From NCBI RefSeq assembly GCF_008017535.1, contig NZ_VRUA01000002.1, positions 1 to 64,000 of the forward strand: a stretch of 64,000 nt of DNA, in the 5' to 3' direction. The notes below the pieces were generated by a model. That model was not told where the DNA came from. It did no database searches and worked only from the letters and a program-made list of their open reading frames with translations. The stretch comes from Ottowia flava. GTDB lineage: Bacteria > Pseudomonadota > Gammaproteobacteria > Burkholderiales > Burkholderiaceae_C. Below, piece after piece: positions 1-64,000 of the stretch. The first letter of the stretch is position 1. Every line of letters begins with the position of its first letter. Position numbers and translations under genes: made by a program.

Positions 1-116
1 AAGCTTTAGGGTTTTTACCGATTTGCACTGCAACCAAGGCCGCCTCGCATCTCCCAACCCACAACCCACAACCAGAAGAGTCTTCCGATTGTCGCCAACC
101 CCTGAGATCCCTCATC

Positions 117-163
117 GATCAGCGAAGCCTTCGATTATGGCACGTCTTTCAAAGACCTGTCAA
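117..163 (-). promoter_or_regulatory. Leftward sigma70-type promoter
   Basis: On the minus strand a perfect -35 TTGACA (158-163) is followed after 18 bases by a -10 CATAAT (134-139), and then by a GC-rich initial region GGCTTCGCTGATC (117-129). Nothing is encoded to the left inside the window, so the transcript must serve a gene beyond position 1. The strength and the GC-rich start resemble stable-RNA promoters of this bacterial group, but that is an inference. Confidence 0.55.
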
Positions 164-260
164 ATCTTGGGGGATTTGGCGGCCGCGCCGCTTTCTCCAC
201 CTCCCGGCGCTTGGAAGTACTCCTCGACCGGACTTCGCTGTGAGCAACTTGCGTTGCCGT

Positions 261-283
261 GATCAGCGAAGCCCGCGACTATA
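261..283 (-). promoter_or_regulatory. Second leftward -10 and initial region (partial copy)
   Basis: The minus strand reads TATAGT (278-283) followed by a region that shares the 13 bases GGCTTCGCTGATC with the promoter at 117-163. No good -35 hexamer is visible at the right distance, so this may be a weak or decayed upstream promoter. Confidence 0.3.
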
Positions 284-746
284 GCACGCTTTTTGGCCGA
301 ATACGTGGCAGCCGCGAACGGGACGCCGACTGCCCCGCTTACGCCTCGATTTCAGCTTCCCGTGCCTTCGATCTCGATCTGCGCTGTGGGATCACGCGCT
401 GCGGCGGGCTGTCTTATCACTGTGGCGTGTCGCCTGGTCAACGTGACTCTCGTTCAGCGGCTTCGCGCGGATGAGGAAGCCATGGTCATTGCGCGACAGA
501 CTACGAGATGAAGGTGGGCACGACCCACGCGTCAACCCAGTGATTTGCGCCGCTTTGCCCGCCCACCCCTCGCGGACCGGTCAGCAGCCACCACACGCGC
601 TGCCAATCCCCAAACGGCCTGCAGCGGCAGCTATGCTTACGCGCTCCCGTAGCTATCCTGTATGCGCCCGATCGGCGCCCACGGCATCGCGCTCACCACA
701 TTTCGCTGACACCTTCGTTGGCGCTCACCTCTTCGATCGTGATCCC

Positions 747-2663
747 ATGGCCTTGATGACTCTCTTGAACGGGCAACTGGCGTTTGGCCATGTGGCCTTG
801 CTGGACCACGCCGACTTCGCGCTGGAGACGCGCGAACGCGTGGGCCTGATTGGCCGCAACGGCGCTGGCAAGTCCTCCTTGCTGAAGATCCTCGCCGGCA
901 TGGAGCGCCCGGACGACGGCGATCTGCAATTCCAGACCGGCCTGCGCCTGGCCTACGTGGCGCAGGAGCCTGCGTTGGACGCCTTCACCACGGTCAACGA
1001 CGCCGTGGGCGCCGGGCTGAACCACTTGGCCGAGTTGATTGAGGCCTATACCCGCGGCGAAGGCGATCTGGCGGCACTGCAGTCGCAGATTGAAGCGGAA
1101 GACGGCTGGAACTGGCCGCAGCGCGTGGCCGACACCTTGCAGCGCCTCGGCCTGGATGGCACGCGCCACGTGGCCGACCTGTCCGGCGGCACCAAGAAGC
1201 GCGTCGCGCTGGCGCAAGCGCTGGTGCGGCGTCCCGACGTGTTGCTGCTGGACGAGCCGACCAACCACCTGGACCTGGACGCCATCGGCTGGCTGGAACA
1301 ACTGTTGCTGGACTTCCGCGGCAGCGTGATCACCATCACGCATGACCGCGCCTTTCTGGACCGCGTCGCCACGCGCATCGTTGAACTGGACCGCGGCCGC
1401 CTGGTCAGCTACCCCGGCAACTTCAGCGCCTACCTGACGTTAAAGGAAGAGCAGCTCGCGCAGGAGGCCACGATCCAGGCGAAGGCCGACAAACTGCTGG
1501 CGCAGGAAGAAGTGTGGGTGCGCCAAGGGGTGGAAGCGCGCCGCACCCGCGCGCAAGGGCGCATCAACCGCCTGCAGAACTTGCGTGCGGCGCGGGCGGC
1601 CCGGCGCGAAACGGTTGGCCGCGTGCACATGGAAGTCAGTAGTGGCCTGCCCAGCGGCAAGCTGGTGGCCGAGCTGGAGCACGTCACCAAGACCTTTGGC
1701 GAGAAGACGGTGGTGCGCGACTTCAGCGCCACCTTGCTGCGCGGCGACAAGATCGGCCTGCTGGGCCCCAACGGCGCGGGCAAGACCACGCTGCTCAAGC
1801 TGATTCTGGGCGAGCTGGCGCCCGACAGTGGCCGCGTGCGCCAGGGCGCCAACCTGCAGGTCGCGTATTTCGACCAGATGCGCGACGCGCTGGATCTGGA
1901 CGCCACGCTGGAAGACTTCATCAGCCCCGGCAGCGAATGGATCGAAATCGGCAAGAAGCGCCAGCACGTCAAGAGCTACCTGGGCGACTTCCTGTTCAGC
2001 CCGGCGCGCGCGCATTCGCCGGTGCGCAGCCTGTCGGGCGGCGAACGCAACCGCCTGCTGCTGGCGCGCCTGTTCGCGCGCCCGGCCAACGTGCTGGTGC
2101 TGGACGAGCCGACCAACGACCTGGACATCGACACGCTGGAGCTGCTGGAAGAGCTGCTGCAGACCTACGACGGCACCGTCTTCCTGGTCAGCCACGACCG
2201 CACTTTCATGGACAACGTGGTCACCAGCACCATCGCCTGGGAAGGCCCCGGTCAGTGGCGCGAATACGAGGGCGGCGTGACCGACTGGCTCACACAAAGC
2301 GAGCGGGCGCGCGAATGGGCGAGCGGGCGCGCGGGCCTCGCCACTCCGGCTGCGCCGCCCAGCCCGGCGCCCACGGTCCAACTTGAGAATAAAAACGACA
2401 CCCAGCCCTACACAGATCAGCGCGGGCAGCTATCAAAAAAGAAGCTGAGCTACAAAGAACAGCGCGAACTGGACGCCCTGCCCGGCCAGATCGAAGCGCT
2501 GGAGACGGAGCAGTCCGACATTCGCGCTGCCCTCGCCGACGGGCAGCTCTACCAGTCCGACCTAGCGCGCGCCGTGGCGCTGCAGGCGCGCGATGGGGAG
2601 ATCGACGACGCCCTGATGCACGCGCTGGAACGTTGGTCCGAGCTGGAAGCGCGCACGCACTGA
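747..2663 (+). CDS. uup: ABC-F ATPase Uup
   Basis: A soluble 638-residue protein with two ATP-binding cassettes and no membrane segments. The first cassette has Walker A GRNGAGKSS (about 36-44), signature LSGGTKKR (about 144) and Walker B ending DEPTNHLD. The second has GPNGAGKTT (about 342), LSGGERNR (about 429) and DEPTNDLD. A charged helical C-terminal domain (about 575-638) and the overall match to E. coli Uup identify this ABC-F branch, which acts on ribosomes or branched DNA rather than in transport. ATG 747 is chosen because family similarity begins there; ATG 756 is an alternative and no strong Shine-Dalgarno is seen. Residues about 547-565, the linker before the C-terminal domain, are encoded by a copy of the dispersed repeat described in this window. 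Confidence 0.9.
   Translation: MALMTLLNGQLAFGHVALLDHADFALETRERVGLIGRNGAGKSSLLKILAGMERPDDGDLQFQTGLRLAYVAQEPALDAFTTVNDAVGAGLNHLAELIEAYTRGEGDLAALQSQIEAEDGWNWPQRVADTLQRLGLDGTRHVADLSGGTKKRVALAQALVRRPDVLLLDEPTNHLDLDAIGWLEQLLLDFRGSVITITHDRAFLDRVATRIVELDRGRLVSYPGNFSAYLTLKEEQLAQEATIQAKADKLLAQEEVWVRQGVEARRTRAQGRINRLQNLRAARAARRETVGRVHMEVSSGLPSGKLVAELEHVTKTFGEKTVVRDFSATLLRGDKIGLLGPNGAGKTTLLKLILGELAPDSGRVRQGANLQVAYFDQMRDALDLDATLEDFISPGSEWIEIGKKRQHVKSYLGDFLFSPARAHSPVRSLSGGERNRLLLARLFARPANVLVLDEPTNDLDIDTLELLEELLQTYDGTVFLVSHDRTFMDNVVTSTIAWEGPGQWREYEGGVTDWLTQSERAREWASGRAGLATPAAPPSPAPTVQLENKNDTQPYTDQRGQLSKKKLSYKEQRELDALPGQIEALETEQSDIRAALADGQLYQSDLARAVALQARDGEIDDALMHALERWSELEARTH
2385..2440 (-). repeat. Dispersed GCGCAG-core repeat, copy 1 (inside uup)
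   Basis: Reverse orientation, degenerate: AGCCCTACACAGATCAGCGC then GGGCAGCTATCAAAAAA. It stays in frame with uup and encodes the linker between the second cassette and the C-terminal domain. Confidence 0.65.
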
Positions 2664-2750
2664 CCCCCGGTATCGCCCCAGCTTGACGTGACAGGTCAGC
2701 GTGCCAAGATGCGCGTTTTGCAAAACAAACACAGGTGAGGAGAGCGCGTG

Positions 2751-3503
2751 ATGGAGGGCTTGGGCTGGATCGCTCCGCTGTTGCTGGTGGCTTTGTTGGG
2801 TGGCCTGGGTTTTCTGTGGTGGCAGCGCCGCGGCGGCACCGCGGCCGGCGGTGACGCGCCCCTGGGTCGCAACGACCGCTTTGCGCCGGCGGCCGCGCTG
2901 TCGGCGGCCGAGATGGAGCTGCTGGACTACCTGGTGCGCGCCTTCCCGCGCCGCGCCGTGCTGTTCCGCGTCGCACTGTCGAACCTGGTCAGCGTGCGCC
3001 GCGCCGACAACCGCGTGGCCACGCAGCAACGGCTGGCCGAGCACCGCGTGGACTACGTGGTGTGCAACCGCGATGGCCGGCCGGTGTACGCGTTCGAGCT
3101 GGATGCACTGCACGACAACGCCGACGAGGCCGAACTGGACGCGCGCGAAAAGCACCGTGTGCTGAAGTCCGCCGGCATCCGGCTGATTCGCCTCACGCGC
3201 AGCACGCGCGATCTGCCCAACCCCAACGACTTCCGCCGCCACGTGCGCAGCGCCGAACTGACACCCGACGGATCGCCCGCCAACGTGACCGCGCCAGGCG
3301 CTTTGGCGCCAGCGGACGGCGCTGTACCGTTGCCCGCGCACCGCCGCCCGCATCTGTCGGACGACCTGCCTCACGGCCGCGCCGGTGGTTTCCGCGACAC
3401 CCAGCCCATGACGGTGACCGGGCTGATGGATTTGTCACCGGTGGCCGACGAACACGCCGACGCCGCGGCCGACGCCTGGGGCATAGGCCGCGCCAGCAAC
3501 TGA
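2751..3503 (+). CDS. DUF2726 membrane-anchored protein
   Basis: A 250-residue protein with one N-terminal membrane segment (about 5-22), a short glycine- and alanine-rich linker, and a DUF2726 domain (about 50-170). The domain has the alternation of hydrophobic strands and charged helices seen in restriction-endonuclease-like folds, for example the stretch around YVVCNRDGRPVYAFELD. DUF2726 proteins have no settled function; a nuclease-like fold is a family-level suggestion only. The tail (about 180-250) is low-complexity and proline/alanine-rich. ATG 2751 is preferred over GTG 2748 because AGGAGAG lies six bases upstream. It follows uup on the same strand after about 90 bases. Confidence 0.75.
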   Translation: MEGLGWIAPLLLVALLGGLGFLWWQRRGGTAAGGDAPLGRNDRFAPAAALSAAEMELLDYLVRAFPRRAVLFRVALSNLVSVRRADNRVATQQRLAEHRVDYVVCNRDGRPVYAFELDALHDNADEAELDAREKHRVLKSAGIRLIRLTRSTRDLPNPNDFRRHVRSAELTPDGSPANVTAPGALAPADGAVPLPAHRRPHLSDDLPHGRAGGFRDTQPMTVTGLMDLSPVADEHADAAADAWGIGRASN

Positions 3504-3609
3504 CGGCCGTGGCACCACGCGGTGCGTCAGCGCCCCGGCCGTGTGACCCACGCGCCGAACGCTGCGGCCAGCCGGCCGTACAGCAGCCGGTCACGCAGGC
3601 CCCCGCCGC

Positions 3610-5052
3610 TCAGCTTTCGTTGGTGCCAGCGGCCTTTTTCACCGGCCGCTGCCAGTGGGCGATGCTCACTGGCTTGCCGCGCGCCACGGTCAGTGCGCCG
3701 GGCGGCGTGCTCTTGGTCAGCGTCGATCCGCCGCCCACCGTGCCGCCCGCACCCAGCGTGATCGGCGCGACCAGCACGCAGTTGCTGCCCACGTGCACGT
3801 CGGCCTCGATCACCGTCCGGTGCTTGTTGGCACCGTCGTAGTTGGCGGTGATGCTGCCGGCGCCGTAGTTCACGCGTTCGCCCACCGTGGCGTCGCCCAG
3901 GTAAGCCAGGTGGTTGGCCTTGGCGCCATCGGCCAGGGTGCTGTTCTTCACTTCGACGAAGTTGCCGATGTGCACCTCGGCGCCCAGCGTGGCGCCCGGG
4001 CGCAGACGGGCAAACGGGCCGACCAGTGCGCCCGCGCCCACGCGCACGCCGTCCTTGGCGCCGTCGATGTGGGTGAAAGGGTGAATCACCGCGCCCGCCG
4101 CGATGTCGGCGTTGGCAATGACGCAGTGCGCGCCGATGCGCACGTCGTCGCCCAGCGCCACCCGGCCTTCGAAGATGCAGCCGACGTCGATCTCCACGTC
4201 CTGCCCACAGACCAGCTCGCCGCGCACGTCAAAGCGCGCCGGGTCGGCCAGGCGCACGCCGTCCGCCATGAAGCGCTGGGCCGTGCGCAGCTGCAGCTCG
4301 CGTTCCAGCTCGGCCAGCTGCTGCGGGCTGTTGACGCCGGCCACTTCCACCGCGTCGCTGATGCGCAGCGCCTGCACCGGCGTGCCATCGGCCACGGCGT
4401 GGCGCACCACGTCGGTCAGGTAAAACTCTTTTTGCGCGTTGTCGTCGTCCAGCTGCGCCAGGTATTTCTTGAGCAGCGCCGTGGGCGCGGCCATCACGCC
4501 GGAATGCCACTCGGTCAGCGCGCGCTGCTCGGGCGTGGCGTCCTTGGCTTCGACGATCGCCAGCACCGGTGCGTCCGCGCCCTGCCCGCCCCGCACGATG
4601 CGGCCGTAGGCGCCGGCGTCCTCGGCCGTGTCCACCGTCAGAAGGGCGATTTGGCGCGCGCCACACAGGTCGATCAGCGCACGCAGCGTATCGGGCTGCA
4701 CCAGCGGTACGTCGCCGTTCAGGATCAGCGTGACGCCATCCTGGGGCAGCAGCGGCACCGCCTGTTGCACCGCGTGACCGGTGCCCAACTGCGGCTCCTG
4801 GCGCACAGGCCGCAGCGAGGGATATGAACCATTTTGGCCTCCAGCCTTACTCCAGTCTGCGCAGGCAGCTTCTACTTCTGTAGCACCATGACCGGTGACG
4901 ACCACCACGTCGGCCGCCCCCAGGGCGGCCGCGCCGTCCAGCACATGGCGCAGCAACGCGCGTCCGGCCAGCGTGTGCAGCACCTTGGGGCGCTTGCTTT
5001 TCATGCGGGTGCCTTTGCCCGCGGCCATGACGACGACGTGGATGGCGCTCAT
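3610..5052 (-). CDS. glmU: Bifunctional GlmU (UDP-GlcNAc pyrophosphorylase / GlcN-1-P acetyltransferase)
   Basis: Acetylates glucosamine-1-phosphate and then joins it to UTP, giving UDP-GlcNAc for peptidoglycan and LPS in the cytosol. The N-terminal nucleotidyltransferase shows MAAGKGTRMKSKRPKVLH (8-25) and GTGHAVQQ (about 90). The C-terminal half is a left-handed beta-helix of hexapeptide repeats with the usual NFVEVKNS and GAGSITANYDG motifs. At 480 residues it is longer than typical GlmU (about 450-460). The excess maps to residues 57-80, where a dispersed-repeat copy encodes an insertion between VTGHGATEVE and VRQEPQLGTGH. The start at 5052 is fixed by the conserved N-terminus. The other enzyme of the pathway, glmS, lies about 50 kb away in this window. 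Confidence 0.95.
   Translation of the reverse strand: MSAIHVVVMAAGKGTRMKSKRPKVLHTLAGRALLRHVLDGAAALGAADVVVVTGHGATEVEAACADWSKAGGQNGSYPSLRPVRQEPQLGTGHAVQQAVPLLPQDGVTLILNGDVPLVQPDTLRALIDLCGARQIALLTVDTAEDAGAYGRIVRGGQGADAPVLAIVEAKDATPEQRALTEWHSGVMAAPTALLKKYLAQLDDDNAQKEFYLTDVVRHAVADGTPVQALRISDAVEVAGVNSPQQLAELERELQLRTAQRFMADGVRLADPARFDVRGELVCGQDVEIDVGCIFEGRVALGDDVRIGAHCVIANADIAAGAVIHPFTHIDGAKDGVRVGAGALVGPFARLRPGATLGAEVHIGNFVEVKNSTLADGAKANHLAYLGDATVGERVNYGAGSITANYDGANKHRTVIEADVHVGSNCVLVAPITLGAGGTVGGGSTLTKSTPPGALTVARGKPVSIAHWQRPVKKAAGTNES
4828..4885 (-). repeat. Dispersed GCGCAG-core repeat, copy 2 (inside glmU)
   Basis: Reverse orientation with a well kept core TCTGCGCAGGCAGCT and the flank TTTTGGCCTCCAGCC. 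On the glmU coding strand it is translated as AACADWSKAGGQNG, in the same frame as the copy inside cca. Confidence 0.85.
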
Positions 5053-5162
5053 ATCTGACGGTGTCCCCTGGGTCTCAATGCGATGCGCTTGATTATCGGA
5101 CGCGCCACGCGGCCATTTCCGCGCGCGCCCGCAACGGCAGCGCCCGGGCGCTAGCATGCGCC

Positions 5163-6014
5163 ATGCACATCGCCGACCTGCCCCCCGATGCCGCCTTGAT
5201 CGAGCGCCTGGTCACGCTGATGGACGGCCCCTCCGACGAGCGCCTGGTTTGCTTTCGCGCGCGTTGCGAACACGCGATCAAGTCCGTCGACATTGACCGT
5301 CCTACGCTCGCCCTGGTGCTGCGCGGGCAGAAGCACGTGCAATGCGGCAACCAAGCCGACCAGTTCGAACCGGGTGACCTGCTGGCCGTCGCGCCTGGGG
5401 TGCGGCTGGACGTGGTGAACCGGCCCGACCCTGCCGACGGCCGCTACTTCAGCCTCAGCATCCCGCTGTGCGACGAGGTGCTGGGCGCCGCGCGCTTGCT
5501 GTGGACCACGCCATTGGCCTCGGCACGCATGGATTTCGTGCGGATTCCGGCCGGCAGTCTGTGCACAGAGTTGACCGCGCTGGCCGACGCCGCTGAAGCG
5601 GACGACGAATTGCGCGCCCGGATGGCGGTGCTGGCCCTCTTGACGCAACTGGTGCCGCGCGGCTGTGGCGATCTGCTGCTGCCACCGGCCCCCCGACTGT
5701 CCGCCCAGGTGCGTGAACTCGTCGCGCAGGCGCCCGACCGACCATGGCAATCGCGCGATTTCGAGCAGGCGCTGGGGTGCAGCGGCGCCACCTTGCGCCG
5801 CCGTCTGGCCGATGAAGGCCTGTCGCTGCGCGAGCTGATCGCGCAGGCCCGGCTGGCGCACGCTCTGCTGCTGTTGCAGACCACGCGCTGGCCGGTCAAG
5901 TCGGTGGCGGCCAAGGTGGGCTACTGCTCGGCCGACAGCTTCTCGCGCCGCTTCCGTGAGCGCTATGGCCTGGACGCCAGCGCCATGGGCAACGCGCTGC
6001 CCGAAGCCGCCTGA
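5163..6014 (+). CDS. AraC-family transcriptional regulator
   Basis: A 283-residue regulator with an N-terminal cupin-like sensor (about 1-165; FEPGDLLAVAPGVRLDV is a typical effector-domain stretch) and a C-terminal pair of helix-turn-helix motifs. The HTH region includes ALGCSGATLRRRLADEG and the family signature VGYCSADSFSRRFRERYG near the C-terminus. The sensor half resembles the AraC_N group found next to dehydrogenases and hydrolases. It lies 92 bases upstream of the metallo-hydrolase gene on the same strand, so that gene is a candidate target. Start 5163 is where similarity begins; there is no clear ribosome-binding site. Confidence 0.85.
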   Translation: MHIADLPPDAALIERLVTLMDGPSDERLVCFRARCEHAIKSVDIDRPTLALVLRGQKHVQCGNQADQFEPGDLLAVAPGVRLDVVNRPDPADGRYFSLSIPLCDEVLGAARLLWTTPLASARMDFVRIPAGSLCTELTALADAAEADDELRARMAVLALLTQLVPRGCGDLLLPPAPRLSAQVRELVAQAPDRPWQSRDFEQALGCSGATLRRRLADEGLSLRELIAQARLAHALLLLQTTRWPVKSVAAKVGYCSADSFSRRFRERYGLDASAMGNALPEAA

Positions 6015-6106
6015 GCGTTTCGCGCGGCAATCTGAGCGCCCGGCGGGGCGCTTGAGGCGTACCGTCAGCACATCGCCTTCGGGCTTTCTCTGACAGGACG
6101 CTCTTC

Positions 6107-7099
6107 ATGCCCACCAACACCCGACGCTTTCCAAAGCTCGCCGCTGCCCTGCTGGCGCTCGGCGTTGCCACCAATCCCTTGCCTGCGGCCGCCGCCGATT
6201 TCACGCAGGTACCCGGCGTCTATCGCCAGGCCATCGGCGACCTGCAGGTCACCGCCCTGTTCGACGGCGTCGCTTTTCTGCCCGTGCAGCAGCTCAAGGG
6301 CATGCCGCCTGCCAAGACTCAGGCAAGTCTGGATACCTTTCACGTGCCGCAAACCCAGGACGGCGTGCAAACCGCCGTCAACGCCTACCTGGTGCGCCGC
6401 GGCGGCGAGCTGCTCCTCGTGGACACGGGCACGGCGGACTGCTTCGGCCCCGCGCTCGGGCAGGTGCTGGGCAACCTTCGGGCGGCCGGTGTGCGGCCGG
6501 AAGACGTCCGGCACGTGCTGCTCACCCATGCGCACCCGGACCACCTGTGCGGCGTGCTGACGGCCGATGGCCAGATGGCGTACCCCAACGCCACGCTGTG
6601 GCTGTCCGAGGCCGACGCGCGCTACTGGCTCGACCCGGCGACGCGCGACCTCGCGCCCGAGGCCATGCACCCGCTGTTCGACATGGCGCGCCGCGCGGTG
6701 GCGCCTTACCAGGCGGCCGGGCGCTTCAAGGCCGTGGGCGACGGTGACGCCCTGCCCGCAGGCGTCGAGCGCGTGGCCACGCCGGGCCATACCCCTGGCC
6801 ACACCTCTTGGCGCGTGCACGGCAGCGGCCAGGCCTCGCTGCTGGTGTGGGGCGACGTGGTGCACTACCACGCGGTACAGCTGCGGCACCCGGAAGCCGC
6901 GTTCGAGTACGACAGCGACCGCCGGCAGGCCGTCGCCTCGCGCAAGCGCCTGCTGGCCGAGGTCGCCGAGCGGGGTGAATGGGTGGCGGGCGCGCACCTG
7001 CCGTTCCCCGGCATGGGTCACGTGGTGCGCGAAGGCCGCCATTCCGCCGCGAGCTACCGATGGGTGCCCACGGAGTTCGGGCCGATCGGCAAGCCCTGA
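6107..7099 (+). CDS. Exported metallo-beta-lactamase-fold hydrolase
   Basis: A 330-residue protein with a Sec signal peptide (residues 1-29, ending PAAAA). The fold signature THAHPDHLCG gives the first zinc ligands. Further ligands are the His in TPGHTPGHTSW and the Asp in LVWGDVVHYH. The protein should act in the periplasm. Relatives include quorum-quenching lactonases, glyoxalase II-like enzymes and organophosphate hydrolases, and the substrate cannot be told from sequence. It probably forms a regulatory pair with the AraC gene just upstream, and it converges on the ABC permease gene that follows. Confidence 0.8.
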   Translation: MPTNTRRFPKLAAALLALGVATNPLPAAAADFTQVPGVYRQAIGDLQVTALFDGVAFLPVQQLKGMPPAKTQASLDTFHVPQTQDGVQTAVNAYLVRRGGELLLVDTGTADCFGPALGQVLGNLRAAGVRPEDVRHVLLTHAHPDHLCGVLTADGQMAYPNATLWLSEADARYWLDPATRDLAPEAMHPLFDMARRAVAPYQAAGRFKAVGDGDALPAGVERVATPGHTPGHTSWRVHGSGQASLLVWGDVVHYHAVQLRHPEAAFEYDSDRRQAVASRKRLLAEVAERGEWVAGAHLPFPGMGHVVREGRHSAASYRWVPTEFGPIGKP

Positions 7100-7120
7100 G
7101 CGCGTGCGGGCGCGGCCCGC

Positions 7121-8263
7121 TCAATCCAGCGTCTGGCGGTAGCGCGCGATGGCGAGCACGCTCACCGCCAACACAAAGGCGAGCAATGCGCCCAACTCGG
7201 GCAGCAGCTCGGTCAAGCCTGCGCCCTTGAGCATGATGCCGCGCACGATGCGCAGGAAGTGCGTCAGCGGCAGCACCTCGCCAATCCACTGCGCCCAGCG
7301 CGGCATCCCGCGAAACGGAAACATGAAACCCGACAGCAGCATCGAGGGCAAGAAGAAAAACAGCGTCATCTGCACCGACTGCAACTGGTTGCGTGCCAGG
7401 GTGCTGAAGGTGAAGCCGACGGCCAGATTGGCCAGGATGAACACGCCGATCATCGCGCCCAGCAAGGGGCCGCTGCCCACCATCGGCACGCCAAAGAGCA
7501 GCCAGGCCGCGCCCATAATGACCATAAGCTGCAGGTAACCGATCACCACGTAGGGCAGGATCTTGCCCACCATCACCTCCAGTGGCTGGACGGGCGTGGC
7601 GAGCAGGTTTTCCATGGTGCCGCGCTCGCGCTCGCGCGTCATCGCCAGGCCCGTGAACATGATCATCGTCATGGTCAGGATGGTGCCGATCAGCCCCGGC
7701 ACGATGTTGACGCGCGACAGGCCTTCAGGGTTATAGCGCCGGTGCACCCGCACCTCAAAGGGCGGCGCCTGCGCGTTCAGCGCACGCAGCGGGCCCGTCA
7801 GGTCGCGCCGCAGTGCCTGCGTGGACAGCTGACCCAGCGCCGCCACCGCGTTGGCCGACGCCGATGGGTCGGTCGCGTCGGCCGCCACGTACAGCACGGG
7901 CTTCTGGCCGCGCAGCAGCTGCGCCTCGAACTGCGGCGGCACCACCACGATCAGCTGCACATCGCCGCGCAGCATGGCGTCGTCGGCCTTGGCCTCGCTC
8001 ACCCCGTTCATCACCACGTCGAAGTAGCCGGTGTTCTGCATGGCCGTGGTCAGCGTGCGCACCAGCGGCCCGTGTTCGGCCGCGACGATGGCCGTGGGCA
8101 GCTGCTTCGGGTCGGTGTTGATCGCATAGCCGAACAGCACCAGCTGCATCACCGGGATCATCACCGCCATCGCGAAGGTCAGCCGGTCGCGCAGGATCTG
8201 CTGGAACTCCTTGATGAACACCGCCAGCGCGCGGCGCAGGGACAAGCCGCCGCCCCCGCTCAC
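7121..8263 (-). CDS. ABC-2 type exporter permease
   Basis: A 380-residue inner-membrane permease of the ABC-2 class (YbhR/YbhS-like). It has one N-terminal membrane segment (about 25-45) after a short cytosolic start, a large periplasmic domain (about 50-175), and five C-terminal membrane helices including the motif RERERGTMENLLATPV. It is the last gene of a four-gene operon and its start overlaps the ATPase stop by four bases. Only one permease is present, so the membrane part is presumably a homodimer, unlike the E. coli ybhGFSR system with two permeases. Role inferred: export of hydrophobic or drug-like compounds. Confidence 0.88.
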   Translation of the reverse strand: MSGGGGLSLRRALAVFIKEFQQILRDRLTFAMAVMIPVMQLVLFGYAINTDPKQLPTAIVAAEHGPLVRTLTTAMQNTGYFDVVMNGVSEAKADDAMLRGDVQLIVVVPPQFEAQLLRGQKPVLYVAADATDPSASANAVAALGQLSTQALRRDLTGPLRALNAQAPPFEVRVHRRYNPEGLSRVNIVPGLIGTILTMTMIMFTGLAMTRERERGTMENLLATPVQPLEVMVGKILPYVVIGYLQLMVIMGAAWLLFGVPMVGSGPLLGAMIGVFILANLAVGFTFSTLARNQLQSVQMTLFFFLPSMLLSGFMFPFRGMPRWAQWIGEVLPLTHFLRIVRGIMLKGAGLTELLPELGALLAFVLAVSVLAIARYRQTLD

Positions 8264-9243
8264 GACGGCACCCCGCCTTCGGCAAAGTTGTCCTGCGCCT
8301 GGCCAATCAGGCTGATGAACACGTCTTCCAGGTTGGCGGGCGCGCGCGCCACGTTCAGGCCCTGCGCAGCCAGCGGCGCGACCGCCTGCTCGACCAGCGC
8401 CGCATCGCGCCCCGCGACGTGCAAGCGGTTGCCGAAGGGCGCCACGCTGTCCACGCCGGGCGCCTCCGCCACGCGGGCCTGCTGCTCGGCCGTGATGGCG
8501 CCGGTCACCTCGTACACCGTCAGGTGCGCGCCCTGCACGATCTCGGCCTCGGTGCCGCGCGCCAGCACATGGCCGTAGGCGATGTAGACGAGCTCGTGGC
8601 AGCGCTCGGCCTCGTCCATGTAGTGCGTCGACACCAGCACCGTGATGCCCTCGCTCGCCAGCCGGTGGATCTGGTCCCAGAAGTCGCGCCGCGCTTTCGG
8701 GTCGACACCCGCCGTCGGCTCATCGAGCAGCAGCAGGCGCGGCCGATGGATCAGGCAGGCGGCCAGCGCCAGGCGCTGTTTCCAGCCGCCCGACAGCGCG
8801 CCCGCCAGCTGGTGCTGGCGCTCGCGCAGGCCCAGGTCGTCCAGCGCCTTGTCAACAGCGGCGCGGCGTTCGGGCAGCGCGAACAGGCGCGCGATGAAGT
8901 CGAGGTTCTGGCGAATCGACAGATCGTCGTACAGCCCGAACTTCTGCGTCATGTAACCCACCTGGCGCTTGATCAGCGGCGCCTGCGTGCGGATGTCCAG
9001 GCCCAGGCAGGTGCCCTCGCCCGCATCCGGCGTGAGCAGGCCGCACAGCATGCGGATGGTTGTGGTCTTGCCGCTGCCGTTGGGGCCCAGAAAGCCGCAG
9101 ATCCGGCCAGGCCGCACCTGCAGATCGACGTTGTCCACCACGACGCGCTCGCCATAGCGCTTGGTGAGGCCGCGCACGTCGATGGCCCAGCCGGCCGCGT
9201 CTTCACCGCGGGTGAATGCCGCCTCTTCTGCTACTTTGTTCAT
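8260..9243 (-). CDS. ABC exporter ATPase (YbhF-like, single cassette)
   Basis: A 327-residue cytosolic ATPase with one nucleotide-binding domain: Walker A GPNGSGKTT, Q-loop near YMTQKFGLYDDLS, signature LSGGWKQRLALAACL, and Walker B LLLLDEPTAGVDP. The C-terminal extension (about 240-327) is the DUF4162-like domain usual in ABC-2 ATPases. ATG 9243 is chosen because it puts the start beside the conserved N-terminal strand. An in-frame ATG at 9321 would overlap the hlyD gene and add an unrelated leader. The chosen ATG and the preceding 43-base gap lie inside a dispersed-repeat copy, and no Shine-Dalgarno is visible there. Confidence 0.88.
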   Translation of the reverse strand: MNKVAEEAAFTRGEDAAGWAIDVRGLTKRYGERVVVDNVDLQVRPGRICGFLGPNGSGKTTTIRMLCGLLTPDAGEGTCLGLDIRTQAPLIKRQVGYMTQKFGLYDDLSIRQNLDFIARLFALPERRAAVDKALDDLGLRERQHQLAGALSGGWKQRLALAACLIHRPRLLLLDEPTAGVDPKARRDFWDQIHRLASEGITVLVSTHYMDEAERCHELVYIAYGHVLARGTEAEIVQGAHLTVYEVTGAITAEQQARVAEAPGVDSVAPFGNRLHVAGRDAALVEQAVAPLAAQGLNVARAPANLEDVFISLIGQAQDNFAEGGVPS

Positions 9244-9289
9244 AGCTGGTTGCGCAAGCTCATGGCCGATCAGAGCCCTGTTTTTTTCA
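9236..9289 (+). repeat. Dispersed GCGCAG-core repeat, copy 3 (hlyD/ATPase junction)
   Basis: Forward, divergent copy: CATAGCTGGTTGCGCAAGCT, then GGCCGATCAGAGCCCTG. It fills the junction between two operon genes. On the coding (minus) strand it supplies the TGA stop of the hlyD gene (9287-9289) and the ATG of the ATPase gene (9241-9243). Confidence 0.6.
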
Positions 9290-10312
9290 AGAACCGGGCA
9301 CGGCAGGCAGCAGCCGCACATCCAGTGGCTGGCCAGGCTTCAGGCGCGCGACGTCCTGGGTCTCGGGCAGCGCTTCGACCATGAACACCAGCTTGGCACG
9401 CTGCGCATTCGAATAGATCACCGGCGGTGTGTACTCGGGCTCGGTCGCGATGCGGCTGATGCGCGCGGTGAGCGGCGCCGCACAGCCATCGCAGTTGAGT
9501 TGCACGGCAACGCCGCTCTTCAACTGGCTCAGGGCGGCTTCGGGCACGAAGAAGCGCGCCTTCAGGTGGCCGGGCGGCAGCAGCGACACGACCGGCTGAC
9601 CCGCCGCCACCCACTCGCCTTCGCGAAACAGCGTGTCGGCCACCTGCCCGCTGGCCGGCGCCGCCTGCGCCATCTGGTCCAGGCGCCAGCGCTGCTGGGC
9701 CAGCGCGCCGTCGGCCGCGCGGGCCTGCGCTTCGGCCGCGGCGCGCTCCTGCGCACGCGCGGGCTGGCGCGCCGTGCGCAGGGCGGCTTCCAGCTCGGTC
9801 ACGCGCTGGTCCGCAGCGGCCGCGGCGGTGCGGGCCGCGTCGGCCTCGCTGCGCGAGACGGCGGCCTGAGTCACCAGGGACGCCTTGCGCGCCGAATCGG
9901 TGCGCGCCAACGTGGCCTGCGCGCGCGCCTGCGCCAGCTGCGCCTGCACCTGCGCGACTTCGTCGGGCCGCTTGCCGGTCTGCAGATTGGCCGACTGCGC
10001 GACCGCGGCGTCGCGCTGGGCCTCGGCCGCCTGCAAGGCGTCGCGCTCGGGTGCCTCGTCCAGCGCGAACAGCGGGGCACCCTGCGCCACGTCGTCGCCC
10101 GCGCGCACCGCCAGTCGGGTGAGCCGGCCGGCCACCGGCGCGGCGACGTAGACGTAGTCCCCCTCGGCGTAACCCGACCAGCCATCGCCCACCGGCTCGG
10201 TGCAGGCCGCGAGCACGGCGGTCGCGGCCAGCAGCACGCCGGCCAGGCGCCGCCGGTTGGCGGAGCGACCTGTGCGCGGGCGTGCCTGCGCGGTCCTGTC
10301 ACGTCGTGTCAT
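9287..10312 (-). CDS. HlyD-family membrane-fusion lipoprotein
   Basis: A 341-residue periplasmic adaptor linking an ABC exporter to an outer-membrane channel. The N-terminus is basic followed by AGVLLAATAVLAAC, a lipobox, so the protein is probably lipid-anchored. Then come a biotinyl-lipoyl half (YVYVAAPVAGRLTRLAV), a long alpha-helical hairpin rich in Ala, Gln and Glu (about 75-190), the second lipoyl half and a beta-barrel. YbhG of E. coli is the nearest well known relative by operon context. ATG 10312 is chosen so that the lipobox sits at about residue 35; the gene overlaps the TetR gene by 14 bases, indicating one transcript. Confidence 0.85.
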   Translation of the reverse strand: MTRRDRTAQARPRTGRSANRRRLAGVLLAATAVLAACTEPVGDGWSGYAEGDYVYVAAPVAGRLTRLAVRAGDDVAQGAPLFALDEAPERDALQAAEAQRDAAVAQSANLQTGKRPDEVAQVQAQLAQARAQATLARTDSARKASLVTQAAVSRSEADAARTAAAAADQRVTELEAALRTARQPARAQERAAAEAQARAADGALAQQRWRLDQMAQAAPASGQVADTLFREGEWVAAGQPVVSLLPPGHLKARFFVPEAALSQLKSGVAVQLNCDGCAAPLTARISRIATEPEYTPPVIYSNAQRAKLVFMVEALPETQDVARLKPGQPLDVRLLPAVPGS

Positions 10313-10943
10313 GCAAGGCTCCTGATCTGAGGGCCCGCAGCGCCAGCCCGATGCGTTCGTCGATCGCCGCGTCGGACAGCACCTGCGGCTGCACCAGCGG
10401 CTGCGCAAAGGCCGGCAGCAGGCCGGTGTCGCGCATGGCCGAAGCGGCCAGCACGGGCGCCATCACGGCGCCGAACAAAAAACTGGCGCGCAGCAGCGGG
10501 GGCCGGGGGGCCAGTTGGCCGCGCGCTTCGGCCTCGGCCAGCAGGCCCAGCACCAGCTCCACGTGGCGCGGCAGGTTGCGCTGGATGAATTCGGTGACCA
10601 CGGCGTGCCCGGCCTGCGCGTCGCTCAGCACGCGGCGCAGCAGGGGCGCGTGCTCGCGCACGAAGCGCGCGATGGCGCCCAGCGCGCTGTGCAGGCGCTC
10701 CAGCGGTGGCCCGGGCCGCTGCGCCGGGGTGCTCATCTGGCTGAAAAGCTCTTCGTAGAAGCCCTGCAACACCTGCCGCAGGAAGTCTTCCTTGCTCTCG
10801 AAATGGTAGTGAAACATGCCCGCCGTGACGCCCGCGTGCGCGGCCACGGCACGCACGGACAGGCCGGCGCACCCCAGTTCGGGGTACAGCGCGGCGCCGC
10901 TGGCGAGCAGCGCCTGGTCCTGCTGACGAGAAGGTCGGGCCAT
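10299..10943 (-). CDS. TetR-family regulator of the exporter operon
   Basis: A 214-residue regulator. The N-terminal helix-turn-helix (about 15-60) includes LSVRAVAAHAGVTAGMFHYHF followed by the usual SKEDFL. The C-terminal ligand-binding part is helical and close to the CecR/YbiH type (DUF1956-like). It is first in the operon TetR-HlyD-ATPase-permease and overlaps the hlyD start, so it most likely represses its own operon in response to an exported compound. Upstream sequence 10944-11042 must hold the operon promoter; no clear operator palindrome was seen. Confidence 0.85.
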   Translation of the reverse strand: MARPSRQQDQALLASGAALYPELGCAGLSVRAVAAHAGVTAGMFHYHFESKEDFLRQVLQGFYEELFSQMSTPAQRPGPPLERLHSALGAIARFVREHAPLLRRVLSDAQAGHAVVTEFIQRNLPRHVELVLGLLAEAEARGQLAPRPPLLRASFLFGAVMAPVLAASAMRDTGLLPAFAQPLVQPQVLSDAAIDERIGLALRALRSGALHDTT

Positions 10944-11042
10944 GAGGGTGCCGAGTTTGCACCGTTTCTGGTCAACCGTCCAGTAAATGCTGCTCGCCGA
11001 CGCCGGCGCGCGCCGCGGGCGCGCTGCAAGGGGATCAGGCGG

Positions 11043-11798
11043 TCAGATCAGCGGCTGCGGGCGCAGTGGCCGGGCGGCGTAGTCCGCCAGTGCCGCGAGC
11101 GCGCCGGGCTTCACGATGCGCAGGCGGCCATCGCGGATCTCGTGCAGGCCCAGCTGCGTCAGTTTGCGCAGCGTCTTGTTGGTGTGCACCAGCGACAGAC
11201 CCAGCGCGTCCGCGATGTGCTGCTGCGTCAGCGGAAATTCGAACGCGCCGTCGCCATCGACCAGCCCGGCCCGCTCGGCGCGCCGCGCCAGGCGGATCAG
11301 CAGCGTGGCGATGCGCTCAGCCGCATTGCGCTGGCCCACGGTGACCAGGTTTTCGTCGACCACCTGTTCACCGCTCGCGCTCAGCCAGGTGATGTCGTAA
11401 CCCAGCTTCGGGTTGCGGCGCACGAAATCCCACAGGCCGGACTGCGGAAACACGCACAGCTGCGCATCGGTCAGCGCCTCGACACCGTGGGTCGCGGTAT
11501 TGGCGAACTCGGCCTGCAGGCCGATGAAGTCGCCCGGCAGCAAAAAGTTGAGGATCTGCCGGCGCCCGTCGGACAGCGTCTTGTAGCGAAACGCCCAGCC
11601 CGCGTACAGCGTGAACAGGTTGACCGGGTCGCCCAACTCGGCGATCACCGCCCGGCCCGCGGCCACCTTGCGGGTACCGCTGCGAAAGGCCTGAATGCAC
11701 GCCAGCTCCTCCTCCGTCACGGGCTGAAAGCCCTGGGTTTGCCGCAGCCGGCAATCTGCGCAAGCTGCGGGCGGCTGAGGGCGGGGGAAGATGCTCAT
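11043..11798 (-). CDS. Crp/Fnr-family transcriptional regulator
   Basis: A 251-residue regulator with a cyclic-nucleotide-binding-like beta-roll (about 30-150; PGDFIGLQAEF corresponds to the PGE loop) and a C-terminal winged helix containing LTQQHIADALGLSLVHTNKTLRKL. The N-terminus has a CADC pair, but the third N-terminal cysteine of classical FNR is missing, so an iron-sulfur oxygen sensor is doubtful. The RQILNFLLPGD stretch is common in Crp/Fnr proteins of Burkholderiales with unknown effectors. Start 11798 gives a normal family N-terminus. A 5-base inverted pair GGAGT/ACTCC lies just upstream (about 11806-11822) and might be an operator. Confidence 0.82.
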   Translation of the reverse strand: MSIFPRPQPPAACADCRLRQTQGFQPVTEEELACIQAFRSGTRKVAAGRAVIAELGDPVNLFTLYAGWAFRYKTLSDGRRQILNFLLPGDFIGLQAEFANTATHGVEALTDAQLCVFPQSGLWDFVRRNPKLGYDITWLSASGEQVVDENLVTVGQRNAAERIATLLIRLARRAERAGLVDGDGAFEFPLTQQHIADALGLSLVHTNKTLRKLTQLGLHEIRDGRLRIVKPGALAALADYAARPLRPQPLI

Positions 11799-11895
11799 GG
11801 TTGTAGGAGTTTCGTCTACTCCCGGGTTACACGCCATGCGCATTGACATACCCTCATGGCGCCGTAGCCCCTTCCAGCGGCGACCGGAGGCGGCC

Positions 11896-12498
11896 TCAGC
11901 GCGGTGTCAATCCGTGGTCGAGCAGGGCCACCACCTCGTCGGCAAACTGCGGGTAGCTCATCGAGCCGCCCGGGCGCAACCAGGTGAAGGTCCAGTTGAT
12001 CATGCCGAACAGCGTCATCGCCACCGCCGTCTGGTTGCCTGCGTGGATGCGTTCCGGGTAGGCGCGGCGCAGAAAGCGCGTGACGGCCGAGACCACGTCG
12101 CGCTGGCGGTTCAGGATCACTTCGCGCTGCTCGGGCCCCAGAAACTGCGTGCTGCCCAGCAGCGCCGCGTGGCGGGTGGCCGACGTCTCGTACTCGCGCA
12201 GAAAAGCGCGCACCAACTCGTGCAGCGTGGCGCGCTCGTCCAGCCCGCCGCGCTGCGCCGTCGCCTGCACCTGACCGATGATGACCAGCAGCTTTTGCGT
12301 GTAGCGGTCGAGCAGGTCGAACAGGATCGCCTCTTTGCTCTCGTAATAGTGGTAGAGCCGCGCCTTCGACGTGCCGCCCGCAGCGGCAATGTCGTTCATG
12401 CTGGTGGCGGGGTAGCTCTGACGGGCGAAGCAGTCGGCCGCCACGTTCAGGATCTCGTCGCGGCGCAGCCCGTGGGCGGCGGAAATCGGTCTTGCCAT
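11896..12498 (-). CDS. TetR-family transcriptional regulator
   Basis: A 200-residue protein. The N-terminal helix-turn-helix includes ATSMNDIAAAGGTSKARLYHYY followed by SKEAILFDLL. The remainder is all-helical, with the stretch MTLFGMINWTFTWLRPGG typical of regulators of acyl-CoA and aromatic catabolism (for example PaaR-type proteins); the assignment is only by general resemblance. Its targets are not apparent from the neighbours. On the minus strand GATAAT (12505-12510) ends six bases before the ATG at 12498, which suggests a leaderless message. Confidence 0.8.
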   Translation of the reverse strand: MARPISAAHGLRRDEILNVAADCFARQSYPATSMNDIAAAGGTSKARLYHYYESKEAILFDLLDRYTQKLLVIIGQVQATAQRGGLDERATLHELVRAFLREYETSATRHAALLGSTQFLGPEQREVILNRQRDVVSAVTRFLRRAYPERIHAGNQTAVAMTLFGMINWTFTWLRPGGSMSYPQFADEVVALLDHGLTPR

Positions 12499-12550
12499 CG
12501 CGCGATTATCCCCATTCACCGACCGTGCGGTTGGCTTTTGTTTTTTAAGG

Positions 12551-12599
12551 GTTTTAAGCCTCTAGCCCTACAACCACCAGCGCAGACAGCTATGTTTTT
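12551..12599 (-). repeat. Dispersed GCGCAG-core repeat, copy 4 (3' end of cca)
   Basis: Reverse orientation: AAGCCTCTAGCCCTACAACC then ACCAGCGCAGACAGCTATG. It lies between the TetR gene and cca and overlaps the end of cca. On the coding strand its ATAGC provides the TAG stop of cca (12590-12592). Confidence 0.85.
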
Positions 12600-13885
12600 G
12601 ATGGCAAAGTGCGTTCGGCGTCGGTCGCCATCCAGGCCGCGACCGCTTGCGCACGGGCCTGTGCAACGGCCTTGCCGATCGCCTCGCCGCGCGCACCGCG
12701 GGCCTGCGCTTCGGCCGCGACGGTGGCGGTTTCCACACTCTGCGCCGCCGCCAGCGCGGCCAGCAGGCGCGGGCGCTGCGGGTAGGCGTCGTCTTCCATG
12801 CCCAGCCGTCCGCGCGCGTCGCATTCGCAGGCCAGCAGCGCGTCGGCAAAGCGCGCCGGTTTGCGGAACGCATCGCAGCGCTCCAGCAGGCGCACAGTCG
12901 CGGCGGCGTTCAGATCGCCACTGCGGTGGATGTTGCCGTGTTCGCGCGCGACCACGTCGGCCAGTTCGGTGCATTCGGTCGGCACGCGCAGGCGTTCGCC
13001 CACGGTCTTGAGCAGCTTGGCGCTGCGGATTTCGTGCGCGATGTGGCGCGGCAGCTCATCCACCGGCGTCGTGCCCTTGCCGAGGTCGTGCATCAGGCAG
13101 GCCCAGCGCACCGGCAGGCCCGCACCCAGGCGTGCGGCCATCTGCAGCACCATCATCACGTGCACGCCGGTGTCGACTTCGGGGTGGTATTCGGCGCGCT
13201 GCGGCACGCCCCACAGGCGGTCCAGCTCGGGCAGCACGACGCGCAGCGCGCCGCACGCGCGCAGCACCTCGAACATCCGCGCCGGGTGCGTCTCCATCAG
13301 CCCGCGCGCCAGCTCCTGCCACACGCGCTCGGGCACCAGGTGGTCGGCCTCGCCATCGGCGACCATGTCCTGCATCAGCGCCAGGGTCTCGGGCGCGACG
13401 CTGAAGTCGTGAAAGCGCGCGGCAAAACGCGCCAGCCGCAGGATGCGCACCGGGTCTTCGCGGAAGGCGTCGGTGACGTGGCGCAGCACCTTGGCGCGCA
13501 GGTCGCGCTGGCCGTGGAACGGGTCAATCAGCGCGGGATCAAGATCCAAGCCTTTTTGGCCTGCAGCCGGCACCCAATCTGCGCAGGCAGCTATCGCATT
13601 GATAGTCAAATCGCGCCGCGCCAGATCCTGCTCCAGCGTCACATCGGGGCTGGTGAAGACGTTGAAGCCCTTGTAGCCGCGCCCGCTCTTGCGCTCGGTG
13701 CGCGCCAGCGCGTATTCCTCGTGCGACTCAGGGTGCAGGAACACCGGAAAGTCCTTGCCCACCGGCACGAAGCCCTGCGCCACCATCTCTTCGGGCGTGG
13801 CGCCCACCACCACCCAGTCGTGGTCTTGCACCGCCAGCCCCAGCAACCGGTCGCGCACCGCGCCACCCACCATGTAGATTTGCAT
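12590..13885 (-). CDS. cca: tRNA nucleotidyltransferase / multifunctional CCA protein
   Basis: Adds or repairs the 3' CCA of tRNA using CTP and ATP. The 431-residue protein has the class II nucleotidyltransferase head with [12 protein letters not shown] (5-16) and DHDWVVVG, the RRDLTINA motif (about 86-93), the tRNA-binding helices, and a C-terminal HD domain (HVMMV, then CLMHDLGKG and EHGNIHRS) as in the bifunctional gammaproteobacterial type with phosphohydrolase activity. Residues 93-112, between LTIN and the [11 protein letters not shown] motif, are encoded by a dispersed repeat and make a loop absent from ordinary Cca. A second repeat supplies the last residues and the stop. ATG 13885 is fixed by the conserved N-terminus. 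Confidence 0.93.
13549..13608 (-). repeat. Dispersed GCGCAG-core repeat, copy 5 (inside cca)
   Basis: Reverse orientation, good core AATCTGCGCAGGCAGCTATC with the flank TTTTTGGCCTGCAGCC. On the cca coding strand it reads [16 protein letters not shown], the same frame and nearly the same peptide as the glmU insertion. Confidence 0.85.
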
Positions 13886-13900
13886 GGGGAGAGTGTAGAA

Positions 13901-13920
13901 GGCGGGCGCTGGCGCCCGCC
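13901..13920. terminator. GC-rich hairpin upstream of cca
   Basis: Nine-base arms GGCGGGCGC/GCGCCCGCC separated by TG, between the hydrolase stop and the cca start. There is no T-run, so it may end transcription only weakly or stabilise the RNA end. Confidence 0.4.
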
Positions 13921-13990
13921 CACGACAACAGCCCACACCAGTATCGAGTAGGCCGTGGGCGGCAGGCACCGCCCGGCGATACGCGCACCG

Positions 13991-15817
13991 TCAGCGCGGG
14001 GCGCTGCCCTTTGGCACCAGGCCTTCGTGAAACTTGTCGAGCAAGCGGTCCGCGGCTTCCTGATCCTTGTGCGTGCGGGCCGGCTCACTGGCCGATGCCT
14101 GCGACTGCGCCTTAGCTGCGGAAGCGGCCGCGTCCTGTGGCAACGGCTTGGCCGGACAGTCGATCTGGCGGGGTGCCTGATCAGAGCCCATCAGGTAGTC
14201 GACAACGGCCACGTCAACACATGCGGTTTGGTAAGGGAACACGCCATGTGTGTATTCGCCAGGCACGTAGACCAAGTGGGAGGTCGGCAACTGCGCGAAC
14301 ATGTTCAACGCATCGGGGGTCGGCGTGGCTGAATCAAACTGCGACTGGACCATCAACAGCTTCTGGCTCTGCAAGGGCTTGAAGTCGGGCTTGGTGGTGC
14401 GCGGACCACCCCAGAATTGGCAGGGGTTGTGACCCAGGGCGCTAAAGAAGTAGCGCGGTGACGCCTGGGCTTGGGCCCGCACGATCGCTGTCCACGCCGC
14501 CGGGTCCGTGGTGGCGACGCTGTCGTTGCAAGTGACAGGCCAGAATCCGCCGCTGTCGGAAATGCTTTGCGCCGGGAAGTTCACCCAAGTGTGGCGGTAC
14601 TGGTTGTAAAACTGGATGGCCTGACTCATTGCAGCTTGGTTGCGCTCAGTCGCGTCGGCGGTGCCGCCGGCGATGAACACGGTTTTTGCCAGGGCGCCCA
14701 CCACGCCGCCCGCGTCCGCGTCCGAGGGCGCTGCACGCAGCACGGCGTCGAGCCCCCGCGCCGCTGCAATAGCGGTCATCGATTTCTCAGACTTGCGAAC
14801 GCTGTAGGAATCACCCGCCAGCTGACCTCCTAACAGCGCCTGCACACGGGGCGACAAGCCGTTGATCATCTGGCTGACCTCGCCCGCACTGGCGCCCAGT
14901 TGGTAGTAGGCGGCGTGGCGTGCCGCGTAGGGCGCCAGGATGCGATCTTCAATGATTTGGCGCGCCACCGGCTTGGCCACCAGCGCGCGCTCCAGATTGC
15001 CGGAAAAGTCGATGGAACTGTCCAGCACCATCCGGCCGGCGTGGTCCGGGAACAGGCTCGCGTACCACGCGCCCAGCCACGTGCCGTAGGAATAGCCGAC
15101 GTAGTTGAGCTTTGCGTCACCAAGCAGGCCGCGGATCAAATCCATGTCGCGCACCGTAGCGTCGGTGTTGACGAAGGGCGTCACCGGGTTGCGCGCGCAC
15201 GCGATCGCGTACTTGCTGGCGTTGTAGCTGGCGTTCGCGACATAGACATCCTGCGTGCCCAGTGGCGTGGGGTCGACAAATTTGCTCACTTCGTTGGTCT
15301 GGCACAGCACATGCACGCTGCTGCCCGTGCCGCGCGGCGAGAAGCCCACCATGTCGTAGGCGCTCGCCAGCTGCCGGTACTTGGCCCCCACCGGCGTCGC
15401 GGGATCGGCCGAGTTGATAAAGCCAATCAAATACTGAGACAACCAGAGGCCGTCCTCGCCGGGGCCGCCGGGGTTGAACAGGATCGAGCCCTTGCGCTGG
15501 GCCGGATCCATCGACTTGAGCCGCATCACGGCAACCGACACGTCGCCGCGGTCGGGCTTGGCCCAGTCCAGGGGCGCGCGCACGTCGGCGCACTGCAGGC
15601 GCTCGCCAACGCCGTCAGGCAGGTTTACTTGCGGCCCGAGCGCCGTGGCGTCGCACACCCCCCACTGGACGACTTGGTCGCGGTACGCCTGCAGCGGATC
15701 AGGGGTGCCGCCGCCGTCGGCGTCGTCACCGCCGCCGCACGCGGCCAGACTGGCGGCCGTGGCCGCGGCGACCAGCCAAGTCCAAGGGCTGGTGGTGGAT
15801 TGGGGGCATCTCTTCAT
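13991..15817 (-). CDS. Secreted alpha/beta-hydrolase (tripeptidyl aminopeptidase-like) lipoprotein
   Basis: A 608-residue exported enzyme. The N-terminal signal ends in a lipobox (LAAC, Cys about 27) followed by GGGDDADGGG, a typical tether. The catalytic domain shows an oxyanion-type FNPGGPGEDG, the nucleophile elbow GYSYGT (Ser), and a C-terminal region like the TAP-like domain of Streptomyces tripeptidyl aminopeptidases, with the probable catalytic His in GEYTHGVFPYQT. It probably trims peptides, or hydrolyses esters, at the cell surface. The last 60 residues are low-complexity Ala/Ser/Gln with a charged tail. It is divergent from the von Willebrand protein gene across a 389-base gap. Confidence 0.8.
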   Translation of the reverse strand: MKRCPQSTTSPWTWLVAAATAASLAACGGGDDADGGGTPDPLQAYRDQVVQWGVCDATALGPQVNLPDGVGERLQCADVRAPLDWAKPDRGDVSVAVMRLKSMDPAQRKGSILFNPGGPGEDGLWLSQYLIGFINSADPATPVGAKYRQLASAYDMVGFSPRGTGSSVHVLCQTNEVSKFVDPTPLGTQDVYVANASYNASKYAIACARNPVTPFVNTDATVRDMDLIRGLLGDAKLNYVGYSYGTWLGAWYASLFPDHAGRMVLDSSIDFSGNLERALVAKPVARQIIEDRILAPYAARHAAYYQLGASAGEVSQMINGLSPRVQALLGGQLAGDSYSVRKSEKSMTAIAAARGLDAVLRAAPSDADAGGVVGALAKTVFIAGGTADATERNQAAMSQAIQFYNQYRHTWVNFPAQSISDSGGFWPVTCNDSVATTDPAAWTAIVRAQAQASPRYFFSALGHNPCQFWGGPRTTKPDFKPLQSQKLLMVQSQFDSATPTPDALNMFAQLPTSHLVYVPGEYTHGVFPYQTACVDVAVVDYLMGSDQAPRQIDCPAKPLPQDAAASAAKAQSQASASEPARTHKDQEAADRLLDKFHEGLVPKGSAPR

Positions 15818-16206
15818 CGGTCGGCTCCTGGCAACACAAGTTGCGCGATTTCGAACACTTTATTTACCCGTCGTTACATCTGAAGGCCGCCCGATGATAG
15901 GCCGCTTGTCGTCCCCTTGGTATCCCTGAAACTGGGTATTTTGAGGCGCACCCCAAGAATCTCTTGCGGACCCAAAATTCAAATGTTTTTGGCTTTCAGC
16001 CCTACAACCACCTGCGCAGACAGCTACCCATTTGGTAGCATGAGAGACCGAAGCGGCTGCGCGGCGCTGCCAACATGGCTGGCCTGCGACGCGCGCCGCG
16101 GCCGGGCTGGCGTACCGGGCGCCTCCTTTTTCCCCGCGGTTTAACCCCCTCCGAGGCGTTACCCCGTTCAAGCCTTCACCTGCTGCTTTTTTTGCGGAAA
16201 CCTGCC
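15818..16206. other. Divergent intergenic region with one repeat
   Basis: This 389-base gap separates the divergent hydrolase and von Willebrand genes and must hold both promoters. It contains dispersed-repeat copy 6 (15977-16040). No convincing -35/-10 pair or small gene was found in the remainder. Confidence 0.5.
15977..16040 (-). repeat. Dispersed GCGCAG-core repeat, copy 6
   Basis: Reverse orientation, close to consensus: GGCTTTCAGCCCTACAACCA then CCTGCGCAGACAGCTACC. It is intergenic, in the divergent promoter region between the hydrolase and von Willebrand genes. Confidence 0.88.
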
Positions 16207-18006
16207 ATGACCCTTCGCCCGACCAATCTGCCCTTTGACACCCTGGTGGCGCCAATCCAACGCCGGCGCGGCGCCACGCCCGTGCTCACCGTTGTGGTCG
16301 TTGCCGCCCTGCTCGCAGCCTGCAGCACACCAGTACGGCAGTCGTCCAGCAAGCCCCAGGCTGATGCGGCGGCCAGCGCCAGCGCCGCGGTGGCGGCGCC
16401 CTCCCCCGCCGCTGCGCCGGTGCCAGCCCCGCCACCGGCGTACCAGGCGCAACCCGCGCCGCGCGCCGGGTTGGCGCGCAACCGGGCCGTCGCCACTGGG
16501 AACGTCCTGATCGCGCCGCCGATGCCGCTGCCGCAGCAGGCGCTGCCCGGCCGCGACACCGAGCGCTACGACAAGATCAAGGACAACCCGGTCAAGCTGA
16601 CCGCGCAAGACGCCGTGTCCACGCTGAGTCTGGACGTCGACACCGGCAGCTACAGCAATATGCGGCGCTTTCTGAAGCAAGGCCGTCTGCCGCCGGCCGA
16701 CGCGGTGCGCGTGGAAGAGCTGCTGAACTACTTCCCCTTCCCCTTCACCTACAGCAACCAGCCCACGGCCGGCGCGCCGTTTGGCGTGACAACCGAGGTG
16801 GCGCCAGCGCCCTGGAACGCGCAGCATCTGCTGCTGCGCGTGGGCGTGAAGGCGGTGGACGTGCAAAGCGGGCAGATGCCGCCAGCCAACCTGGTGTTCA
16901 TGGTGGACACGTCGGGCTCGATGGCAAGGGCCGACAAGATGCCGCTGGTGCAGGCCACGCTGCGCATGCTGACCGAACAGCTGCGCCCGCAGGACAGCGT
17001 CAGCATCGTCACGTACTCGGGCCATGTGTCGCTGGCGCTGCCGGCCACCAACGACAAGCAGAAGATACTGGGCGTGGTCGGCGGCCTGCGCGCCAGCGGC
17101 GCCACGTCGGGCGGGCAGGCGCTGGCGATGGCGTACGAGCAGGCCCGGGCCGCCTTCAAACCCGGCGGCATCAACCGCATCGTCATGGCGACGGACGGCG
17201 ACTTCAACGTCGGCGTGGCGAACGTGGAGCAGCTGAAGTCGATGGTGGCGCGCGAACGCGCCAGCGGCGTGTCGCTGACCACGCTGGGCTTTGGCACGGG
17301 CAATCTGAACGAGCCGATGATGAAGCAGCTGGCCCTGGTCGGCAACGGCAACTACAGCTACATCGACTCGGCCACCGAGGCGCGCAAGGTGCTGGTTCAA
17401 GAACTGTCGTCCACCTTCAACACCGTGGCCGCGGACGTCAAGCTGCAGCTGGAATTCAACCCCGCCAGCGTGGCCGAATGGCGCCTGATCGGCTATGAAA
17501 ACCGGGTGATGAGCGAAGCCGACTTCCGCAACGACCAGGTCGACGCGGTGGAGATCGGCGCCGGCAAATCGGTCACCGCGCTGTACGAGCTCACGCCCGT
17601 CGGCCAGACCACGCTGCACGCACCGCGTCGGTACGGCCAGACCACTCAGGCGGCAGCCACCGGCAAGGCGGGTGAGTTGGCCGAATGGCGCGTGCGCTAC
17701 AAGGCGCCGGGACAGTCGCAGGCCAGGGAGATCCGCCAACCCATTGCCGTGGCGCCTGGCAACGCCGCGCCCAGCGTCGACTTCAAGTTTGCGGCCGCGG
17801 TCGCCGGCTTTGGCCAACTGCTGCGCACCAGCCCGTACATCGGCCAATGGACGTACGACGACGCCCTGGCTCTGGCGCGCGCCGGCCGTGGTGACGACCC
17901 GCAAGGCTACCGCGCCGAGTTCGTGCAGTTGGTGGAGACCGCGCGCACCTTGGCGCCCAAGGCGCCGGGCGCTGGCATGCCCGGAAATCTGCAAGCCCCG
18001 CAGTAA
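16207..18006 (+). CDS. von Willebrand factor A lipoprotein (YfbK-like)
   Basis: A 599-residue lipoprotein: signal with lipobox LLAACS (about residue 40), a low-complexity Ala/Pro linker (about 45-105), an N-terminal Ca-activated-channel type domain (LSLDVDTGSYSNMRRFL through EELLNYFPF), a von Willebrand A domain with the metal-ion site DTSGSM (about 235-240) and the later TDGDFNVG, and a C-terminal DUF3520 region. The order matches E. coli YfbK. The molecular role of this family is unknown; a metal-dependent adhesion or scaffold role at the envelope is inferred from the vWA fold. ATG 16207 gives the signal peptide a normal n-region. It is transcribed away from the hydrolase gene. Confidence 0.83.
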   Translation: MTLRPTNLPFDTLVAPIQRRRGATPVLTVVVVAALLAACSTPVRQSSSKPQADAAASASAAVAAPSPAAAPVPAPPPAYQAQPAPRAGLARNRAVATGNVLIAPPMPLPQQALPGRDTERYDKIKDNPVKLTAQDAVSTLSLDVDTGSYSNMRRFLKQGRLPPADAVRVEELLNYFPFPFTYSNQPTAGAPFGVTTEVAPAPWNAQHLLLRVGVKAVDVQSGQMPPANLVFMVDTSGSMARADKMPLVQATLRMLTEQLRPQDSVSIVTYSGHVSLALPATNDKQKILGVVGGLRASGATSGGQALAMAYEQARAAFKPGGINRIVMATDGDFNVGVANVEQLKSMVARERASGVSLTTLGFGTGNLNEPMMKQLALVGNGNYSYIDSATEARKVLVQELSSTFNTVAADVKLQLEFNPASVAEWRLIGYENRVMSEADFRNDQVDAVEIGAGKSVTALYELTPVGQTTLHAPRRYGQTTQAAATGKAGELAEWRVRYKAPGQSQAREIRQPIAVAPGNAAPSVDFKFAAAVAGFGQLLRTSPYIGQWTYDDALALARAGRGDDPQGYRAEFVQLVETARTLAPKAPGAGMPGNLQAPQ

Positions 18007-18015
18007 GGGCAGGCG

Positions 18016-18035
18016 CCGGGGCCGCGCGGCCCCGG
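18016..18035. terminator. GC-only hairpin between convergent genes
   Basis: Perfect inverted repeat CCGGGGCC-GCGC-GGCCCCGG between the convergent von Willebrand and LysE genes. It has no T-run on either strand, so intrinsic termination is possible but not certain. Confidence 0.45.
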
Positions 18036-18042
18036 TGTCGCA

Positions 18043-18675
18043 TCAGCGCTGCGCCGTCATCAACCGCAGCGCCAGCCCGGCAAAAACCAGCGCCGCCATG
18101 CGGTTGAGCCAGCGCTGCGCGCGCGCCGAGCGCGCCAGGCGGGCACGCAGCGCATCGGCCGCCAGAATCACCGCCGCGAACACCAAAGCCCCGGCAGCGA
18201 TGAAAAGCAGGCCCAAGGTCACGATCTGCAGCACCACCCCGCCCCGCGCGGGCGTGACGAACTGCGGCAGCAGGGCCAGGAAAAACAGCAGCACCTTGGG
18301 GTTGGTCAGGTTCATGACCACGCCGCGCCCCACCAGCCGCCACCAGGACTGCTGCGGCGCCCCGCCCGCCGTGTCGGCCTGCACACTGGCCGGCGCGCGC
18401 CAGGCGCCCCAGGCCAAATACAGCAGGTAAGCGGCGCCGGCCAGCTTGAGCGCGGTGAAGGCTGCGGCCGATGCGGCGAAGACCGCCGCCAGCCCCAGCG
18501 CCACCGCCAGGGTGTGGACCAGCACGCCCAGCATCAGCCCCGTCAGCACGGCAAAGCCGGCGCGCCGCCCCTGCGACGCGGAGATCATCAGCAGAAACAG
18601 GTTGTCCGGCCCTGGAGCGAGGGCGAGCAGCAACGAAAGGCTGAAAAAGGCGAGTGCGGTGTCGGGGGAAAGCAT
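18043..18675 (-). CDS. LysE/RhtB-family exporter
   Basis: A 210-residue inner-membrane protein with about six hydrophobic helices. The N-terminus SLSLLLALAPGPDNLFLL, with the PGPD motif in the first helix, is the hallmark of LysE/RhtB amino-acid and homoserine lactone exporters. MNLTNPKVLLFFLALLPQFV is the second conserved family stretch. The substrate is unknown. It is convergent with the von Willebrand gene and divergent from the UlaG-like hydrolase, about 150 bases away. Confidence 0.88.
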   Translation of the reverse strand: MLSPDTALAFFSLSLLLALAPGPDNLFLLMISASQGRRAGFAVLTGLMLGVLVHTLAVALGLAAVFAASAAAFTALKLAGAAYLLYLAWGAWRAPASVQADTAGGAPQQSWWRLVGRGVVMNLTNPKVLLFFLALLPQFVTPARGGVVLQIVTLGLLFIAAGALVFAAVILAADALRARLARSARAQRWLNRMAALVFAGLALRLMTAQR

Positions 18676-18822
18676 GGTGGGAGGTGCGAGTCAGGCTTTG
18701 ATTTTGACGGGGCGGACGCAACGCGCTGGGTGACGCGCCCCCGGTCGCGTGCTGACCCGGCCGAATCCCCCAAATACCCCAACCACAGCAGGTGTAAGCA
18801 GCGCCCGCGACACTGCGCGGCT

Positions 18823-19968
18823 ATGAAATCCATGGGTCAACGCGCCACCGGCGCCCGACTGGAGCGCATGCGCGCCTCATCTGCCTGGGCGGGCGAAGGC
18901 TTTCGCAACCTCTACCCCGTCGCACCGGGCCTGCGCGACCCGGCGGTGCCGATGCCGTCCATCCGCGAGATGCTGTGGTCTTCAAACAGCCGCCGTGTAC
19001 CCGTTGGGCCGCTGCCCGTCGCCGACCCCCGCTCTACGTGGCTGCGCCCGCCGGACACCGGCCTACGGGCGACCTGGCTGGGGCATTCCAGCGTGCTGCT
19101 GGAGATCGACGGCTGGCGCGTGCTGACGGACCCGGTGTGGGGACCGCGCGCGTCGCCCTCGGTGCTGGTCGGGCCCAAGCGCTTTCAGCCGGCGCCGGTG
19201 GCCTTGCGCGACGTGCCGGAGGTGGACGCCATCGTCATCTCGCACGACCACTATGACCACCTGGACTACCCCACCATCAAGGCGCTGGCGCGCAGCCGCG
19301 TGCCCTTCATCACCGCCCTGGGCGTGGGCGCGCACCTGCAGGCCTGGGGCATCGCGCCCGAGCGCATCCACGAGTTGGACTGGTGGGAAAGCCACCGCGT
19401 GGCCGGCACCGGCCTGACGGTGACGGCGGCGCCGTCACAGCACTTCAGCGGGCGCGGGCTGAAGACGCGCAACAGCACGCTGTGGTCGTCCATTGTGGTG
19501 CGCGGGCCGCGGCACGCGGTGTTCTTCAGCGGCGACACCGGCCTGACGGGCGAGTACAAGACGATTGCCGAACGCCTGGGTCCGTTCGACCTGGCGCTGC
19601 TGGAAGTCGGCGCCTACCACCCGGCCTGGGGCGACATCCACCTGGGGCCCGACCACGCGCTTGAAGCGCTGGCGCTGCTGGGCCACCCGCCGCTGCTGCC
19701 GGTGCACTGGGGAACGTTCGCGCTGGCCATGCACGACTGGGATCAGCCGGCCGAGCGCCTGTTGGAGCTTGCACCGCAGCAACCCGCGCCGCTGCTGATG
19801 CCGCGCCTGGGCGAAGCGGTGGAGCCGGCGCACGCCGAGGCGATCCGACCTTGGTGGCGCGCCGTCAAGGCGGCCGAGAACAAGGCGTGCGGCCCACGCC
19901 CGGCGCCCGAACCCGCGCCGCCCGCATCGGCGCGGCCAGGCACCGAACCCGAGTGGCCTGCGGATTGA
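18823..19968 (+). CDS. UlaG/NAPE-PLD-like metallo-hydrolase
   Basis: A 381-residue cytosolic metallo-beta-lactamase-fold protein. It has SHDHYDHLDYPT (metal ligands), an early WLGHSSVLLEIDGWRVLTDPVWG strand-turn typical of the NAPE-PLD/UlaG branch, and the later FSGDTGLTGEY and PVHWGTFALAMHDW motifs. Members cleave phosphodiester or lactone bonds; the substrate here is unknown. The start is uncertain: ATG 18823 and ATG 18832 both fit and neither has a good ribosome-binding site. The C-terminal 30 residues are proline/alanine-rich. It ends 17 bases before the convergent RidA gene. Confidence 0.8.
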   Translation: MKSMGQRATGARLERMRASSAWAGEGFRNLYPVAPGLRDPAVPMPSIREMLWSSNSRRVPVGPLPVADPRSTWLRPPDTGLRATWLGHSSVLLEIDGWRVLTDPVWGPRASPSVLVGPKRFQPAPVALRDVPEVDAIVISHDHYDHLDYPTIKALARSRVPFITALGVGAHLQAWGIAPERIHELDWWESHRVAGTGLTVTAAPSQHFSGRGLKTRNSTLWSSIVVRGPRHAVFFSGDTGLTGEYKTIAERLGPFDLALLEVGAYHPAWGDIHLGPDHALEALALLGHPPLLPVHWGTFALAMHDWDQPAERLLELAPQQPAPLLMPRLGEAVEPAHAEAIRPWWRAVKAAENKACGPRPAPEPAPPASARPGTEPEWPAD

Positions 19969-19985
19969 AGCGCCGCGTTCTGCGC

Positions 19986-20369
19986 TCAGGCCGCGGCGAT
20001 GGCCTCGATCTCCAGCAGCCAGCGGCTGTCGAAGATGCCGGTGATGATCACCGTCAGCGCCGGCGCATGCGCGCCCAGCGCCTGCTGGCGCGCCACGCGG
20101 TTGGCCAGGGTGTGCTCGCGCGACGCCAGAAAGGTCGTGACTTTGACCAGGTGGCTGGCGTCCATGCCGGCGGCGCGCAGCTGCGCCATGACGTTGCGCC
20201 AGGCCAGCGCGGCCTGCGCTTCAAAGCCTTCGGGAATGTCCCCTTCGGGCGTTTCCGGGATCTGGCCGCTGACGAACAGCCAGCGCTGCACGCCTTCGAC
20301 CTGCAGCGCCTGGGCGTAGCCGCCAGCGACGGCCGGTGCGTCGGGGGCATTGATGGCTTGGGTTTTCAT
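19986..20369 (-). CDS. RidA/YjgF-family protein
   Basis: A 127-residue RidA-fold protein, which in its best known members removes reactive enamine/imine intermediates from amino-acid metabolism. The core FVSGQIPETPEGDIPEGFEAQ and LKV-like VKVTTFLASREH strands are clear. The Arg that binds substrate carboxylate in true RidA (usually in an NR motif near residue 105) is not obvious, so it may belong to another RidA subgroup. ATG 20369 has GAGG a few bases upstream. It lies 20 bases downstream of the GST gene, in the same orientation, probably as one operon. Confidence 0.82.
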   Translation of the reverse strand: MKTQAINAPDAPAVAGGYAQALQVEGVQRWLFVSGQIPETPEGDIPEGFEAQAALAWRNVMAQLRAAGMDASHLVKVTTFLASREHTLANRVARQQALGAHAPALTVIITGIFDSRWLLEIEAIAAA

Positions 20370-20389
20370 GAAACGTCCTCGCCGCCGTG

Positions 20390-21073
20390 TCAGGGCGCCA
20401 CGCGGTACGGCTCGTCGAAATCGACGAAGTCGTGCTCGGCCAGCGCGCCATCGATCCAGGCTTTGACGCCCGGGGTGGCGCACACGCGGTCCATGTAGGC
20501 GCGCACGTCGTCCGGCACCGGCAGCGCGTAGGTGCGCAAGCGCATGACGACCGGGGCGTAGAAGGCGTCGACCGCGCTGAAGGCGCCGAACAGCATCGGG
20601 CCGCCGTGGTGCGCCAGCAATTCCTGCCACATGCTGACAATGCGCGCCAGGTCGGCGCGCACGCCGGGCTGATCGCGCAGTGCCAATGCGCCAGCCGTGG
20701 GCAGGCTGGCTTCGATGTTCATCACACAGGCCGAGCGCAGCGCGCCAAAGCCGCCGTGCATTTCCGCGCACAGACTGCGCGCACGGGCGCGCTGGCGCCG
20801 GTCGGCCGGCCAGACGCCTTGGTCGGGAAAGCTTTCGGCCAGGGTTTCGACGATGGCCAGCGTGTCCCAGACGGCCAGGTCGCCATCCACCAGCACCGGC
20901 ACGTTGCCCACGGGCGTGATGGGCGCCAGCGTGGCCTTGAAGGCCGATTCGGGGCCGAAGGAGTCGAAGCGCACCATGACCTCGTCGAACGGAATGCCCA
21001 ACTGCGTCATGAGCACCCAGGGCCGCATGGACCAGGACGAGTAGTTCTTGTTGCCGATGTAGAGCTTGAGCAT
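20390..21073 (-). CDS. Glutathione S-transferase family protein
   Basis: A 227-residue cytosolic enzyme with the thioredoxin-like N-terminal domain (MLKLYIGNKNYSSWSMRPWV; the SSWS serine is the likely catalytic residue; NVPVLVDGDLAVWDTLAIVE is the glutathione-binding loop) and an all-helical C-terminal domain. The sequence type matches the GST group with an N-terminal YIGNKNYSSWS motif widespread in proteobacteria, whose substrates are mostly unknown. It is upstream of ridA in a likely two-gene operon. The start is the first ATG and begins the first beta strand. Confidence 0.88.
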   Translation of the reverse strand: MLKLYIGNKNYSSWSMRPWVLMTQLGIPFDEVMVRFDSFGPESAFKATLAPITPVGNVPVLVDGDLAVWDTLAIVETLAESFPDQGVWPADRRQRARARSLCAEMHGGFGALRSACVMNIEASLPTAGALALRDQPGVRADLARIVSMWQELLAHHGGPMLFGAFSAVDAFYAPVVMRLRTYALPVPDDVRAYMDRVCATPGVKAWIDGALAEHDFVDFDEPYRVAP

Positions 21074-21198
21074 GCGATGTCCCTCCAGAACAGCCTGTCA
21101 TGCTAGCGCGTGGCGCACCGGCGATCCATGCGCTTTTTCCTTGCCATTGATGCGCTGCGCGCACCGGCAACGGCGGGGATGGGCCCAACCCGACGGCG

Positions 21199-21720
21199 TC
21201 AGGGCTCGTCGCGGCTTTCCGTGCGCTCGGCCGGCAGCAGGTGCGGCACCAGGGCGAACACCACCAGCGCGAGCAGCGTGGCGATCAGCGCCGTCACCTC
21301 GCGCCCCATGCCACAGGCCATGCCGATGGCAGCGGTCATCCACAGCCCGGCCGCGGTGGTCAGGCCGCGGATGTGCTCGGCACCGCGCGCTTCGGATTTG
21401 AGGATGGTGCCGGCGCACAGAAAGCCGACGCCAGCCACCAGGCCCTGCACCACGCGGCTCAGGTCCGCCGGCTCGACCCCCATCTGCTGCGGCAGCATGA
21501 CGAATAGCGCCGAGCCCATGGCCACCAGCATGTGGGTACGCACGCCCGCCGCCTTGCCGTGGCTTTCACGCTCGTAGCCCAGCACGCAGCCCAGGGCCAG
21601 CGCGAGCAGCAGGCGCACCAGAATGCGCACGGCTTGCCCGATGTCGGGCACATCCGAAAACTCGGCGGCGAGCACCTGCAGCACGGTCGGGGCATCGGCG
21701 GCGTTCATGGCGTGGGCCAT
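21199..21720 (-). CDS. MgtC/SapB-family membrane protein
   Basis: A 173-residue inner-membrane protein with about four or five hydrophobic helices. The conserved MgtC core is clear: LGCVLGYERESHGKAAGVRTHMLVAMGSALF, then GLVAGVGFLCAGTILK and RGLTTAAGLWMTAAIGMACGMG. In Salmonella MgtC inhibits the F1Fo ATPase and supports survival in low magnesium; shorter homologues such as this one lack the soluble C-terminal ACT-like domain, so the same role cannot be assumed. ATG 21720 or 21708 are both possible starts. Confidence 0.85.
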   Translation of the reverse strand: MAHAMNAADAPTVLQVLAAEFSDVPDIGQAVRILVRLLLALALGCVLGYERESHGKAAGVRTHMLVAMGSALFVMLPQQMGVEPADLSRVVQGLVAGVGFLCAGTILKSEARGAEHIRGLTTAAGLWMTAAIGMACGMGREVTALIATLLALVVFALVPHLLPAERTESRDEP

Positions 21721-21824
21721 TGTGCGGTCGCTGGCGCCGCTACCGGCGTAGGACGCGGGCGCTGATGCGCAGCGCTCCCCGTTGCGGGTGCTGGCGCCAT
21801 CGGCCACAGGACGCCAAACGCTAT

Positions 21825-21884
21825 CGAATCAGAAGCTGCTCGCGCAGATCCAGAAAGGGCCGGAGGCCGAAAAGGCTTGAAACC
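21825..21884 (+). repeat. Dispersed GCGCAG-core repeat, copy 7
   Basis: Forward, divergent copy: ATCAGAAGCTGCTCGCGCAG then GGGCCGGAGGCCGAAAAGG. It is intergenic between the MgtC gene and the end of the lytic transglycosylase gene, which stops five bases later. Confidence 0.65.
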
Positions 21885-21888
21885 CGAC

Positions 21889-23937
21889 TCAGGGCAGGTC
21901 GCGGCTCAGATCGGGTTGGCCCCCCAGGGGACCCACCTGGCCCAGTCGCGCCTTGATCGACTGCGCCTGGCCCGTGAGCAGCGCCGCGTAGTCGGTGGTG
22001 TTGGACAGCACCTTCTTCACGTAGTCGCGCGTTTCGTTGAAGGGCACGTTTTCGGCCCAGATCGCGCCTTCCATCGTGGGCCCGTTGCGCCAGTTGCGCG
22101 GGCGGCCGGGGCCGGCGTTGTAGCCGGCGGCGGCCAGGGGCAGCGAGCCCTGGAAGTCGTCGAGCGCCAGCTTCAGGTAGCTGGTGCCCAGCAGCAGGTT
22201 GGTCTGCTGGTCGTTGATCTGGTCGGCGGTGAAGCCCTGCAGGCCGATCTTGCGCGCCGTCCAGCGGGCGGTGGCGGGCATGACCTGCATCAGGCCCGAC
22301 GCCCCCACGCCCGAGCGCGCGTCCATCACGAAACGGCTTTCCTGGCGGATCAGGCCGTACACGTACGCCGGGTCCAGCCCGATGGCGCGCGACTGGCTGA
22401 CCACCGGCTCGCGCAGCGGCGTCGGGAAGCGCTGGGCGAAGTCCATGAAGCCCTTGGTGCGTTCGCTGGCGTTGATGCAGCGGTCCCACACCTGGCGCTG
22501 GCAGGCGAAGTCGGCGGCGGCGTACAGCTCGCGGTCGTTCATGCCGCCCTTCTGGTGCAGGTTGGTCCAGTAGTTCCATTCGCGCGCGCCTTCGCCGCGC
22601 AGGCCCAGGGCGATCGCCATCAGCGCGCGGTTCAGGCCGATGTGGGTGCGCGCCCATTCCTTTTCCTGCACCGACAGCGGCACCGGGCCGGCGGGGATGG
22701 TGCTTTGCTGGCCGATCTCCTCGCGCGCCAGCTTTTCATAGAAGCCGAAGCGCCCGGGATTGGCGGCCAGCTTCTCGAACGCCGCGCGGGCGGCGGCGCG
22801 GTCGGCGTCGCTGCGCGCCTGCGCCAGCTGGGCGCGGGCCTTCCAGTACACCCAGGCGCCGTCGTCCGCAGCCGGGGCGTCCATCGCGTCGATGGCGCGT
22901 TGCACGGTGCGCCAATCGCCCTGGCGCAGTGCGGCGCGCGCCTTCCAGGCGAGCTGGTCGTCCGGCAGATCGGCGTCGCGCGTGACCTTGGCGAAGTAGC
23001 CCGGCGCCAGGTCCGACAGGTTCAGCGCCGACCACTTGCCGATCACGCCCCAGAGCCAGTTGCGTTCCTCGGCCGTGAGCTGCACGCTCCATTTGCTGTC
23101 CAGTTGCAGCGCAGCCTGGTCGGGGTTTTGCGTGGCCAGCTTGATGAGCGCCAGCACGATCAACTCCTGCCCCTTGCGCGTGCCAACGGCGGCGCGGCTG
23201 CTCAGGTAACGGCCGGGGTTCTGCAGCAGGCTGGCGACGTCGCCCGCCACGTCGGGCGCGTCCAGCGCCACGGCGGCGCGCGCCAGGCTGGGGCGGTTGG
23301 CTTCGGTCGCCAGGCGGGCGCGCTTCCACAGGTCGGTGAAAGGCAGCGCGCCGGCCTGGTGCAGCAGGCCGGCGGCCAGCAGGCAGCCGTCGTCCAGGTC
23401 GCGCTGGGCGAACCAGTCGCGGCGCACCTGCTGCACCTGTTCCTTGCTGGCGGCCTTGCCGTTGGCGACGTCCGTCGCCACCGCGTAGCAGCGCACCTGC
23501 GGGTCGTCGGCCATGCGAAAGCGCGGGTATTCGGCGGCAAAACCGGCCCAGTCGCGCCGCTTGCCGGCCAGCAACAGCCAGTCGTTGCGCAGGCGGTCTT
23601 CCTGGTAGGTGCCGGGGTAGCGGGCGGAGAAATCCTGCACGTCGGTCAGCGTGGCGTCCTCCAGCCGCGCCTTCAGCTCCCAGTAGCCCGCCCAGGGCTC
23701 CAGGGCGTGGCCGCGCGCCTGTGGCAACAGGCTGGCCAGGCGCGCACGGTCGTTGCGGCGGAACGCGTCGCGCATGTCGAGGATGACGCTGTCGCTGACG
23801 GCAGGCGCCGCGGTGGGCGCAGCCGGCGCAGGCGACACGCCGCCGGGTTGCGCCAGGCCGGGCAAACCCGGCCACACCGCGCCGGCCAGCACCACGCCCA
23901 CGGCCCGCAACGGTGTCAGAATCTTCGAAACTTGCAT
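21889..23937 (-). CDS. slt: Soluble lytic murein transglycosylase
   Basis: Cleaves the MurNAc-GlcNAc bond of peptidoglycan with formation of a 1,6-anhydro end, in the periplasm. The 682-residue protein has a signal peptide (about 1-28), a long alpha-superhelical U-domain (about 50-480) and a C-terminal SLT domain. The catalytic Glu is in GLIRQESRF, followed by SGVGASGLMQVMPATARWTA and the GTSYLKLALDDFQGSLPLAAAGYNAGPGR stretch split over conserved SLT motifs. Length and architecture match Slt70. The start is only nine bases from the divergent 5-formyl-THF cyclo-ligase start, and a minus-strand CATAAT ends six bases before the ATG. Confidence 0.92.
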   Translation of the reverse strand: MQVSKILTPLRAVGVVLAGAVWPGLPGLAQPGGVSPAPAAPTAAPAVSDSVILDMRDAFRRNDRARLASLLPQARGHALEPWAGYWELKARLEDATLTDVQDFSARYPGTYQEDRLRNDWLLLAGKRRDWAGFAAEYPRFRMADDPQVRCYAVATDVANGKAASKEQVQQVRRDWFAQRDLDDGCLLAAGLLHQAGALPFTDLWKRARLATEANRPSLARAAVALDAPDVAGDVASLLQNPGRYLSSRAAVGTRKGQELIVLALIKLATQNPDQAALQLDSKWSVQLTAEERNWLWGVIGKWSALNLSDLAPGYFAKVTRDADLPDDQLAWKARAALRQGDWRTVQRAIDAMDAPAADDGAWVYWKARAQLAQARSDADRAAARAAFEKLAANPGRFGFYEKLAREEIGQQSTIPAGPVPLSVQEKEWARTHIGLNRALMAIALGLRGEGAREWNYWTNLHQKGGMNDRELYAAADFACQRQVWDRCINASERTKGFMDFAQRFPTPLREPVVSQSRAIGLDPAYVYGLIRQESRFVMDARSGVGASGLMQVMPATARWTARKIGLQGFTADQINDQQTNLLLGTSYLKLALDDFQGSLPLAAAGYNAGPGRPRNWRNGPTMEGAIWAENVPFNETRDYVKKVLSNTTDYAALLTGQAQSIKARLGQVGPLGGQPDLSRDLP

Positions 23938-23946
23938 CGTCGAATT

Positions 23947-24540
23947 ATGAATAAGTCGTTTGACAAGAAGGCCTTGCGCCAACGTCTGGTGGAGCAGCGC
24001 CTGCACCTGGAGGACCGCCTGGCGCGCGCCGACGCGCTGCAGGACATCCTGCGCATCTGGCTGGTCGGCCGGCCCGATACCGTGATCGGCGCGTACTGGC
24101 CAATCAAGGGCGAATTCGACCCGCTGCCCGCGCTGCACCGCTGGAAAGAGGACGGCGAGCTGATCGACGAGCCCCAGCGCCGGCGCATCGGCCTGCCGGT
24201 GGTCAACAAGGTGCACAAGACGCTCACCTTCCACGCATGGTACCCGGGGTGCCCAATGGAAGAGGACGCCTACGGCATTCCCAAACCCAAGGACACCGAA
24301 ATCCTAGTGCCCACGCTGCTGTTCGTGCCCTGTGTCGGCTATGGCCCCGGCGGCTACCGCCTGGGCTACGGCGGCGGCTTTTACGACCGCACGCTGGCGG
24401 CGCTGGAGCCGCGCCCGGTCACCGTGGGCGTGGGCTTCACCAACGGCTTCATCGACGATTTCGAGCCCGAGCCGCACGACCAGCCGCTGGACGCCATCCT
24501 GAACGACAACGGCGTGGTCTGGCCGGTGGGCGGCGCCTGA
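23947..24540 (+). CDS. 5-formyltetrahydrofolate cyclo-ligase
   Basis: Converts 5-formyl-THF to 5,10-methenyl-THF using ATP, recycling a storage folate. The 197-residue protein has the N-terminal basic helix KKALRQRLVEQR, a middle region YWPIKGEFDPLP, and the C-terminal family signature VPCVGYGPGGYRLGYGGGFYDR with the glycine-rich ATP loop. The start region (CGAATT before ATG) has no Shine-Dalgarno and is nine bases from the oppositely directed slt start. It ends 12 bases before the convergent LysR gene. Confidence 0.92.
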   Translation: MNKSFDKKALRQRLVEQRLHLEDRLARADALQDILRIWLVGRPDTVIGAYWPIKGEFDPLPALHRWKEDGELIDEPQRRRIGLPVVNKVHKTLTFHAWYPGCPMEEDAYGIPKPKDTEILVPTLLFVPCVGYGPGGYRLGYGGGFYDRTLAALEPRPVTVGVGFTNGFIDDFEPEPHDQPLDAILNDNGVVWPVGGA

Positions 24541-24552
24541 GGCGCTTCGCCG

Positions 24553-25536
24553 TCAGTCCAAGTCGTCCCGCTCGTCCGGGTCCAGACCCTCGCCGATCAC
24601 GTCGCGCGTGGCGACGGCCTGGGCGCTGAGCCAGTCGGCGAAGGCCGCCACCTCGGGCCGCTGGGCGCTGCGCTGCGCCGTCATCACCCAGTACGCCATG
24701 GGCGAGCGCATGCGCATGCCGGTGAACGGCTCGACCAGTTCGCCGCGGGCCAGCGCTTCGGCCACCAGCGGCGGGCGCGCCAGCACGATGCCCTGGCCGG
24801 ACAGCGCCGCCTGCGTCATCTGGTACGCGTAGTTGAAGCTGAGCCAGCGCTTGGGCTGTGCGCGCTCCAGGCCGTGGCTGTCCAGCCAGCGCCGCCAGGT
24901 CAGCCATTCCAGGTGCGGGGTGAAGGCGTCGGCGGCTTCGATCAGGGTGAAGTTCAGCACGTCGGCGGGCACCTTCAGCGGCGCCCCGCTTTTCAGCAGC
25001 CAGGGGCTGACCATGGGCGTGACCGATTCGCCGAACAGGCGCCGCGCGCCGGGCGGCATGCGGTCGGCCGGCGCGTAGCGGATGGCCAGGTCGACGTCGG
25101 CCACGTCCAGGTCGAACGCGGTGTCGGACGCATCCACCCGGATGTCGATGTCCGGAAACTCACGCTGAAACCATTCCAGCCGCGGAATCAGCCACATCGA
25201 CGCGAACGAGGCGAACGTGGTCACCGCCACCTGCTTGCGCCCGGCGCTCTGGCGGATGTGGCGCACCGCGCCGTCGATGCGCGGCAGCGCATGCGCGACC
25301 GCCTGCAGCAGCTGCATGCCCGCCGCCGTGAGTTCGACCGCGCGCGTGTGGCGCAAAAACAGCGGCACGCCCACCTCGTCTTCCAGCGACTGGATCTGCC
25401 GGCTGACGGCGGACTGCGTGAGCGCCATTTCTTCGGCCGCGATGCGGAAGTTCAGGTGCCGTGCCACGGCCTCGAAGGCGCGCAGGTAACCGGCCTGCAC
25501 CGGGCGCGTACGCAAGTGAGTCTGGGAATGCAGCAT
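24553..25536 (-). CDS. LysR-family transcriptional regulator
   Basis: A 327-residue regulator with an N-terminal winged helix (about 18-75; RIAAEEMALTQSAVSRQIQSLEDEVG) and a periplasmic-binding-protein-like effector domain (about 100-305). It has GcvA-group features such as DLDVADVDLAIRYAPADRMPPG. It is divergent from the DUF2917 gene across a 123-base gap, an arrangement seen repeatedly in Burkholderiales, so that gene is a likely target. The effector is unknown. Confidence 0.88.
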   Translation of the reverse strand: MLHSQTHLRTRPVQAGYLRAFEAVARHLNFRIAAEEMALTQSAVSRQIQSLEDEVGVPLFLRHTRAVELTAAGMQLLQAVAHALPRIDGAVRHIRQSAGRKQVAVTTFASFASMWLIPRLEWFQREFPDIDIRVDASDTAFDLDVADVDLAIRYAPADRMPPGARRLFGESVTPMVSPWLLKSGAPLKVPADVLNFTLIEAADAFTPHLEWLTWRRWLDSHGLERAQPKRWLSFNYAYQMTQAALSGQGIVLARPPLVAEALARGELVEPFTGMRMRSPMAYWVMTAQRSAQRPEVAAFADWLSAQAVATRDVIGEGLDPDERDDLD

Positions 25537-25659
25537 GGCACGCGATTGATGCGAAAACGGGATGAATAGCGTGTCGCGATTTCATTGGACTGTCAACGGG
25601 GGGAAGGCGCACCATGACCATCCGATTAATGATTTTCTTTGTCTGTGTGGGAGTCCACC

Positions 25660-26073
25660 ATGCGCCACCATCCTGATGCCCTTTCTCCCTTGGCCCTGCG
25701 CGCCCAGGCGCGCGGACTGTTCACCCTGCCCGCCGGCCAGGCCCAGCGCTGGCACGCTTGCCGAACCGGCGAATTGCGTGTGGTGCGCGGCCTGATGTGG
25801 GTCACATTCGATGGCCCGCACCCTGGCACCGAGGCCGGCCCGCAAGGCGACGTCTTCGTGCGGGCGGGTGAGCGTCTGGTGCTGCCCGCCGGGGCGCGGC
25901 CGGTGCTGGAATCCGTGGCCACGCCGCAGCAGGCCCTGGGCGACGCCGCGTTCAGCTGGCACGCCGGACAGCCGCTGCGCAGCGCCGCCGCCGACCTGGC
26001 GCGCGCGTTGGTCGACGCCGGGCATGCGTTCGTGCGTCTGCTGGGCGGCGGCCGCGGCCCGCGGGGCGCCTGA
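25660..26073 (+). CDS. DUF2917 domain protein
   Basis: A 137-residue protein with a small cupin-like DUF2917 core: RLWTCR-like LRVVRGLMWVTFDGPHPG, then DVFVRAGERLVLPAGARPVLESV. No signal peptide or membrane segment is seen. Function is unknown. ATG 25660 is preferred over the in-frame TTG 25639 because it follows GGGAGTCC at a usable distance. Its position divergent from a LysR regulator suggests that the regulator controls it. Confidence 0.78.
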   Translation: MRHHPDALSPLALRAQARGLFTLPAGQAQRWHACRTGELRVVRGLMWVTFDGPHPGTEAGPQGDVFVRAGERLVLPAGARPVLESVATPQQALGDAAFSWHAGQPLRSAAADLARALVDAGHAFVRLLGGGRGPRGA

Positions 26074-26389
26074 GCCCCGTCCGCGCGCGCCGCGGCATCG
26101 GTTGATCGGCACACGCGGCCGGTCAATCGCCACCCATGAGCTATTATTTAGATAGCTGCTTGCGCAGATGGTTGTAGCGCAAACGGCCGATTTCATCGCA
26201 AATTCCTGGCAGAGACGGCGCATCACGGAAGCCGCGCCGCGGCACCCCCGATACCCTGGCAAACCCTGCCCTGGCCGCCCGAATGGCCGGGCGATTTGGA
26301 GTAGGCTAGCGGCGAGGCCTGCAACACACCGCGCGCCCACCTGGGCCGGTCGCCGGCCCCGGCACCGAATCACCAGGAGGCATATCCCC
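26074..26389. other. Intergenic region upstream of maeB
   Basis: This 316-base gap between the DUF2917 gene and maeB contains dispersed-repeat copy 8 (26137-26200). The rest is GC-rich with no small gene seen; a strong AGGAGG (26375-26380) ends it. Confidence 0.5.
26137..26200 (+). repeat. Dispersed GCGCAG-core repeat, copy 8
   Basis: Forward, near consensus: TTTAGATAGCTGCTTGCGCA then GATGGTTGTAGCGC and GGCCGATTTC. It lies between two same-strand genes in the maeB upstream region. Confidence 0.88.
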
Positions 26390-28705
<2,316 letters not shown>

Positions 28706-28751
28706 ACGGCGCACGCTTCACGCCGCGTGGCGAACTGAGGCTGTGCCCATT

Positions 28752-28779
28752 GAAAAAAGCGGGCCTCGGCCCGCTTTTT
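28752..28779. terminator. Bidirectional intrinsic terminator after maeB
   Basis: Perfect stem AAAAAGCGGGC/GCCCGCTTTTT with a four-base loop, A-run on the left and T-run on the right, between the convergent maeB and yceI genes. Confidence 0.9.
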
Positions 28780-28786
28780 GCTACCC

Positions 28787-28841
28787 TATCCATAGCTGCT
28801 CGCGCAGGTGGCTGTAGGGCTGGAGGTCGATTTCTCTTGAA
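28787..28841 (+). repeat. Dispersed GCGCAG-core repeat, copy 9
   Basis: Forward: CATAGCTGCTCGCGCAGGTG then GCTGTAGGGCTGGAGGTCG and ATTTCTCTTGA. It begins eight bases after the maeB terminator, between convergent genes. Its tail matches copy 12 (ATTTCTCTTGAA). Confidence 0.88.
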
Positions 28842-28858
28842 TCAGTCCGCCCGCTGGT

Positions 28859-29440
28859 TTACTGCTTGAACGCTTCGATGGTGGCGCCGATGGTGACTTT
28901 CTTCGTGATGCCGAAGTCGGCGCCGAAGTTCATGCCCCACTGGCTGCGGTCGATCACGGCTTCGAAGTCGCCGCCGCAGGCCTCGGTCTTGGCCATTGGG
29001 TTGTCGTAGCAGGCGAACTGCTTGACCTTCAGGGTGACCGGGTGCGTCTGGCCCAGCAGCGTCAGTTGGCCCGGCACCTCCGTCAGCTTCCCGCCCTTGT
29101 AGACCAGGCGGTCGGACACGAAGCGCAGGGTTGGAAACTTCTCGGCGTTGAACAGGTCGGGGGCCTGCAGGTGCTTGTCGAATTCGGCCGAGCCGCTGGC
29201 GATGCTCTTGACGTCGACCGTCACGTCGATCTTGCCCTTGCGCGCCACCTTGTCGAACTCGATCGTGCCGTCGGCCTTGTCGAAGCGCGCGCGGTTGACC
29301 GAGGCGCCGAAATGGCTGATGGCGAAGGTGGCGTAGGTGTGGTCGTCGTCGATCTTGTAGGTGGCGGGCGCGGCCTGGACGGCCAGCGCCGTCAAGCCCA
29401 AGGTAGCGGCGATCAGCGAAGCGGCAAAACGAGAGGACAT
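28859..29440 (-). CDS. YceI-family periplasmic lipid-binding protein
   Basis: A 193-residue exported protein with a Sec signal (1-23, ending VQAA). The mature YceI domain is a lipocalin-like barrel: YKIDDDHTYATFAISHFG, FDKADGTIEFDKVARKGKIDVTVDV, and the closing GADFGITKKVTIGATIEAFK. Family members bind polyprenoids or other amphiphiles in the periplasm; the ligand here is unknown. The start is supported by AGGAGAAC just upstream. It is convergent with maeB and divergent from the acyl-CoA ligase/GNAT gene. Confidence 0.9.
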   Translation of the reverse strand: MSSRFAASLIAATLGLTALAVQAAPATYKIDDDHTYATFAISHFGASVNRARFDKADGTIEFDKVARKGKIDVTVDVKSIASGSAEFDKHLQAPDLFNAEKFPTLRFVSDRLVYKGGKLTEVPGQLTLLGQTHPVTLKVKQFACYDNPMAKTEACGGDFEAVIDRSQWGMNFGADFGITKKVTIGATIEAFKQ

Positions 29441-29626
29441 GCGTTGTTCTCCTGGCAGTGGGGTGAAAGGGGGCGGCGCCAGCGACCGGGCGCCGGGGCC
29501 GCAGCGCGGCGGTGCGACGGGTGGCTAGCGAAGCGGCTGAGGGGCCCGTCGGCGGGCCGCCCCATCGGACGGTCACCATCTTAGGGTCAAATGGACAGGT
29601 CATAACCCACCCGATTTCGCGGCTTT

Positions 29627-29643
29627 GTTCAAACCATTTGAAC
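29627..29643. promoter_or_regulatory. Palindromic operator candidate
   Basis: Perfect inverted repeat GTTCAAA-CCA-TTTGAAC in the divergent gap between yceI and the ligase/GNAT gene, about 85 bases before the latter. It is a likely binding site for a dimeric regulator that I cannot name. Confidence 0.5.
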
Positions 29644-29726
29644 TCAAAAGCCATGGTAAATCCTGTTTCATGCAACGCAGCGGGCCTGTCCCTGCGTCGC
29701 ACCTGCCGATCCGCCATTCACGCCCC

Positions 29727-32462
29727 ATGAGCATTCGCCACCTCGACTCCCTGTTCCAGCCGGCATCCGTGGCCGTCATCGGCGCCTCGGAACGCGCCTT
29801 TTCCGTGGGCGGCACGCTGTGGCGCAACATGCGCAGCAGCGGCTTCACCGGGCCGGTGTTCCCGGTCAACCCGAAATACCGCGAACTGGGCGGCCAGCGC
29901 TGCTACGCGCGCGTCGCCCAACTGCCGCAGGTGCCCGAACTGGCGGTGATCTGCACGCCGCCCGCCACGGTGGTGGACCTGGTGCAGCAGCTGGCGGCGC
30001 TGGGCACGCAGGCGGTGGTGATCATCACCGCGGGCCTGACGGCGGCGCAGAAGCAGGCCGTGCTGGACGCGGCGCGCCCGCGCCTGATGCGCATCCTGGG
30101 GCCCAACTGCGTCGGCCTGCTGGCGCCGCACGCGCACCTGAACGCGAGCTTTGCGCACATCCCGGCGCGGCCGGGGCAGCTGGCCTTCGTGTCGCAGTCG
30201 GGCGCGCTGGTCACGGCCATGCTCGACTGGGCAGAGGCGCGCCACGTGGGCTTTTCGTGCTTCGTGTCGCTGGGCGAGCACGCCGACGTCGATTTCGGCG
30301 ACATGCTCGACTACCTGGCCAACGACCCGCACACGCGCGCCATCCTGCTGTACATCGAGGCCATCGACGACGCGCGCAAGTTCATGTCTGCCGCGCGGGC
30401 CGCGGCCCGCAACAAGCCGGTGATCGTGGTCAAAGCCGGGCGCAGCGAACAAGGCAGCCGTGCCGCCGCCTCGCACACCGGCGCGCTGGCGGGCGCGGAC
30501 GAGGTGTACGACGCCGCCATCGCGCGCGCCGGCATGCTGCGCGTGGACAGCCTGGAGCAGCTGTTTCTGGCGGCCGAGGTGCTGACGCGCTTTCGCGCGC
30601 CGATCGGCGACCGCGTCACCATCCTCACCAACGGCGGCGGCGCGGGCGTGCTGGCGGCCGACGCCGCGGCGGCCATGGGCGTGCCGCTGGCCACGCTGGG
30701 CGACGCCACCCTGCGCGAACTCGACGCCGTGCTGCCCGCCAACTGGTCGCGCGGCAACCCGGTGGACATCATCGGCGACGCGCCAGCCCAGCGGTACGTG
30801 GACGCGCTTCAGGTGCTTGCGCGCCACCCCGAAGAGGCGGGCACGATCCTGTTCATCCACGCGCCCACGGCCATTGTGCCTTCGGTGGACATCGCCCGAG
30901 CGATGGTGCCGGCCATCCAGCCCGCCGGCCAGCGCCCGGTGCCGGTGATCGCCAGCTGGATCGGCGGGCCGGCGGTGGCCGAGGCGCGCGAAGTCTTCGT
31001 GCGCGCCGGCATCGCCTGCTACGACATGCCCGAGCAGGCCGTCGCCGCCATCGGCATGCTGCAGCGCTACGCCCACAACCAGGCCGAGCTGACCGAAGCG
31101 CCGCCCGCCGATGGCGCAGCCAGCGCGCCCGCGCCCGACGCCGAGCGCGTGCGCGCCATCGTCCGCCAGGTGCTGGACAGCGGCCGCGACATGCTGACCG
31201 AGCCCGAGGCCAAGGCCGTGTGCGAGGCGTACGGCGTTCCGGTGGTCGCCACGCGCACCGTCCCGGCCGACCCGGCAGCGGCCGCGGCCGAAGCGGCGCG
31301 CCTGGGCTTTCCGGTGGTGCTCAAGATCCTGTCGGAAGACATCAGCCACAAGTCGGACGTGGGTGGCGTCGCGCTCAACCTGCAGGACGCGCCCGACGTG
31401 CACGCGGCGGCCGAGCGCATGCTGGAGCGCGTGCGCAAGGTGCACCCCGACGCGCGGCTCGATGGCTTCACCGTGCAGCAGATGGTGCGCCTGCCGCAGG
31501 CGCAGGAATTGATCATCGGCGCCAGCATCGACCGCGTGTTCGGCCCGGTGATCCTGTTCGGCCAGGGCGGCACCGCCGTCGAAGTGATGAAGGACAGCGC
31601 CATGGCGCTGCCGCCACTCAACGCTCCGCTGGCGCGCGCGCTGATCGGCCGCACACGCGTGGCGCGCCTGCTGGAGGGTTACCGCGATGTGCCGCCCGCC
31701 AACCTGGGCGCGGTGGTGCAAACGCTGGAAGCCGTGTCGCGCCTGTTGGCCGACATCCCTGAAGTGGCCGAGCTGGACATCAACCCGCTCTTGGTCAACC
31801 ACGAACGCGCCGTGGCGCTGGATGCGCGCGTGCGCGTCTCGGCCGACCGCCCGGCGGGCGCGGCGCACTTCGCGATCCAGCCTTACCCGTCGGAGCTGGT
31901 GGAAACGGTGGACTGGTGGGGCCAGCGCGTCACCCTGCGGCCGATCCGACCGGAGGACGAGGCCGCGCACCGCGACTTCATGGACGGCCTGGCGCCAGAA
32001 GACCTGCGCATGCGCTTCTTTCACAGCCGCCGCCGGCTGGAGCGCGGCGAGTTGGCGCGCCTGGTGCAGGTGGACTACACCCGCGAAATGGCCTTCGTCG
32101 CCACCGCACCCGCGCCGGACGGGCGCGAGCAGACGCTGGGCGTGGCGCGCGCCATCACCGACCCCGACAACCAGGTGGCCGAATTCGGCATCATCGTGCG
32201 CCCCGGCCTGAAAGGCAAAGGCCTGGGTCAGTTGCTGATGGCTCGCCTGATCACCACCTTGCGCGCCGCCGGCACGCAGCGCCTGGCCGCCACCGTGCTC
32301 GCAGAAAACGAGCGCATGCGCACGCTGGGCCGCGCGCTCGGCTTCACCGAAACCTCGGACCCGGCCGACCCTGCCGTTGTGCACCTGAGCCTGGCGCTGC
32401 AGCCCGCCAAAACACCCGCAGGCCGTGGGGGTGCTCGCCGCAAGCCGCGGGACGCGGTCTGA
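29727..32462 (+). CDS. Acyl-CoA ligase (ADP-forming type) fused to GNAT acetyltransferase
   Basis: A 911-residue protein with four parts: CoA-binding domain (about 10-135), succinyl-CoA-ligase-like domain (about 150-440), ATP-grasp domain (about 490-700; VVLKILSEDISHKSDVGGV) and a C-terminal GNAT domain (about 735-890; VAEFGIIVRPGLKGKGLGQLLM). This is the layout of Pat/YfiQ protein lysine acetyltransferases, which silence acetyl-CoA synthetase. Unlike what is reported for Salmonella Pat, the ligase catalytic histidine appears to be kept (ASHTGALAGADEVYDAA), so ligase activity may survive. Start 29727 is set by similarity from MSIRHLDSLF. A palindromic operator candidate lies upstream. Confidence 0.85.
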   Translation: MSIRHLDSLFQPASVAVIGASERAFSVGGTLWRNMRSSGFTGPVFPVNPKYRELGGQRCYARVAQLPQVPELAVICTPPATVVDLVQQLAALGTQAVVIITAGLTAAQKQAVLDAARPRLMRILGPNCVGLLAPHAHLNASFAHIPARPGQLAFVSQSGALVTAMLDWAEARHVGFSCFVSLGEHADVDFGDMLDYLANDPHTRAILLYIEAIDDARKFMSAARAAARNKPVIVVKAGRSEQGSRAAASHTGALAGADEVYDAAIARAGMLRVDSLEQLFLAAEVLTRFRAPIGDRVTILTNGGGAGVLAADAAAAMGVPLATLGDATLRELDAVLPANWSRGNPVDIIGDAPAQRYVDALQVLARHPEEAGTILFIHAPTAIVPSVDIARAMVPAIQPAGQRPVPVIASWIGGPAVAEAREVFVRAGIACYDMPEQAVAAIGMLQRYAHNQAELTEAPPADGAASAPAPDAERVRAIVRQVLDSGRDMLTEPEAKAVCEAYGVPVVATRTVPADPAAAAAEAARLGFPVVLKILSEDISHKSDVGGVALNLQDAPDVHAAAERMLERVRKVHPDARLDGFTVQQMVRLPQAQELIIGASIDRVFGPVILFGQGGTAVEVMKDSAMALPPLNAPLARALIGRTRVARLLEGYRDVPPANLGAVVQTLEAVSRLLADIPEVAELDINPLLVNHERAVALDARVRVSADRPAGAAHFAIQPYPSELVETVDWWGQRVTLRPIRPEDEAAHRDFMDGLAPEDLRMRFFHSRRRLERGELARLVQVDYTREMAFVATAPAPDGREQTLGVARAITDPDNQVAEFGIIVRPGLKGKGLGQLLMARLITTLRAAGTQRLAATVLAENERMRTLGRALGFTETSDPADPAVVHLSLALQPAKTPAGRGGARRKPRDAV

Positions 32463-32500
32463 CCTGGCTCAAGATGGGGGTGGCGAGGGGGCGTTTACAT

Positions 32501-32558
32501 CAATACTGATAGCTGCCTGCGCAGGTGGTTGTAGGGCCAGCGCCCTGTTTCATAGGAT
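32501..32558 (+). repeat. Dispersed GCGCAG-core repeat, copy 10
   Basis: Forward, near consensus: TACTGATAGCTGCCTGCGCA then GGTGGTTGTAGGGCCAGCGC. It holds the ten-base palindrome CCTGCGCAGG. It is intergenic between the ligase/GNAT gene and the rpoH control region. Confidence 0.9.
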
Positions 32559-32638
32559 TTACATCACCATGGCGCCTTGTCCGACGCGCAGGACGCCAGC
32601 GTCGGTACTAGAGTGAGCATCCTGGCGGAACTTTCCTT

Positions 32639-32668
32639 TTAGCACTCGCTCCAAGAGAGTGCTAAAAT
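32639..32668 (+). promoter_or_regulatory. CIRCE element overlapping the rpoH promoter
   Basis: TTAGCACTC (32639-32647), nine bases, GAGTGCTAA (32657-32665): an exact match to the CIRCE operator bound by the repressor HrcA. A sigma70-like -10 TAAAAT (32663-32668) overlaps its right arm and TTAGCA in the left arm can serve as a poor -35. HrcA would therefore block transcription of rpoH directly. Confidence 0.92.
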
Positions 32669-32697
32669 ACTTGAGCAATATGAAAGGACATTCCAAG

Positions 32698-33633
32698 ATG
32701 ACCCATACGGATTCCGCTTCCAACGCGGTGGCGCTGGCCAATCCCTGGGCCGTCGTTCCGCCGCTGGGCAATCTGGACGCCTACATCACGGCCGTCAACC
32801 GCCTGCCCATGCTCACCCAGGAGGAAGAGCAGCGTTTTGCGCGCGAGCTGCGCGACGACGACAACCTGGAGGCCGCCGGCAAGCTGGTGCTGTCGCACCT
32901 GCGCCTGGTGGTTTCCACTTCGCGCCAGTACCTCGGCTACGGGCTGCCGCACGCCGATCTGATCCAGGAAGGCAACGTCGGCCTGATGAAGGCCGTCAAG
33001 CGCTTCAACCCCGACCAGGGCGTGCGCCTGGTCAGCTACGCGCTGCACTGGATCAAGGCCGAAATTCACGAGTACATCCTGAAGAACTGGCGCCTGGTCA
33101 AGGTGGCGACCACCAAGGCGCAGCGCAAGCTGTTCTTCAATCTGCGGTCCATGAAGCAGGGTTTCAAGACCGAGGACGCCGAGGCCGACATCACCCACCG
33201 CGACGCGCTGACCGATGCGCAGATCGACGTGGTGGCGCGCGAGCTGAACGTCAAGCCGATCGAGGTACGCGAGATGGAAACGCGCCTGTCGGGCGGCGAC
33301 ATCCTGCTGGACCCCAGCCCGTCGGACGATGGCGAACAGGCGTTCGGCCCGATCGCCTACCTGTCCGACGCCAACCACGAGCCGACGGCCATGCTCGAGT
33401 CGGCCCAGCGCGACGTGCTGGCCACCGAAGGCATCGCCACAGCCCTGAAAGGCCTGGATGAGCGCAGCCGCCGCATCGTGACCGAGCGCTGGCTGAACGT
33501 GAACGACGACGGCTCTGGCGGCATGACGCTGCATGAGCTGGCGGCCGAGTACGGCGTCAGCGCCGAGCGCATCCGCCAGATCGAAGTGGCCGCCATGAAG
33601 AAGATGAAGGCCGCGTTGGCCGAATACGCGTGA
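32698..33633 (+). CDS. rpoH: Heat-shock sigma factor RpoH (sigma32)
   Basis: A 311-residue sigma factor directing RNA polymerase to heat-shock promoters. It has region 2 (LSHLRLVVSTSRQYLGYGLPHADLIQEGNVGLMKAV split across 2.1-2.2), the RpoH box QRKLFFNLRSMKQG that separates sigma32 from sigma70, region 3, and region 4 helix-turn-helix LHELAAEYGVSAERIRQIEVAAMKKM. ATG 32698 gives the conserved start (an upstream in-frame ATG lies before the usual N-terminus). The CIRCE element 30-60 bases upstream places it under HrcA. A terminator follows 36 bases after the stop. Confidence 0.96.
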   Translation: MTHTDSASNAVALANPWAVVPPLGNLDAYITAVNRLPMLTQEEEQRFARELRDDDNLEAAGKLVLSHLRLVVSTSRQYLGYGLPHADLIQEGNVGLMKAVKRFNPDQGVRLVSYALHWIKAEIHEYILKNWRLVKVATTKAQRKLFFNLRSMKQGFKTEDAEADITHRDALTDAQIDVVARELNVKPIEVREMETRLSGGDILLDPSPSDDGEQAFGPIAYLSDANHEPTAMLESAQRDVLATEGIATALKGLDERSRRIVTERWLNVNDDGSGGMTLHELAAEYGVSAERIRQIEVAAMKKMKAALAEYA

Positions 33634-33669
33634 CCGTGTGCCGCGCAAGTTCGGCGCCCTACCATCCCC

Positions 33670-33692
33670 AACCCGCTCCGGCGGGTTTTTTT
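33670..33692. terminator. Intrinsic terminator after rpoH
   Basis: Stem AACCCGC/GCGGGTT with loop TCCG and a run of seven T, just before the convergent AraC gene, whose stop codon begins at its right end. Confidence 0.88.
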
Positions 33693-34635
33693 ATGTCATG
33701 CCGGCTGTGGCGCCCACGCTTTGGTCAACCCCGGAGCGCCTAGTGCGCGCCGCCCCGGTACGGTACTGGCCGGGCGTGAGGCCCCGCGCTGCACGAAAGC
33801 GCCGCACCAGATGACTGGCACTGGCGTGTCCGCTGGCCGCGGCCACGGCTTCCAGGCCCATTTCGCCTGAGCACCGCAGCAAGTCGGCCGCGCGGTCAAT
33901 GCGCCGGGCCGCCAGCCACGCGTGCGGGGCGCATCCGAAGGACGCGCTAAACGCGTGGGCGAAGTGGTGCTCTGACAGTGCGCAGAAGGCCGCCATCTCG
34001 CCCACGGTGATCTGGTCGGCTAGGTGTGCCTGCAGCCAGTCGGCCAGCCGGCGACGCAGCGCCGGCGCCAACCCGCCACGCAGGCGCTGCCCCGCCGTGC
34101 GCTGGCCATGGGCGATCAACAAGTGCGCCAGCACAGCATGGCCCAGCTCGCCTGCTTGCAGGCGAGCCTCGGGCGTGGACCAGTCCAACCCGGCCAGCCG
34201 CGCCATCAGGCCGGTGAGCACGGCGTCATCGGTGAAATTCAGCTCCGGCAGGCGCACCTCGCGCGGCTCGCGGTCGAGCAGTCGCAGCGCCAGGGGGCCG
34301 AGCTGCTCCGGCGCGAAGTACAAGTGCACAAAGTGCTGCAGCTCGCCCACCACCCAGTTGACGGGCTGGCCGGCCGGCATCAGGCAGAACTTCCCTGGGG
34401 CGCCGCGCTGCTGCGGCGCATCTTCGCGAAAGGTGCTGCGCCCCCCGTCAAGGTAGAGCGACATCGTGTGGTGCGTGGGCAAATAGCGCACCGCGTCGTA
34501 TTGGTTGGACCACAGCGCGACCGACAGCCCGTCGCCCAGCGCAGCACGCCGGTGCAGGCGCGCCCGCGAAAGCCGCAGCGCGTCGTCCACCCGGCTGGGG
34601 CTGACAGGGGTGTGGACTTGGTCGGCATCGGGCAT
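33691..34635 (-). CDS. AraC-family transcriptional regulator
   Basis: A 314-residue regulator. The N-terminal effector domain (about 30-190; CLMPAGQPVNWVVG and HFVHLYFAPEQLG) is followed by the C-terminal double helix-turn-helix: ITVGEMAAFCALSEHHFAHAFSASFG and AVAAASGHASASHLVRRFRAARG. ATG 34635 is chosen; the open frame continues upstream without family similarity. It is divergent from the EamA transporter gene, 105 bases away, so that transporter is a probable target. Confidence 0.85.
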   Translation of the reverse strand: MPDADQVHTPVSPSRVDDALRLSRARLHRRAALGDGLSVALWSNQYDAVRYLPTHHTMSLYLDGGRSTFREDAPQQRGAPGKFCLMPAGQPVNWVVGELQHFVHLYFAPEQLGPLALRLLDREPREVRLPELNFTDDAVLTGLMARLAGLDWSTPEARLQAGELGHAVLAHLLIAHGQRTAGQRLRGGLAPALRRRLADWLQAHLADQITVGEMAAFCALSEHHFAHAFSASFGCAPHAWLAARRIDRAADLLRCSGEMGLEAVAAASGHASASHLVRRFRAARGLTPGQYRTGAARTRRSGVDQSVGATAGMT

Positions 34636-34740
34636 GCTGCACTGTAACAACGCGGCGGTGCCGCCAGCGCTGGGCGGCGCACACAAACCGCAGAAACGTG
34701 CAATGCAGTGCAGCGCCGCGGGCCGACACTGGTCGGCGCC

Positions 34741-35643
34741 ATGAATACCTTTCTTTACGTCATCACAGTGCTCGTCTGGGGCAGCACCTGGATCGCGCTG
34801 AAGCTGCAATTGGGTAGCGTGCCCATTGTCTGGTCGATCGTCTGGCGTTTTGCGCTGGCGGCGGCGGTGCTGCTTGCGCTGCTGGTCGCGCGGCGCCAGC
34901 TGCGGCCGCCTGTGCGGGCCGCGTGGTCGCTGGTGGCAGCCCAGGGGGTGTGCTTGTTCTGCGTGAACTTCATCTGCTTCATGAACGCCAGCCGCTTCAT
35001 TCCGTCCGGGCTGGTGGCGGTGGTGTTTTCCACTGCGACGCTGTGGAATGCGCTGGGTGCGCGGTGGGTGTTTGGTCGCCCGTTGACTGCGCCCGTGCTG
35101 GGCGGCGGGGCCTTGGGACTGGCGGGCCTCATAGCGATGTTCTGGCCTGAGATTGCGGCGCACGGCGCTGGCGCGCAAACGCTGGCGGGCCTTGGCTGGG
35201 CTTTAGGCGGCACGCTGTGCTTTTCATGCGGCAACCTGCTGTCGGCGCGCCTGCAGGCGCTGGGCGAAACGCCGCTGTTGACTAATGCGTGGGGCATGGC
35301 GTGGGGCGCGTTAGTGCTGGCGGTGGGCAGCCTGGCGGCGGGCGTGGCCCCGTCGTTCGACGCCTCGCCCACCTATGTCCGCGCGTGGCTGTATCTGGCG
35401 GTCGCCGGCTCGGTGGTGGGTTTCACCGCGTACCTCATCCTGGTCGGGCGGCTGGGGCCAGAACGTGCGGCCTATTGCACGGTGCTGTTTCCGCTGGTTG
35501 CGCTGACCATCTCGTCGGTCGTTGAAGGCTACCGCTTCACCACACCGGCGCTGGCCGGGTTGGCGCTGGTGATGGCGGGCAACGTCATCATCTTCCGCAA
35601 ACCTCGGCGCATTCCGGTCGGCGCCCAACCATCGACCAAATAA
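34741..35643 (+). CDS. EamA/DMT-family transporter
   Basis: A 300-residue inner-membrane protein with ten hydrophobic helices forming two EamA halves. The first half starts TVLVWGSTWIALKLQ, and the FICFMNASRFIPSGLVAVVFSTATLWNALGARWVFGRPLT region is the usual helix 3-4 segment. The second half ends with GLALVMAGNVIIF. Members export amino acids, metabolites or drugs; the substrate is unknown. Start 34741 is the ATG next to the first helix. It is divergent from an AraC regulator. Confidence 0.87.
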   Translation: MNTFLYVITVLVWGSTWIALKLQLGSVPIVWSIVWRFALAAAVLLALLVARRQLRPPVRAAWSLVAAQGVCLFCVNFICFMNASRFIPSGLVAVVFSTATLWNALGARWVFGRPLTAPVLGGGALGLAGLIAMFWPEIAAHGAGAQTLAGLGWALGGTLCFSCGNLLSARLQALGETPLLTNAWGMAWGALVLAVGSLAAGVAPSFDASPTYVRAWLYLAVAGSVVGFTAYLILVGRLGPERAAYCTVLFPLVALTISSVVEGYRFTTPALAGLALVMAGNVIIFRKPRRIPVGAQPSTK

Positions 35644-35695
35644 GGCTCTGGCGTTGGCAGGACTTGCGGCGGCAGCTATCCAAATTGGAGCATTC
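35644..35695 (-). repeat. Dispersed GCGCAG-core repeat, copy 11 (degenerate)
   Basis: Reverse, divergent: GGCTCTGGCGTTGGCAGG then ACTTGCGGCGGCAGCTATCC. The end GGCAGCTATC and the flank AAATTGGAGCA agree with other copies, while the middle resembles a different subtype of the element. Confidence 0.55.
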
Positions 35696-36086
35696 AGCCG
35701 ATGCATGATGACGGGAGGCCAACCCATGCCGCGTGCCAGATGCCGATCCGCGCAATGCGCGCCGAAGCGGGCGGGAGAGGATCGTCGCGTTGCCCGGGTG
35801 ACCGCCGCGGTATCAGCGCGCCGGGGCTGAAAGACCGACAACCCGGCATGCAACCGCAAGGTGATGCCTTGGCGTTCTGCTCCCCAGCCGAGACGCACCA
35901 TCTACTGCGCCGGTACCGCGGTGCCGCCACTGCCGAACGCCGCGGTACAGGCTCAAGGCGAGGAAGGGAGTACAGTTGCCGACCACTGCGGACCGCGCTG
36001 CCGCCAGCGCCAGCCCGGCCTCCTGCGAAGCTGGCGACGCGCGCCGCGGCCCGTTCTCATCGTCTTCATCCACGCCCCACAGTCCC
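35644..36086. other. Intergenic region upstream of the Bug gene
   Basis: A 443-base gap. Repeat copy 11 lies at 35644-35695. The other 390 bases contain only short open frames without family features and with no ribosome-binding site; I see no gene or clear promoter. Confidence 0.5.
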
Positions 36087-37073
36087 ATGCACGCTTTGCA
36101 CCGATCCCGTCGCATCGTTTTGTCGACCCTGTGCCTCGCCCTGACCTGCGCGGCTGGCACGGCGCTGGCGGCCGACGCCTGGCCCAGCAAGCCGCTGCGC
36201 ATCATCGTCGGCTTTCCGGCCGGCTCGTCGCCCGACCTGACGGCGCGCGCGTTGGCCGAACCGCTGGAAAAGGCGCTGGGCCAGCCGGTGATCGTGGACA
36301 ACCGCACCGGCGCGGGTGGCAACATCGGCGCCGACGCCGTGGCCAAAGCAACCGACGGCCACACCATCGGGCTGATGATCAACGGCAACATGACGATCGC
36401 TCGGCTGCTGAACCCGGCCGTCCGCTACGACCCGCTGAAGGACCTGGCGCCCGTGAGCCTGGTCGGCGTGGCGCCGCTGGTGCTGGTGGCGCCGGCCGGC
36501 GCGCCCGGCGCGGACGCCAAAGCCTTTCTGGCGGCCGCGCGCGCGGCCGGCGCCAAATGGAGCTACGGCTCGCCCGGCGTGGGCACGGTGGGGCACCTGG
36601 GCATGGAGCTGCTGAAAAGCCGCGCCGGCATCGCGCCGGTGCACGTGCCCTACCCCGGTTACCCGCAGGTGTTCACGGCGCTGGTGGCGGGCGATTTGCA
36701 GTTGTCGATGCTGCCGCCCGCGTTGGCCAACCAGCAGATCAAGGCCGGCAAGCTGCGCGGCATTGGGGTGACGTCCAGCGGGCGCAGCACGCTGGCGCCG
36801 GAGCTGCCGAGCATGGCCGATGCGGGCGTGAAGGACTTCAACCTGGAGATCTGGAACGCCGTGGCCGCGCCGGCCAGCATGCCCAAGGCGCATGTGGAAA
36901 AGCTGGCGGCCGCCGTCAGCGCCATCGTGCGCACGCCGGAGATGCGCCAGCGCCTGTTCCAGCAAGGCTGGCAAGCCATGGGCTCGTCGCCCGAAGCGCT
37001 GGGCAACCGCATCCGCAGCGATGCGCAGGTGCTGGGCAACATCATCCGGGCGCAGCAGATCAAGGCCGAATGA
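36087..37073 (+). CDS. Bug/TctC-family periplasmic solute-binding protein
   Basis: A 328-residue exported binding protein: Sec signal (about 1-26, ending ALAA) then WPSKPLRIIVGFPAGSSPDLTARALAE, the standard start of the tripartite tricarboxylate transporter binding proteins hugely expanded in Burkholderiales. The GGNIGADAVAKATDGHTIGLM and HVPYPGYPQVFTALVAGDLQ segments line the ligand cleft; ligands are usually carboxylates. No tctA/tctB genes are nearby, so it is an orphan. ATG 36087 places the signal peptide at the start. A perfect terminator and a repeat follow it. Confidence 0.88.
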   Translation: MHALHRSRRIVLSTLCLALTCAAGTALAADAWPSKPLRIIVGFPAGSSPDLTARALAEPLEKALGQPVIVDNRTGAGGNIGADAVAKATDGHTIGLMINGNMTIARLLNPAVRYDPLKDLAPVSLVGVAPLVLVAPAGAPGADAKAFLAAARAAGAKWSYGSPGVGTVGHLGMELLKSRAGIAPVHVPYPGYPQVFTALVAGDLQLSMLPPALANQQIKAGKLRGIGVTSSGRSTLAPELPSMADAGVKDFNLEIWNAVAAPASMPKAHVEKLAAAVSAIVRTPEMRQRLFQQGWQAMGSSPEALGNRIRSDAQVLGNIIRAQQIKAE

Positions 37074-37086
37074 GGGGCTGACACTC

Positions 37087-37119
37087 AGTAAAAAGGGTGC
37101 CGATGGCACCCTTTTTACT
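37087..37119. terminator. Bidirectional intrinsic terminator
   Basis: Perfect stem AGTAAAAAGGGTGCC/GGCACCCTTTTTACT with loop GAT, between the convergent Bug and SCO genes. Confidence 0.92.
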
Positions 37120-37181
37120 CTCTATTTGATAGCTGCCTGCGCAGATGGTTGTAGGGCTTGAGGCCGATTTCTCTTGAAATC
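37120..37181 (+). repeat. Dispersed GCGCAG-core repeat, copy 12 (closest to consensus)
   Basis: Forward: TTTGATAGCTGCCTGCGCAG then ATGGTTGTAGGGCTTGAGGC and CGATTTCTCTTGAAATC. It starts immediately after a terminator, in the gap between convergent genes. Confidence 0.93.
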
Positions 37182-37193
37182 CGTCGAGCCCGC

Positions 37194-37805
37194 TCAGTTG
37201 CCCTGGATCAGCAGCTTGATGTCGTTCGCCAGCGGCTGGGCGCCCATGCCGTACCGCGCGTACAAACGCAGGCGGCCCTGCGGGTCGTAGATGAAGCTGG
37301 CCGCCGTGTGGTCCATGGTGTAGCTGGTGGGGGTCTTGCCGTCCACCTTCTTGTAGTACACCTTGAAGTCCTTGGCGAGCGCGGCCAGCTTCTCGGGTGA
37401 GCCGGCGTACAAGCCCAGAAACGTCGGGTCGAAGTTGCGCATGTATTCCTTGAGCACGGCGGGGGTGTCGCGCTCGGGGTCGATGCTGACGAACAGGCCT
37501 TGCACCTTGTCGCCGTCAGCGCCCAGCGACTGCTTGACCTGCGCCAGCTCGGTCATGGTGGTCGGGCAGACGTCGGGGCACTGCGTGAAGCCGAAGAACA
37601 GCACGACGACCTTGCCCTTGAAGTCGGCCAGCGTGCGCGGCTTGCCGTCGAAGTCGGTCAGCTGGAAGTCCTTGGCGTAGTCGGCCCCGGTGATGTCGAT
37701 GGCGTAAAACTGCGGCTTGCTCGGGTCGCAAGCCGCCAAAAGGCCTGAGGCGCCTGCCACAACTGCGCAGGCAGCTACCGATTTCAGAGCATTTCGACGT
37801 CGCAT
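37194..37805 (-). CDS. SCO1/SenC copper chaperone
   Basis: Delivers copper to the CuA site of cytochrome oxidase subunit II. The 203-residue protein has a signal ending in a lipobox (LLAAC, Cys26) and a thioredoxin fold with the copper motif CPDVC (Cys76, Cys80) in FFGFTQCPDVCPTTM and the distal ligand His166 in YTMDHTAAS. Residues about 5-23, the hydrophobic part of the signal, are encoded by a dispersed repeat. It is the last gene of the SURF1-ctaA-ctaB block, 10 bases after ctaB, so it fits the oxidase assembly operon. Confidence 0.92.
   Translation of the reverse strand: MRRRNALKSVAACAVVAGASGLLAACDPSKPQFYAIDITGADYAKDFQLTDFDGKPRTLADFKGKVVVLFFGFTQCPDVCPTTMTELAQVKQSLGADGDKVQGLFVSIDPERDTPAVLKEYMRNFDPTFLGLYAGSPEKLAALAKDFKVYYKKVDGKTPTSYTMDHTAASFIYDPQGRLRLYARYGMGAQPLANDIKLLIQGN
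37738..37795 (-). repeat. Dispersed GCGCAG-core repeat, copy 13 (inside the SCO gene)
   Basis: Reverse, moderately diverged: AGGCCTGAGGCGCCTGCCAC then AACTGCGCAGGCAGCTACCG. Translated on the coding strand in the same frame as the glmU and cca copies, giving VAACAVVAGASGLL, the signal-peptide core. Confidence 0.7.
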
Positions 37806-37815
37806 GCGGGGGAAC

Positions 37816-38745
37816 TCACACCAGGTAATGGTCCACCAGCAGCGCGGCGAACAGCAGCGACAGGTGGATCAGGGAGAAACGGAAGGTCTTGCGCGCCAGC
37901 TGGTCGGAATAGCTGCGCCACAGCTTGAACGCGTAGCCCATGAAGCCGATGTTCAGCACCACCGCCGCCACCAGGTAGATCCAGCCCGACATGCGGTAGA
38001 TGAAGGGCAGCAGGCACGCGGCGGTGAGGATAAAGGTGTACAGCAGGATCTGCAGGCGGGTGAATTCGTTGCCGTGCGTGACGGGCAGCATGGGCAGGCC
38101 GCTCTTGCGGTAGTCCTCGACCCGGTAGAGCGCCAGCGCCCAGAAGTGCGGCGGTGTCCACAGGAAGATGATCAAAAACAGGATCATCGCCTCGGGGCCG
38201 ACGCTGCCGGTCATCGCGGCCCAGCCCAGCACCGGCGGCATGGCCCCGGACGCGCCGCCAATCACGATGTTCTGCGGCGTGAGCGGCTTGAGGATCACGG
38301 TGTAGACCACCGCGTAGCCGACGAAGGTAGCGAACGTCAGCCACATGGTCAGCGGGTTCACCCACACATACAGGATGGCCGAGCCGATGGCGCACAGCAC
38401 GCCAGAAAACGCCAGCGCCTGCACGTCGGACATTTCGCCGCGCGCCGTGGGGCGCCAGGCGGTGCGCTTCATCTTGGCGTCAATGGCCTTTTCTACCAAG
38501 CAGTTGAAGGCCGCGGCGGCGGCGGCCACCAGCCAGATGCCGGCGCAGGCGATGACCATGCGCTGCAGGTCGGCCCAGCTGGGCAGGCCGGGCACGGCCA
38601 GCACCATGCCGATCAACGCGCAGAAGACGATCAGTTGCACCACGCGCGGCTTGGTCAGCACGTAGTACTGGCGCCAGATCGGCATGCTGGGCAGCGCCGT
38701 GGCGGCGCCGACCGGCGCGCCTTTGGGAGCGGGGCGGCTGCTCAT
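37816..38745 (-). CDS. ctaB: Protoheme IX farnesyltransferase (heme O synthase)
   Basis: Attaches a farnesyl group to heme B to make heme O, the first step to heme A. The 309-residue membrane protein has about nine helices of the UbiA fold with the two Asp-rich loops: [19 protein letters not shown] and [37 protein letters not shown] is the conserved N-terminal helix. The start codon overlaps the ctaA stop by four bases (ATGA), so translation is coupled. Confidence 0.94.
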
Positions 38746-39938
38746 GCGCGCACCTCGCGACGCAGGTCGGTGGCGGGCACGGCGCGGGTCTGCGCAGCCG
38801 TGCGGCTGGCGCACAGCGCCCAGGCCAGCACGGTCATCAGCGCCGCCGCACCGCCGGTGTGCAACACCGCAGCGACCAGCGGCCAGTCGAGCACCACGTT
38901 GGACAGCCCGGTCACCAGCTGCATGACGGCCAGCGCCACAATCCAGCGGCGCTGACGCACCAGGCGGCCGCTGCGGTGCAGGCGCCAGGCCAGTACGCCC
39001 AACAGCACGAAGACGGCGTAGGCGAACAAGCGGTGCGTGTAATGGATGGCCGTGAGCGCATGGAATTCGAGCTGCGAGCCATCGGCCGACAGACCCAGCG
39101 GACGCCACAGCTCGAAGCCCTGGGCAAAGTCCATCTCGGGCCACCAACTGCCCTGGCACATCGGGAACGTGTTGCAGACCAGCACGGCATAGTTGGTGCT
39201 GACCCAGCCCCCCAAGGCGATCTGCACCCCAACGGCAATGGCCGCTACCCATAGCAGCATGCGCACGCCGCTGCCCAGCACTTCGGCCGGTTGGCCTGCG
39301 GCCTGGCGGTAGCGCTCGGCCTGCGCCGCCAGCAGCACCAGCAGGCCAACGCCGCCCAGCAGGTGCAGCGTGACGATGGCGGGGAACAGCTTCATGGTGA
39401 CCGTGAGCGCGCCAAACGCGCCCTGCGCACAAACCCAGGCGAGCGTCAGCAGCGGCCAGCCCGGATGCAGGATGGCGCTGCCTTGGCCAGCCCCGCCAGG
39501 TCCCGCCGCAGCCCGGCGCGCGCGGCGCCATTCGACCCACGTGGCCACGGCCAACGCGATGATCAGCACGCCGACGGTGGTCGCCAGGTAGCGGTGGATC
39601 ATCTCGACCCAGGCCTTGCCATGCGTGACCGGGCCGGTCGGCATGGCGTCCTGCGCGGCGGCGATGTGCTCGCGCGCGCCCACGGGGCTGGCCTTGCCGT
39701 AGCAGCCGGGCCAGTCGGGGCAGCCCAGGCCGGAATCGGTCAGGCGGGTGAAGGCGCCGAACAGCACCAGATCAAAAGTGAGGAACAGCGTCAGCACCGT
39801 GAGCGCCTGCAGGCGCCGCGCGGGCGATGCGCCCTGGCTGCGCAGGCGCAGCCACAGCAACGGCCCGATGGCCAGCAGCAAGCCCATGCCCATCAGGTGC
39901 AGCGCCGGGCTCAGGTTGTACAGCGGGGTGGTGTCCAT
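38742..39938 (-). CDS. ctaA: Heme A synthase
   Basis: Oxidises the methyl at C8 of heme O to a formyl, giving heme A for the aa3 oxidase. The 398-residue membrane protein has about eight helices with conserved histidines, for example in [26 protein letters not shown] and [17 protein letters not shown]. The early [22 protein letters not shown] holds the conserved Cys pair and the start of the heme-binding half. It sits between the thioredoxin-fold assembly gene (24 bases upstream) and ctaB, overlapping the latter. Confidence 0.93.
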
Positions 39939-39962
39939 GGTCGCAGTCGCGCGGCAATTGGC

Positions 39963-40679
39963 CTATTCGCGGCCCGGCTGGTCCCAGGAGGCCGACGCAC
40001 GCAGCAGGCGCGAGATGTCGCGCTTGGCCTTGGAGGCGTTGGCCTTGTCGAGCGCCGGAAAGCGCATCATCCAATGCGCCATCGGGTCGACCACGTACAG
40101 CGATTCGGCCAGGGCATGGCCGGGCGCGGGCTCGAGCCATCGGGTCAGTTCCGCCTCGGGCACGCGCACCACCGTGGCCTGCGCAAGCGCCGGGCGCAGG
40201 GCGTCGGGCACGCGCTCATCGTCGGTCACCAGCCAGACCCAGTCCAGGCGCTCCTTGTCCTTGCCCAGGCTTTCGCGCAGCTGGCGTTGCAGGTACAGGT
40301 TGCTTTCACAGCGCGCGTCGCATTTGGCGCCGCCCACGCTGACGAGCAGCCACTGGCCCTTGAGCGACTGCAGATCGAACGGCTGGCCGTTCAGGTCGGT
40401 GGCCGCCAAGGTGGGCACGGGGCGCTGCGGATCGATCAGTTGGCCCAGGCTGGTGCCACCGCCCGGGCGCACGACGTAGTAGCTGAAGTACGAGGCGACC
40501 ACCGGGGCCGCGCATACGAGCGCCAGCAGCAGCATCTTCCAGCGGCCGGAGCGCGTGCGTTGCCCGTCCTGCGCCATCGCGTCGGCAGGCGCGGGCATGG
40601 CATGCACGGTGAGGCCGAGCGGCTCGTCCCGGCCTGGGGGGCGCTCAGGCGCGGGGGGAACGGAGGAAAGGTCGGACAA
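39963..40679 (-). CDS. Cytochrome oxidase assembly-associated thioredoxin-fold membrane protein
   Basis: A 238-residue protein with a cytosolic N-terminus of about 48 residues, one membrane anchor (about 49-68, ending VVASYFSYYVV) and a periplasmic thioredoxin-like domain. This domain has LKGQWLLVSVGGAKCDARCESNLYLQRQLRE, a C-x3-C pair as in SCO proteins, though the rest diverges and no clear distal histidine is seen. It lies in the SURF1-ctaA-ctaB-SCO block, so a role in copper or thiol handling for the oxidase is inferred. The chosen start overlaps the SURF1 end by 35 bases; a later start (Met28 or Met35) would remove the overlap. Confidence 0.75.
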   Translation of the reverse strand: MSDLSSVPPAPERPPGRDEPLGLTVHAMPAPADAMAQDGQRTRSGRWKMLLLALVCAAPVVASYFSYYVVRPGGGTSLGQLIDPQRPVPTLAATDLNGQPFDLQSLKGQWLLVSVGGAKCDARCESNLYLQRQLRESLGKDKERLDWVWLVTDDERVPDALRPALAQATVVRVPEAELTRWLEPAPGHALAESLYVVDPMAHWMMRFPALDKANASKAKRDISRLLRASASWDQPGRE

Positions 40680-41385
40680 CTTGGAACCAGAGAAAAAGCA
40701 GGGCCATCAGCGTGCAGAGCCCAAACCATTGGAAGGCGTAGCCGTAGTTTCTGTCGACGCCGGTGGCGGGCGGCGGCCAGTCGCGCTGCAAGCCGTCGGA
40801 GGCAGGACCCGTTTGCTGCACCAGTGTGGCGGCGAGCGGCAAGCCGGTTTCGACGCGGTACGCGCCCAAGTCGAGATTTTGCCGGATTCGCCCACCCGAT
40901 TCCTGGCCAAGGGCAAAGACCGCAGGCACGCGCTCCATCACGCGGCCGGTGACGGCCACCGGGCCAGCGGGCGTTGGCACCGGCGGCAATGCATCGCGCT
41001 GCTGGAAATTGCGCGGTGCCCAGCCGCGCAGCACTAGCACAACGCCGGCATCGCCCGCCAGCCGCAGCGGCGTCAGCACGAAAAAGCCGGCCCGCCCATC
41101 CATGGAACGGTTGTCCAGGAACACCGTCGCGTCGGGCAGCCACTGCCCGTCCAGGCGCACGGCGCGGTGCAGCAGCGGATCGGTCTGCGCGGGCTCACGT
41201 GCCGCCACCAGTGCCGCGGGCGGGATGGCCGGCAGCTGTTCCCGCGCGTCCATGGCGGCTTGCTGGGCCTCTTTCTCGTCGACGCGCGACAGCTGCCACA
41301 GGCCCAGCCTGAAGGTCACCACGATGCCGACCACGGCAGCAACAAGGATCAGGCCATCGCGCCAGGTGAAGGTGCGCCGGGTCAC
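40645..41385 (-). CDS. SURF1-family cytochrome oxidase assembly protein
   Basis: A 246-residue inner-membrane protein with two membrane helices, one N-terminal (about 10-30) and one C-terminal (about 215-235), flanking a periplasmic domain. The SURF1 signatures are RLGLWQLSRVDEKEA, VFLDNRSMDGRAGFFVLTPL and the final DRNYGYAFQWFGLCTLM. SURF1 helps insert heme A into subunit I. GTG 41385 is chosen as start because family similarity begins there and no ATG exists in range; it lies 15 bases from the divergent DUF2909 start. Confidence 0.85.
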   Translation of the reverse strand: MTRRTFTWRDGLILVAAVVGIVVTFRLGLWQLSRVDEKEAQQAAMDAREQLPAIPPAALVAAREPAQTDPLLHRAVRLDGQWLPDATVFLDNRSMDGRAGFFVLTPLRLAGDAGVVLVLRGWAPRNFQQRDALPPVPTPAGPVAVTGRVMERVPAVFALGQESGGRIRQNLDLGAYRVETGLPLAATLVQQTGPASDGLQRDWPPPATGVDRNYGYAFQWFGLCTLMALLFLWFQVVRPFLRSPRA

Positions 41386-41400
41386 GGGATAATGCGCTCC

Positions 41401-41637
41401 ATGAAACAGGTACTGATCGGGCTGGCCTTCGTCGGCATTCTGGGCAGCCTGGCGTCGGCGTTGTTCTTCATGATGAAGAAGGACAAGCCCGGCGAGCCGG
41501 ACGACCCCAAGCGCGCCGCCCACATGGTCTGGGCGCTGGCCTTGCGCGTCGGTATCTCGGTACTGCTGTTCGTCTGCATACTGCTGGCCTGGAAGCTGGG
41601 TTATATCCAGCCATCGGGTTTGCCACAAAATCCATAG
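41401..41637 (+). CDS. DUF2909 twin-transmembrane protein
   Basis: A 78-residue protein with two membrane helices (about 3-24 and 45-68) joined by the charged loop MKKDKPGEPDDPKRAA, matching DUF2909, a family found only near cytochrome oxidase genes. Function is unknown; an assembly role is inferred from context. GATAAT (41388-41393) ends seven bases before the ATG, suggesting a leaderless message. The stop TAG (41635-41637) comes from a dispersed repeat. Confidence 0.83.
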   Translation: MKQVLIGLAFVGILGSLASALFFMMKKDKPGEPDDPKRAAHMVWALALRVGISVLLFVCILLAWKLGYIQPSGLPQNP

Positions 41638-41680
41638 CAGCTTGCGCAGGTCTGTCTAGGGCCAAAGCGGGCAATCAATC
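41626..41680 (+). repeat. Dispersed GCGCAG-core repeat, copy 14 (stop of DUF2909)
   Basis: Forward, part-degenerate: AATCCATAGCAGCTTGCGCA then GGTCTGTCTAGGGCCAAAGC. Its ATAGC supplies the DUF2909 stop codon. A terminator follows directly at 41681. Confidence 0.75.
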
Positions 41681-41710
41681 GAAAAGAGCGCCTTGCGGCG
41701 CTCTTTTTCG
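41681..41710. terminator. Bidirectional intrinsic terminator
   Basis: Stem AAAAGAGCGCC/GGCGCTCTTTTT with loop TTGC between the convergent DUF2909 and ctaE genes. Confidence 0.9.
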
Positions 41711-41727
41711 TTCGGCCGCCGGAGGCG

Positions 41728-42615
41728 TCACATCCAGTAGACCAGGATGTACAAGCCCAGCCAGACCACGTCCACGAAGTGCCAGTACCAGGCCGCGCCT
41801 TCGAAGCCGAAGTGGCGCTCGGGCGTGAAGTGGCCCTTCATCAGGCGCAGCGTGATGAACAGCAGCATCAGCATGCCAACCAGCACGTGAAAGCCGTGGA
41901 AGCCGGTCAGCATGAAGAAGGTCGAGCCGAAGACGCCGGAGCTGAGCTTGAGGTTCAGGTCGGTGTAGGCATGGTAGTACTCGTAACCCTGCACGCACAG
42001 GAAGGTGGCGCCCAGGATCACGGTGATCCACATGAAGATGATGCAGCGCGCGCGGTGGTTGGCCACCAGCGCGTGGTGAGCGATCGTCAGGGTGACGCCG
42101 GAGGTCAGCAGCAGCGCGGTGTTGATCGTGGGCAGCCAGAACGGGCCCATGGTTTGGAAAGGCTCGACGATGCCGGCCGGCGACGCGGTGGCGCCTGGCG
42201 CCAGGCTGGGCCACACCGCCTTGAAGTCGGGCCACAGCAGCGCGTTGTCCAGACCGCCCAGCGCCGGCACCGAGTGCTCGCGCGCCCACCACAACGCAGT
42301 GAAGAAGGCGCCGAAGAACATCACTTCAGAGAAGATGAACCAGCTCATGCTCCAGCGGTAGGACAGGTCGATCTTGCGACCGTACAAGCCGTTTTCGCTT
42401 TCGCGGATGGCGTCGCCAAACCATTGGTACAGCACGAACAGCCACCAGGCCAGGCCAGCGAAGAACACATAGGGCGCCCAGTTCGAGCCATTGACCCACT
42501 GGGAGGCGCCCAGGATCACCAGGAACAGCCCGATGGCTGCCATCACCGGGTGCCGGGACTCCGCGGGAACGTAGTAGTACGGCGTGTGGCCGTGTGCGGT
42601 GCTCGACATCTTCAC
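41728..42615 (-). CDS. ctaE: Cytochrome c oxidase subunit III
   Basis: A 295-residue membrane subunit of the aa3 oxidase with seven helices. Conserved features: YYYVPAESRHPVM near the start, WWLFVLYQWFGDAIRES, SEVMFFGAFFTALWWAREHS, and the late GFHGFHVLVGMLMLLFITLRL and DVVWLGLYILVYWM. Subunit III stabilises subunit I and its proton channel. The start may be ATG 42615 or the ATG six bases later. It is the last gene of the leftward ctaC-ctaD-ctaG-DUF2970-ctaE block and is separated from DUF2970 by a repeat copy. Confidence 0.94.
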   Translation of the reverse strand: MKMSSTAHGHTPYYYVPAESRHPVMAAIGLFLVILGASQWVNGSNWAPYVFFAGLAWWLFVLYQWFGDAIRESENGLYGRKIDLSYRWSMSWFIFSEVMFFGAFFTALWWAREHSVPALGGLDNALLWPDFKAVWPSLAPGATASPAGIVEPFQTMGPFWLPTINTALLLTSGVTLTIAHHALVANHRARCIIFMWITVILGATFLCVQGYEYYHAYTDLNLKLSSGVFGSTFFMLTGFHGFHVLVGMLMLLFITLRLMKGHFTPERHFGFEGAAWYWHFVDVVWLGLYILVYWM

Positions 42616-42630
42616 TTCACTCCTGTGCTC

Positions 42631-42690
42631 TTCAATTTATAGCTACTCGCGCTTATCCGTACGGCGCGGGAAAAGGTTTCGACTCAAAAA
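42631..42690 (+). repeat. Dispersed GCGCAG-core repeat, copy 15 (degenerate)
   Basis: Forward, divergent: TCAATTTATAGCTACTCGCG then CTTATCCGTACGGCGC. It fills the 82-base gap between DUF2970 and ctaE inside the oxidase operon and would be in the mRNA leader of ctaE. Confidence 0.5.
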
Positions 42691-42697
42691 TCTCGAT

Positions 42698-42952
42698 TTA
42701 GGCCGCGGCAGGCCCGCTGGCCACCACCCAGTTGACTATCAACAGCAGCACCACGATGAACAGCACCAGCGCCACCAGCCCGGCAATCACCACGTGGAAC
42801 GGACTGACCTGCGCCAAGTCCTGCTGGTACTCGCTGCGCTTGCGGATGCCCAAGAGCCCCCAGGCCACCATGCGCATCGACCGCCAGAACGACGGAGGCT
42901 GCACCTCGGGCGACGCCTCGCGCGCCGGATCAGGTTGGCGCACGGCGTTCAT
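42698..42952 (-). CDS. DUF2970 membrane protein
   Basis: An 84-residue protein with a charged N-terminal half (FWRSMRMVAWGLLGIRKRSEYQQDLAQVSP) and one C-terminal membrane helix (about 55-78). It matches DUF2970, a small family that travels with cytochrome oxidase genes. Its start overlaps the ctaG stop by four bases, so it is translationally coupled. Function unknown; oxidase assembly is inferred. Confidence 0.83.
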   Translation of the reverse strand: MNAVRQPDPAREASPEVQPPSFWRSMRMVAWGLLGIRKRSEYQQDLAQVSPFHVVIAGLVALVLFIVVLLLIVNWVVASGPAAA

Positions 42953-43566
42953 GCGCCTGCTCCCGTTTTGGCATTGGTCGCTGCGGCGCTGGCCTCAGGC
43001 GGCAAGGGCACCTTGCCACCGACCTCGAAGAAGGTGTACGACAGCGTGATCGTCGTCACGTCCTTGGGGATGCGCGGATCGATCACGAAGGCGACCGGCC
43101 AATCCTTTTTCTCACCCGGCGCCAGCGTGTACTGGTTGAAGCAGAAGCATTCCAGCTTGTTGAAATGCGGCGCCGCTTGCCTCGGTGCATAGCTGGGAAT
43201 GGCCTGCGCCGACATGGTGCGGTTCTGGACATTCTGGAACTCGTACATCACCGTGGCCAGCTCGCCGGGGTGAACCTGAAGCGAGCGCTGTGCCGGCTTG
43301 AAGCTCCACGGGCCGCGTGCATTGGCATCAAATTCAACGGTGATGGTGCGCGTCTTGTCGATCTGGGTGTTGGCGGTGCGCGCCGCAGCGGCGCTGGTCA
43401 GGCCGTTGCCGGGCACCTGCTTTTCTGTGATCGACAGGATGTTGATGCCGGTGGCCTCGCAGATCGCGCGATAAATCGGGATCAGCGCATAGCCGAAGGC
43501 AAACATGCCGAGCGCGACCACGGCCAGCTTGCCCACCATCTTGAGGTTTTCGGTTCGGAGTGCCAT
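42949..43566 (-). CDS. ctaG: Cytochrome c oxidase assembly protein CtaG/Cox11
   Basis: Inserts copper into the CuB site of subunit I. The 205-residue protein has one N-terminal membrane helix (about 10-32, then IYRAICEATGIN) and a periplasmic beta-barrel. The copper motif CFCFNQ is in NKLECFCFNQYTLAPGEK, and PVAFVIDPRIPKDVTTITLSYTFFEV closes the domain. It lies between the 38-residue assembly peptide and DUF2970. Confidence 0.94.
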   Translation of the reverse strand: MALRTENLKMVGKLAVVALGMFAFGYALIPIYRAICEATGINILSITEKQVPGNGLTSAAAARTANTQIDKTRTITVEFDANARGPWSFKPAQRSLQVHPGELATVMYEFQNVQNRTMSAQAIPSYAPRQAAPHFNKLECFCFNQYTLAPGEKKDWPVAFVIDPRIPKDVTTITLSYTFFEVGGKVPLPPEASAAATNAKTGAGA

Positions 43567-43580
43567 CGCGCGCCCGCCGC

Positions 43581-43697
43581 TTACCCGCCGCCCAGCACCA
43601 CCATGCGGACGATGAAGCCGATGAAGAAGGCGATCGCCACCGAGCCCAGGATCAGGCCCAGCCTTGCATTGCGCTTCTTCTGCTCAGATGTGGTCAT
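43581..43697 (-). CDS. Cytochrome oxidase small assembly peptide
   Basis: A 38-residue peptide with a polar start MTTSEQKKRNARLG and a single membrane helix (about 13-36) ending in VVLGGG. It sits in the 168-base gap between ctaD and ctaG, where beta-proteobacteria commonly carry a small oxidase assembly peptide of this form. It stops 14 bases before ctaG. The coding call rests on position, hydrophobic profile and family resemblance, since the gene is very short. Confidence 0.75.
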   Translation of the reverse strand: MTTSEQKKRNARLGLILGSVAIAFFIGFIVRMVVLGGG

Positions 43698-43734
43698 GTC
43701 AGACAAGGTACGTCGTTTCGCTCCGCTTTGATGG

Positions 43735-45375
43735 TCAGCCGATCACGCGCGTGGCGGTGGCATCGAGCTTCGGCGGTGTTTCGTAGGTGTGGAACGGCGC
43801 CGGCGAAGGCACTTCCCATTCCAGGCCTTCCGCGCCTTCCCATGGCTTCTGCGGTGCCTTCTCGCCCTGGCCGCGCATGGCGGGGAGCACTACGAACAGG
43901 AAGAAGTAGACCTGTGCGAAGCCGAAGAAGAAGGCGCCGATCGACGCGATCATGTTGAAGTCGGCGAACTGCATCGGGTAGTCGGCGTAGCGACGCGGCA
44001 TGCCGGCCAGACCCAGGAAGTGCATCGGGAAGAAGGTGATGTTGAACGAGATGATCGACCACCAGAAGTGGATGCGGCCGCGCGTCTCGCTGTACATCAC
44101 CCCAGTCCACTTGGGCGCCCAGTAGTAGTAGCCGGAGAACAGTGCAAACAGCGAGCCTGCCACCAGCACGTAGTGGAAGTGGGCGACGATGTAATAGGTG
44201 TCCTGGATCTGCGTGTCGATCGGTGCGACGGCCGGGATGATGCCGGTGAAACCACCGATGGTGAACACGAAGATGAAGCCGACGGCGAACAGCATGGGCG
44301 TCTCGAACGTCATCGAGCCGCGCCACATGGTGGCGATCCAGTTGAAGATCTTCACGGCGGTCGGCACAGCGATCAGCATCGTGGCGTACATGAAGAACAG
44401 CTGGCCGGTCACGGGCATGCCGGTCGTGAACATGTGGTGCGCCCACACGATGAAGGACAGGATGGCGATGGCCGAAGTGGCGTACACCATCGAGGCATAG
44501 CCGAACAGGCGCTTGCGGGCGAAGGCGGGCACAACCTGGCTGACGATGCCGAACGCCGGCAAGATCATGATGTAGACCTCGGGGTGACCGAAGAACCAGA
44601 AGATGTGCTGGTACATCACCGGGTCGCCGCCACCGGCGGGGTTGAAGAAGCTGGTGCCAAAGTGGCGGTCGGTCAGCGTCATGGTGATGGCGCCGGCCAG
44701 CACGGGCATCACGGCGATCAGCAGGTAGGCGGTGATCAGCCAGGTCCAGCAGAACATCGGCATCTTCATCAGCGTCATGCCCGGAGCGCGCATGTTCAGG
44801 ATGGTGACGATGATGTTGATCGCGCCCATGATCGACGAGGCGCCCATGATGTGCATCGCGAAGATGCTGGAGTCCATGGAGGGGCCCATCTGCAGCGTCA
44901 GTGGCGCGTACAGCGTCCAGCCGGCAGCGGGCGCACCGCCGGGCATGAAGAACGAACCCACCAGCATGATGGCCGCCGGAATCAGCAGCCAGAAGCTGAA
45001 GTTGTTCATGCGCGCGAAGGCCATGTCGGATGCGCCGATCTGCAGCGGGATCATCCAGTTCGCGAAGCCCACGAAGGCCGGCATGATCGCGCCGAACACC
45101 ATGATCAGGCCGTGCATGGTGGTCAGCTGGTTGAACAGCTCAGGGTTGACCAGTTGCAGGCCGGGCTGGAACAGTTCGGCGCGGATCATCAGCGCCAGCA
45201 CGCCGCCCACCATCAGCATGGTGAACGAGAACAGCAGGTACAGCGTGCCGATGTCCTTGTGGTTGGTGGCAAACACCCAACGGCGCCAGCCGGTTGGCGT
45301 GTGGTGATGATCGTCGTGGTGGTCGTGGGCGTGGTCGGGGTGGTGACCGGCGTGAGGAGGAAGAACGGCGCTCAT
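43735..45375 (-). CDS. ctaD: Cytochrome c oxidase subunit I (aa3-type)
   Basis: Catalytic subunit reducing O2 to water at heme a3-CuB and pumping protons. The 546-residue protein has twelve helices and carries WFFGHPEVYIMILPAFG (CuB His cross-linked to Tyr, around residue 260), the low-spin heme ligand region TMHGLIMVFGAIMPAFVGFANW, and VAHFHYVLVAG. An unusual histidine- and aspartate-rich N-terminal tail (residues 8-26, about twelve His) precedes the conserved GWRRWVFATNHKDIG start. It lies 42 bases downstream of ctaC and leads into the assembly peptide and ctaG. Confidence 0.96.
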   Translation of the reverse strand: MSAVLPPHAGHHPDHAHDHHDDHHHTPTGWRRWVFATNHKDIGTLYLLFSFTMLMVGGVLALMIRAELFQPGLQLVNPELFNQLTTMHGLIMVFGAIMPAFVGFANWMIPLQIGASDMAFARMNNFSFWLLIPAAIMLVGSFFMPGGAPAAGWTLYAPLTLQMGPSMDSSIFAMHIMGASSIMGAINIIVTILNMRAPGMTLMKMPMFCWTWLITAYLLIAVMPVLAGAITMTLTDRHFGTSFFNPAGGGDPVMYQHIFWFFGHPEVYIMILPAFGIVSQVVPAFARKRLFGYASMVYATSAIAILSFIVWAHHMFTTGMPVTGQLFFMYATMLIAVPTAVKIFNWIATMWRGSMTFETPMLFAVGFIFVFTIGGFTGIIPAVAPIDTQIQDTYYIVAHFHYVLVAGSLFALFSGYYYWAPKWTGVMYSETRGRIHFWWSIISFNITFFPMHFLGLAGMPRRYADYPMQFADFNMIASIGAFFFGFAQVYFFLFVVLPAMRGQGEKAPQKPWEGAEGLEWEVPSPAPFHTYETPPKLDATATRVIG

Positions 45376-45417
45376 GGGAGGAATTCCGAAATCTGGTCTA
45401 TCAGGATGCGGTCAAGC

Positions 45418-47019
45418 TCACTGGGCCGCGACGATGTCCACGCGGCGACCTTCGCGGTCGGCGCCCTGCGCACCGGTGATGACTTCCGGTTTGCGCATGT
45501 CGATGCGGTCGCCCGCCACGCCACCAGCCTGAAGCGCATCGCGCACGGCGGTGGCGCGATTCTTGGCCAGTTCGTTGTTGGCATCAGCGTTCCCGGTCGA
45601 GTCCACGAAGCCCGACAGGGCGATCTTCACGTCCGGGTGCGCCTTAAGGTAGTCCACAGCGGCCTTCAGGGTCGCACTGGCCTCTGTGTCCAGGTCGCTC
45701 TTGCCGGTGGCGAAAAACACCTGATAGGGCATGCCTGTGGCCGGCGCGGCAGCGGTCGTCGGCGCTGCAGCCGACGCAGGGGCAGCAACGGCCGGTGCAG
45801 GCGCGGCTTCGGTCTTCGCAGCTGCGCCGCCAGCGGGGAACTCACCCGCGCGCGCCGCCTTGAACTGGGCCGGCTGGACCAGCTGACCCGTCTTGTTGCT
45901 CCAGTGGTTCTTGGTGTAGGTCACCACGGCAGCCAGCTCGGTGTCGGACAGCTGCTTCCACGACGGCATGGCACCGTTGGCACGGCCTTCCAGCACCACG
46001 TGCATTTCTTCGCCCAGCGGACCTTGCACGATCGCGCTGCCGTCCAGCGGCTTGATGGCGCCACCGCCCTTGCCGTTTTCCAGGTGGCAGGCAGCGCAGT
46101 TGGCGGCGTAAACCTTCTCGCCACGGGCCATCAGCTCAGGCAGCGTCCAGACCTTGTTGGGGTCGTCGGCCAGCGCGGCCAGGCGCTTCTTCTCGCCTTC
46201 CACCCAAGCGGTGTAGTCGGGCTGCGACAACACCTTCACGTGGATCGGCATGTACGCGTGCTCCTTGCCGCACAACTCGGCGCACTGGCCGTAAAAGTCG
46301 CCGGTCTTCTCGGCGCGGAACCAGGTGTCGCGCACGAAACCAGGGATCGCGTCCTGTTTGACGCCGAAGGCCGGCACCATCCAGGAATGGATGACGTCAT
46401 TGGCGGTCGTGATGACACGCACCTTCTTGCCGACGGGCACGACCAGCGGATGGTCAACCTTCAGCAGGTAGTCGTCGCCGGCCGGCGTGCCGGCGTCGGA
46501 CAGCGCGCGCTGCGATGAATCGAGCGTAGACAGGAAACCGATGCCCTCGCCTTCGCCGCTGATGTAGTCGTAGCCCCACTTCCACTGGTAGCCGGTGGCC
46601 TTGATGGTCAGATCGGCGTTGGAAGTGTCCTTCTGCGCAACCACCACCTTGGTGGCAGGCAGCGCCATGCCGATGACGATCAGGAAGGGGATGATGGTCC
46701 AGACCACCTCGACGGTGACGGACTCGTGGAAGCTGGCCGATTTGGCGCCCTGCGATTTGCGGTGCTTCCAGATCGAATAGAACATCACGCCGAACACGCC
46801 GACGAAGATGATCGAGCAGATGATCAGCAGCATCCAGTGCAGGCCGTGCTGCGCTTCGGCGATGCGCGTGACCGGCGGCGGAAGGTTCAGCTGATTAACG
46901 GCGGGACCGCCGGGCAGATCGTTCACGCGCGCCGCGAAAGCGCCCGTGGCGGCCCAGGCCGCAGTCCAGATGGTGGCGTGGCGGGAAACGCCAGCCAGCC
47001 GTGTTGCAATGCTCTTCAT
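45418..47019 (-). CDS. ctaC: Cytochrome c oxidase subunit II with cytochrome c and OmpA-like domains
   Basis: Takes electrons from cytochrome c via the CuA centre. The 533-residue protein has a signal peptide, two membrane helices (about 62-84 and 103-122), and a CuA cupredoxin domain (about 135-270; His211, Cys246, Cys250, His254, Met257). Then comes a fused class I cytochrome c domain (about 290-380; heme motif CAACH 308-312, likely axial Met351), an Ala/Pro linker (about 395-430) and a C-terminal OmpA-like domain (434-533). The last domain keeps the peptidoglycan-binding Asp (FVDSTGNADANNELAKNRA) and Arg (EGRRVDIV). Ordinary caa3-type subunits end after the heme domain. Start 47019 gives the signal peptide. 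Confidence 0.93.
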   Translation of the reverse strand: MKSIATRLAGVSRHATIWTAAWAATGAFAARVNDLPGGPAVNQLNLPPPVTRIAEAQHGLHWMLLIICSIIFVGVFGVMFYSIWKHRKSQGAKSASFHESVTVEVVWTIIPFLIVIGMALPATKVVVAQKDTSNADLTIKATGYQWKWGYDYISGEGEGIGFLSTLDSSQRALSDAGTPAGDDYLLKVDHPLVVPVGKKVRVITTANDVIHSWMVPAFGVKQDAIPGFVRDTWFRAEKTGDFYGQCAELCGKEHAYMPIHVKVLSQPDYTAWVEGEKKRLAALADDPNKVWTLPELMARGEKVYAANCAACHLENGKGGGAIKPLDGSAIVQGPLGEEMHVVLEGRANGAMPSWKQLSDTELAAVVTYTKNHWSNKTGQLVQPAQFKAARAGEFPAGGAAAKTEAAPAPAVAAPASAAAPTTAAAPATGMPYQVFFATGKSDLDTEASATLKAAVDYLKAHPDVKIALSGFVDSTGNADANNELAKNRATAVRDALQAGGVAGDRIDMRKPEVITGAQGADREGRRVDIVAAQ

Positions 47020-47041
47020 CGTGCTCACGTTCTTCAGTGCC

Positions 47042-47596
47042 TTACACAACCACTTCCCGATCCGTCCCGAACCCCGCACCGCTGGTGCGCAATGCCCGGC
47101 ACATCTCCCCTGCCAATGCCTGCCGCCATTCCGGGCGCACGTGGCGACCCACTTCGATCTGCCTGCCATGCGCGCCGATATGGATCAACGCGCCCCGGCC
47201 TTCCGATAAGCGGACCTGGACAAACGCGCTGGAAAACTCCATCCGCTCACCCCGACCGGCCCGGTCACGCTCGATGATCAATCGACCGTCCTGCAGCAAC
47301 ACCGTCTCTCCGTCTGTCGCGTGCCTGGCGTAGACCAGTATGGCCACACCCAGCGCAAGCAACTCCAGCCCCGCGAACCCCAGCACGAGCGGCGCGCCGA
47401 GCATCCAGAACCATGCGCCAACAAGGGTCGAAACAAGGCAAAGGGACGCGTAAAACCAACCGAGTTGCGCGGGCGTCACGCTGCAGTTGCGACGCAAGCG
47501 CCACGCCAGTGCATGACTGCTGACATGCGCAAACCGGAATGTCGACGAATCCTGCAAGGCTTGCCTCCTGGGCCAACCGCCGCGTGAAGCTTTCAC
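47042..47596 (-). CDS. DUF2244 membrane protein
   Basis: A 184-residue protein with two adjacent membrane helices (about 45-65 and 69-90) after a cytosolic start with RFAHVSSHALAWRLRRNCSVTPAQLGWFY, followed by a beta-rich C-terminal domain. This is the DUF2244 layout, a family that lies beside oxidase subunit II genes in beta-proteobacteria. It ends 22 bases before ctaC and is probably first in that transcript. Function unknown. Confidence 0.82.
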   Translation of the reverse strand: MKASRGGWPRRQALQDSSTFRFAHVSSHALAWRLRRNCSVTPAQLGWFYASLCLVSTLVGAWFWMLGAPLVLGFAGLELLALGVAILVYARHATDGETVLLQDGRLIIERDRAGRGERMEFSSAFVQVRLSEGRGALIHIGAHGRQIEVGRHVRPEWRQALAGEMCRALRTSGAGFGTDREVVV

Positions 47597-47644
47597 GCTG
47601 TTGCAAGCAAGTTTAACCGACTCCCCAGGAGGCTTTGATAAAAC

Positions 47645-48565
47645 TCAAACGGGTGGGTATTTTCGTTTGCGTTGCCGCAACGAGGTGCGCAGATCGTCCA
47701 GCGCGATGTGGGTCTCCCCCGTCAGCGAATGGCGAGGCGCGGGCTTGAGCGCGTGCCCATAAATCACTTCGAAGCTCAGGGTCATCGGCCCTGCGCCTGC
47801 CGGCGCACGCAGGCCCAAATCAAGCTCACTCAACAAGGTGTCACGCCAACCGCGTCCACGCAGGCCGGGGAAACGGCCGACACCCAGATTGCGCCCGAGT
47901 TCCCGCAATTCGGTCAGCATTCGTTCGGGTGTTTCGAATTGCAACGTCAGCGTCTCCATATCCATCACCGGTTCCGCAAAACCCGCAGCGGCAAGTTGGT
48001 CGCCCCAGTCGTGCATGTCGGTGAATTCGTGCGCGGGCGGCGGCCAGCCCCGCCGTGCGTACAGCGCGCGCAACTCCTTCAGCGTGTCGGGCCCGAGGCA
48101 CGAGAACAGGACGAAACCGTCGACCGACAGGGCACGGTGCCACGCGCCCAACAGCTCGTCCGGCTTGGCGACGTGGTGGGCCAACATGTTGGCCCAGACC
48201 AGTTGCACACTGCCGTCAGGCGGTGCGGTGACGTGCTCCTCGCGGCTGGCGCGCGGCGTGGTCGCCCATCGCTTCCACCAGGGCTTCACTATGTTTTTAG
48301 AAGCATCCTGCGCAGACTCGTATTGCCCTGAGACCCAATAACACTTCGCATTCGGATAGTGCTGAGCCACCAACGCATGACCGCCCAGTCCGCCGCGCTC
48401 AGGCTCCCAGTCGGCCCACTGCTGCACCGGCAGGCGGATCACCTCCAGCCGCTCGGCCATGCGCCGGGCGACTTCCTCATGCAGCCAGGGCGACGCCGTC
48501 CATGCGCTCGTCGCCCAGCGTTCGGCGGCGACGGGGTCGAGGGTGGGCGGACGGTCGGCAGGCAT
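47645..48565 (-). CDS. SAM-dependent methyltransferase-like protein (BioC-like)
   Basis: A 306-residue protein of the BioC-like class I methyltransferase group. RWATSAWTASPWLHEEVARRMAERLEVIR is the usual N-terminal helical part, and later motifs are VQLVWANMLAHHVAKPDELLGAWHRALSVDGFVLFSCLGPDTLKEL and the substrate-side FTDMHDWGDQLAAAGFAEPVMDMETL. Motif I (the VLDLGCG-type loop) is not recognisable; its place is taken by WADWEPERGGLGG, so methyl transfer is uncertain. Residues 77-92 are encoded by a dispersed repeat. It is divergent from comF. ATG 48565 is the natural start. Confidence 0.72.
   Translation of the reverse strand: MPADRPPTLDPVAAERWATSAWTASPWLHEEVARRMAERLEVIRLPVQQWADWEPERGGLGGHALVAQHYPNAKCYWVSGQYESAQDASKNIVKPWWKRWATTPRASREEHVTAPPDGSVQLVWANMLAHHVAKPDELLGAWHRALSVDGFVLFSCLGPDTLKELRALYARRGWPPPAHEFTDMHDWGDQLAAAGFAEPVMDMETLTLQFETPERMLTELRELGRNLGVGRFPGLRGRGWRDTLLSELDLGLRAPAGAGPMTLSFEVIYGHALKPAPRHSLTGETHIALDDLRTSLRQRKRKYPPV
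48292..48337 (+). repeat. Dispersed GCGCAG-core repeat, copy 16 (inside the methyltransferase gene)
   Basis: Forward, degenerate: TTTTTAGAAGCATCCTGCGC then AGACTCGTATTGCCCTGAGA. On the coding strand it reads SGQYESAQDASKN in frame. Confidence 0.55.
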
Positions 48566-48673
48566 GGCGGATGGCACAGCGCAGTATATTGAGGCCGCCT
48601 GCGCGGCAGCTGCGGCCCCATAGACCCATGCTGATGCGCCGCGATCACATCGCCGCCTCCAAACACACCACCC

Positions 48674-49390
48674 ATGCGCCCGCTGCACCGCCTGTTTGGC
48701 CCAGACTGGCGCCATGCGCTGCCCAGCCAGTGCCGCGTGTGCCACGCTTGGCCAGCGCTCACGCTGTGCGCGCGCTGCGTGACACGTTTCGCCCCCCACA
48801 CCACGCGCTGCCAGCGCTGCGCCCTGCCGGTGACAGGCGGCGCGCCTGTCTGCGGCGCCTGCCTGCGTGCGCCGCCGCCGGTAGACAGTTGCTTGGCCGC
48901 CCTGCCCTACGCCTGGCCGTGGACCGAGGTGATCGCGCAGTTCAAGTTCCACGCTGAACCGGGTCTGGCCTCGCCGCTCGGCCATCTGCTGCAGGCCGCG
49001 TCCGGCGTGGTCGCTGCGCTGGCGAGTGCCGATCTCGTGCTGCCGCTGCCGCTGTCGGACGAGCGCCTGGCCGAGCGCGGCTACAACCCGGCCCAGTTGC
49101 TGGCGCGGCACCTGGCAGCGCCACCGGGCAGCCTGCGCCTGGACCTGCTGCTGCGCACGCGCCACACGCCGCCTCAGCACGGGCTGCCGCGCGCCCAGCG
49201 GCTGCGCAACGTGCGCGGCGCCTACGCGGTGGAGCCCCGGCGCGCGGCCGAACTGGCAGACCGGCGTGTGGTGCTGGTCGACGACGTGATGACCACTGGC
49301 GCCAGCCTTTTTGAAGCTGCGCACAGCGTGCGCGCGGCCGGTGCGCGCTACGTCACTGCGGTCACGCTAGCACGCACGGCCGAGCACTGA
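48674..49390 (+). CDS. ComF-family phosphoribosyltransferase-like protein
   Basis: A 238-residue protein with an N-terminal zinc ribbon (CRVCHAW, CARC, CQRC, CGAC pairs, residues about 20-65) and a phosphoribosyltransferase fold with the PRPP motif VVLVDDVMTTGAS (about 205-217). ComF/GntX proteins are needed for DNA uptake in competent bacteria such as Haemophilus and Bacillus, but are also found in non-competent ones; the biochemical activity is unsettled. The LRNVRGAY stretch before the motif is conserved. It is divergent from the methyltransferase gene and 57 bases before trmL. Confidence 0.87.
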   Translation: MRPLHRLFGPDWRHALPSQCRVCHAWPALTLCARCVTRFAPHTTRCQRCALPVTGGAPVCGACLRAPPPVDSCLAALPYAWPWTEVIAQFKFHAEPGLASPLGHLLQAASGVVAALASADLVLPLPLSDERLAERGYNPAQLLARHLAAPPGSLRLDLLLRTRHTPPQHGLPRAQRLRNVRGAYAVEPRRAAELADRRVVLVDDVMTTGASLFEAAHSVRAAGARYVTAVTLARTAEH

Positions 49391-49447
49391 ACCGAGTGCG
49401 AGCGCGATCTGCCGTGGCGCGCAGGCACCAAGTCACAATGGCGCCCC

Positions 49448-49909
49448 ATGTTCCACATCGTCCTGGTTGAGCCCGAGATCCCGCCCAACACCGGCAACGT
49501 GATTCGCCTGGCAGCCAACACCGGCTGCGCGCTGCATCTGATCGAACCGTTGGGCTTCTCGATGGACGACCGGCACATGCGCCGCGCCGGGCTGGATTAC
49601 CACGAGTACGCCGAGGTCCGCCGGTACGTCGACTGGCCCGCGTTTCTGGCCGCCTGCCAGCCCGACGCGCAGCGCCTGTTCGCGCTGACCACGCGCGGCA
49701 CGCGTGCCGTACACGATGTCGCATTCCAGGCCGGCGACTGGCTGGTGTTCGGCGCCGAGACGCGCGGTTTGCCACCGACGCTGCGCGAAACGATCGCCCC
49801 GGCGCAGCAACTGCGCCTGCCGATGCGCGCCGGTCAGCGCAGCCTGAACCTGTCTAATGCGGTCGCGGTCACGGTGTTCGAAGCCTGGCGGCAGTGCGGC
49901 TTTGCCTGA
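49448..49909 (+). CDS. trmL: tRNA (cytidine(34)-2'-O)-methyltransferase TrmL
   Basis: Methylates the wobble ribose of tRNA-Leu isoacceptors using SAM. The 153-residue single-domain SPOUT enzyme has FHIVLVEPEIPPNTGNVIRLAANTG at the start, and the trefoil-knot motifs VFGAETRGLP and LRLPMRAGQRSLNLSNAVAV, where the SAM binds. Length and motifs match TrmL. CACAAT (49434-49439) lies eight bases before the ATG, so the message may have almost no leader. Confidence 0.93.
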   Translation: MFHIVLVEPEIPPNTGNVIRLAANTGCALHLIEPLGFSMDDRHMRRAGLDYHEYAEVRRYVDWPAFLAACQPDAQRLFALTTRGTRAVHDVAFQAGDWLVFGAETRGLPPTLRETIAPAQQLRLPMRAGQRSLNLSNAVAVTVFEAWRQCGFA

Positions 49910-50064
49910 AAAGCCGACGACGCGCAACCGCCGCGAACCGTGCTTTTTCCACCGCATTGAGGCCCGAGGCGGTCGCATTGCGTGTGAAAAGGTGTCGGCT
50001 CGTTTCAAGATCAATAGACTTCGCCTACCGGTGCACTGCACCGATTGCTGTAAGAGTCCCGACC

Positions 50065-50391
50065 ATGCCTCCCGCCCTCAAACCGCTTGTCGCAGCTGCC
50101 CTGGCCGTAGGGCAGCGCCTCGGCGGCCAGCGCGTGGCCGACAGCGCCGACCTGACGCGCATTCGCACCGCCATGCTGGAGCGCGTGATCGACTGCGAAC
50201 TGAAAACCGTGCGCCGCATCCGCATGCAGCTGTCGGGCGCCACCACAGCGGTACAGCTGTGGCTGCTGCGCAGCGAGGTGTACCAGGCCGTGTCGGAGCA
50301 GTTTGGCCAGGCCGAGGCCGCGGCCCGCATCGATACGCTGCGCCCGCTGTTCCAGGGTTTTCTGCCGTCCAAGCAGCTGCGCGCCGTCTGA
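50065..50391 (+). CDS. Hypothetical helical protein
   Basis: I do not recognise this 108-residue protein. It is basic in its first half, predicted all-helical, with no signal peptide and no membrane segment beyond a weakly hydrophobic start (LKPLVAAALAVGQRLGG). RTAMLERVIDCELKTVRRIRMQLSG and LWLLRSEVYQAVSEQFGQAEAAARI are amphipathic helices. ATG 50065 is chosen; the longer upstream frame has no credible start. It is 155 bases after trmL on the same strand and is followed by an 18-base palindrome. Confidence 0.6.
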   Translation: MPPALKPLVAAALAVGQRLGGQRVADSADLTRIRTAMLERVIDCELKTVRRIRMQLSGATTAVQLWLLRSEVYQAVSEQFGQAEAAARIDTLRPLFQGFLPSKQLRAV

Positions 50392-50402
50392 CGGCGCTTG
50401 GC

Positions 50403-50420
50403 GCGGCCTGCGCAGGCCGC
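50403..50420. repeat. 18-base perfect palindrome with CTGCGCAG core
   Basis: GCGGCCTGCGCAGGCCGC, self-complementary over its full length, just after the hypothetical gene. It has the same CCTGCGCAGG centre as the dispersed repeat that begins five bases later. There is no T-run, so a role as terminator is doubtful. Confidence 0.6.
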
Positions 50421-50424
50421 AGGG

Positions 50425-50486
50425 GTTTCAAGCCAAATCAGCGCGCAAACCGCATCCCGCCTGCGCAGGCAGCTTCAAAGGTAATA
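50425..50486 (-). repeat. Dispersed GCGCAG-core repeat, copy 17 (end of the MaoC gene)
   Basis: Reverse: GTTTCAAGCCAAATCAGCGC then GCAAACCGCATCCCGCCTGC and GCAGGCAGCTTCAAAGG. The middle is diverged. It lies between convergent genes and gives the MaoC gene its TGA stop (50475-50477) and last residues. Confidence 0.75.
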
Positions 50487-50927
50487 GCGCGACAGCGGTT
50501 CGGCCACGCACACCGGCTTGTCGGCACCCTCGCGCTCGATGGTGCATTTCCAGGCCGCCTGCTGGCCGCCTTCAATGGCTTCCATGCTCAGCAGCTCGAT
50601 GCGCACGCGTAGGTGGCTGCCGGCCGGCACCGGCGCCATGAAACGCACCTTGTTCAACCCGTAGTTGATGCCCATGCGCACGTCCTTGACGGCGATGGAG
50701 CGGTCAAAAAACCCCGCCAGCAGCGACAGCGTGAGGTAGCCGTGGGCGATGGTCGTGCCGAACGGGCCGGCCTTGGCGCGCTCGGTGTCGACGTGGATCC
50801 ACTGGTGGTCGTCGGTCGCATCGGCAAACTGGTTGATCTGCTGCTGGGTAACGGGCGCCCAGTCGGTCACCACGATTTCCTGGCCCGCGCAGGCGGCCAG
50901 CTCGGCAAGGGTGTCGAAGGTCTTCAT
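50475..50927 (-). CDS. MaoC-family hydratase ((R)-enoyl-CoA hydratase-like)
   Basis: A 150-residue hot-dog-fold protein that probably hydrates enoyl-CoA esters. The catalytic segment is FADATDDHQWIHVDTERAKAGPFGTTIAHGYLTLSL, with Asp and His in the family positions, and INYGLNKVRFMAPVPAGSHLRVRIEL forms the following strands. Such single-domain enzymes feed fatty-acid intermediates to other pathways, or act in degradation. ATG 50927 is chosen over an upstream in-frame ATG because the domain starts there. The stop codon is inside a dispersed repeat. Confidence 0.88.
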   Translation of the reverse strand: MKTFDTLAELAACAGQEIVVTDWAPVTQQQINQFADATDDHQWIHVDTERAKAGPFGTTIAHGYLTLSLLAGFFDRSIAVKDVRMGINYGLNKVRFMAPVPAGSHLRVRIELLSMEAIEGGQQAAWKCTIEREGADKPVCVAEPLSRYYL

Positions 50928-51013
50928 GGGGCGCCAATCTACAGGCACAGCGCATGGATACCCTGTCAGGCAGGCGACTGGCGCTGCATCCATCCACGGA
51001 TGCGTGAAGCAGA

Positions 51014-51066
51014 TGATTTCACCTTGGTACGCGCCCATCCTGCGCAATCAGCTATCATTTTTGAAT
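51014..51066 (-). repeat. Dispersed GCGCAG-core repeat, copy 18 (start of mltB)
   Basis: Reverse: GATTTCACCTTGGTACGCGC then CCATCCTGCGCAATCAGCTA and TCATTTTTGA. It reaches to the ATG of mltB, so the region where a ribosome-binding site would sit is repeat sequence. Confidence 0.65.
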
Positions 51067-52315
51067 GAATCGATCCTCCATGGTCACGCTGGGCCGACGC
51101 GCCGCACCCCTTGCCTTTGCCGCCTGCCTGCTGGGCACGGCCAGCGCGCAGGAAACACCGCCTGCGCTGGACGACGCAGCATTCCGCAGTTGCCTGGCGC
51201 AATTGCAGGGCTCGGCCGCCTTCCGCAACGTCGACCGCGCCACCTTCGCCCAGCACACGCAGAACCTCGCGCCCGACCCGTCGGTGCTGGTGCTGCTGGA
51301 CAGGCAGCCCGAGTTCACGCTGCCGGTGTGGGACTACATCGCCGTGCTGGTCGACGACGAGCGCGTAGCCGACGGCCGCGCCGCCTACGCCAAGTGGCAG
51401 GACACGCTGCGCCGCATCGAGCAGCAGAGCGGCGTGGCGCCCAACATCGTCATGGGCGTGTGGGGCGTGGAAAGCAACTTCGGCCAGATCCTGGGGGGGC
51501 GCCCGCTGGTGCAGTCGCTGGCCACGCTGTCGTGCTTCGGGCGACGCCAGAGCTACTTCCGCGGCGAATTCGCGGCCACGCTGCGCATCCTGCAGGAAGG
51601 CCACATCCCGGCCGAAAAACTGGTCGGCTCCTGGGCCGGCGCGTTCGGGCAGACGCAGTTCATGCCCAGCACCTTTTTCCGCAGCGCGGTCGACTTTGAC
51701 GGCGACGGTCGCCGCGACATCGTCGACAGCGTGCCCGACGCGCTGGCCTCCACCGCCAAGTTCCTGCAAAACGCTGGCTACCGCCGCGGCGAGCCCTGGG
51801 GTTTTGAAGTGCGCCTGCCGGCGGGCATGGACACGTCGGACGCCAGCCGCAAGAACAAGCGCCCGATCGACGCCTGGCGCCGCGCCGGCGTGACCCTGGT
51901 GGACGGCGCGCCGCTGCCCGACAGCCTGCCCAGCGCCGGCCTGCTGATCCCCGCGCGCAACCGCGGCGGCGGCCCGGCCTTCCTGGTCGGGCGCAACTTC
52001 GACACGCTGTACAGCTACAACGCCAGCGAAAACTACGCGCTGGCGATCGCCCAGTTGTCCAACCTGGTGGCCAACCCGAGCGGCAGCGTCGCCTTCGTCA
52101 CGCCCTGGCCGACGGACGACCCCGGCCTGTCGCGCGCGCAAAACCGCGAGCTGCAAACCCTGCTGCTGGCCCGCGGGCACGACATCGGTACCGCCGACGG
52201 CCTGATCGGCGCCAAGACGCGCGAAGCCATCAAGGCCGAGCAGCAGCGCCTGGGCTTCAAGCCCGATGGGCGGGCGGGGCAAAAGCTGCTGGCGGCGCTC
52301 AAGACGGCGCGCTGA
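51065..52315 (+). CDS. mltB: Lytic murein transglycosylase B
   Basis: Cuts peptidoglycan glycan strands in the periplasm. The 416-residue protein has a Sec signal (about 1-28, ending ASA), the MltB-type catalytic domain (about 35-335) with Glu in GVWGVESNFGQ and the following GSWAGAFGQTQFMPSTFF, and a C-terminal peptidoglycan-binding domain 1 (about 350-412; LLLARGHDIGTADGLIGAKTREAIKAEQ). There is no lipobox, so it is soluble. ATG 51065 is the first Met of the signal. Its upstream region is a dispersed repeat, and no Shine-Dalgarno is seen. Confidence 0.92.
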   Translation: MNRSSMVTLGRRAAPLAFAACLLGTASAQETPPALDDAAFRSCLAQLQGSAAFRNVDRATFAQHTQNLAPDPSVLVLLDRQPEFTLPVWDYIAVLVDDERVADGRAAYAKWQDTLRRIEQQSGVAPNIVMGVWGVESNFGQILGGRPLVQSLATLSCFGRRQSYFRGEFAATLRILQEGHIPAEKLVGSWAGAFGQTQFMPSTFFRSAVDFDGDGRRDIVDSVPDALASTAKFLQNAGYRRGEPWGFEVRLPAGMDTSDASRKNKRPIDAWRRAGVTLVDGAPLPDSLPSAGLLIPARNRGGGPAFLVGRNFDTLYSYNASENYALAIAQLSNLVANPSGSVAFVTPWPTDDPGLSRAQNRELQTLLLARGHDIGTADGLIGAKTREAIKAEQQRLGFKPDGRAGQKLLAALKTAR

Positions 52316-52364
52316 CGCGCTGCTTTCCGCGCCCGCCATGACCCCTTGGCAACATGAAATAGTT

Positions 52365-52415
52365 CAAAAACAATAGCTGTCTGCGCTGATGGTTGTAGGG
52401 CCGAAAGCCCAATCC
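52365..52415 (+). repeat. Dispersed GCGCAG-core repeat, copy 19
   Basis: Forward, near consensus but with TGCGCTG in the core: AAAAACAATAGCTGTCTGCG then CTGATGGTTGTAGGGCCG and AAAGCCCAAT. It lies between the convergent mltB and ctlX genes. Confidence 0.83.
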
Positions 52416-52480
52416 CCTGCCTCCGCGAGCCGGCGTCGTCCCCAAGGCGCACTCAAGCAGGCGTCCACGCAGACCAAAGT

Positions 52481-52508
52481 AGCAGTCCCCACGGCCCCTG
52501 GGACTGCT
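52481..52508. terminator. Hairpin between mltB and ctlX
   Basis: Nine-base arms AGCAGTCCC/GGGACTGCT with a ten-base loop, between convergent genes. No T-run follows, so it is a weak terminator candidate. Confidence 0.4.
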
Positions 52509-52609
52509 GCGCGGCCTGATCCGGCTGCAAGACCCGACATCCCATCGCAGGTCCACAAAACACTCTCTCGGATATTTGACTCGTCTCGTGCCGCACCGCG
52601 GCCATCGGC

Positions 52610-53554
52610 TCACGCCTGCGCGCGACGCGGCGAGAGGTGGATGCCGCCGATCATGCAGCGGACCGAGCCGCCCGCCATCTCGATGGTCGGCACGCGCAAG
52701 GGCAGCAGCCGCGCACTGCGTCCGATGCGCGCCTTCTGCTGCGCCGTCAGGCTGTCGCATGCGCGTTGCGACAGCGCCAATACCCGGCCATCACGGCCCG
52801 CCAGTTCAATGGCATTGCCGGCGAACTCGCCGATCTGCTCCGGGCTCAGGTCGATGACTTCGTGCCCTGATTCCTGCAGCCGCGCGACCACCGCCTGCGA
52901 CCGGCATGGATCGGTCAGCGAACGCACGCCGAGCAGTGCGAATTCGGTGGCCACGCACATCAGCACGTTGGTGTGGTAAATCGGCCTGCCCGCACCATCG
53001 GCGGTGTCAAAGACGATGGGCTCATAGTTGAAATGCGCGCTGAAGCGCTCCAGCAGCACGGGGTCGGCGCGCTTCGAGCGCGCGGTGTAGGCCACGCGCG
53101 CCATGTGGTCGAACACCATCGCGCCAGTGCCTTCGAGGAACAGCTCGTCCTGCTCCAGACCCGAGTAGTCGATCACGTCCTGGACGCGGTACTCGGCCTT
53201 GAGCATCTCGATCACGTCCTGGCGCCGCTCGCGCCGGCGGCTGGTCGAGTACATTGAGTAGATGGCCACATGCCCGCCAGGATGGGTGGAAAACCAGTTG
53301 TTCGGGAACACCGCGTCAGGCGTGTCGCGCCCCCCTTCATCCTCGAACAGGTGCACGCGCACGCCAGCGGCCTGCAGTTGTTCGGCGGCCTGGCTGACCT
53401 CACGGTAGGCCGCTGCAGCGATGGTGTGTGCGTCGTTCTGGTCAGCCTCGCTCTGGAACGCGTTGTCGGCAGCGGTCTGCGGATTGGGCGTGAAGCGGTG
53501 CGGGCGAACCATCACGACCGCGGAAGGGGCCTGAATCGAGCGAAAAGTGGACAT
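52610..53554 (-). CDS. ctlX: Citrulline-utilisation hydrolase CtlX (amidinotransferase family)
   Basis: A 314-residue guanidine-modifying-fold enzyme with the pentein motifs FPNNWFSTHPGG, DELFLEGTGAMVFDH and, near the C-terminus, GGSVRCMIGGIHL with the catalytic Cys. Members hydrolyse citrulline, arginine or methylated arginine; the CtlX label is chosen because of overall similarity and because the gene sits 25 bases downstream of ornithine cyclodeaminase. A dimethylargininase activity is the main alternative. The two genes are divergent from an Lrp-type regulator. Confidence 0.82.
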   Translation of the reverse strand: MSTFRSIQAPSAVVMVRPHRFTPNPQTAADNAFQSEADQNDAHTIAAAAYREVSQAAEQLQAAGVRVHLFEDEGGRDTPDAVFPNNWFSTHPGGHVAIYSMYSTSRRRERRQDVIEMLKAEYRVQDVIDYSGLEQDELFLEGTGAMVFDHMARVAYTARSKRADPVLLERFSAHFNYEPIVFDTADGAGRPIYHTNVLMCVATEFALLGVRSLTDPCRSQAVVARLQESGHEVIDLSPEQIGEFAGNAIELAGRDGRVLALSQRACDSLTAQQKARIGRSARLLPLRVPTIEMAGGSVRCMIGGIHLSPRRAQA

Positions 53555-53579
53555 GGCGGCTGCGGGGTGGTCGACAGGC

Positions 53580-54629
53580 TCAGGCCACGCGGCGCATTAC
53601 CGTGCGCAACGCGGCGGGACGGGTGTAGCGAAACAGGTCTTTGGGATCATCGACCCCAGGTACAAGCTCAACGTTGGTGCCCAGGTTGCGCTTCTCGGCC
53701 TGCGCCAGCACGTAGCGCAGCATCGAATAGTCTTCCAGCGCGAAGCCGACCGAGTCGAACACCGTGACCTGCTCGGCACTCTGCCGCCCGGCTTCGGTGC
53801 CGGCCAGCACGCGCCAAAGGTCTACGACGGGGAAGTCGGCGGGCAGCTGCTGGATGTCGCCCTCGACGCGCGTCTGAGGTTCGTACTCGACGAATACGCG
53901 GGCCCCGCGCAGCACATCGGCGTGCAGCTCGGTCTTGCCGGGGCAGTCGCCGCCCACCGCATTGATGTGTATGCCGGGCTCGATCATGTCCGGCGTGAGG
54001 ATGGTGGCGCAGCCCTTGTCGGCGGTGATGGTGGTGACGATATCGGCGCCGCGCACGGCTTCGGCGGTCGAAGCGCAGCGGACGATCCTCAGCGAAGGGT
54101 AGACCGACAGATTGCAGATCAGCTTGTCGGTGGCGCGCGGGTCGACGTCGTAGACCGCGATTTCCTCGATGCCCAGATGGCAGTGAAAGGCCAGCGCCTG
54201 AAATTCGCTTTGCGCGCCGTTGCCAATCAGCGCCATGCGGCGCGCGTCGGGGCGGGCCAACGCACGCGCTGCCATCAGCGAGGTCGCGCAGGTTCGCAGC
54301 GCCGTTGCCACGGTCAGTTCGGACAGCAGCACCGGATAACCCGTGTCCACGTCGGCCAACACGCCAAAGGCCATCACGGTGTACAGGCCGCGCTGGGTGT
54401 TGCTCGGGTGGCCATTGACGTACTTGAAGGCGTAGCGCTGGGCATTGGAGACAGGCATCAACTCGATCACGCCAATCTCAGAGTGATTGGCGACGCGGGC
54501 GCGTTTGTCGAATTCTGGCCAGCGGACGAAATCGTCACGGATGGCGCTGGCGAGTTCGCCAATGGACTTGGCCACGCCAATGTCGTGCACAAGGCGGGCC
54601 ATGGTGGGAACGTCGACGAAGCGGGTCAT
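53580..54629 (-). CDS. Ornithine cyclodeaminase
   Basis: Converts L-ornithine to L-proline and ammonia with bound NAD. The 349-residue protein of the mu-crystallin/OCD family has the NAD-binding MALIGNGAQSEFQALAFH loop (about 150), then YDVDPRATDKL, and the substrate-side ADIVTTITADKGCATILTPDMI and HINAVGGDCPGKTEL motifs. With ctlX it forms a two-gene unit that would pass citrulline- or arginine-derived ornithine to proline. The start overlaps no other gene; the 149-base gap to the divergent Lrp gene holds an operator-like palindrome. Confidence 0.92.
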   Translation of the reverse strand: MTRFVDVPTMARLVHDIGVAKSIGELASAIRDDFVRWPEFDKRARVANHSEIGVIELMPVSNAQRYAFKYVNGHPSNTQRGLYTVMAFGVLADVDTGYPVLLSELTVATALRTCATSLMAARALARPDARRMALIGNGAQSEFQALAFHCHLGIEEIAVYDVDPRATDKLICNLSVYPSLRIVRCASTAEAVRGADIVTTITADKGCATILTPDMIEPGIHINAVGGDCPGKTELHADVLRGARVFVEYEPQTRVEGDIQQLPADFPVVDLWRVLAGTEAGRQSAEQVTVFDSVGFALEDYSMLRYVLAQAEKRNLGTNVELVPGVDDPKDLFRYTRPAALRTVMRRVA

Positions 54630-54733
54630 GGAGGTCTCCTGAAAGTCTTAGCACGTGCGGCGCCTGCCGCCACCCAAGAGATTGTTCGCCGATTTCACGC
54701 CAATTTGAATAGATCAACTTGCCTTGTTATTCA

Positions 54734-54762
54734 TTTTGATTGACACTTTGTCATTATCAAAA
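54734..54762. promoter_or_regulatory. Lrp-type operator candidate
   Basis: An AT-rich inverted repeat with nested arms TTTTGAT-TGACA and TGTCA-TT-ATCAAAA around CTT, in the gap between the divergent ocd and lrp-like genes and 17-45 bases before the latter. TTGACA at 54740-54745 can also act as a -35 for the regulator gene, so binding would be autoregulatory. Confidence 0.55.
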
Positions 54763-54778
54763 TACACAATGTAAAAAC

Positions 54779-55201
54779 ATGGACGACACCGACCGCGAAC
54801 TGATCTCGTTGTTGCGTGCCGATGCGCGCACATCTGTGGTTGCGCTGGCGAAGAAATTGCGTGTCGCACGTGCCACCGTGCAGAACCGCATCGCCAAGCT
54901 GGAAGCGGAAGGGACGATCGTGGGCTACACGGTGCGGCTCAAGCCGGCGGCCGAGGGTCACCGCATCCGTGCGCTCACCTCAATCGAGGTTGACGGCAAC
55001 CACGAAGAGGAGGTACGTCGAGAACTGCGCGGTCACCCCAACGTGGTGGCCCTGCACTCCACCAACGGTCGCTGGGACCTGATCGCCGAGTTGCGAACCG
55101 ATACCCTGGAATCGTTTGACCGCGTGCTCCATGCCATCCGGAAGATCCAGGGCATCGCCAACACCGAAACCAGCATCCTGCTGTCGACCTACAAGCTCTA
55201 G
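54779..55201 (+). CDS. Lrp/AsnC-family regulator (arginine/ornithine catabolism)
   Basis: A 140-residue regulator: winged helix (about 3-60; DRELISLLRADARTSVVALAKKLRVARATVQNRIAKLE) and a RAM effector domain (about 68-138; RIRALTSIEVDGNHEEEVRREL, then HSTNGRWDLIAELRTDTLESF). It is divergent from ocd and ctlX, the classical arrangement for a local amino-acid-sensing regulator, so it probably responds to arginine, citrulline or ornithine. ATG 54779 is the start of the DNA-binding domain. The palindrome upstream is a probable operator. Confidence 0.9.
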   Translation: MDDTDRELISLLRADARTSVVALAKKLRVARATVQNRIAKLEAEGTIVGYTVRLKPAAEGHRIRALTSIEVDGNHEEEVRRELRGHPNVVALHSTNGRWDLIAELRTDTLESFDRVLHAIRKIQGIANTETSILLSTYKL

Positions 55202-55428
55202 CCTGGCGTTCGGGCGCAGCGCTGTGCCACACCGCACCGCTACCGTGGGCACAAGCGCATGGCGACCTCAGCCAATTGAGCACGAGAGGCAGGGCGCATG
55301 AGTCCACACGCACAGCATTTTGCTAATTTCAATCAGTCATAATGCCGAATTGAAGCTCAGAATGTGTGTCTCATCCGTTTGGCGATGCAGGCGAGCGTTC
55401 CTGAACCGTGCTTCGGCATTCGTGACGG

Positions 55429-57336
55429 CTATTCCACCGTCACACTCTTGGCCAGGTTGCGCGGCTTATCGACGTCGGTGCCGCGCGCCACCGCCGTGTG
55501 GTAGGCCAGCAGTTGCAGCGGCACGACGTGCAGGATGGGCGATAACTGGCCGTAGTGTTCGGGCATGCGGATGACGTGCAGGCCCTCGGCGGCTTCGATG
55601 CGGGTGTCGGCATCGGCCAGCACGTACAGCACGCCGCCGCGCGCGCGCACTTCCTGCATGTTGCTTTTGAGCTTTTCCAGCAGCGCGTCGTTGGGCGCCA
55701 CGGTGACCACTGGCATGCTGCTGGTGACCAGCGCCAGCGGCCCGTGCTTCAGTTCGCCCGCCGCGTACGCCTCGGCGTGGATATAGGTGATTTCCTTGAG
55801 CTTGAGCGCACCTTCCTGCGCTACCGGGTAGTGCAGCCCGCGGCCGAGGAACAGTGCGTTCTCCTTGCTGGCGAACTGCTCGGCCCAGTCAATGATCTGC
55901 GGCTCCAGCGCCAGCACGGCTTGCAGCGCGGTGGGCAGGTGGCGCATGGCTTTCAGGTGCGCCGCTTCCTGCTCTTCCGTTAGTAGCCCGCGCGATTTGG
56001 CCAGCGCCAGCGTCAGCAAAAACAGGCCCGCCAGCTGGGTGGTGAAGGCCTTGGTGCTGGCCACGCCGATCTCGACGCCGGCGCGCGTGATGTAGGCCAG
56101 CTTGCATTCGCGCACCATGGCGCTGGTGGCAACGTTGCACACCGTCAGCGTGTGCTGCATGCCCAGCGACTGTGCGTGGCGCAGCGCGGACAGCGTATCG
56201 GCCGTCTCGCCCGACTGCGTGATGGTGACGACCAGCGTGGCCGGGTCGGGCACGGATTCGCGGTAGCGGTATTCGCTGGCAATCTCCACCTGGCAGGGCA
56301 GCTTGGCGATGCTCTCGATCCAGTACTTGGCCACGCAGCCCGCGTAGTAGCTGGTGCCGCAAGCCAGGATCAGCACCTGGCGGATCTTCTGGAATGTGGG
56401 GTAAGCGCCATCGCCCGGCGCGTGGTTGTTGGCCGCCTCGAACAGCTCCGGCACCACGGCTTCCACGCCTTCCAGCGTGTCGGCAATGGCGCGCGGCTGC
56501 TCGAAGATCTCCTTTTGCATGTAGTGGCGGTAGGGGCCGAGTTCAGCCGCGCCACTCATGGCCTGCACGGTGCGCGCCGGGCGCTGCACGCGCTGGCCGG
56601 CGCGGTCGTTCACCCAGTGCTTGCCCAGTTGCAGGTCGACCACGTCGCCCTCTTCCAGGTAGACGATCTGGTCGGTCACGCCGGCCAGCGCCATGGCGTC
56701 GCTGGCCAGGAAGTTCTCCTTGCCGTCGGCGCCCAGGCCGACCACCAGCGGCGAGCCCTGGCGCGCGCCGACCAGGCGGTGGGGCTCGTCGCGGTGCAGC
56801 ACGGCGATCGAATAGCTGCCGCGCAGACGCTTGGTGGCCGCTTGCACGGCCGCCAGCAGGTCACCGTCGTACAGGCTGTCGATCAGGTGGACGATGACCT
56901 CGGTGTCGGTCTGGCTGACGAAGCGGTAGCCGCGCTGCTGCAGTTCCGCCCGCAGTTCGTCGTGGTTTTCAACGATACCGTTGTGCACCAGGGTAACCCG
57001 GCCGGCGCGCTCGTCGTCGGCCGCATCCGCTCCGCGCGGGCCGGTGCTGAAGTGCGGGTGCGCGTTGCCGACCGCGGGCGCGCCATGCGTAGCCCAGCGC
57101 GTGTGGGCAATGCCAGTGTGGCCCTGCAGGTGCTCCTGCTCGCACTGCTGCGCCAGGTCGGCCACCCGGGCGATGCCGCGCACGCGCCGCAGTTCGCCCG
57201 ACGGTTGCCCCGCCTGGCCGGCCGTGTGCACGGCCACGCCGCAGGAGTCGTAACCGCGGTATTCCAGCCGCTGCAGGCCTTGCAGCAGGATGGGCACGAT
57301 GTTGCGCGTGGACACGGCGCCGACGATGCCGCACAT
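55429..57336 (-). CDS. glmS: Glutamine-fructose-6-phosphate aminotransferase (GlmS)
   Basis: Makes glucosamine-6-phosphate from fructose-6-phosphate and glutamine, the entry to UDP-GlcNAc. The 635-residue protein has the N-terminal glutaminase with Cys2 (MCGIVGAVS), [22 protein letters not shown] and [12 protein letters not shown], and two SIS sugar-isomerase domains with [23 protein letters not shown] and the C-terminal [12 protein letters not shown]. The start is fixed because Cys2 must follow the initiator Met. It is divergent from an Lrp-type regulator gene, a recurring pair in this group of bacteria. No glmS ribozyme is seen. Confidence 0.96.
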
Positions 57337-57497
57337 GAGGCACTCCTTGGTGTGAAAAGGGACAGAGACAACGCGCGGCGGGGTTGCCAAACGCTTGCAG
57401 GCATCGTAAGGAAGGCGGTGTGAAATCTCATCAACCCTGAATTGAAGATATTGAAATTTGATTCCAATTCAAGACGTGAAAGCAATTTTTAGCCACA

Positions 57498-57989
57498 ATG
57501 GCATCCGTTATGGAATTGGATTCCACAGATTGGGCCCTGTTGGCCACCCTTCAAGCCGACGCGAGCGCCAGCAACCAGGCCCTGGCCGAGCGCGTGGGCG
57601 TGTCGCCCCCCACCGCGCTGCGGCGCGTGCGGCGGCTGCGCGAAGCCGGGCTGATCGCGGGACAACTGGCGGTGCTCGACGAAGACCGCATTGCCGCGCT
57701 GCAAGGCCACGGGCTGACGGTGCTGGCGGAAGTGTCGCTGGACCAGCAAGGGGCCGCGCACCTGGCGGCGTTCGAGCGCCGCGCGGTGCGGGACGACGCC
57801 GTGCAGCAGTGCTACCGCGTGTCGCCGGGGCCGGACTTCGTGCTGGTGGCGCGGGTACGCGACATGCCGGGCTACCAGGCGCTGGCCGAACGGCTGTTCA
57901 CGCAAGACGCCAATGTGCGCAACGTGCGCGCGTTCTTTTCGGTCAAGCGCGCCAAGTTCGCGCCGCAGGTGCCGTTGTCGGGGGTGTGA
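57498..57989 (+). CDS. Lrp/AsnC-family regulator next to glmS
   Basis: A 163-residue regulator with a winged helix (about 8-65; DWALLATLQADASASNQALAERVGVSPPTALRRVRRLRE) and a RAM domain (about 75-150), ending in SVKRAKFAPQVPLSGV. The closest type appears to be the Bkd/Lrp group with a longer C-terminus. ATG 57498 or the ATG 12 bases later may be used. The 161-base AT-richer gap to glmS must hold both promoters, so glmS may be a target. Confidence 0.87.
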   Translation: MASVMELDSTDWALLATLQADASASNQALAERVGVSPPTALRRVRRLREAGLIAGQLAVLDEDRIAALQGHGLTVLAEVSLDQQGAAHLAAFERRAVRDDAVQQCYRVSPGPDFVLVARVRDMPGYQALAERLFTQDANVRNVRAFFSVKRAKFAPQVPLSGV

Positions 57990-58059
57990 GCGGCGGCGTG
58001 CGCGAGCCGCGGCGTGTCTCGCCACGGCGAGCATGGTCAATGACCTGTCACAGAGTTTT

Positions 58060-58116
58060 GAATGAAATTGGCCTGCAGCCCTACAACCATCTGCGCAAGC
58101 AGCTACTGAATCAATA
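58060..58116 (-). repeat. Dispersed GCGCAG-core repeat, copy 20
   Basis: Reverse, near consensus: GAATGAAATTGGCCTGCAGC then CCTACAACCATCTGCGCAAG and CAGCTACTGAATC. It lies between the convergent Lrp and aldolase-like genes. Confidence 0.9.
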
Positions 58117-58181
58117 GCTCACTTGCCATCGCAAGGAGCAGGCGACGCACGCGGATCCCGCGCCTGCAGCGCCCAACGGTT

Positions 58182-59363
58182 TCACCACACGCCGCGCGCC
58201 ATCACCGGCACCACGCTTTCCACGCGGCCGCCGGCCAGGCCGTCGCGCACCACCACCAGGTGGCTGTGCAGGTTGACCGTGGGGTCGCAGTGGCCGGGGA
58301 TCAGCCACACGGTGTCGCCCAAGGCGGGCAGGTTGGACAGCGGGCCGCTCTCGTCCAGCGGGTGCAGCACGCCGTGCTCGTCGCCGCCATTGGCAAAGCG
58401 CAGCGGGGGCTGGCCGGGCAGCGCGTGCACTTCGGGCACGCCGCTGTCGATGGCGTGGGCTTTCAGGCCGGCGTCACACACGGCGTGCCCCGCCGACACG
58501 CTGATGACCTGGGCCTTGACGAAGAGCGCCGGCTCGAACTGCGGCTGCGCCGGGTCGCGGTCGTTGCGCAGGTAGTCGGCGTCCATGAACAAAAAGCTGC
58601 CGGGCTGCACTTCGTTCCAGACGCCGCTGGCCGCTTCGTGTGCGAAGGTGCCGGTGCCCGCACCGGTGACCAGGGGCACGGGCATGTCGGCCGCTTCCAG
58701 CAGGCGGCGCACGTCTTCCACCTTGGCGGCGGCCGCGACGATGGCCGCGTGCCGCTCGCCCACGGTCCGCAGGTGCTGCGCACCGCCGTGGTAGGCGTGC
58801 AGGCCGGCAAAACGCAGGCTGCTGCGCGCGACGACCGCCCGCGCCAGCGTGACGACCTTTTCGTCCGGCGACACGCCGCAGCGGCCCTGGCCGACGTCAA
58901 TCTCGATGTACACATCGACCACCGCCTTGGTCAGCTGCATGGCCTGGGCGAGGCGCTCCACGCCTTCGGCGCTGTCGACGACGATGCCGAGCTGGCCGCC
59001 GCGCACACTGAGTTGGTGCGCCAGCGCGGCCACGCGGCGCAGCTTGTTCACCGCCAGGATTTCGTTGGTGATCAGGATGTCGTTGATGCCGCCGGCGCCC
59101 ATGGCCTCGGCCTCGGCCACGGTCTGCACGCACACGCCAACAGCACCGGCTTGCAATTCGAGCCGAGCCACGGCCGGGCTCTTGTGCATCTTGGCGTGCG
59201 GGCGCAAGCGCAGCCGGTGCTTGGTGGCGAATTCGACCGCCCGCTGCAGGTTGCGGTTGGCGGCGTCCAGATCGACCACCAGCGCGGGCGTGTCGATGGC
59301 GTCGACGCCCTGACCTACCAGCGCACGCAGGTGGTCGGGCAGAGGTTCAGGTTGTGCTTTCAT
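58182..59363 (-). CDS. DSD1/D-threonine aldolase-like PLP enzyme
   Basis: A 393-residue fold-type III PLP enzyme. DTPALVVDLDAANRNLQ leads to RPHAKMHKSPAVARLEL, where the Lys binds PLP, and GINDILITNEIL, YIEIDVGQGRCG and GAGTGTF follow. The C-terminal metal site is PGHCDPTVNLH. The family includes D-threonine aldolase, 3-hydroxy-D-aspartate aldolase and D-serine dehydratase (DSD1); which applies cannot be told. ATG 59363 is chosen over 59375 as the better start. It overlaps the histidine phosphatase gene by 17 bases, so the two are cotranscribed. Confidence 0.85.
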   Translation of the reverse strand: MKAQPEPLPDHLRALVGQGVDAIDTPALVVDLDAANRNLQRAVEFATKHRLRLRPHAKMHKSPAVARLELQAGAVGVCVQTVAEAEAMGAGGINDILITNEILAVNKLRRVAALAHQLSVRGGQLGIVVDSAEGVERLAQAMQLTKAVVDVYIEIDVGQGRCGVSPDEKVVTLARAVVARSSLRFAGLHAYHGGAQHLRTVGERHAAIVAAAAKVEDVRRLLEAADMPVPLVTGAGTGTFAHEAASGVWNEVQPGSFLFMDADYLRNDRDPAQPQFEPALFVKAQVISVSAGHAVCDAGLKAHAIDSGVPEVHALPGQPPLRFANGGDEHGVLHPLDESGPLSNLPALGDTVWLIPGHCDPTVNLHSHLVVVRDGLAGGRVESVVPVMARGVW

Positions 59364-59997
59364 CGAGCGACGCATCCTCCAGGTGACTGACGTCGGCCCA
59401 GCCGACGAGACTGAGGCCCCCCTCGGGGCTCCACAACAAACGGTTGACGGCGGTGTTGGTCAGCTGCCAGGTGCGCGCGTCCTGCAGCCCCAGGCGCGCC
59501 GCAGCGCGGTACAGCACGTCCAGGACGCCACCGTGCGTGACGATGGCGATCAATTTTTCAGTGTTTTCGGCCACCAGCGCTTGAACAGTCTGCGCAACGC
59601 GCTCCTGAAATACGAGCAACGATTCACCTCCCCTGCCCGGCGGCGCCCAGTCGGGCACGCGCCGGCGCCATTGCTCGGCGGCCTCGGGCGCAGCTTGGGT
59701 GACCTGCTCGAAGGTCTGGCCTTGAAAGTCGCCAAAGCAGCGTTCGCGCAGACCGGTGTGCAGCCGCAGCGGCGCGCCGGTAGCGTCGGCCAGCGCCTGG
59801 GCCGTGTCGCGCGCGCGGCTCAGGTCGCTGCTGTAGATCGCGTCCAGCGACTCGCGCCCGGCCAGCGCATGGGCCAGCCGACCGGCCTGCAGGCGGCCAG
59901 TCTCGTTCAGCGGGATATCCAGATGGCCTTGCAGCCGGCCGCCCACGTTCCAGGCGGTTTCGCCGTGGCGGATGGCCAGAATGCGGGTGAGCTGCAT
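59347..59997 (-). CDS. Histidine phosphatase (phosphoglycerate mutase-like)
   Basis: A 216-residue cytosolic phosphatase with the catalytic RHGETAWN (residues 10-17) and the later IVTHGGVLDVLYRAA containing the second active-site His. LQGHLDIPLNETGRLQAGRLA and SDLSRARDTAQALA are further family motifs. Substrate unknown; alpha-ribazole phosphatase (CobC) and sugar phosphatases are alternatives, and no cobalamin genes are near. Upstream of the aldolase-like gene, overlapping it by 17 bases. Confidence 0.88.
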   Translation of the reverse strand: MQLTRILAIRHGETAWNVGGRLQGHLDIPLNETGRLQAGRLAHALAGRESLDAIYSSDLSRARDTAQALADATGAPLRLHTGLRERCFGDFQGQTFEQVTQAAPEAAEQWRRRVPDWAPPGRGGESLLVFQERVAQTVQALVAENTEKLIAIVTHGGVLDVLYRAAARLGLQDARTWQLTNTAVNRLLWSPEGGLSLVGWADVSHLEDASLDESTT

Positions 59998-60104
59998 GGC
60001 GTCATCATGCCATGCGCCCTACCGTATGAGGCTCCGGTGAGCCCTTCGGGACGACCGCTGGTCGGCCGACGCGGCACCCCAGCGAACCGATCCTGACAGG
60101 GGCT

Positions 60105-60839
60105 TCAGTGGCGGGGCGTCACCATGACCGGCGCGCCTGGCGCAGGCGCTGGCACCGCCTGCGGAACGGCACCGCTCGTTGGCACCGGCGGCGCGCTGCC
60201 GCCTGTGGCGTTGGCCACCGGCACCAGCGGTACACCCACGCGACGCACGGTCTGCGCCGGGTTGGGGTAGCCCTCCAACGCGGCGACGAACAGCGCGGCC
60301 AGCACGTTGTCGGTGTCGTGCCAGGGGCCGTCGTGGCGGGCGCGGGTGTCGTACACGATCTGGCCGGTGCGCAGGTCGCGCATCAGCAGGTTGACCTCGC
60401 TCACGTAGGCCGGAATGGACGGGTCGTCCAGCGGCCAGCCCATGCCCAGCCCGATGCCACCGCCGCGCCAGCCGCCGCCAAAACCGAGCCCAAGCGACAG
60501 GCGCGGGCCGTAGCCCATCGGGCGGCCCCATTCGTCGCGCCAGTAGGCGCTGACGTAGCCGCCAACCTGCACGCTCAGTTGCGCGTTGGCGTCGTCGCGC
60601 AGCGCACCCACGCGCGCCAGGGCGGCCTGCGCCATGGCCTCCAGCTTGTCAGGCGCCGGCTGGCCGGCGACGAGGGGACCGCGCTCAAAGCGGTAGCGGG
60701 CGTTCAGCAGCACCGCCGCACCCGGCGCCTGCGCGGCCACGGTGCGCACATCGGCGTCCACCGTGCGCGGCCCGGTGGCACAGGCCGTGAGGCCCGCCAG
60801 CACGGCCGCCACCGCGATCCATTTCAACCAGAACTGCAT
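60105..60839 (-). CDS. DUF4136 lipoprotein
   Basis: A 244-residue lipoprotein: signal with lipobox LTAC (Cys about 20), then a DUF4136-like domain (DVRTVAAQAPGAAVLLNARYRFERGP and later EVNLLMRDLRTGQIVYDTRARHDGPW). A glycine-rich segment (GLGFGGGWRGGGIGLGMGW, about 118-136) interrupts the domain, and the last 35 residues are Pro/Ala-rich. Function unknown; family members are outer-membrane or periplasmic. It lies between ttcA and the histidine phosphatase gene, in the same direction. Confidence 0.78.
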   Translation of the reverse strand: MQFWLKWIAVAAVLAGLTACATGPRTVDADVRTVAAQAPGAAVLLNARYRFERGPLVAGQPAPDKLEAMAQAALARVGALRDDANAQLSVQVGGYVSAYWRDEWGRPMGYGPRLSLGLGFGGGWRGGGIGLGMGWPLDDPSIPAYVSEVNLLMRDLRTGQIVYDTRARHDGPWHDTDNVLAALFVAALEGYPNPAQTVRRVGVPLVPVANATGGSAPPVPTSGAVPQAVPAPAPGAPVMVTPRH

Positions 60840-60888
60840 GTCGAAACCTCCTGCACCGATGACGAAGCCGCTGCCTCGGGCCGCGGCG

Positions 60889-61827
60889 TCAGGCGCTGAC
60901 CAGCCGCACGCCGCCAAAAGGCGTGCCCACCGATTCGGCAAAGCGCTCTTCGTCAAACGCCTTGTCGCCGTTTTCGTCCGGCGTGCCCGTCGCCTTCAGA
61001 TGGCGGAAGTCGTGCAAGGTTCCGTCCATCAGGTGCGAGGGCACCACGTTCTGCAGCGCAGTGAACATGTTTTCAATGCGCCCCGGGTGCTTCTTCTGCC
61101 AGTCGCGCAGCATCTCGCCGATCACCTGCCGCTGCAGGTTGTCCTGACTGCCGCACAGGTTGCACGGGATGATCGGGAATTCGCAGTGCTCGGCCCAGCG
61201 GATCAGGTCCGATTCGGCCACGTTGGCCAGTGGCCGGATCACGATGAATTCGCCGTTGTCGCTGGTCAGCTTGGGCGGCATGCCCTTGAGCTTGCCGCCG
61301 AAGAACATGTTCAAAAAGAAGGTCTGGAGCATGTCGTCGCGGTGGTGGCCCAGCGCGATCTTGTTGCACTTCAGCCTTCGCGCCACGCTGTACAGAATGC
61401 CCCGGCGCAGGCGCGAACACAGGCTGCACGTGGTTTTGCCTTCGGGGATCTTGGCCTTGACGATGCTGTAGGTGTCCTGCGTCTCGATGTGGTGCTCGAT
61501 GCCCAGGTTCTGCAGGTAGGCCGGCAGGATTTCGGCGGGAAAGCCGGGCTGCTTCTGGTCCAGGTTGACGGCCACCAGCTCAAACGGCACCGGCGCGCGC
61601 GCCTGCAGCTTCATCAGGATGTCCAGCAGGCCGTAGCTGTCCTTGCCGCCCGACAGGCAGACCATTACGCGGTCACCGGCCTCGATCATGTTGAAGTCGG
61701 CAATCGCCTGGCCGACCTGGCGGCACAGGCGCTTTTCCAGCTTGAGCGCCTCGCGCTCGGCCTTGGAACGGGCGGAGGGGCCAGCGGCAACGTCAACGTC
61801 GTCCAGAACAGAAGGGTTCGCGGTCAT
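60889..61827 (-). CDS. ttcA: tRNA 2-thiocytidine(32) synthetase TtcA
   Basis: Thiolates C32 of certain tRNAs using ATP and an iron-sulfur cluster. The 312-residue PP-loop enzyme has SGGKDS (59-64), the cluster cysteines CSLC (134 and 137) and CNLC (222 and 225), and the [21 protein letters not shown] helix. All features needed for activity are present. It is 51 bases downstream of the GDSL esterase gene and followed by the DUF4136 gene. Confidence 0.95.
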
Positions 61828-61878
61828 GCCCCGATTGTCCCAGATGGCCCTGCGCGGCGCTGGCCGCGCGCCCAGCGC

Positions 61879-62970
61879 TTACTGCGGCTGCGCGATGGCG
61901 CGCGCCGCCTTGATCGCCTCGTCCGCCATCACGCGGTGCAGGCGCGGGCTCGGGTGGAAGTTGTCGGACCACATATAGGTGTCGCCCGCGTTCGGTTTGA
62001 CCAGGGTCTGCGCCGTGCAGAACACCGCGCTGCGCGTGGGCTCGGTGTTGTTGCAGGCCATGTCGGCGGTGTTTTCGATGCCGAAATCGCCCGGCTTGGC
62101 CAGCACACGCGCCAGCGTGTCGGTCAGGTCGAGGTACTGCACGTCCGGCAGACCCTGGGTGCCCTCGGCCACGATGCGGTTGAAGCGCGTGGCCCAGTTC
62201 GTCACCACCGCAGGCGCCTGGGGCACGGTGCAGGCGGCCAGGTCCAGCGGCTTCATGAAGGCCGCACCAAACGGCGTCACGGTGAAGTCGAACGCGCCGG
62301 CCACCAACACGGGGCCGCCGCCCTGGTCCTTGATGCGCTTGACAGCGCTGACCAGCGCATTGGCGGCCTCGTCCACCGCCGCGTCGGCCGCCGCCTGGGT
62401 CGGCGCCGCAGCGCCGCGCCCGTTGCTGTCGGTGCCCCAGCACAGGTCGGACAGCTGGGCGTACAGGTCGTTGCTGCCGCCGTCGATCACCACCAGCTGG
62501 TCGGCGGCAAAGCGGCCGTGCTGGCTCAGGTAGCGCTCCACCTGCTGCGCCACCGGGGCGACCACGTCGTTGTTGCCCACGCCGCTCTGGCTGGGAAAAC
62601 GGGCGACGCGCGCGCCGCCTTCGGCGTACCCGTTGCCGCCCAGCACCCTCGCCGTGCCGACGCCCGCGCTGGCGATGCCCGAGGCCGTGGCGTCCAAGGT
62701 CAGCGCACGGTTGGGCGACAGCGTCAGCCCATAATGCGCAGCCACGCTTTCGACCCACACCGGCGTCGGGTTGACGGTGAACTTGCCCGGGTTGTCGGGG
62801 CGCCCGGTCGCCGGTGCGTAGGTGCCGACGTCGCTCAGGCTGTCGCCAAAGACGGTGATCGATTTGACGCGCACCGCATCGTCATCGCTGCCGCCACCAC
62901 AGCTGGCCAACACGGCCAGCGCCAGACTGGCGGACGCCACGCGGGCGAAGGTCTTGAAGCGAACAGGCAT
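61879..62970 (-). CDS. SGNH/GDSL-type esterase lipoprotein
   Basis: A 363-residue exported hydrolase: signal ending in lipobox VLASC followed by GGGSDDD, then the SGNH blocks GDSLSDVG (Ser nucleophile), the glycine of block II, GGSNDLY (Asn block III) and SDNFHPS with the catalytic Asp and His near the C-terminus. ATG 62970 gives a normal n-region. It may be an outer-membrane-attached lipase or esterase; autotransporter-type GDSL enzymes are a related group, but no beta-barrel is present. Confidence 0.85.
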   Translation of the reverse strand: MPVRFKTFARVASASLALAVLASCGGGSDDDAVRVKSITVFGDSLSDVGTYAPATGRPDNPGKFTVNPTPVWVESVAAHYGLTLSPNRALTLDATASGIASAGVGTARVLGGNGYAEGGARVARFPSQSGVGNNDVVAPVAQQVERYLSQHGRFAADQLVVIDGGSNDLYAQLSDLCWGTDSNGRGAAAPTQAAADAAVDEAANALVSAVKRIKDQGGGPVLVAGAFDFTVTPFGAAFMKPLDLAACTVPQAPAVVTNWATRFNRIVAEGTQGLPDVQYLDLTDTLARVLAKPGDFGIENTADMACNNTEPTRSAVFCTAQTLVKPNAGDTYMWSDNFHPSPRLHRVMADEAIKAARAIAQPQ

Positions 62971-63040
62971 GGCGCGATCCCCAAAGAAGTGAGTGAGCCA
63001 GCGCCCACCTTCCCGGGCCGACGCCACCACGGCCGCCGTG

Positions 63041-63062
63041 CCGGGGCCGTGCCGGGGCCGTG
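63041..63062. repeat. Short GC-rich tandem repeat
   Basis: Two perfect 11-base copies of CCGGGGCCGTG, with a partial copy on the left, in the gap between the SDR-FolB and GDSL genes. Confidence 0.5.
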
Positions 63063-63121
63063 CCCGCGTTATACCGAAAAAACCGCAGCAGCCAAGCCAG
63101 ACAAGGCGCCGCGCTGCGGCC

Positions 63122-64000
63122 CTACCAGCGGCCCGCCTCCATCCGTATCGCCACTTCGCAATCGTCAAAGATTTCCAGCTTGGCGATCTTCACGCGCACG
63201 CCCAGCACGCCGTGCAAGCCCAGCAGGCGCTCGCACAGCTTGCCGATCAGCGATTCAAGCAGGTTGACGTGCTCGTCCGTGCATTCGTCGATGATGATCT
63301 GGCGCACCTTGCGGTAGTCCAGCACGTGGGTGATGTCGTCGTCGCGCGGGCGAAGCGGCTGCGGGCCGAGGTTCAGCTCGGCGTCAACCTGGATCGGCTG
63401 CGGCGCGGTTTTTTCCTCGTCGAGGATGCCCAGGCTGGCGTCAAAGCGCAGGCCGTTCAGCGTCAGCGTCTGGCCGCCGGCGGTGGCGTCGGCAGCCGCG
63501 TTCGCTTCTTTTTCAATAGCTGGCTGCGCAATCGGCTGTAGGGCCGGCGCCGCATTCATCATGGAAAAATCGCGTTCAAAGCGCACCAGGTGCTGGCCGC
63601 CGTCGACCAGCAGCGTGGCGCCGGTGAGCGAGCGGTTGCCCAGCGCAAACACCACCGTGGCGGCCACGTCCTCAGGCGTGGACGAGCGGCCCAACGGGCT
63701 CATGCGGTGCAGCTCGGCAAAGCGCTCGTCGCTCAGCAGATGGCTGGTCAGCGTCAGCCCAGGCGCAACGCCAACCACCCGCACGCGCGGCGCCAGGGCC
63801 TGCGCCAGCAGCGTGGTGGCGCTTTGCAGCGCGGCCTTGCTGAGGGTATAGCTCAAGAAGTCCGGGTTGGGGTTGAACAGCTTCTGGTCCAGCAGGTTGA
63901 CCACGCAGCCGGTGGCGGGCGGCGCATCGCGCGCATCCAGGTGCGCGGCCAGGGCCTGCGCCAGCAGCACGGGTGCGGCGGTGTTGGCGTGCAGATGCGC
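63122..64000 (-). CDS. Fused short-chain dehydrogenase / dihydroneopterin aldolase (partial)
   Basis: The gene runs off the right edge, so its N-terminus is missing. The visible 292 codons hold the C-terminal two thirds of an SDR (catalytic YTLSK, VRVVGVAPGLT, closing VDGGQHLV), a linker of about 35 residues, and a complete FolB-like domain: LRFDASLGILDEEKTAPQPIQVDAELNL, DYRKVRQIIIDECTDEHVNLLESLIGKLCERLL and VKIAKLEIFDDCEVAIRME. FolB makes 6-hydroxymethyl-dihydropterin for folate; the SDR may be a pteridine reductase of the FolM type, which suits the fusion. Part of the linker is encoded by a dispersed repeat. Related genomes probably have two separate genes. Confidence 0.82.
   Translation of the reverse strand, partial: AHLHANTAAPVLLAQALAAHLDARDAPPATGCVVNLLDQKLFNPNPDFLSYTLSKAALQSATTLLAQALAPRVRVVGVAPGLTLTSHLLSDERFAELHRMSPLGRSSTPEDVAATVVFALGNRSLTGATLLVDGGQHLVRFERDFSMMNAAPALQPIAQPAIEKEANAAADATAGGQTLTLNGLRFDASLGILDEEKTAPQPIQVDAELNLGPQPLRPRDDDITHVLDYRKVRQIIIDECTDEHVNLLESLIGKLCERLLGLHGVLGVRVKIAKLEIFDDCEVAIRMEAGRW
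63508..63560 (+). repeat. Dispersed GCGCAG-core repeat, copy 21 (SDR-FolB linker)
   Basis: Forward: TTTTTCAATAGCTGGCTGCG then CAATCGGCTGTAGGGCCGGC. On the coding strand it reads PALQPIAQPAIEKE, the linker joining the two enzyme domains without a stop codon. Confidence 0.8.

What the first reader, a model, noticed from the sequence alone, without database searches (positions are those of the whole stretch)
2385..63560. A 50-60 bp asymmetric repeat occurs at least 21 times in both orientations
Seen directly: copies share GATAGCTGC-Y-TGCGCAG-R-TG, then GTTGTAGGGC, then AGGCC-R-ATTT, with a CTGCGCAG palindrome at the centre. Forward copies start near 9236, 21825, 26137, 28787, 32501, 37120, 41626, 42631, 48292, 52365 and 63508; reverse copies near 2385, 4828, 12551, 13549, 15977, 35644, 37738, 50425, 51014 and 58060. 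That is about one per 3 kb, with no transposase nearby and no long terminal inverted repeats. The ends stay asymmetric, unlike REP or MITE elements. Similar short intergenic repeats exist in Comamonadaceae, as far as I recall, but I know of no functional account. Hypotheses: a nonautonomous mobile element, a protein-binding or uptake signal, or an RNA element.
Basis: partly seen in the sequence, partly recalled or inferred. Interest (0 to 1): 0.8.

Follow-up and report, generated by a model that had tools for sequence, protein, structure and literature searches.

The report
Dialect-bearing genome-wide DNA recognition motif
A roughly 65-letter DNA signal is written probably more than a thousand times across this bacterium's chromosome, in a spelling peculiar to its lineage, and it seems to be kept up in place (even through unusual codons inside essential genes) rather than copied around, which makes it look like a self-recognition tag such as those used to take up kin DNA.

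Summary
The repeat is real and larger than reported: 22 copies in the window, 152 in 464 kb sampled, about 1,350 extrapolated per genome (Ottowia-type genus, Comamonadaceae). It spans about 65 bp, prefers gaps between genes, but a quarter lie in genes.

It does not behave like a mobile element. In 34 of 37 orthologous comparisons (12 window sites, congeners) the motif is present in the same orientation, in the congener's own dialect. In cca and glmU it overlies native protein sequence: motif-rich genomes spell LTIN(A/S)IA with ACT ATC AAT .. ATA GCT; motif-poor ones use ordinary codons. glmU needs no insertion; cca loops are often longer with the motif. Copies show no linkage beyond 20 bp and no base-pair covariation, so not RNA. 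Two A/T tracts avoid TpA steps, pointing to double-stranded DNA shape. On one complete congener chromosome it is evenly spread and unbiased to replication.

Best reading: a DNA recognition motif under selection or molecular drive, most like the uptake sequences of Neisseriaceae and Pasteurellaceae but two to five times longer, receptor unknown. A chromosome-organising binding site is the main rival. Function is inferred. Part of the family was published in 2017 as an unexplained motif pair.

The parts
2378..2447 (-). motif copy, inside an ORF with two ABC_tran domains (471-2663 +), antisense
   Evidence: PWM 58.6 bits; motif at the same place in 5 of 5 alignable congeners; Pfam
4817..4886 (-). 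motif copy inside glmU (3610-5157 -; name from its Pfam domains), sense, over native GHGATEVEAACADW
   Evidence: 63.0 bits; present in 7 of 7 alignable congeners; absent in motif-poor congeners, some with the same protein length
9228..9297 (+). motif copy near the start of an ABC transporter ORF (8260-9321 -)
   Evidence: 49.6 bits; 3 of 3 alignable congeners
12538..12607 (-). motif copy overlapping the 3' end of cca
   Evidence: 70.6 bits; 6 of 6 alignable congeners
13539..13608 (-). motif copy inside cca (12590-13969 -; name from its Pfam domains), left half over the conserved [10 protein letters not shown]
   Evidence: 53.3 bits; 7 of 7 alignable congeners; codon tests
15972..16041 (-). motif copy, intergenic
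   Evidence: 77.8 bits
21818..21887 (+). motif copy, intergenic
   Evidence: 65.6 bits
26138..26207 (+). motif copy, upstream of the ORF ending at 28705
   Evidence: 77.8 bits; 1 of 1 congener with a gap under 260 nt
28778..28847 (+). motif copy directly behind a hairpin and T run (by eye), convergent gap
   Evidence: 73.2 bits; present in 1 of 3 alignable congeners
32495..32564 (+). motif copy, intergenic
   Evidence: 55.2 bits
35624..35693 (-). motif copy, overlaps the 3' end of a gene
   Evidence: 43.3 bits
37115..37184 (+). motif copy, near-consensus for this genome, behind a hairpin and T run (by eye)
   Evidence: 86.4 bits
37723..37792 (-). motif copy in the N-terminal coding region of an SCO1/SenC gene, if the start at 37805 is right
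   Evidence: 36.0 bits; 1 of 1 alignable congener; Pfam
41620..41689 (+). motif copy, overlaps the 3' end of a gene
   Evidence: 52.8 bits; 1 of 1 alignable congener
42625..42694 (+). motif copy, intergenic
   Evidence: 43.6 bits; 1 of 1 alignable congener
48286..48355 (+). motif copy overlapping a long ORF (47645-49324 -) not called as a gene there
   Evidence: 48.9 bits
50421..50490 (-). motif copy, overlaps the 3' end of a gene
   Evidence: 42.6 bits
51000..51069 (-). weakest motif copy, with left arm TTCATTCAAAAATGATAGC
   Evidence: 16.8 bits; a near-identical left arm is seen in copies of G025, G003 and G023 (L126:16822, L132:16851, L134:7209)
52359..52428 (+). motif copy, intergenic
   Evidence: 46.1 bits
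58051..58120 (-). motif copy, near-consensus
   Evidence: 86.0 bits
   Evidence: 53.8 bits; the G003 ortholog aligns without a gap inside the motif region and carries only a weak match, 26 bits
63502..63571 (+). motif copy inside ORF 63122-64000 (-), antisense
   Evidence: 60.8 bits; absent in the one alignable congener

Best explanation
It is a dispersed, asymmetric double-stranded DNA recognition motif of about 65 bp: a TTGCTAT..ATAGC left dyad, a GC-rich middle whose spelling is the dialect, and A/T tracts on both sides. It is created and kept in place, mostly at permissive spots, by selection or biased recombination rather than by transposition. The most likely function is a self-DNA uptake or recognition signal for natural transformation: a receptor of unknown identity would prefer DNA carrying the motif, and recombination of the imported DNA would spread and maintain matching alleles. 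A change of receptor specificity would then shift the dialect at many sites together. Shown here: copy number, conservation in place, dialects, tract composition, scarcity in a few probably foreign stretches. Inferred: a protein receptor, uptake, and the drive.
For: Orthologous positions: motif in 34 of 37 site-by-genome comparisons (12 window sites that had alignable flanks), the 34 in the same orientation; at column 40 the window genome has G where the congener has C in 28 of 34 pairs. Over all copies column 40 is G in 67% of 152 here and C in 88% of 102 from eight congeners. In-place origin: cca and glmU; glmU length overlaps with and without motif. No linkage among 147 copies beyond 20 bp. 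A/T tracts: TpA in 7 of 100 right tracts and 11 of 69 left tracts, against 41% of all-A/T 4-mers in non-coding DNA outside copies. Placement: 2.86 copies per kb between convergent genes, 1.29 in tandem gaps, 0.41 in divergent gaps, 0.10 in genes. The two poorest of 20 sampled stretches (0 and 1 copy) hold probably acquired gene sets. Two Polaromonas plasmid stretches have 0 in 100 kb. Spread evenly along a complete congener chromosome with no replication-strand bias (73 of 146). Dialects, core-genome permissive sites, absence from recently acquired genes, and AT-rich regions beside the USS core are reported for DUS/USS (passages of PMC3630211, PMC2397512, PMC12616744). A ComEC-type competence gene is in the window genome.
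Against: The motif is two to five times longer than known uptake motifs (about 13 nt for DUS, up to 32 for USS, per PMC12616744) and carries about 55 bits, far more than an uptake bias should need. ComEC matches occur in 26 of 29 genomes of the genus, including 6 of the 8 without motif matches, so it does not track the motif. No receptor was identified. Paper searches joining uptake sequences with Comamonadaceae or Burkholderiales found nothing on point; one search listed two papers on other subjects, not opened. G008 (116 matches), G005 (50), G122 and G098 (42 each) lack the cca spelling, and G114 and G101 have it with one model match each. Tree-corrected testing of the cca association is underpowered: 4 supported pairs, median p 0.5. 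The third A/T tract shows no clear TpA avoidance (10 of 36, p 0.13).
Confidence: 0.45

Rival explanations
1. The motif is the binding site of an intracellular chromosome-organising or DNA-bending protein (nucleoid protein, topoisomerase or condensin loader). Each site is kept by weak selection, and dialects follow changes in that protein.
For: Same in-place, dialect and tract evidence. A long footprint with dyads and A/T tracts suits a wrapping or multimeric protein (inference). Even spread along one congener chromosome.
Against: It needs selection at about 1,350 individual sites (extrapolated), including rare synonymous codons, and parallel dialect change at most of them. Eight of 29 Ottowia-type genomes show no match at E 1e-6, so the factor must be dispensable, unless those have unseen dialects.
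Confidence: 0.33
2. It is an old non-autonomous mobile element (MITE, REP or RPE-like) that spread in an ancestor and is now homogenised by gene conversion.
For: High copy number in both orientations; tandem arrays in two congeners; Y1-transposase domain matches in 21 of 29 genomes, one in the window genome. Locally alike copies exist: up to 90% over 49 bp for one window copy searched against the genome. Strong short-range linkage within copies. cca loops tend to be longer with the motif (p 0.003 in named loci; 17-21 residues in the 13 motif-rich Ottowia-type genomes measured, 8-26 in the others).
Against: glmU lengths overlap with and without motif and the left half of the cca and glmU copies is native protein sequence. 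Among 147 sampled copies the most alike pair is 77% identical over 70 columns against 72% in column shuffles, with no linkage beyond 20 bp. Motif-rich G017 (99% complete) has no Y1 match.
Confidence: 0.1
3. It is a transcribed RNA element (structured 3' UTR, attenuator, terminator or small RNA).
For: Hairpin-capable in congeners (GCGCTTG-n5-CAAGCGC); enriched in convergent gaps; a small excess of pairing among 46 copies of other genera (190 against 175.2).
Against: Watson-Crick counts do not exceed the independence expectation in the window genome (inner arms 502 against 511.6; left arms 518 against 545.4) and there is no G-U preference (inner 117 against 111.0). The inner dyad is broken in this genome's own consensus. 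No orientation preference (27 against 25; in genes 17 against 18). No Rfam match in the window at gathering thresholds.
Confidence: 0.04

Closest known systems
DNA uptake sequence (DUS) of Neisseriaceae
   Same: Over a thousand copies, clade-specific dialects, permissive core-genome sites, conserved positions (passages of PMC3630211, PMC2397512)
   Different: DUS is up to about 13 nt with a CTG core and the receptor ComP; this is about 65 bp with about 55 bits and no known receptor
Uptake signal sequence (USS) of Pasteurellaceae
   Same: A core with AT-rich regions at helical spacing, thought to aid melting and kinking; dialects (passages of PMC12616744)
   Different: USS spans up to 32 nt with a 9-nt core and downstream AT regions only; here A/T tracts lie on both sides of a long GC-rich middle
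Spaced motif pairs of PMC5217627 Table 7 (Acidovorax ebreus GCTTAT(N)5AAGCG, 114 copies; Polaromonas naphthalenivorans ATAGCT(N)22CAAAAG, 125 copies)
   Same: The first is very probably a spelling of this motif: in 10 of the 12 fetched loci that hold it, it lies inside a motif copy (three of the ten are one G003 site). Intergenic and convergent placement is described alike
   Different: Reported as separate, unexplained motifs, not as one family or as dialects. The Polaromonas pattern had no exact match in 317 fetched loci, so its membership is unproven
BRE (Betaproteobacterial repeat element, PMC3110155)
   Same: Dispersed in Comamonadaceae and Bordetella, some copies in ORFs (section read)
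   Different: 75-91 bp in Bordetella, 69% GC, often tandem, at most 29 copies per genome as published; no BRE sequence was at hand to align
Rickettsia palindromic elements; REP with RAYT (both recalled)
   Same: Dispersed palindromic units, some inside ORFs (RPE)
   Different: Those are insertions; here glmU needs none, and Y1 transposase presence does not follow the motif

Membership tests
DNA uptake sequences (DUS/USS) | Hundreds to thousands of copies per genome | tested here: met
   152 in 464 kb, about 1,350 extrapolated; 151 matched genome-wide with 150 of 4,647 candidates scored
DNA uptake sequences (DUS/USS) | Clade-specific dialects | tested here: met
DNA uptake sequences (DUS/USS) | Short motif, 9-13 nt core, at most about 32 nt | tested here: not met
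   informative columns span about 65 bp, about 55 bits
DNA uptake sequences (DUS/USS) | Permissive core-genome sites, absent from acquired DNA | tested here: inconclusive
   density by region; the two poorest of 20 stretches, picked after the fact, look acquired; two plasmid stretches without copies
DNA uptake sequences (DUS/USS) | Promotes uptake or transformation through a pilin receptor | not testable with these tools
   needs bench work; ComEC is present but not discriminating
MITE / transposable element | Insertion with a junction and, as a rule, target duplication (recalled definition) | tested here: not met
   glmU: no added length needed; left halves native in cca and glmU. Target duplications were not looked for, since no filled and empty pair was found
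REP with RAYT | Genome encodes a RAYT (Y1 transposase) partner (recalled definition) | tested here: inconclusive
   one Y1 match in the window genome, none in motif-rich G017 (99% complete); presence does not follow copy number
RPE-like in-frame inserts | Extra residues in proteins relative to copies without the element (recalled definition) | tested here: inconclusive
   glmU segment 28 residues in 10 motif-bearing and 3 motif-less rows (not met); cca 12-residue loop in 23 with and 8 without, but longer on average with the motif
Structured RNA family | Covarying base pairs, strand-specific wobble | tested here: not met
BRE | Sequence identity with the Bordetella BRE | not tested
   sequence not at hand; published length, GC and copy number differ

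The most novel reading that the evidence does not exclude
Comamonadaceae possess a third, independently evolved self-DNA recognition system, with the longest genome-wide recognition motif known, double-sided A/T tracts and genus-level dialects. It has reshaped synonymous codons in essential genes and been gained or lost repeatedly within single genera.
Probability: 0.38. Interest if true: 0.92.

Novelty: new variant of a known kind. Interest (0 to 1): 0.8.

Why it matters
The introduction of PMC12616744 (passage seen) states that only Neisseriaceae and Pasteurellaceae are known to sort self from foreign DNA by specific motifs at uptake. A large, environmentally common family with a long, dialect-bearing motif would be a third case and a natural experiment. 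Related genomes with, without and in other dialects of the motif could reveal the receptor by comparison and test whether such motifs spread by molecular drive or by benefit to the cell. If the rival (chromosome-organising site) is right, it would be an unusually dense and long site-specific chromosome code. Either way, a force strong enough to hold rare synonymous codons in cca across many genera matters for how conserved or neutral positions in those genes are read.

Tried and rejected
Mobile element: rejected as main reading, not excluded. RNA element: rejected. REP/RAYT: Y1 transposase matches in 21 of 29 genomes do not follow motif number. ComEC as a discriminator: uninformative. An early idea, that copies inside ORFs are translated inserts of RPE type, was dropped once relatives showed the same segment in glmU at equal length; for cca a partial role of added length stays open. 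Comparison by two projected flanks failed for many intergenic copies because the gaps no longer align; only 12 of 22 window sites could be tested with a gap under 260 nt. The per-genome profile iteration drifted to a symmetric motif and seemed to count copies twice in G014, G011 and G023; it was redone with strand competition. The published Polaromonas pattern gave no exact match in 317 loci. Paper searches: searches returned no paper; some searches listed four papers on other subjects, not opened; one search listed four, two opened; one search gave a listing, none opened; from the listings three papers were opened for passages (PMC3630211, PMC12616744, PMC2397512).

Rows set aside: 7 of 80 named cca loci scoring 0-38 bits; 4 intermediate genomes of 56 in the tree test; 4 tandem copies of 150 in the replication test; 5 of 152 copies under 25 bits in the linkage test; 25 of 114 candidate sequences when building model R2. 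The score of the cca site includes the tested codons, so the 48 of 48 against 0 of 25 split is partly circular; the copy-number comparisons are not. Model counts saturate (42, 80 or 150 candidates scored), so they are lower bounds, and R2 misses distant dialects.


Full report
OBSERVATION. The repeat is real. In 20 further stretches of 20 kb of the same genome a profile search finds 125. The weight matrix finds 152 copies in the combined 464 kb and nothing above 10 bits in one Markov-simulated version. That is one per 3.05 kb, or about 1,350 in 4.12 Mb by extrapolation; a whole-genome search returned 151 matches with only 150 of 4,647 candidates scored. The genome belongs to a genus group that includes a record named Ottowia (L160, whose contig length equals that of G016:C51); Ottowia is in Comamonadaceae.

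ANATOMY. In congeners the unit reads about TTGCTAT-n2-AATT-n2-ATAGCTGCnnGCGC-(dialect middle)-GCGCTGGAGGCC-n-ATTT-n7-AAA; in the window genome the middle is GCGCAGgtGGTTGTAGGGC. Total relative entropy is 55.2 bits over 152 copies here and 54.4 over 102 copies of eight congeners. Two A/T stretches are homopolymer-like: only 7 of 100 all-A/T right tracts contain a TpA step (38.8 expected from column frequencies), and 11 of 69 left tracts (30.4 expected); in congeners 2 of 67 and 12 of 65. Outside copies 41% of non-coding and 27% of coding all-A/T 4-mers contain TpA; against the non-coding figure p is 9e-14 (right) and 2e-5 (left). The far-right tract is not clearly different (10 of 36, p 0.13). 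This points to recognition of double-stranded DNA shape (inference).

PLACEMENT. Density is 2.86 per kb between convergent genes, 1.29 in tandem gaps, 0.41 in divergent gaps and 0.10 in genes (home-made gene calls). Orientation in tandem gaps is even (27 same, 25 opposite), and inside genes 17 are sense and 18 antisense. On the complete chromosome of congener G014, 146 of the 150 best-scoring copies (4 tandem ones dropped) are evenly spread (KS p 0.86) and 73 of 146 follow the leading strand, with origin and terminus read from 20 GC-skew samples.

NOT AN RNA. Watson-Crick counts in the left and inner dyads are at or near what independent columns would give, in the window genome and in congeners, with no G-U preference. 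Among 46 copies from other genera the inner dyad shows a small excess (190 against 175.2). No Rfam family matches the window at gathering thresholds.

NOT AN ORDINARY INSERTION. First, linkage: among 147 copies mutual information is strong between neighbours, still raised at 4-9 bp (z 10.5), marginal at 10-20 bp (z 2.3) and equal to the shuffled value beyond 20 bp (z 0.1); the most alike pair is 77% identical over 70 columns against 72% in shuffles. Against this, one window copy searched against the whole genome had local matches up to 90% over 49 bp. A family with full-length subfamilies should show linkage across the unit; an old star-like burst would not, so this alone does not exclude one. 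Second, orthologous sites: of 22 window sites, 12 had alignable flanks within 260 nt in at least one congener; 11 carry the motif in at least one, and 34 of 37 site-by-genome comparisons carry it, in the same orientation. Orthologous copies are more alike than random ones in the left part (0.765 against 0.558) and less conserved in the middle (0.496 against 0.381).

Third, coding sites: in cca the left half lies on the conserved RRDLTIN(A/S)IA. In 28 Ottowia-type genomes with cca, 14 of 14 with at least 140 model matches spell it ACT ATC AAT nnn ATA GCT; 0 of 9 with three or fewer do (one of the nine, G012, has ATA without ACT). G008 (116) and G005 (50) lack it, and three genomes with 13-29 matches have ACT-n-AAT-nnn-ATA (counts). 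Over 52 genomes of the genus and family with clear counts 46 agree and 6 do not; 4 intermediates were left out. Among 80 named cca loci the 48 sites above 38 bits use ATA, whose share in the same reading frames is about 6%, and none of the 25 sites below 0 bits does (partly circular, 7 loci set aside). glmU repeats the pattern: motif-poor congeners encode the same kind of GHGAAEVEAFC segment with ordinary codons. glmU lengths overlap: 28 residues in 10 motif-bearing and 3 motif-less rows. In cca a 12-residue loop occurs in 23 loci with and 8 without the motif, but loops are longer on average with it (p 0.003), and within the genus 12 of 13 motif-rich genomes measured have 19-21 residues while motif-less ones range from 8 to 26. 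So added length may have helped at cca; it is not needed at glmU. The tree-based test is too weak to add a p value (4 supported pairs).

DIALECTS. The middle differs between genera and between several species. At column 40 the window genome has G in 67% of copies, congeners C in 88%, and in orthologous pairs 28 of 34 read G here and C there. If that holds genome-wide, hundreds of sites changed in parallel on the lineage of this genome, which suggests a trans-acting recogniser or a templated process (inference).

DISTRIBUTION. Named carriers at cca include Acidovorax facilis, A. temperans, Diaphorobacter nitroreducens, Comamonas testosteroni, C. granuli, and Polaromonas, Simplicispira, Giesbergeria and Rhodoferax records; named loci without the site include Variovorax, Ramlibacter, Paracidovorax, Diaphorobacter caeni and Giesbergeria anulus. 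The two poorest of 20 sampled stretches are a low-GC IS66/metal-efflux region (0 copies) and an aromatic-catabolism type cluster (1 copy); calling them acquired is inference, and the other stretches were not typed. Two 50 kb Polaromonas plasmid stretches have none, against 14 copies other than the cca site in 112 kb of Polaromonas chromosomal loci; the dialects of those two strains were not learned. One BLAST query found one plasmid record and only weak Gordonia phage hits.

FUNCTION. Conservation in place, dialects, permissive placement and tract composition match what is reported for uptake sequences (passages seen of PMC3630211, PMC2397512 and PMC12616744). I therefore commit to a self-DNA uptake or recognition motif as most likely (0.45), with an intracellular chromosome-organising site next (0.33). 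Length is the main objection. ComEC is found in genomes with the motif and in 6 of 8 without it, so a receptor, not the channel, would carry the specificity.

KNOWN WORK. PMC5217627 (section 13 and passages read) lists GCTTAT(N)5AAGCG in Acidovorax ebreus and ATAGCT(N)22CAAAAG in Polaromonas naphthalenivorans as unexplained motif pairs; the first lies inside motif copies in 10 of the 12 fetched loci that hold it, the second had no exact match. PMC3110155 (section 14 and abstract read) describes BRE, different in length, GC and number. My searches of the held library found no paper that treats the motif as one family; most subscription papers are not held.

Noticed in passing
L121:13675-14360 (G014) and L118:1648-2135 (G016): Motif copies sit inside longer tandem units of 142 bp (4.8 copies) and 167 bp (2.9 copies).
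   Followed up: partly
G014, contig C1: 20 Y1-transposase matches including several with identical scores, where the other 28 genomes have 0-5.
   Followed up: no
L052 (G000:C50:1-20000): Low-GC stretch without motif copies, with IS66 transposase, a plasmid-type pRiA4 ORF3-like gene, RND/CusB efflux and a P-type ATPase.
   Followed up: partly
L047 (G000:C23:100001-120000): Aromatic-degradation type cluster (Rieske oxygenase, P450, reductase, aldehyde dehydrogenase) with one motif copy in 20 kb.
   Followed up: partly
L132 and L134 gaps at the orthologs of window 58051 and 26138; L136 gap at window 28778: Other short repeats lie in the same gaps: GGACGCAGAGGACGC and AACAGCCG units, and a GCGTTGAGC tandem array.
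   Followed up: no
window 28753-28847 and 37090-37184: Two motif copies start in the T run of terminator-like hairpins (by eye), a placement also described for uptake sequences.
   Followed up: no
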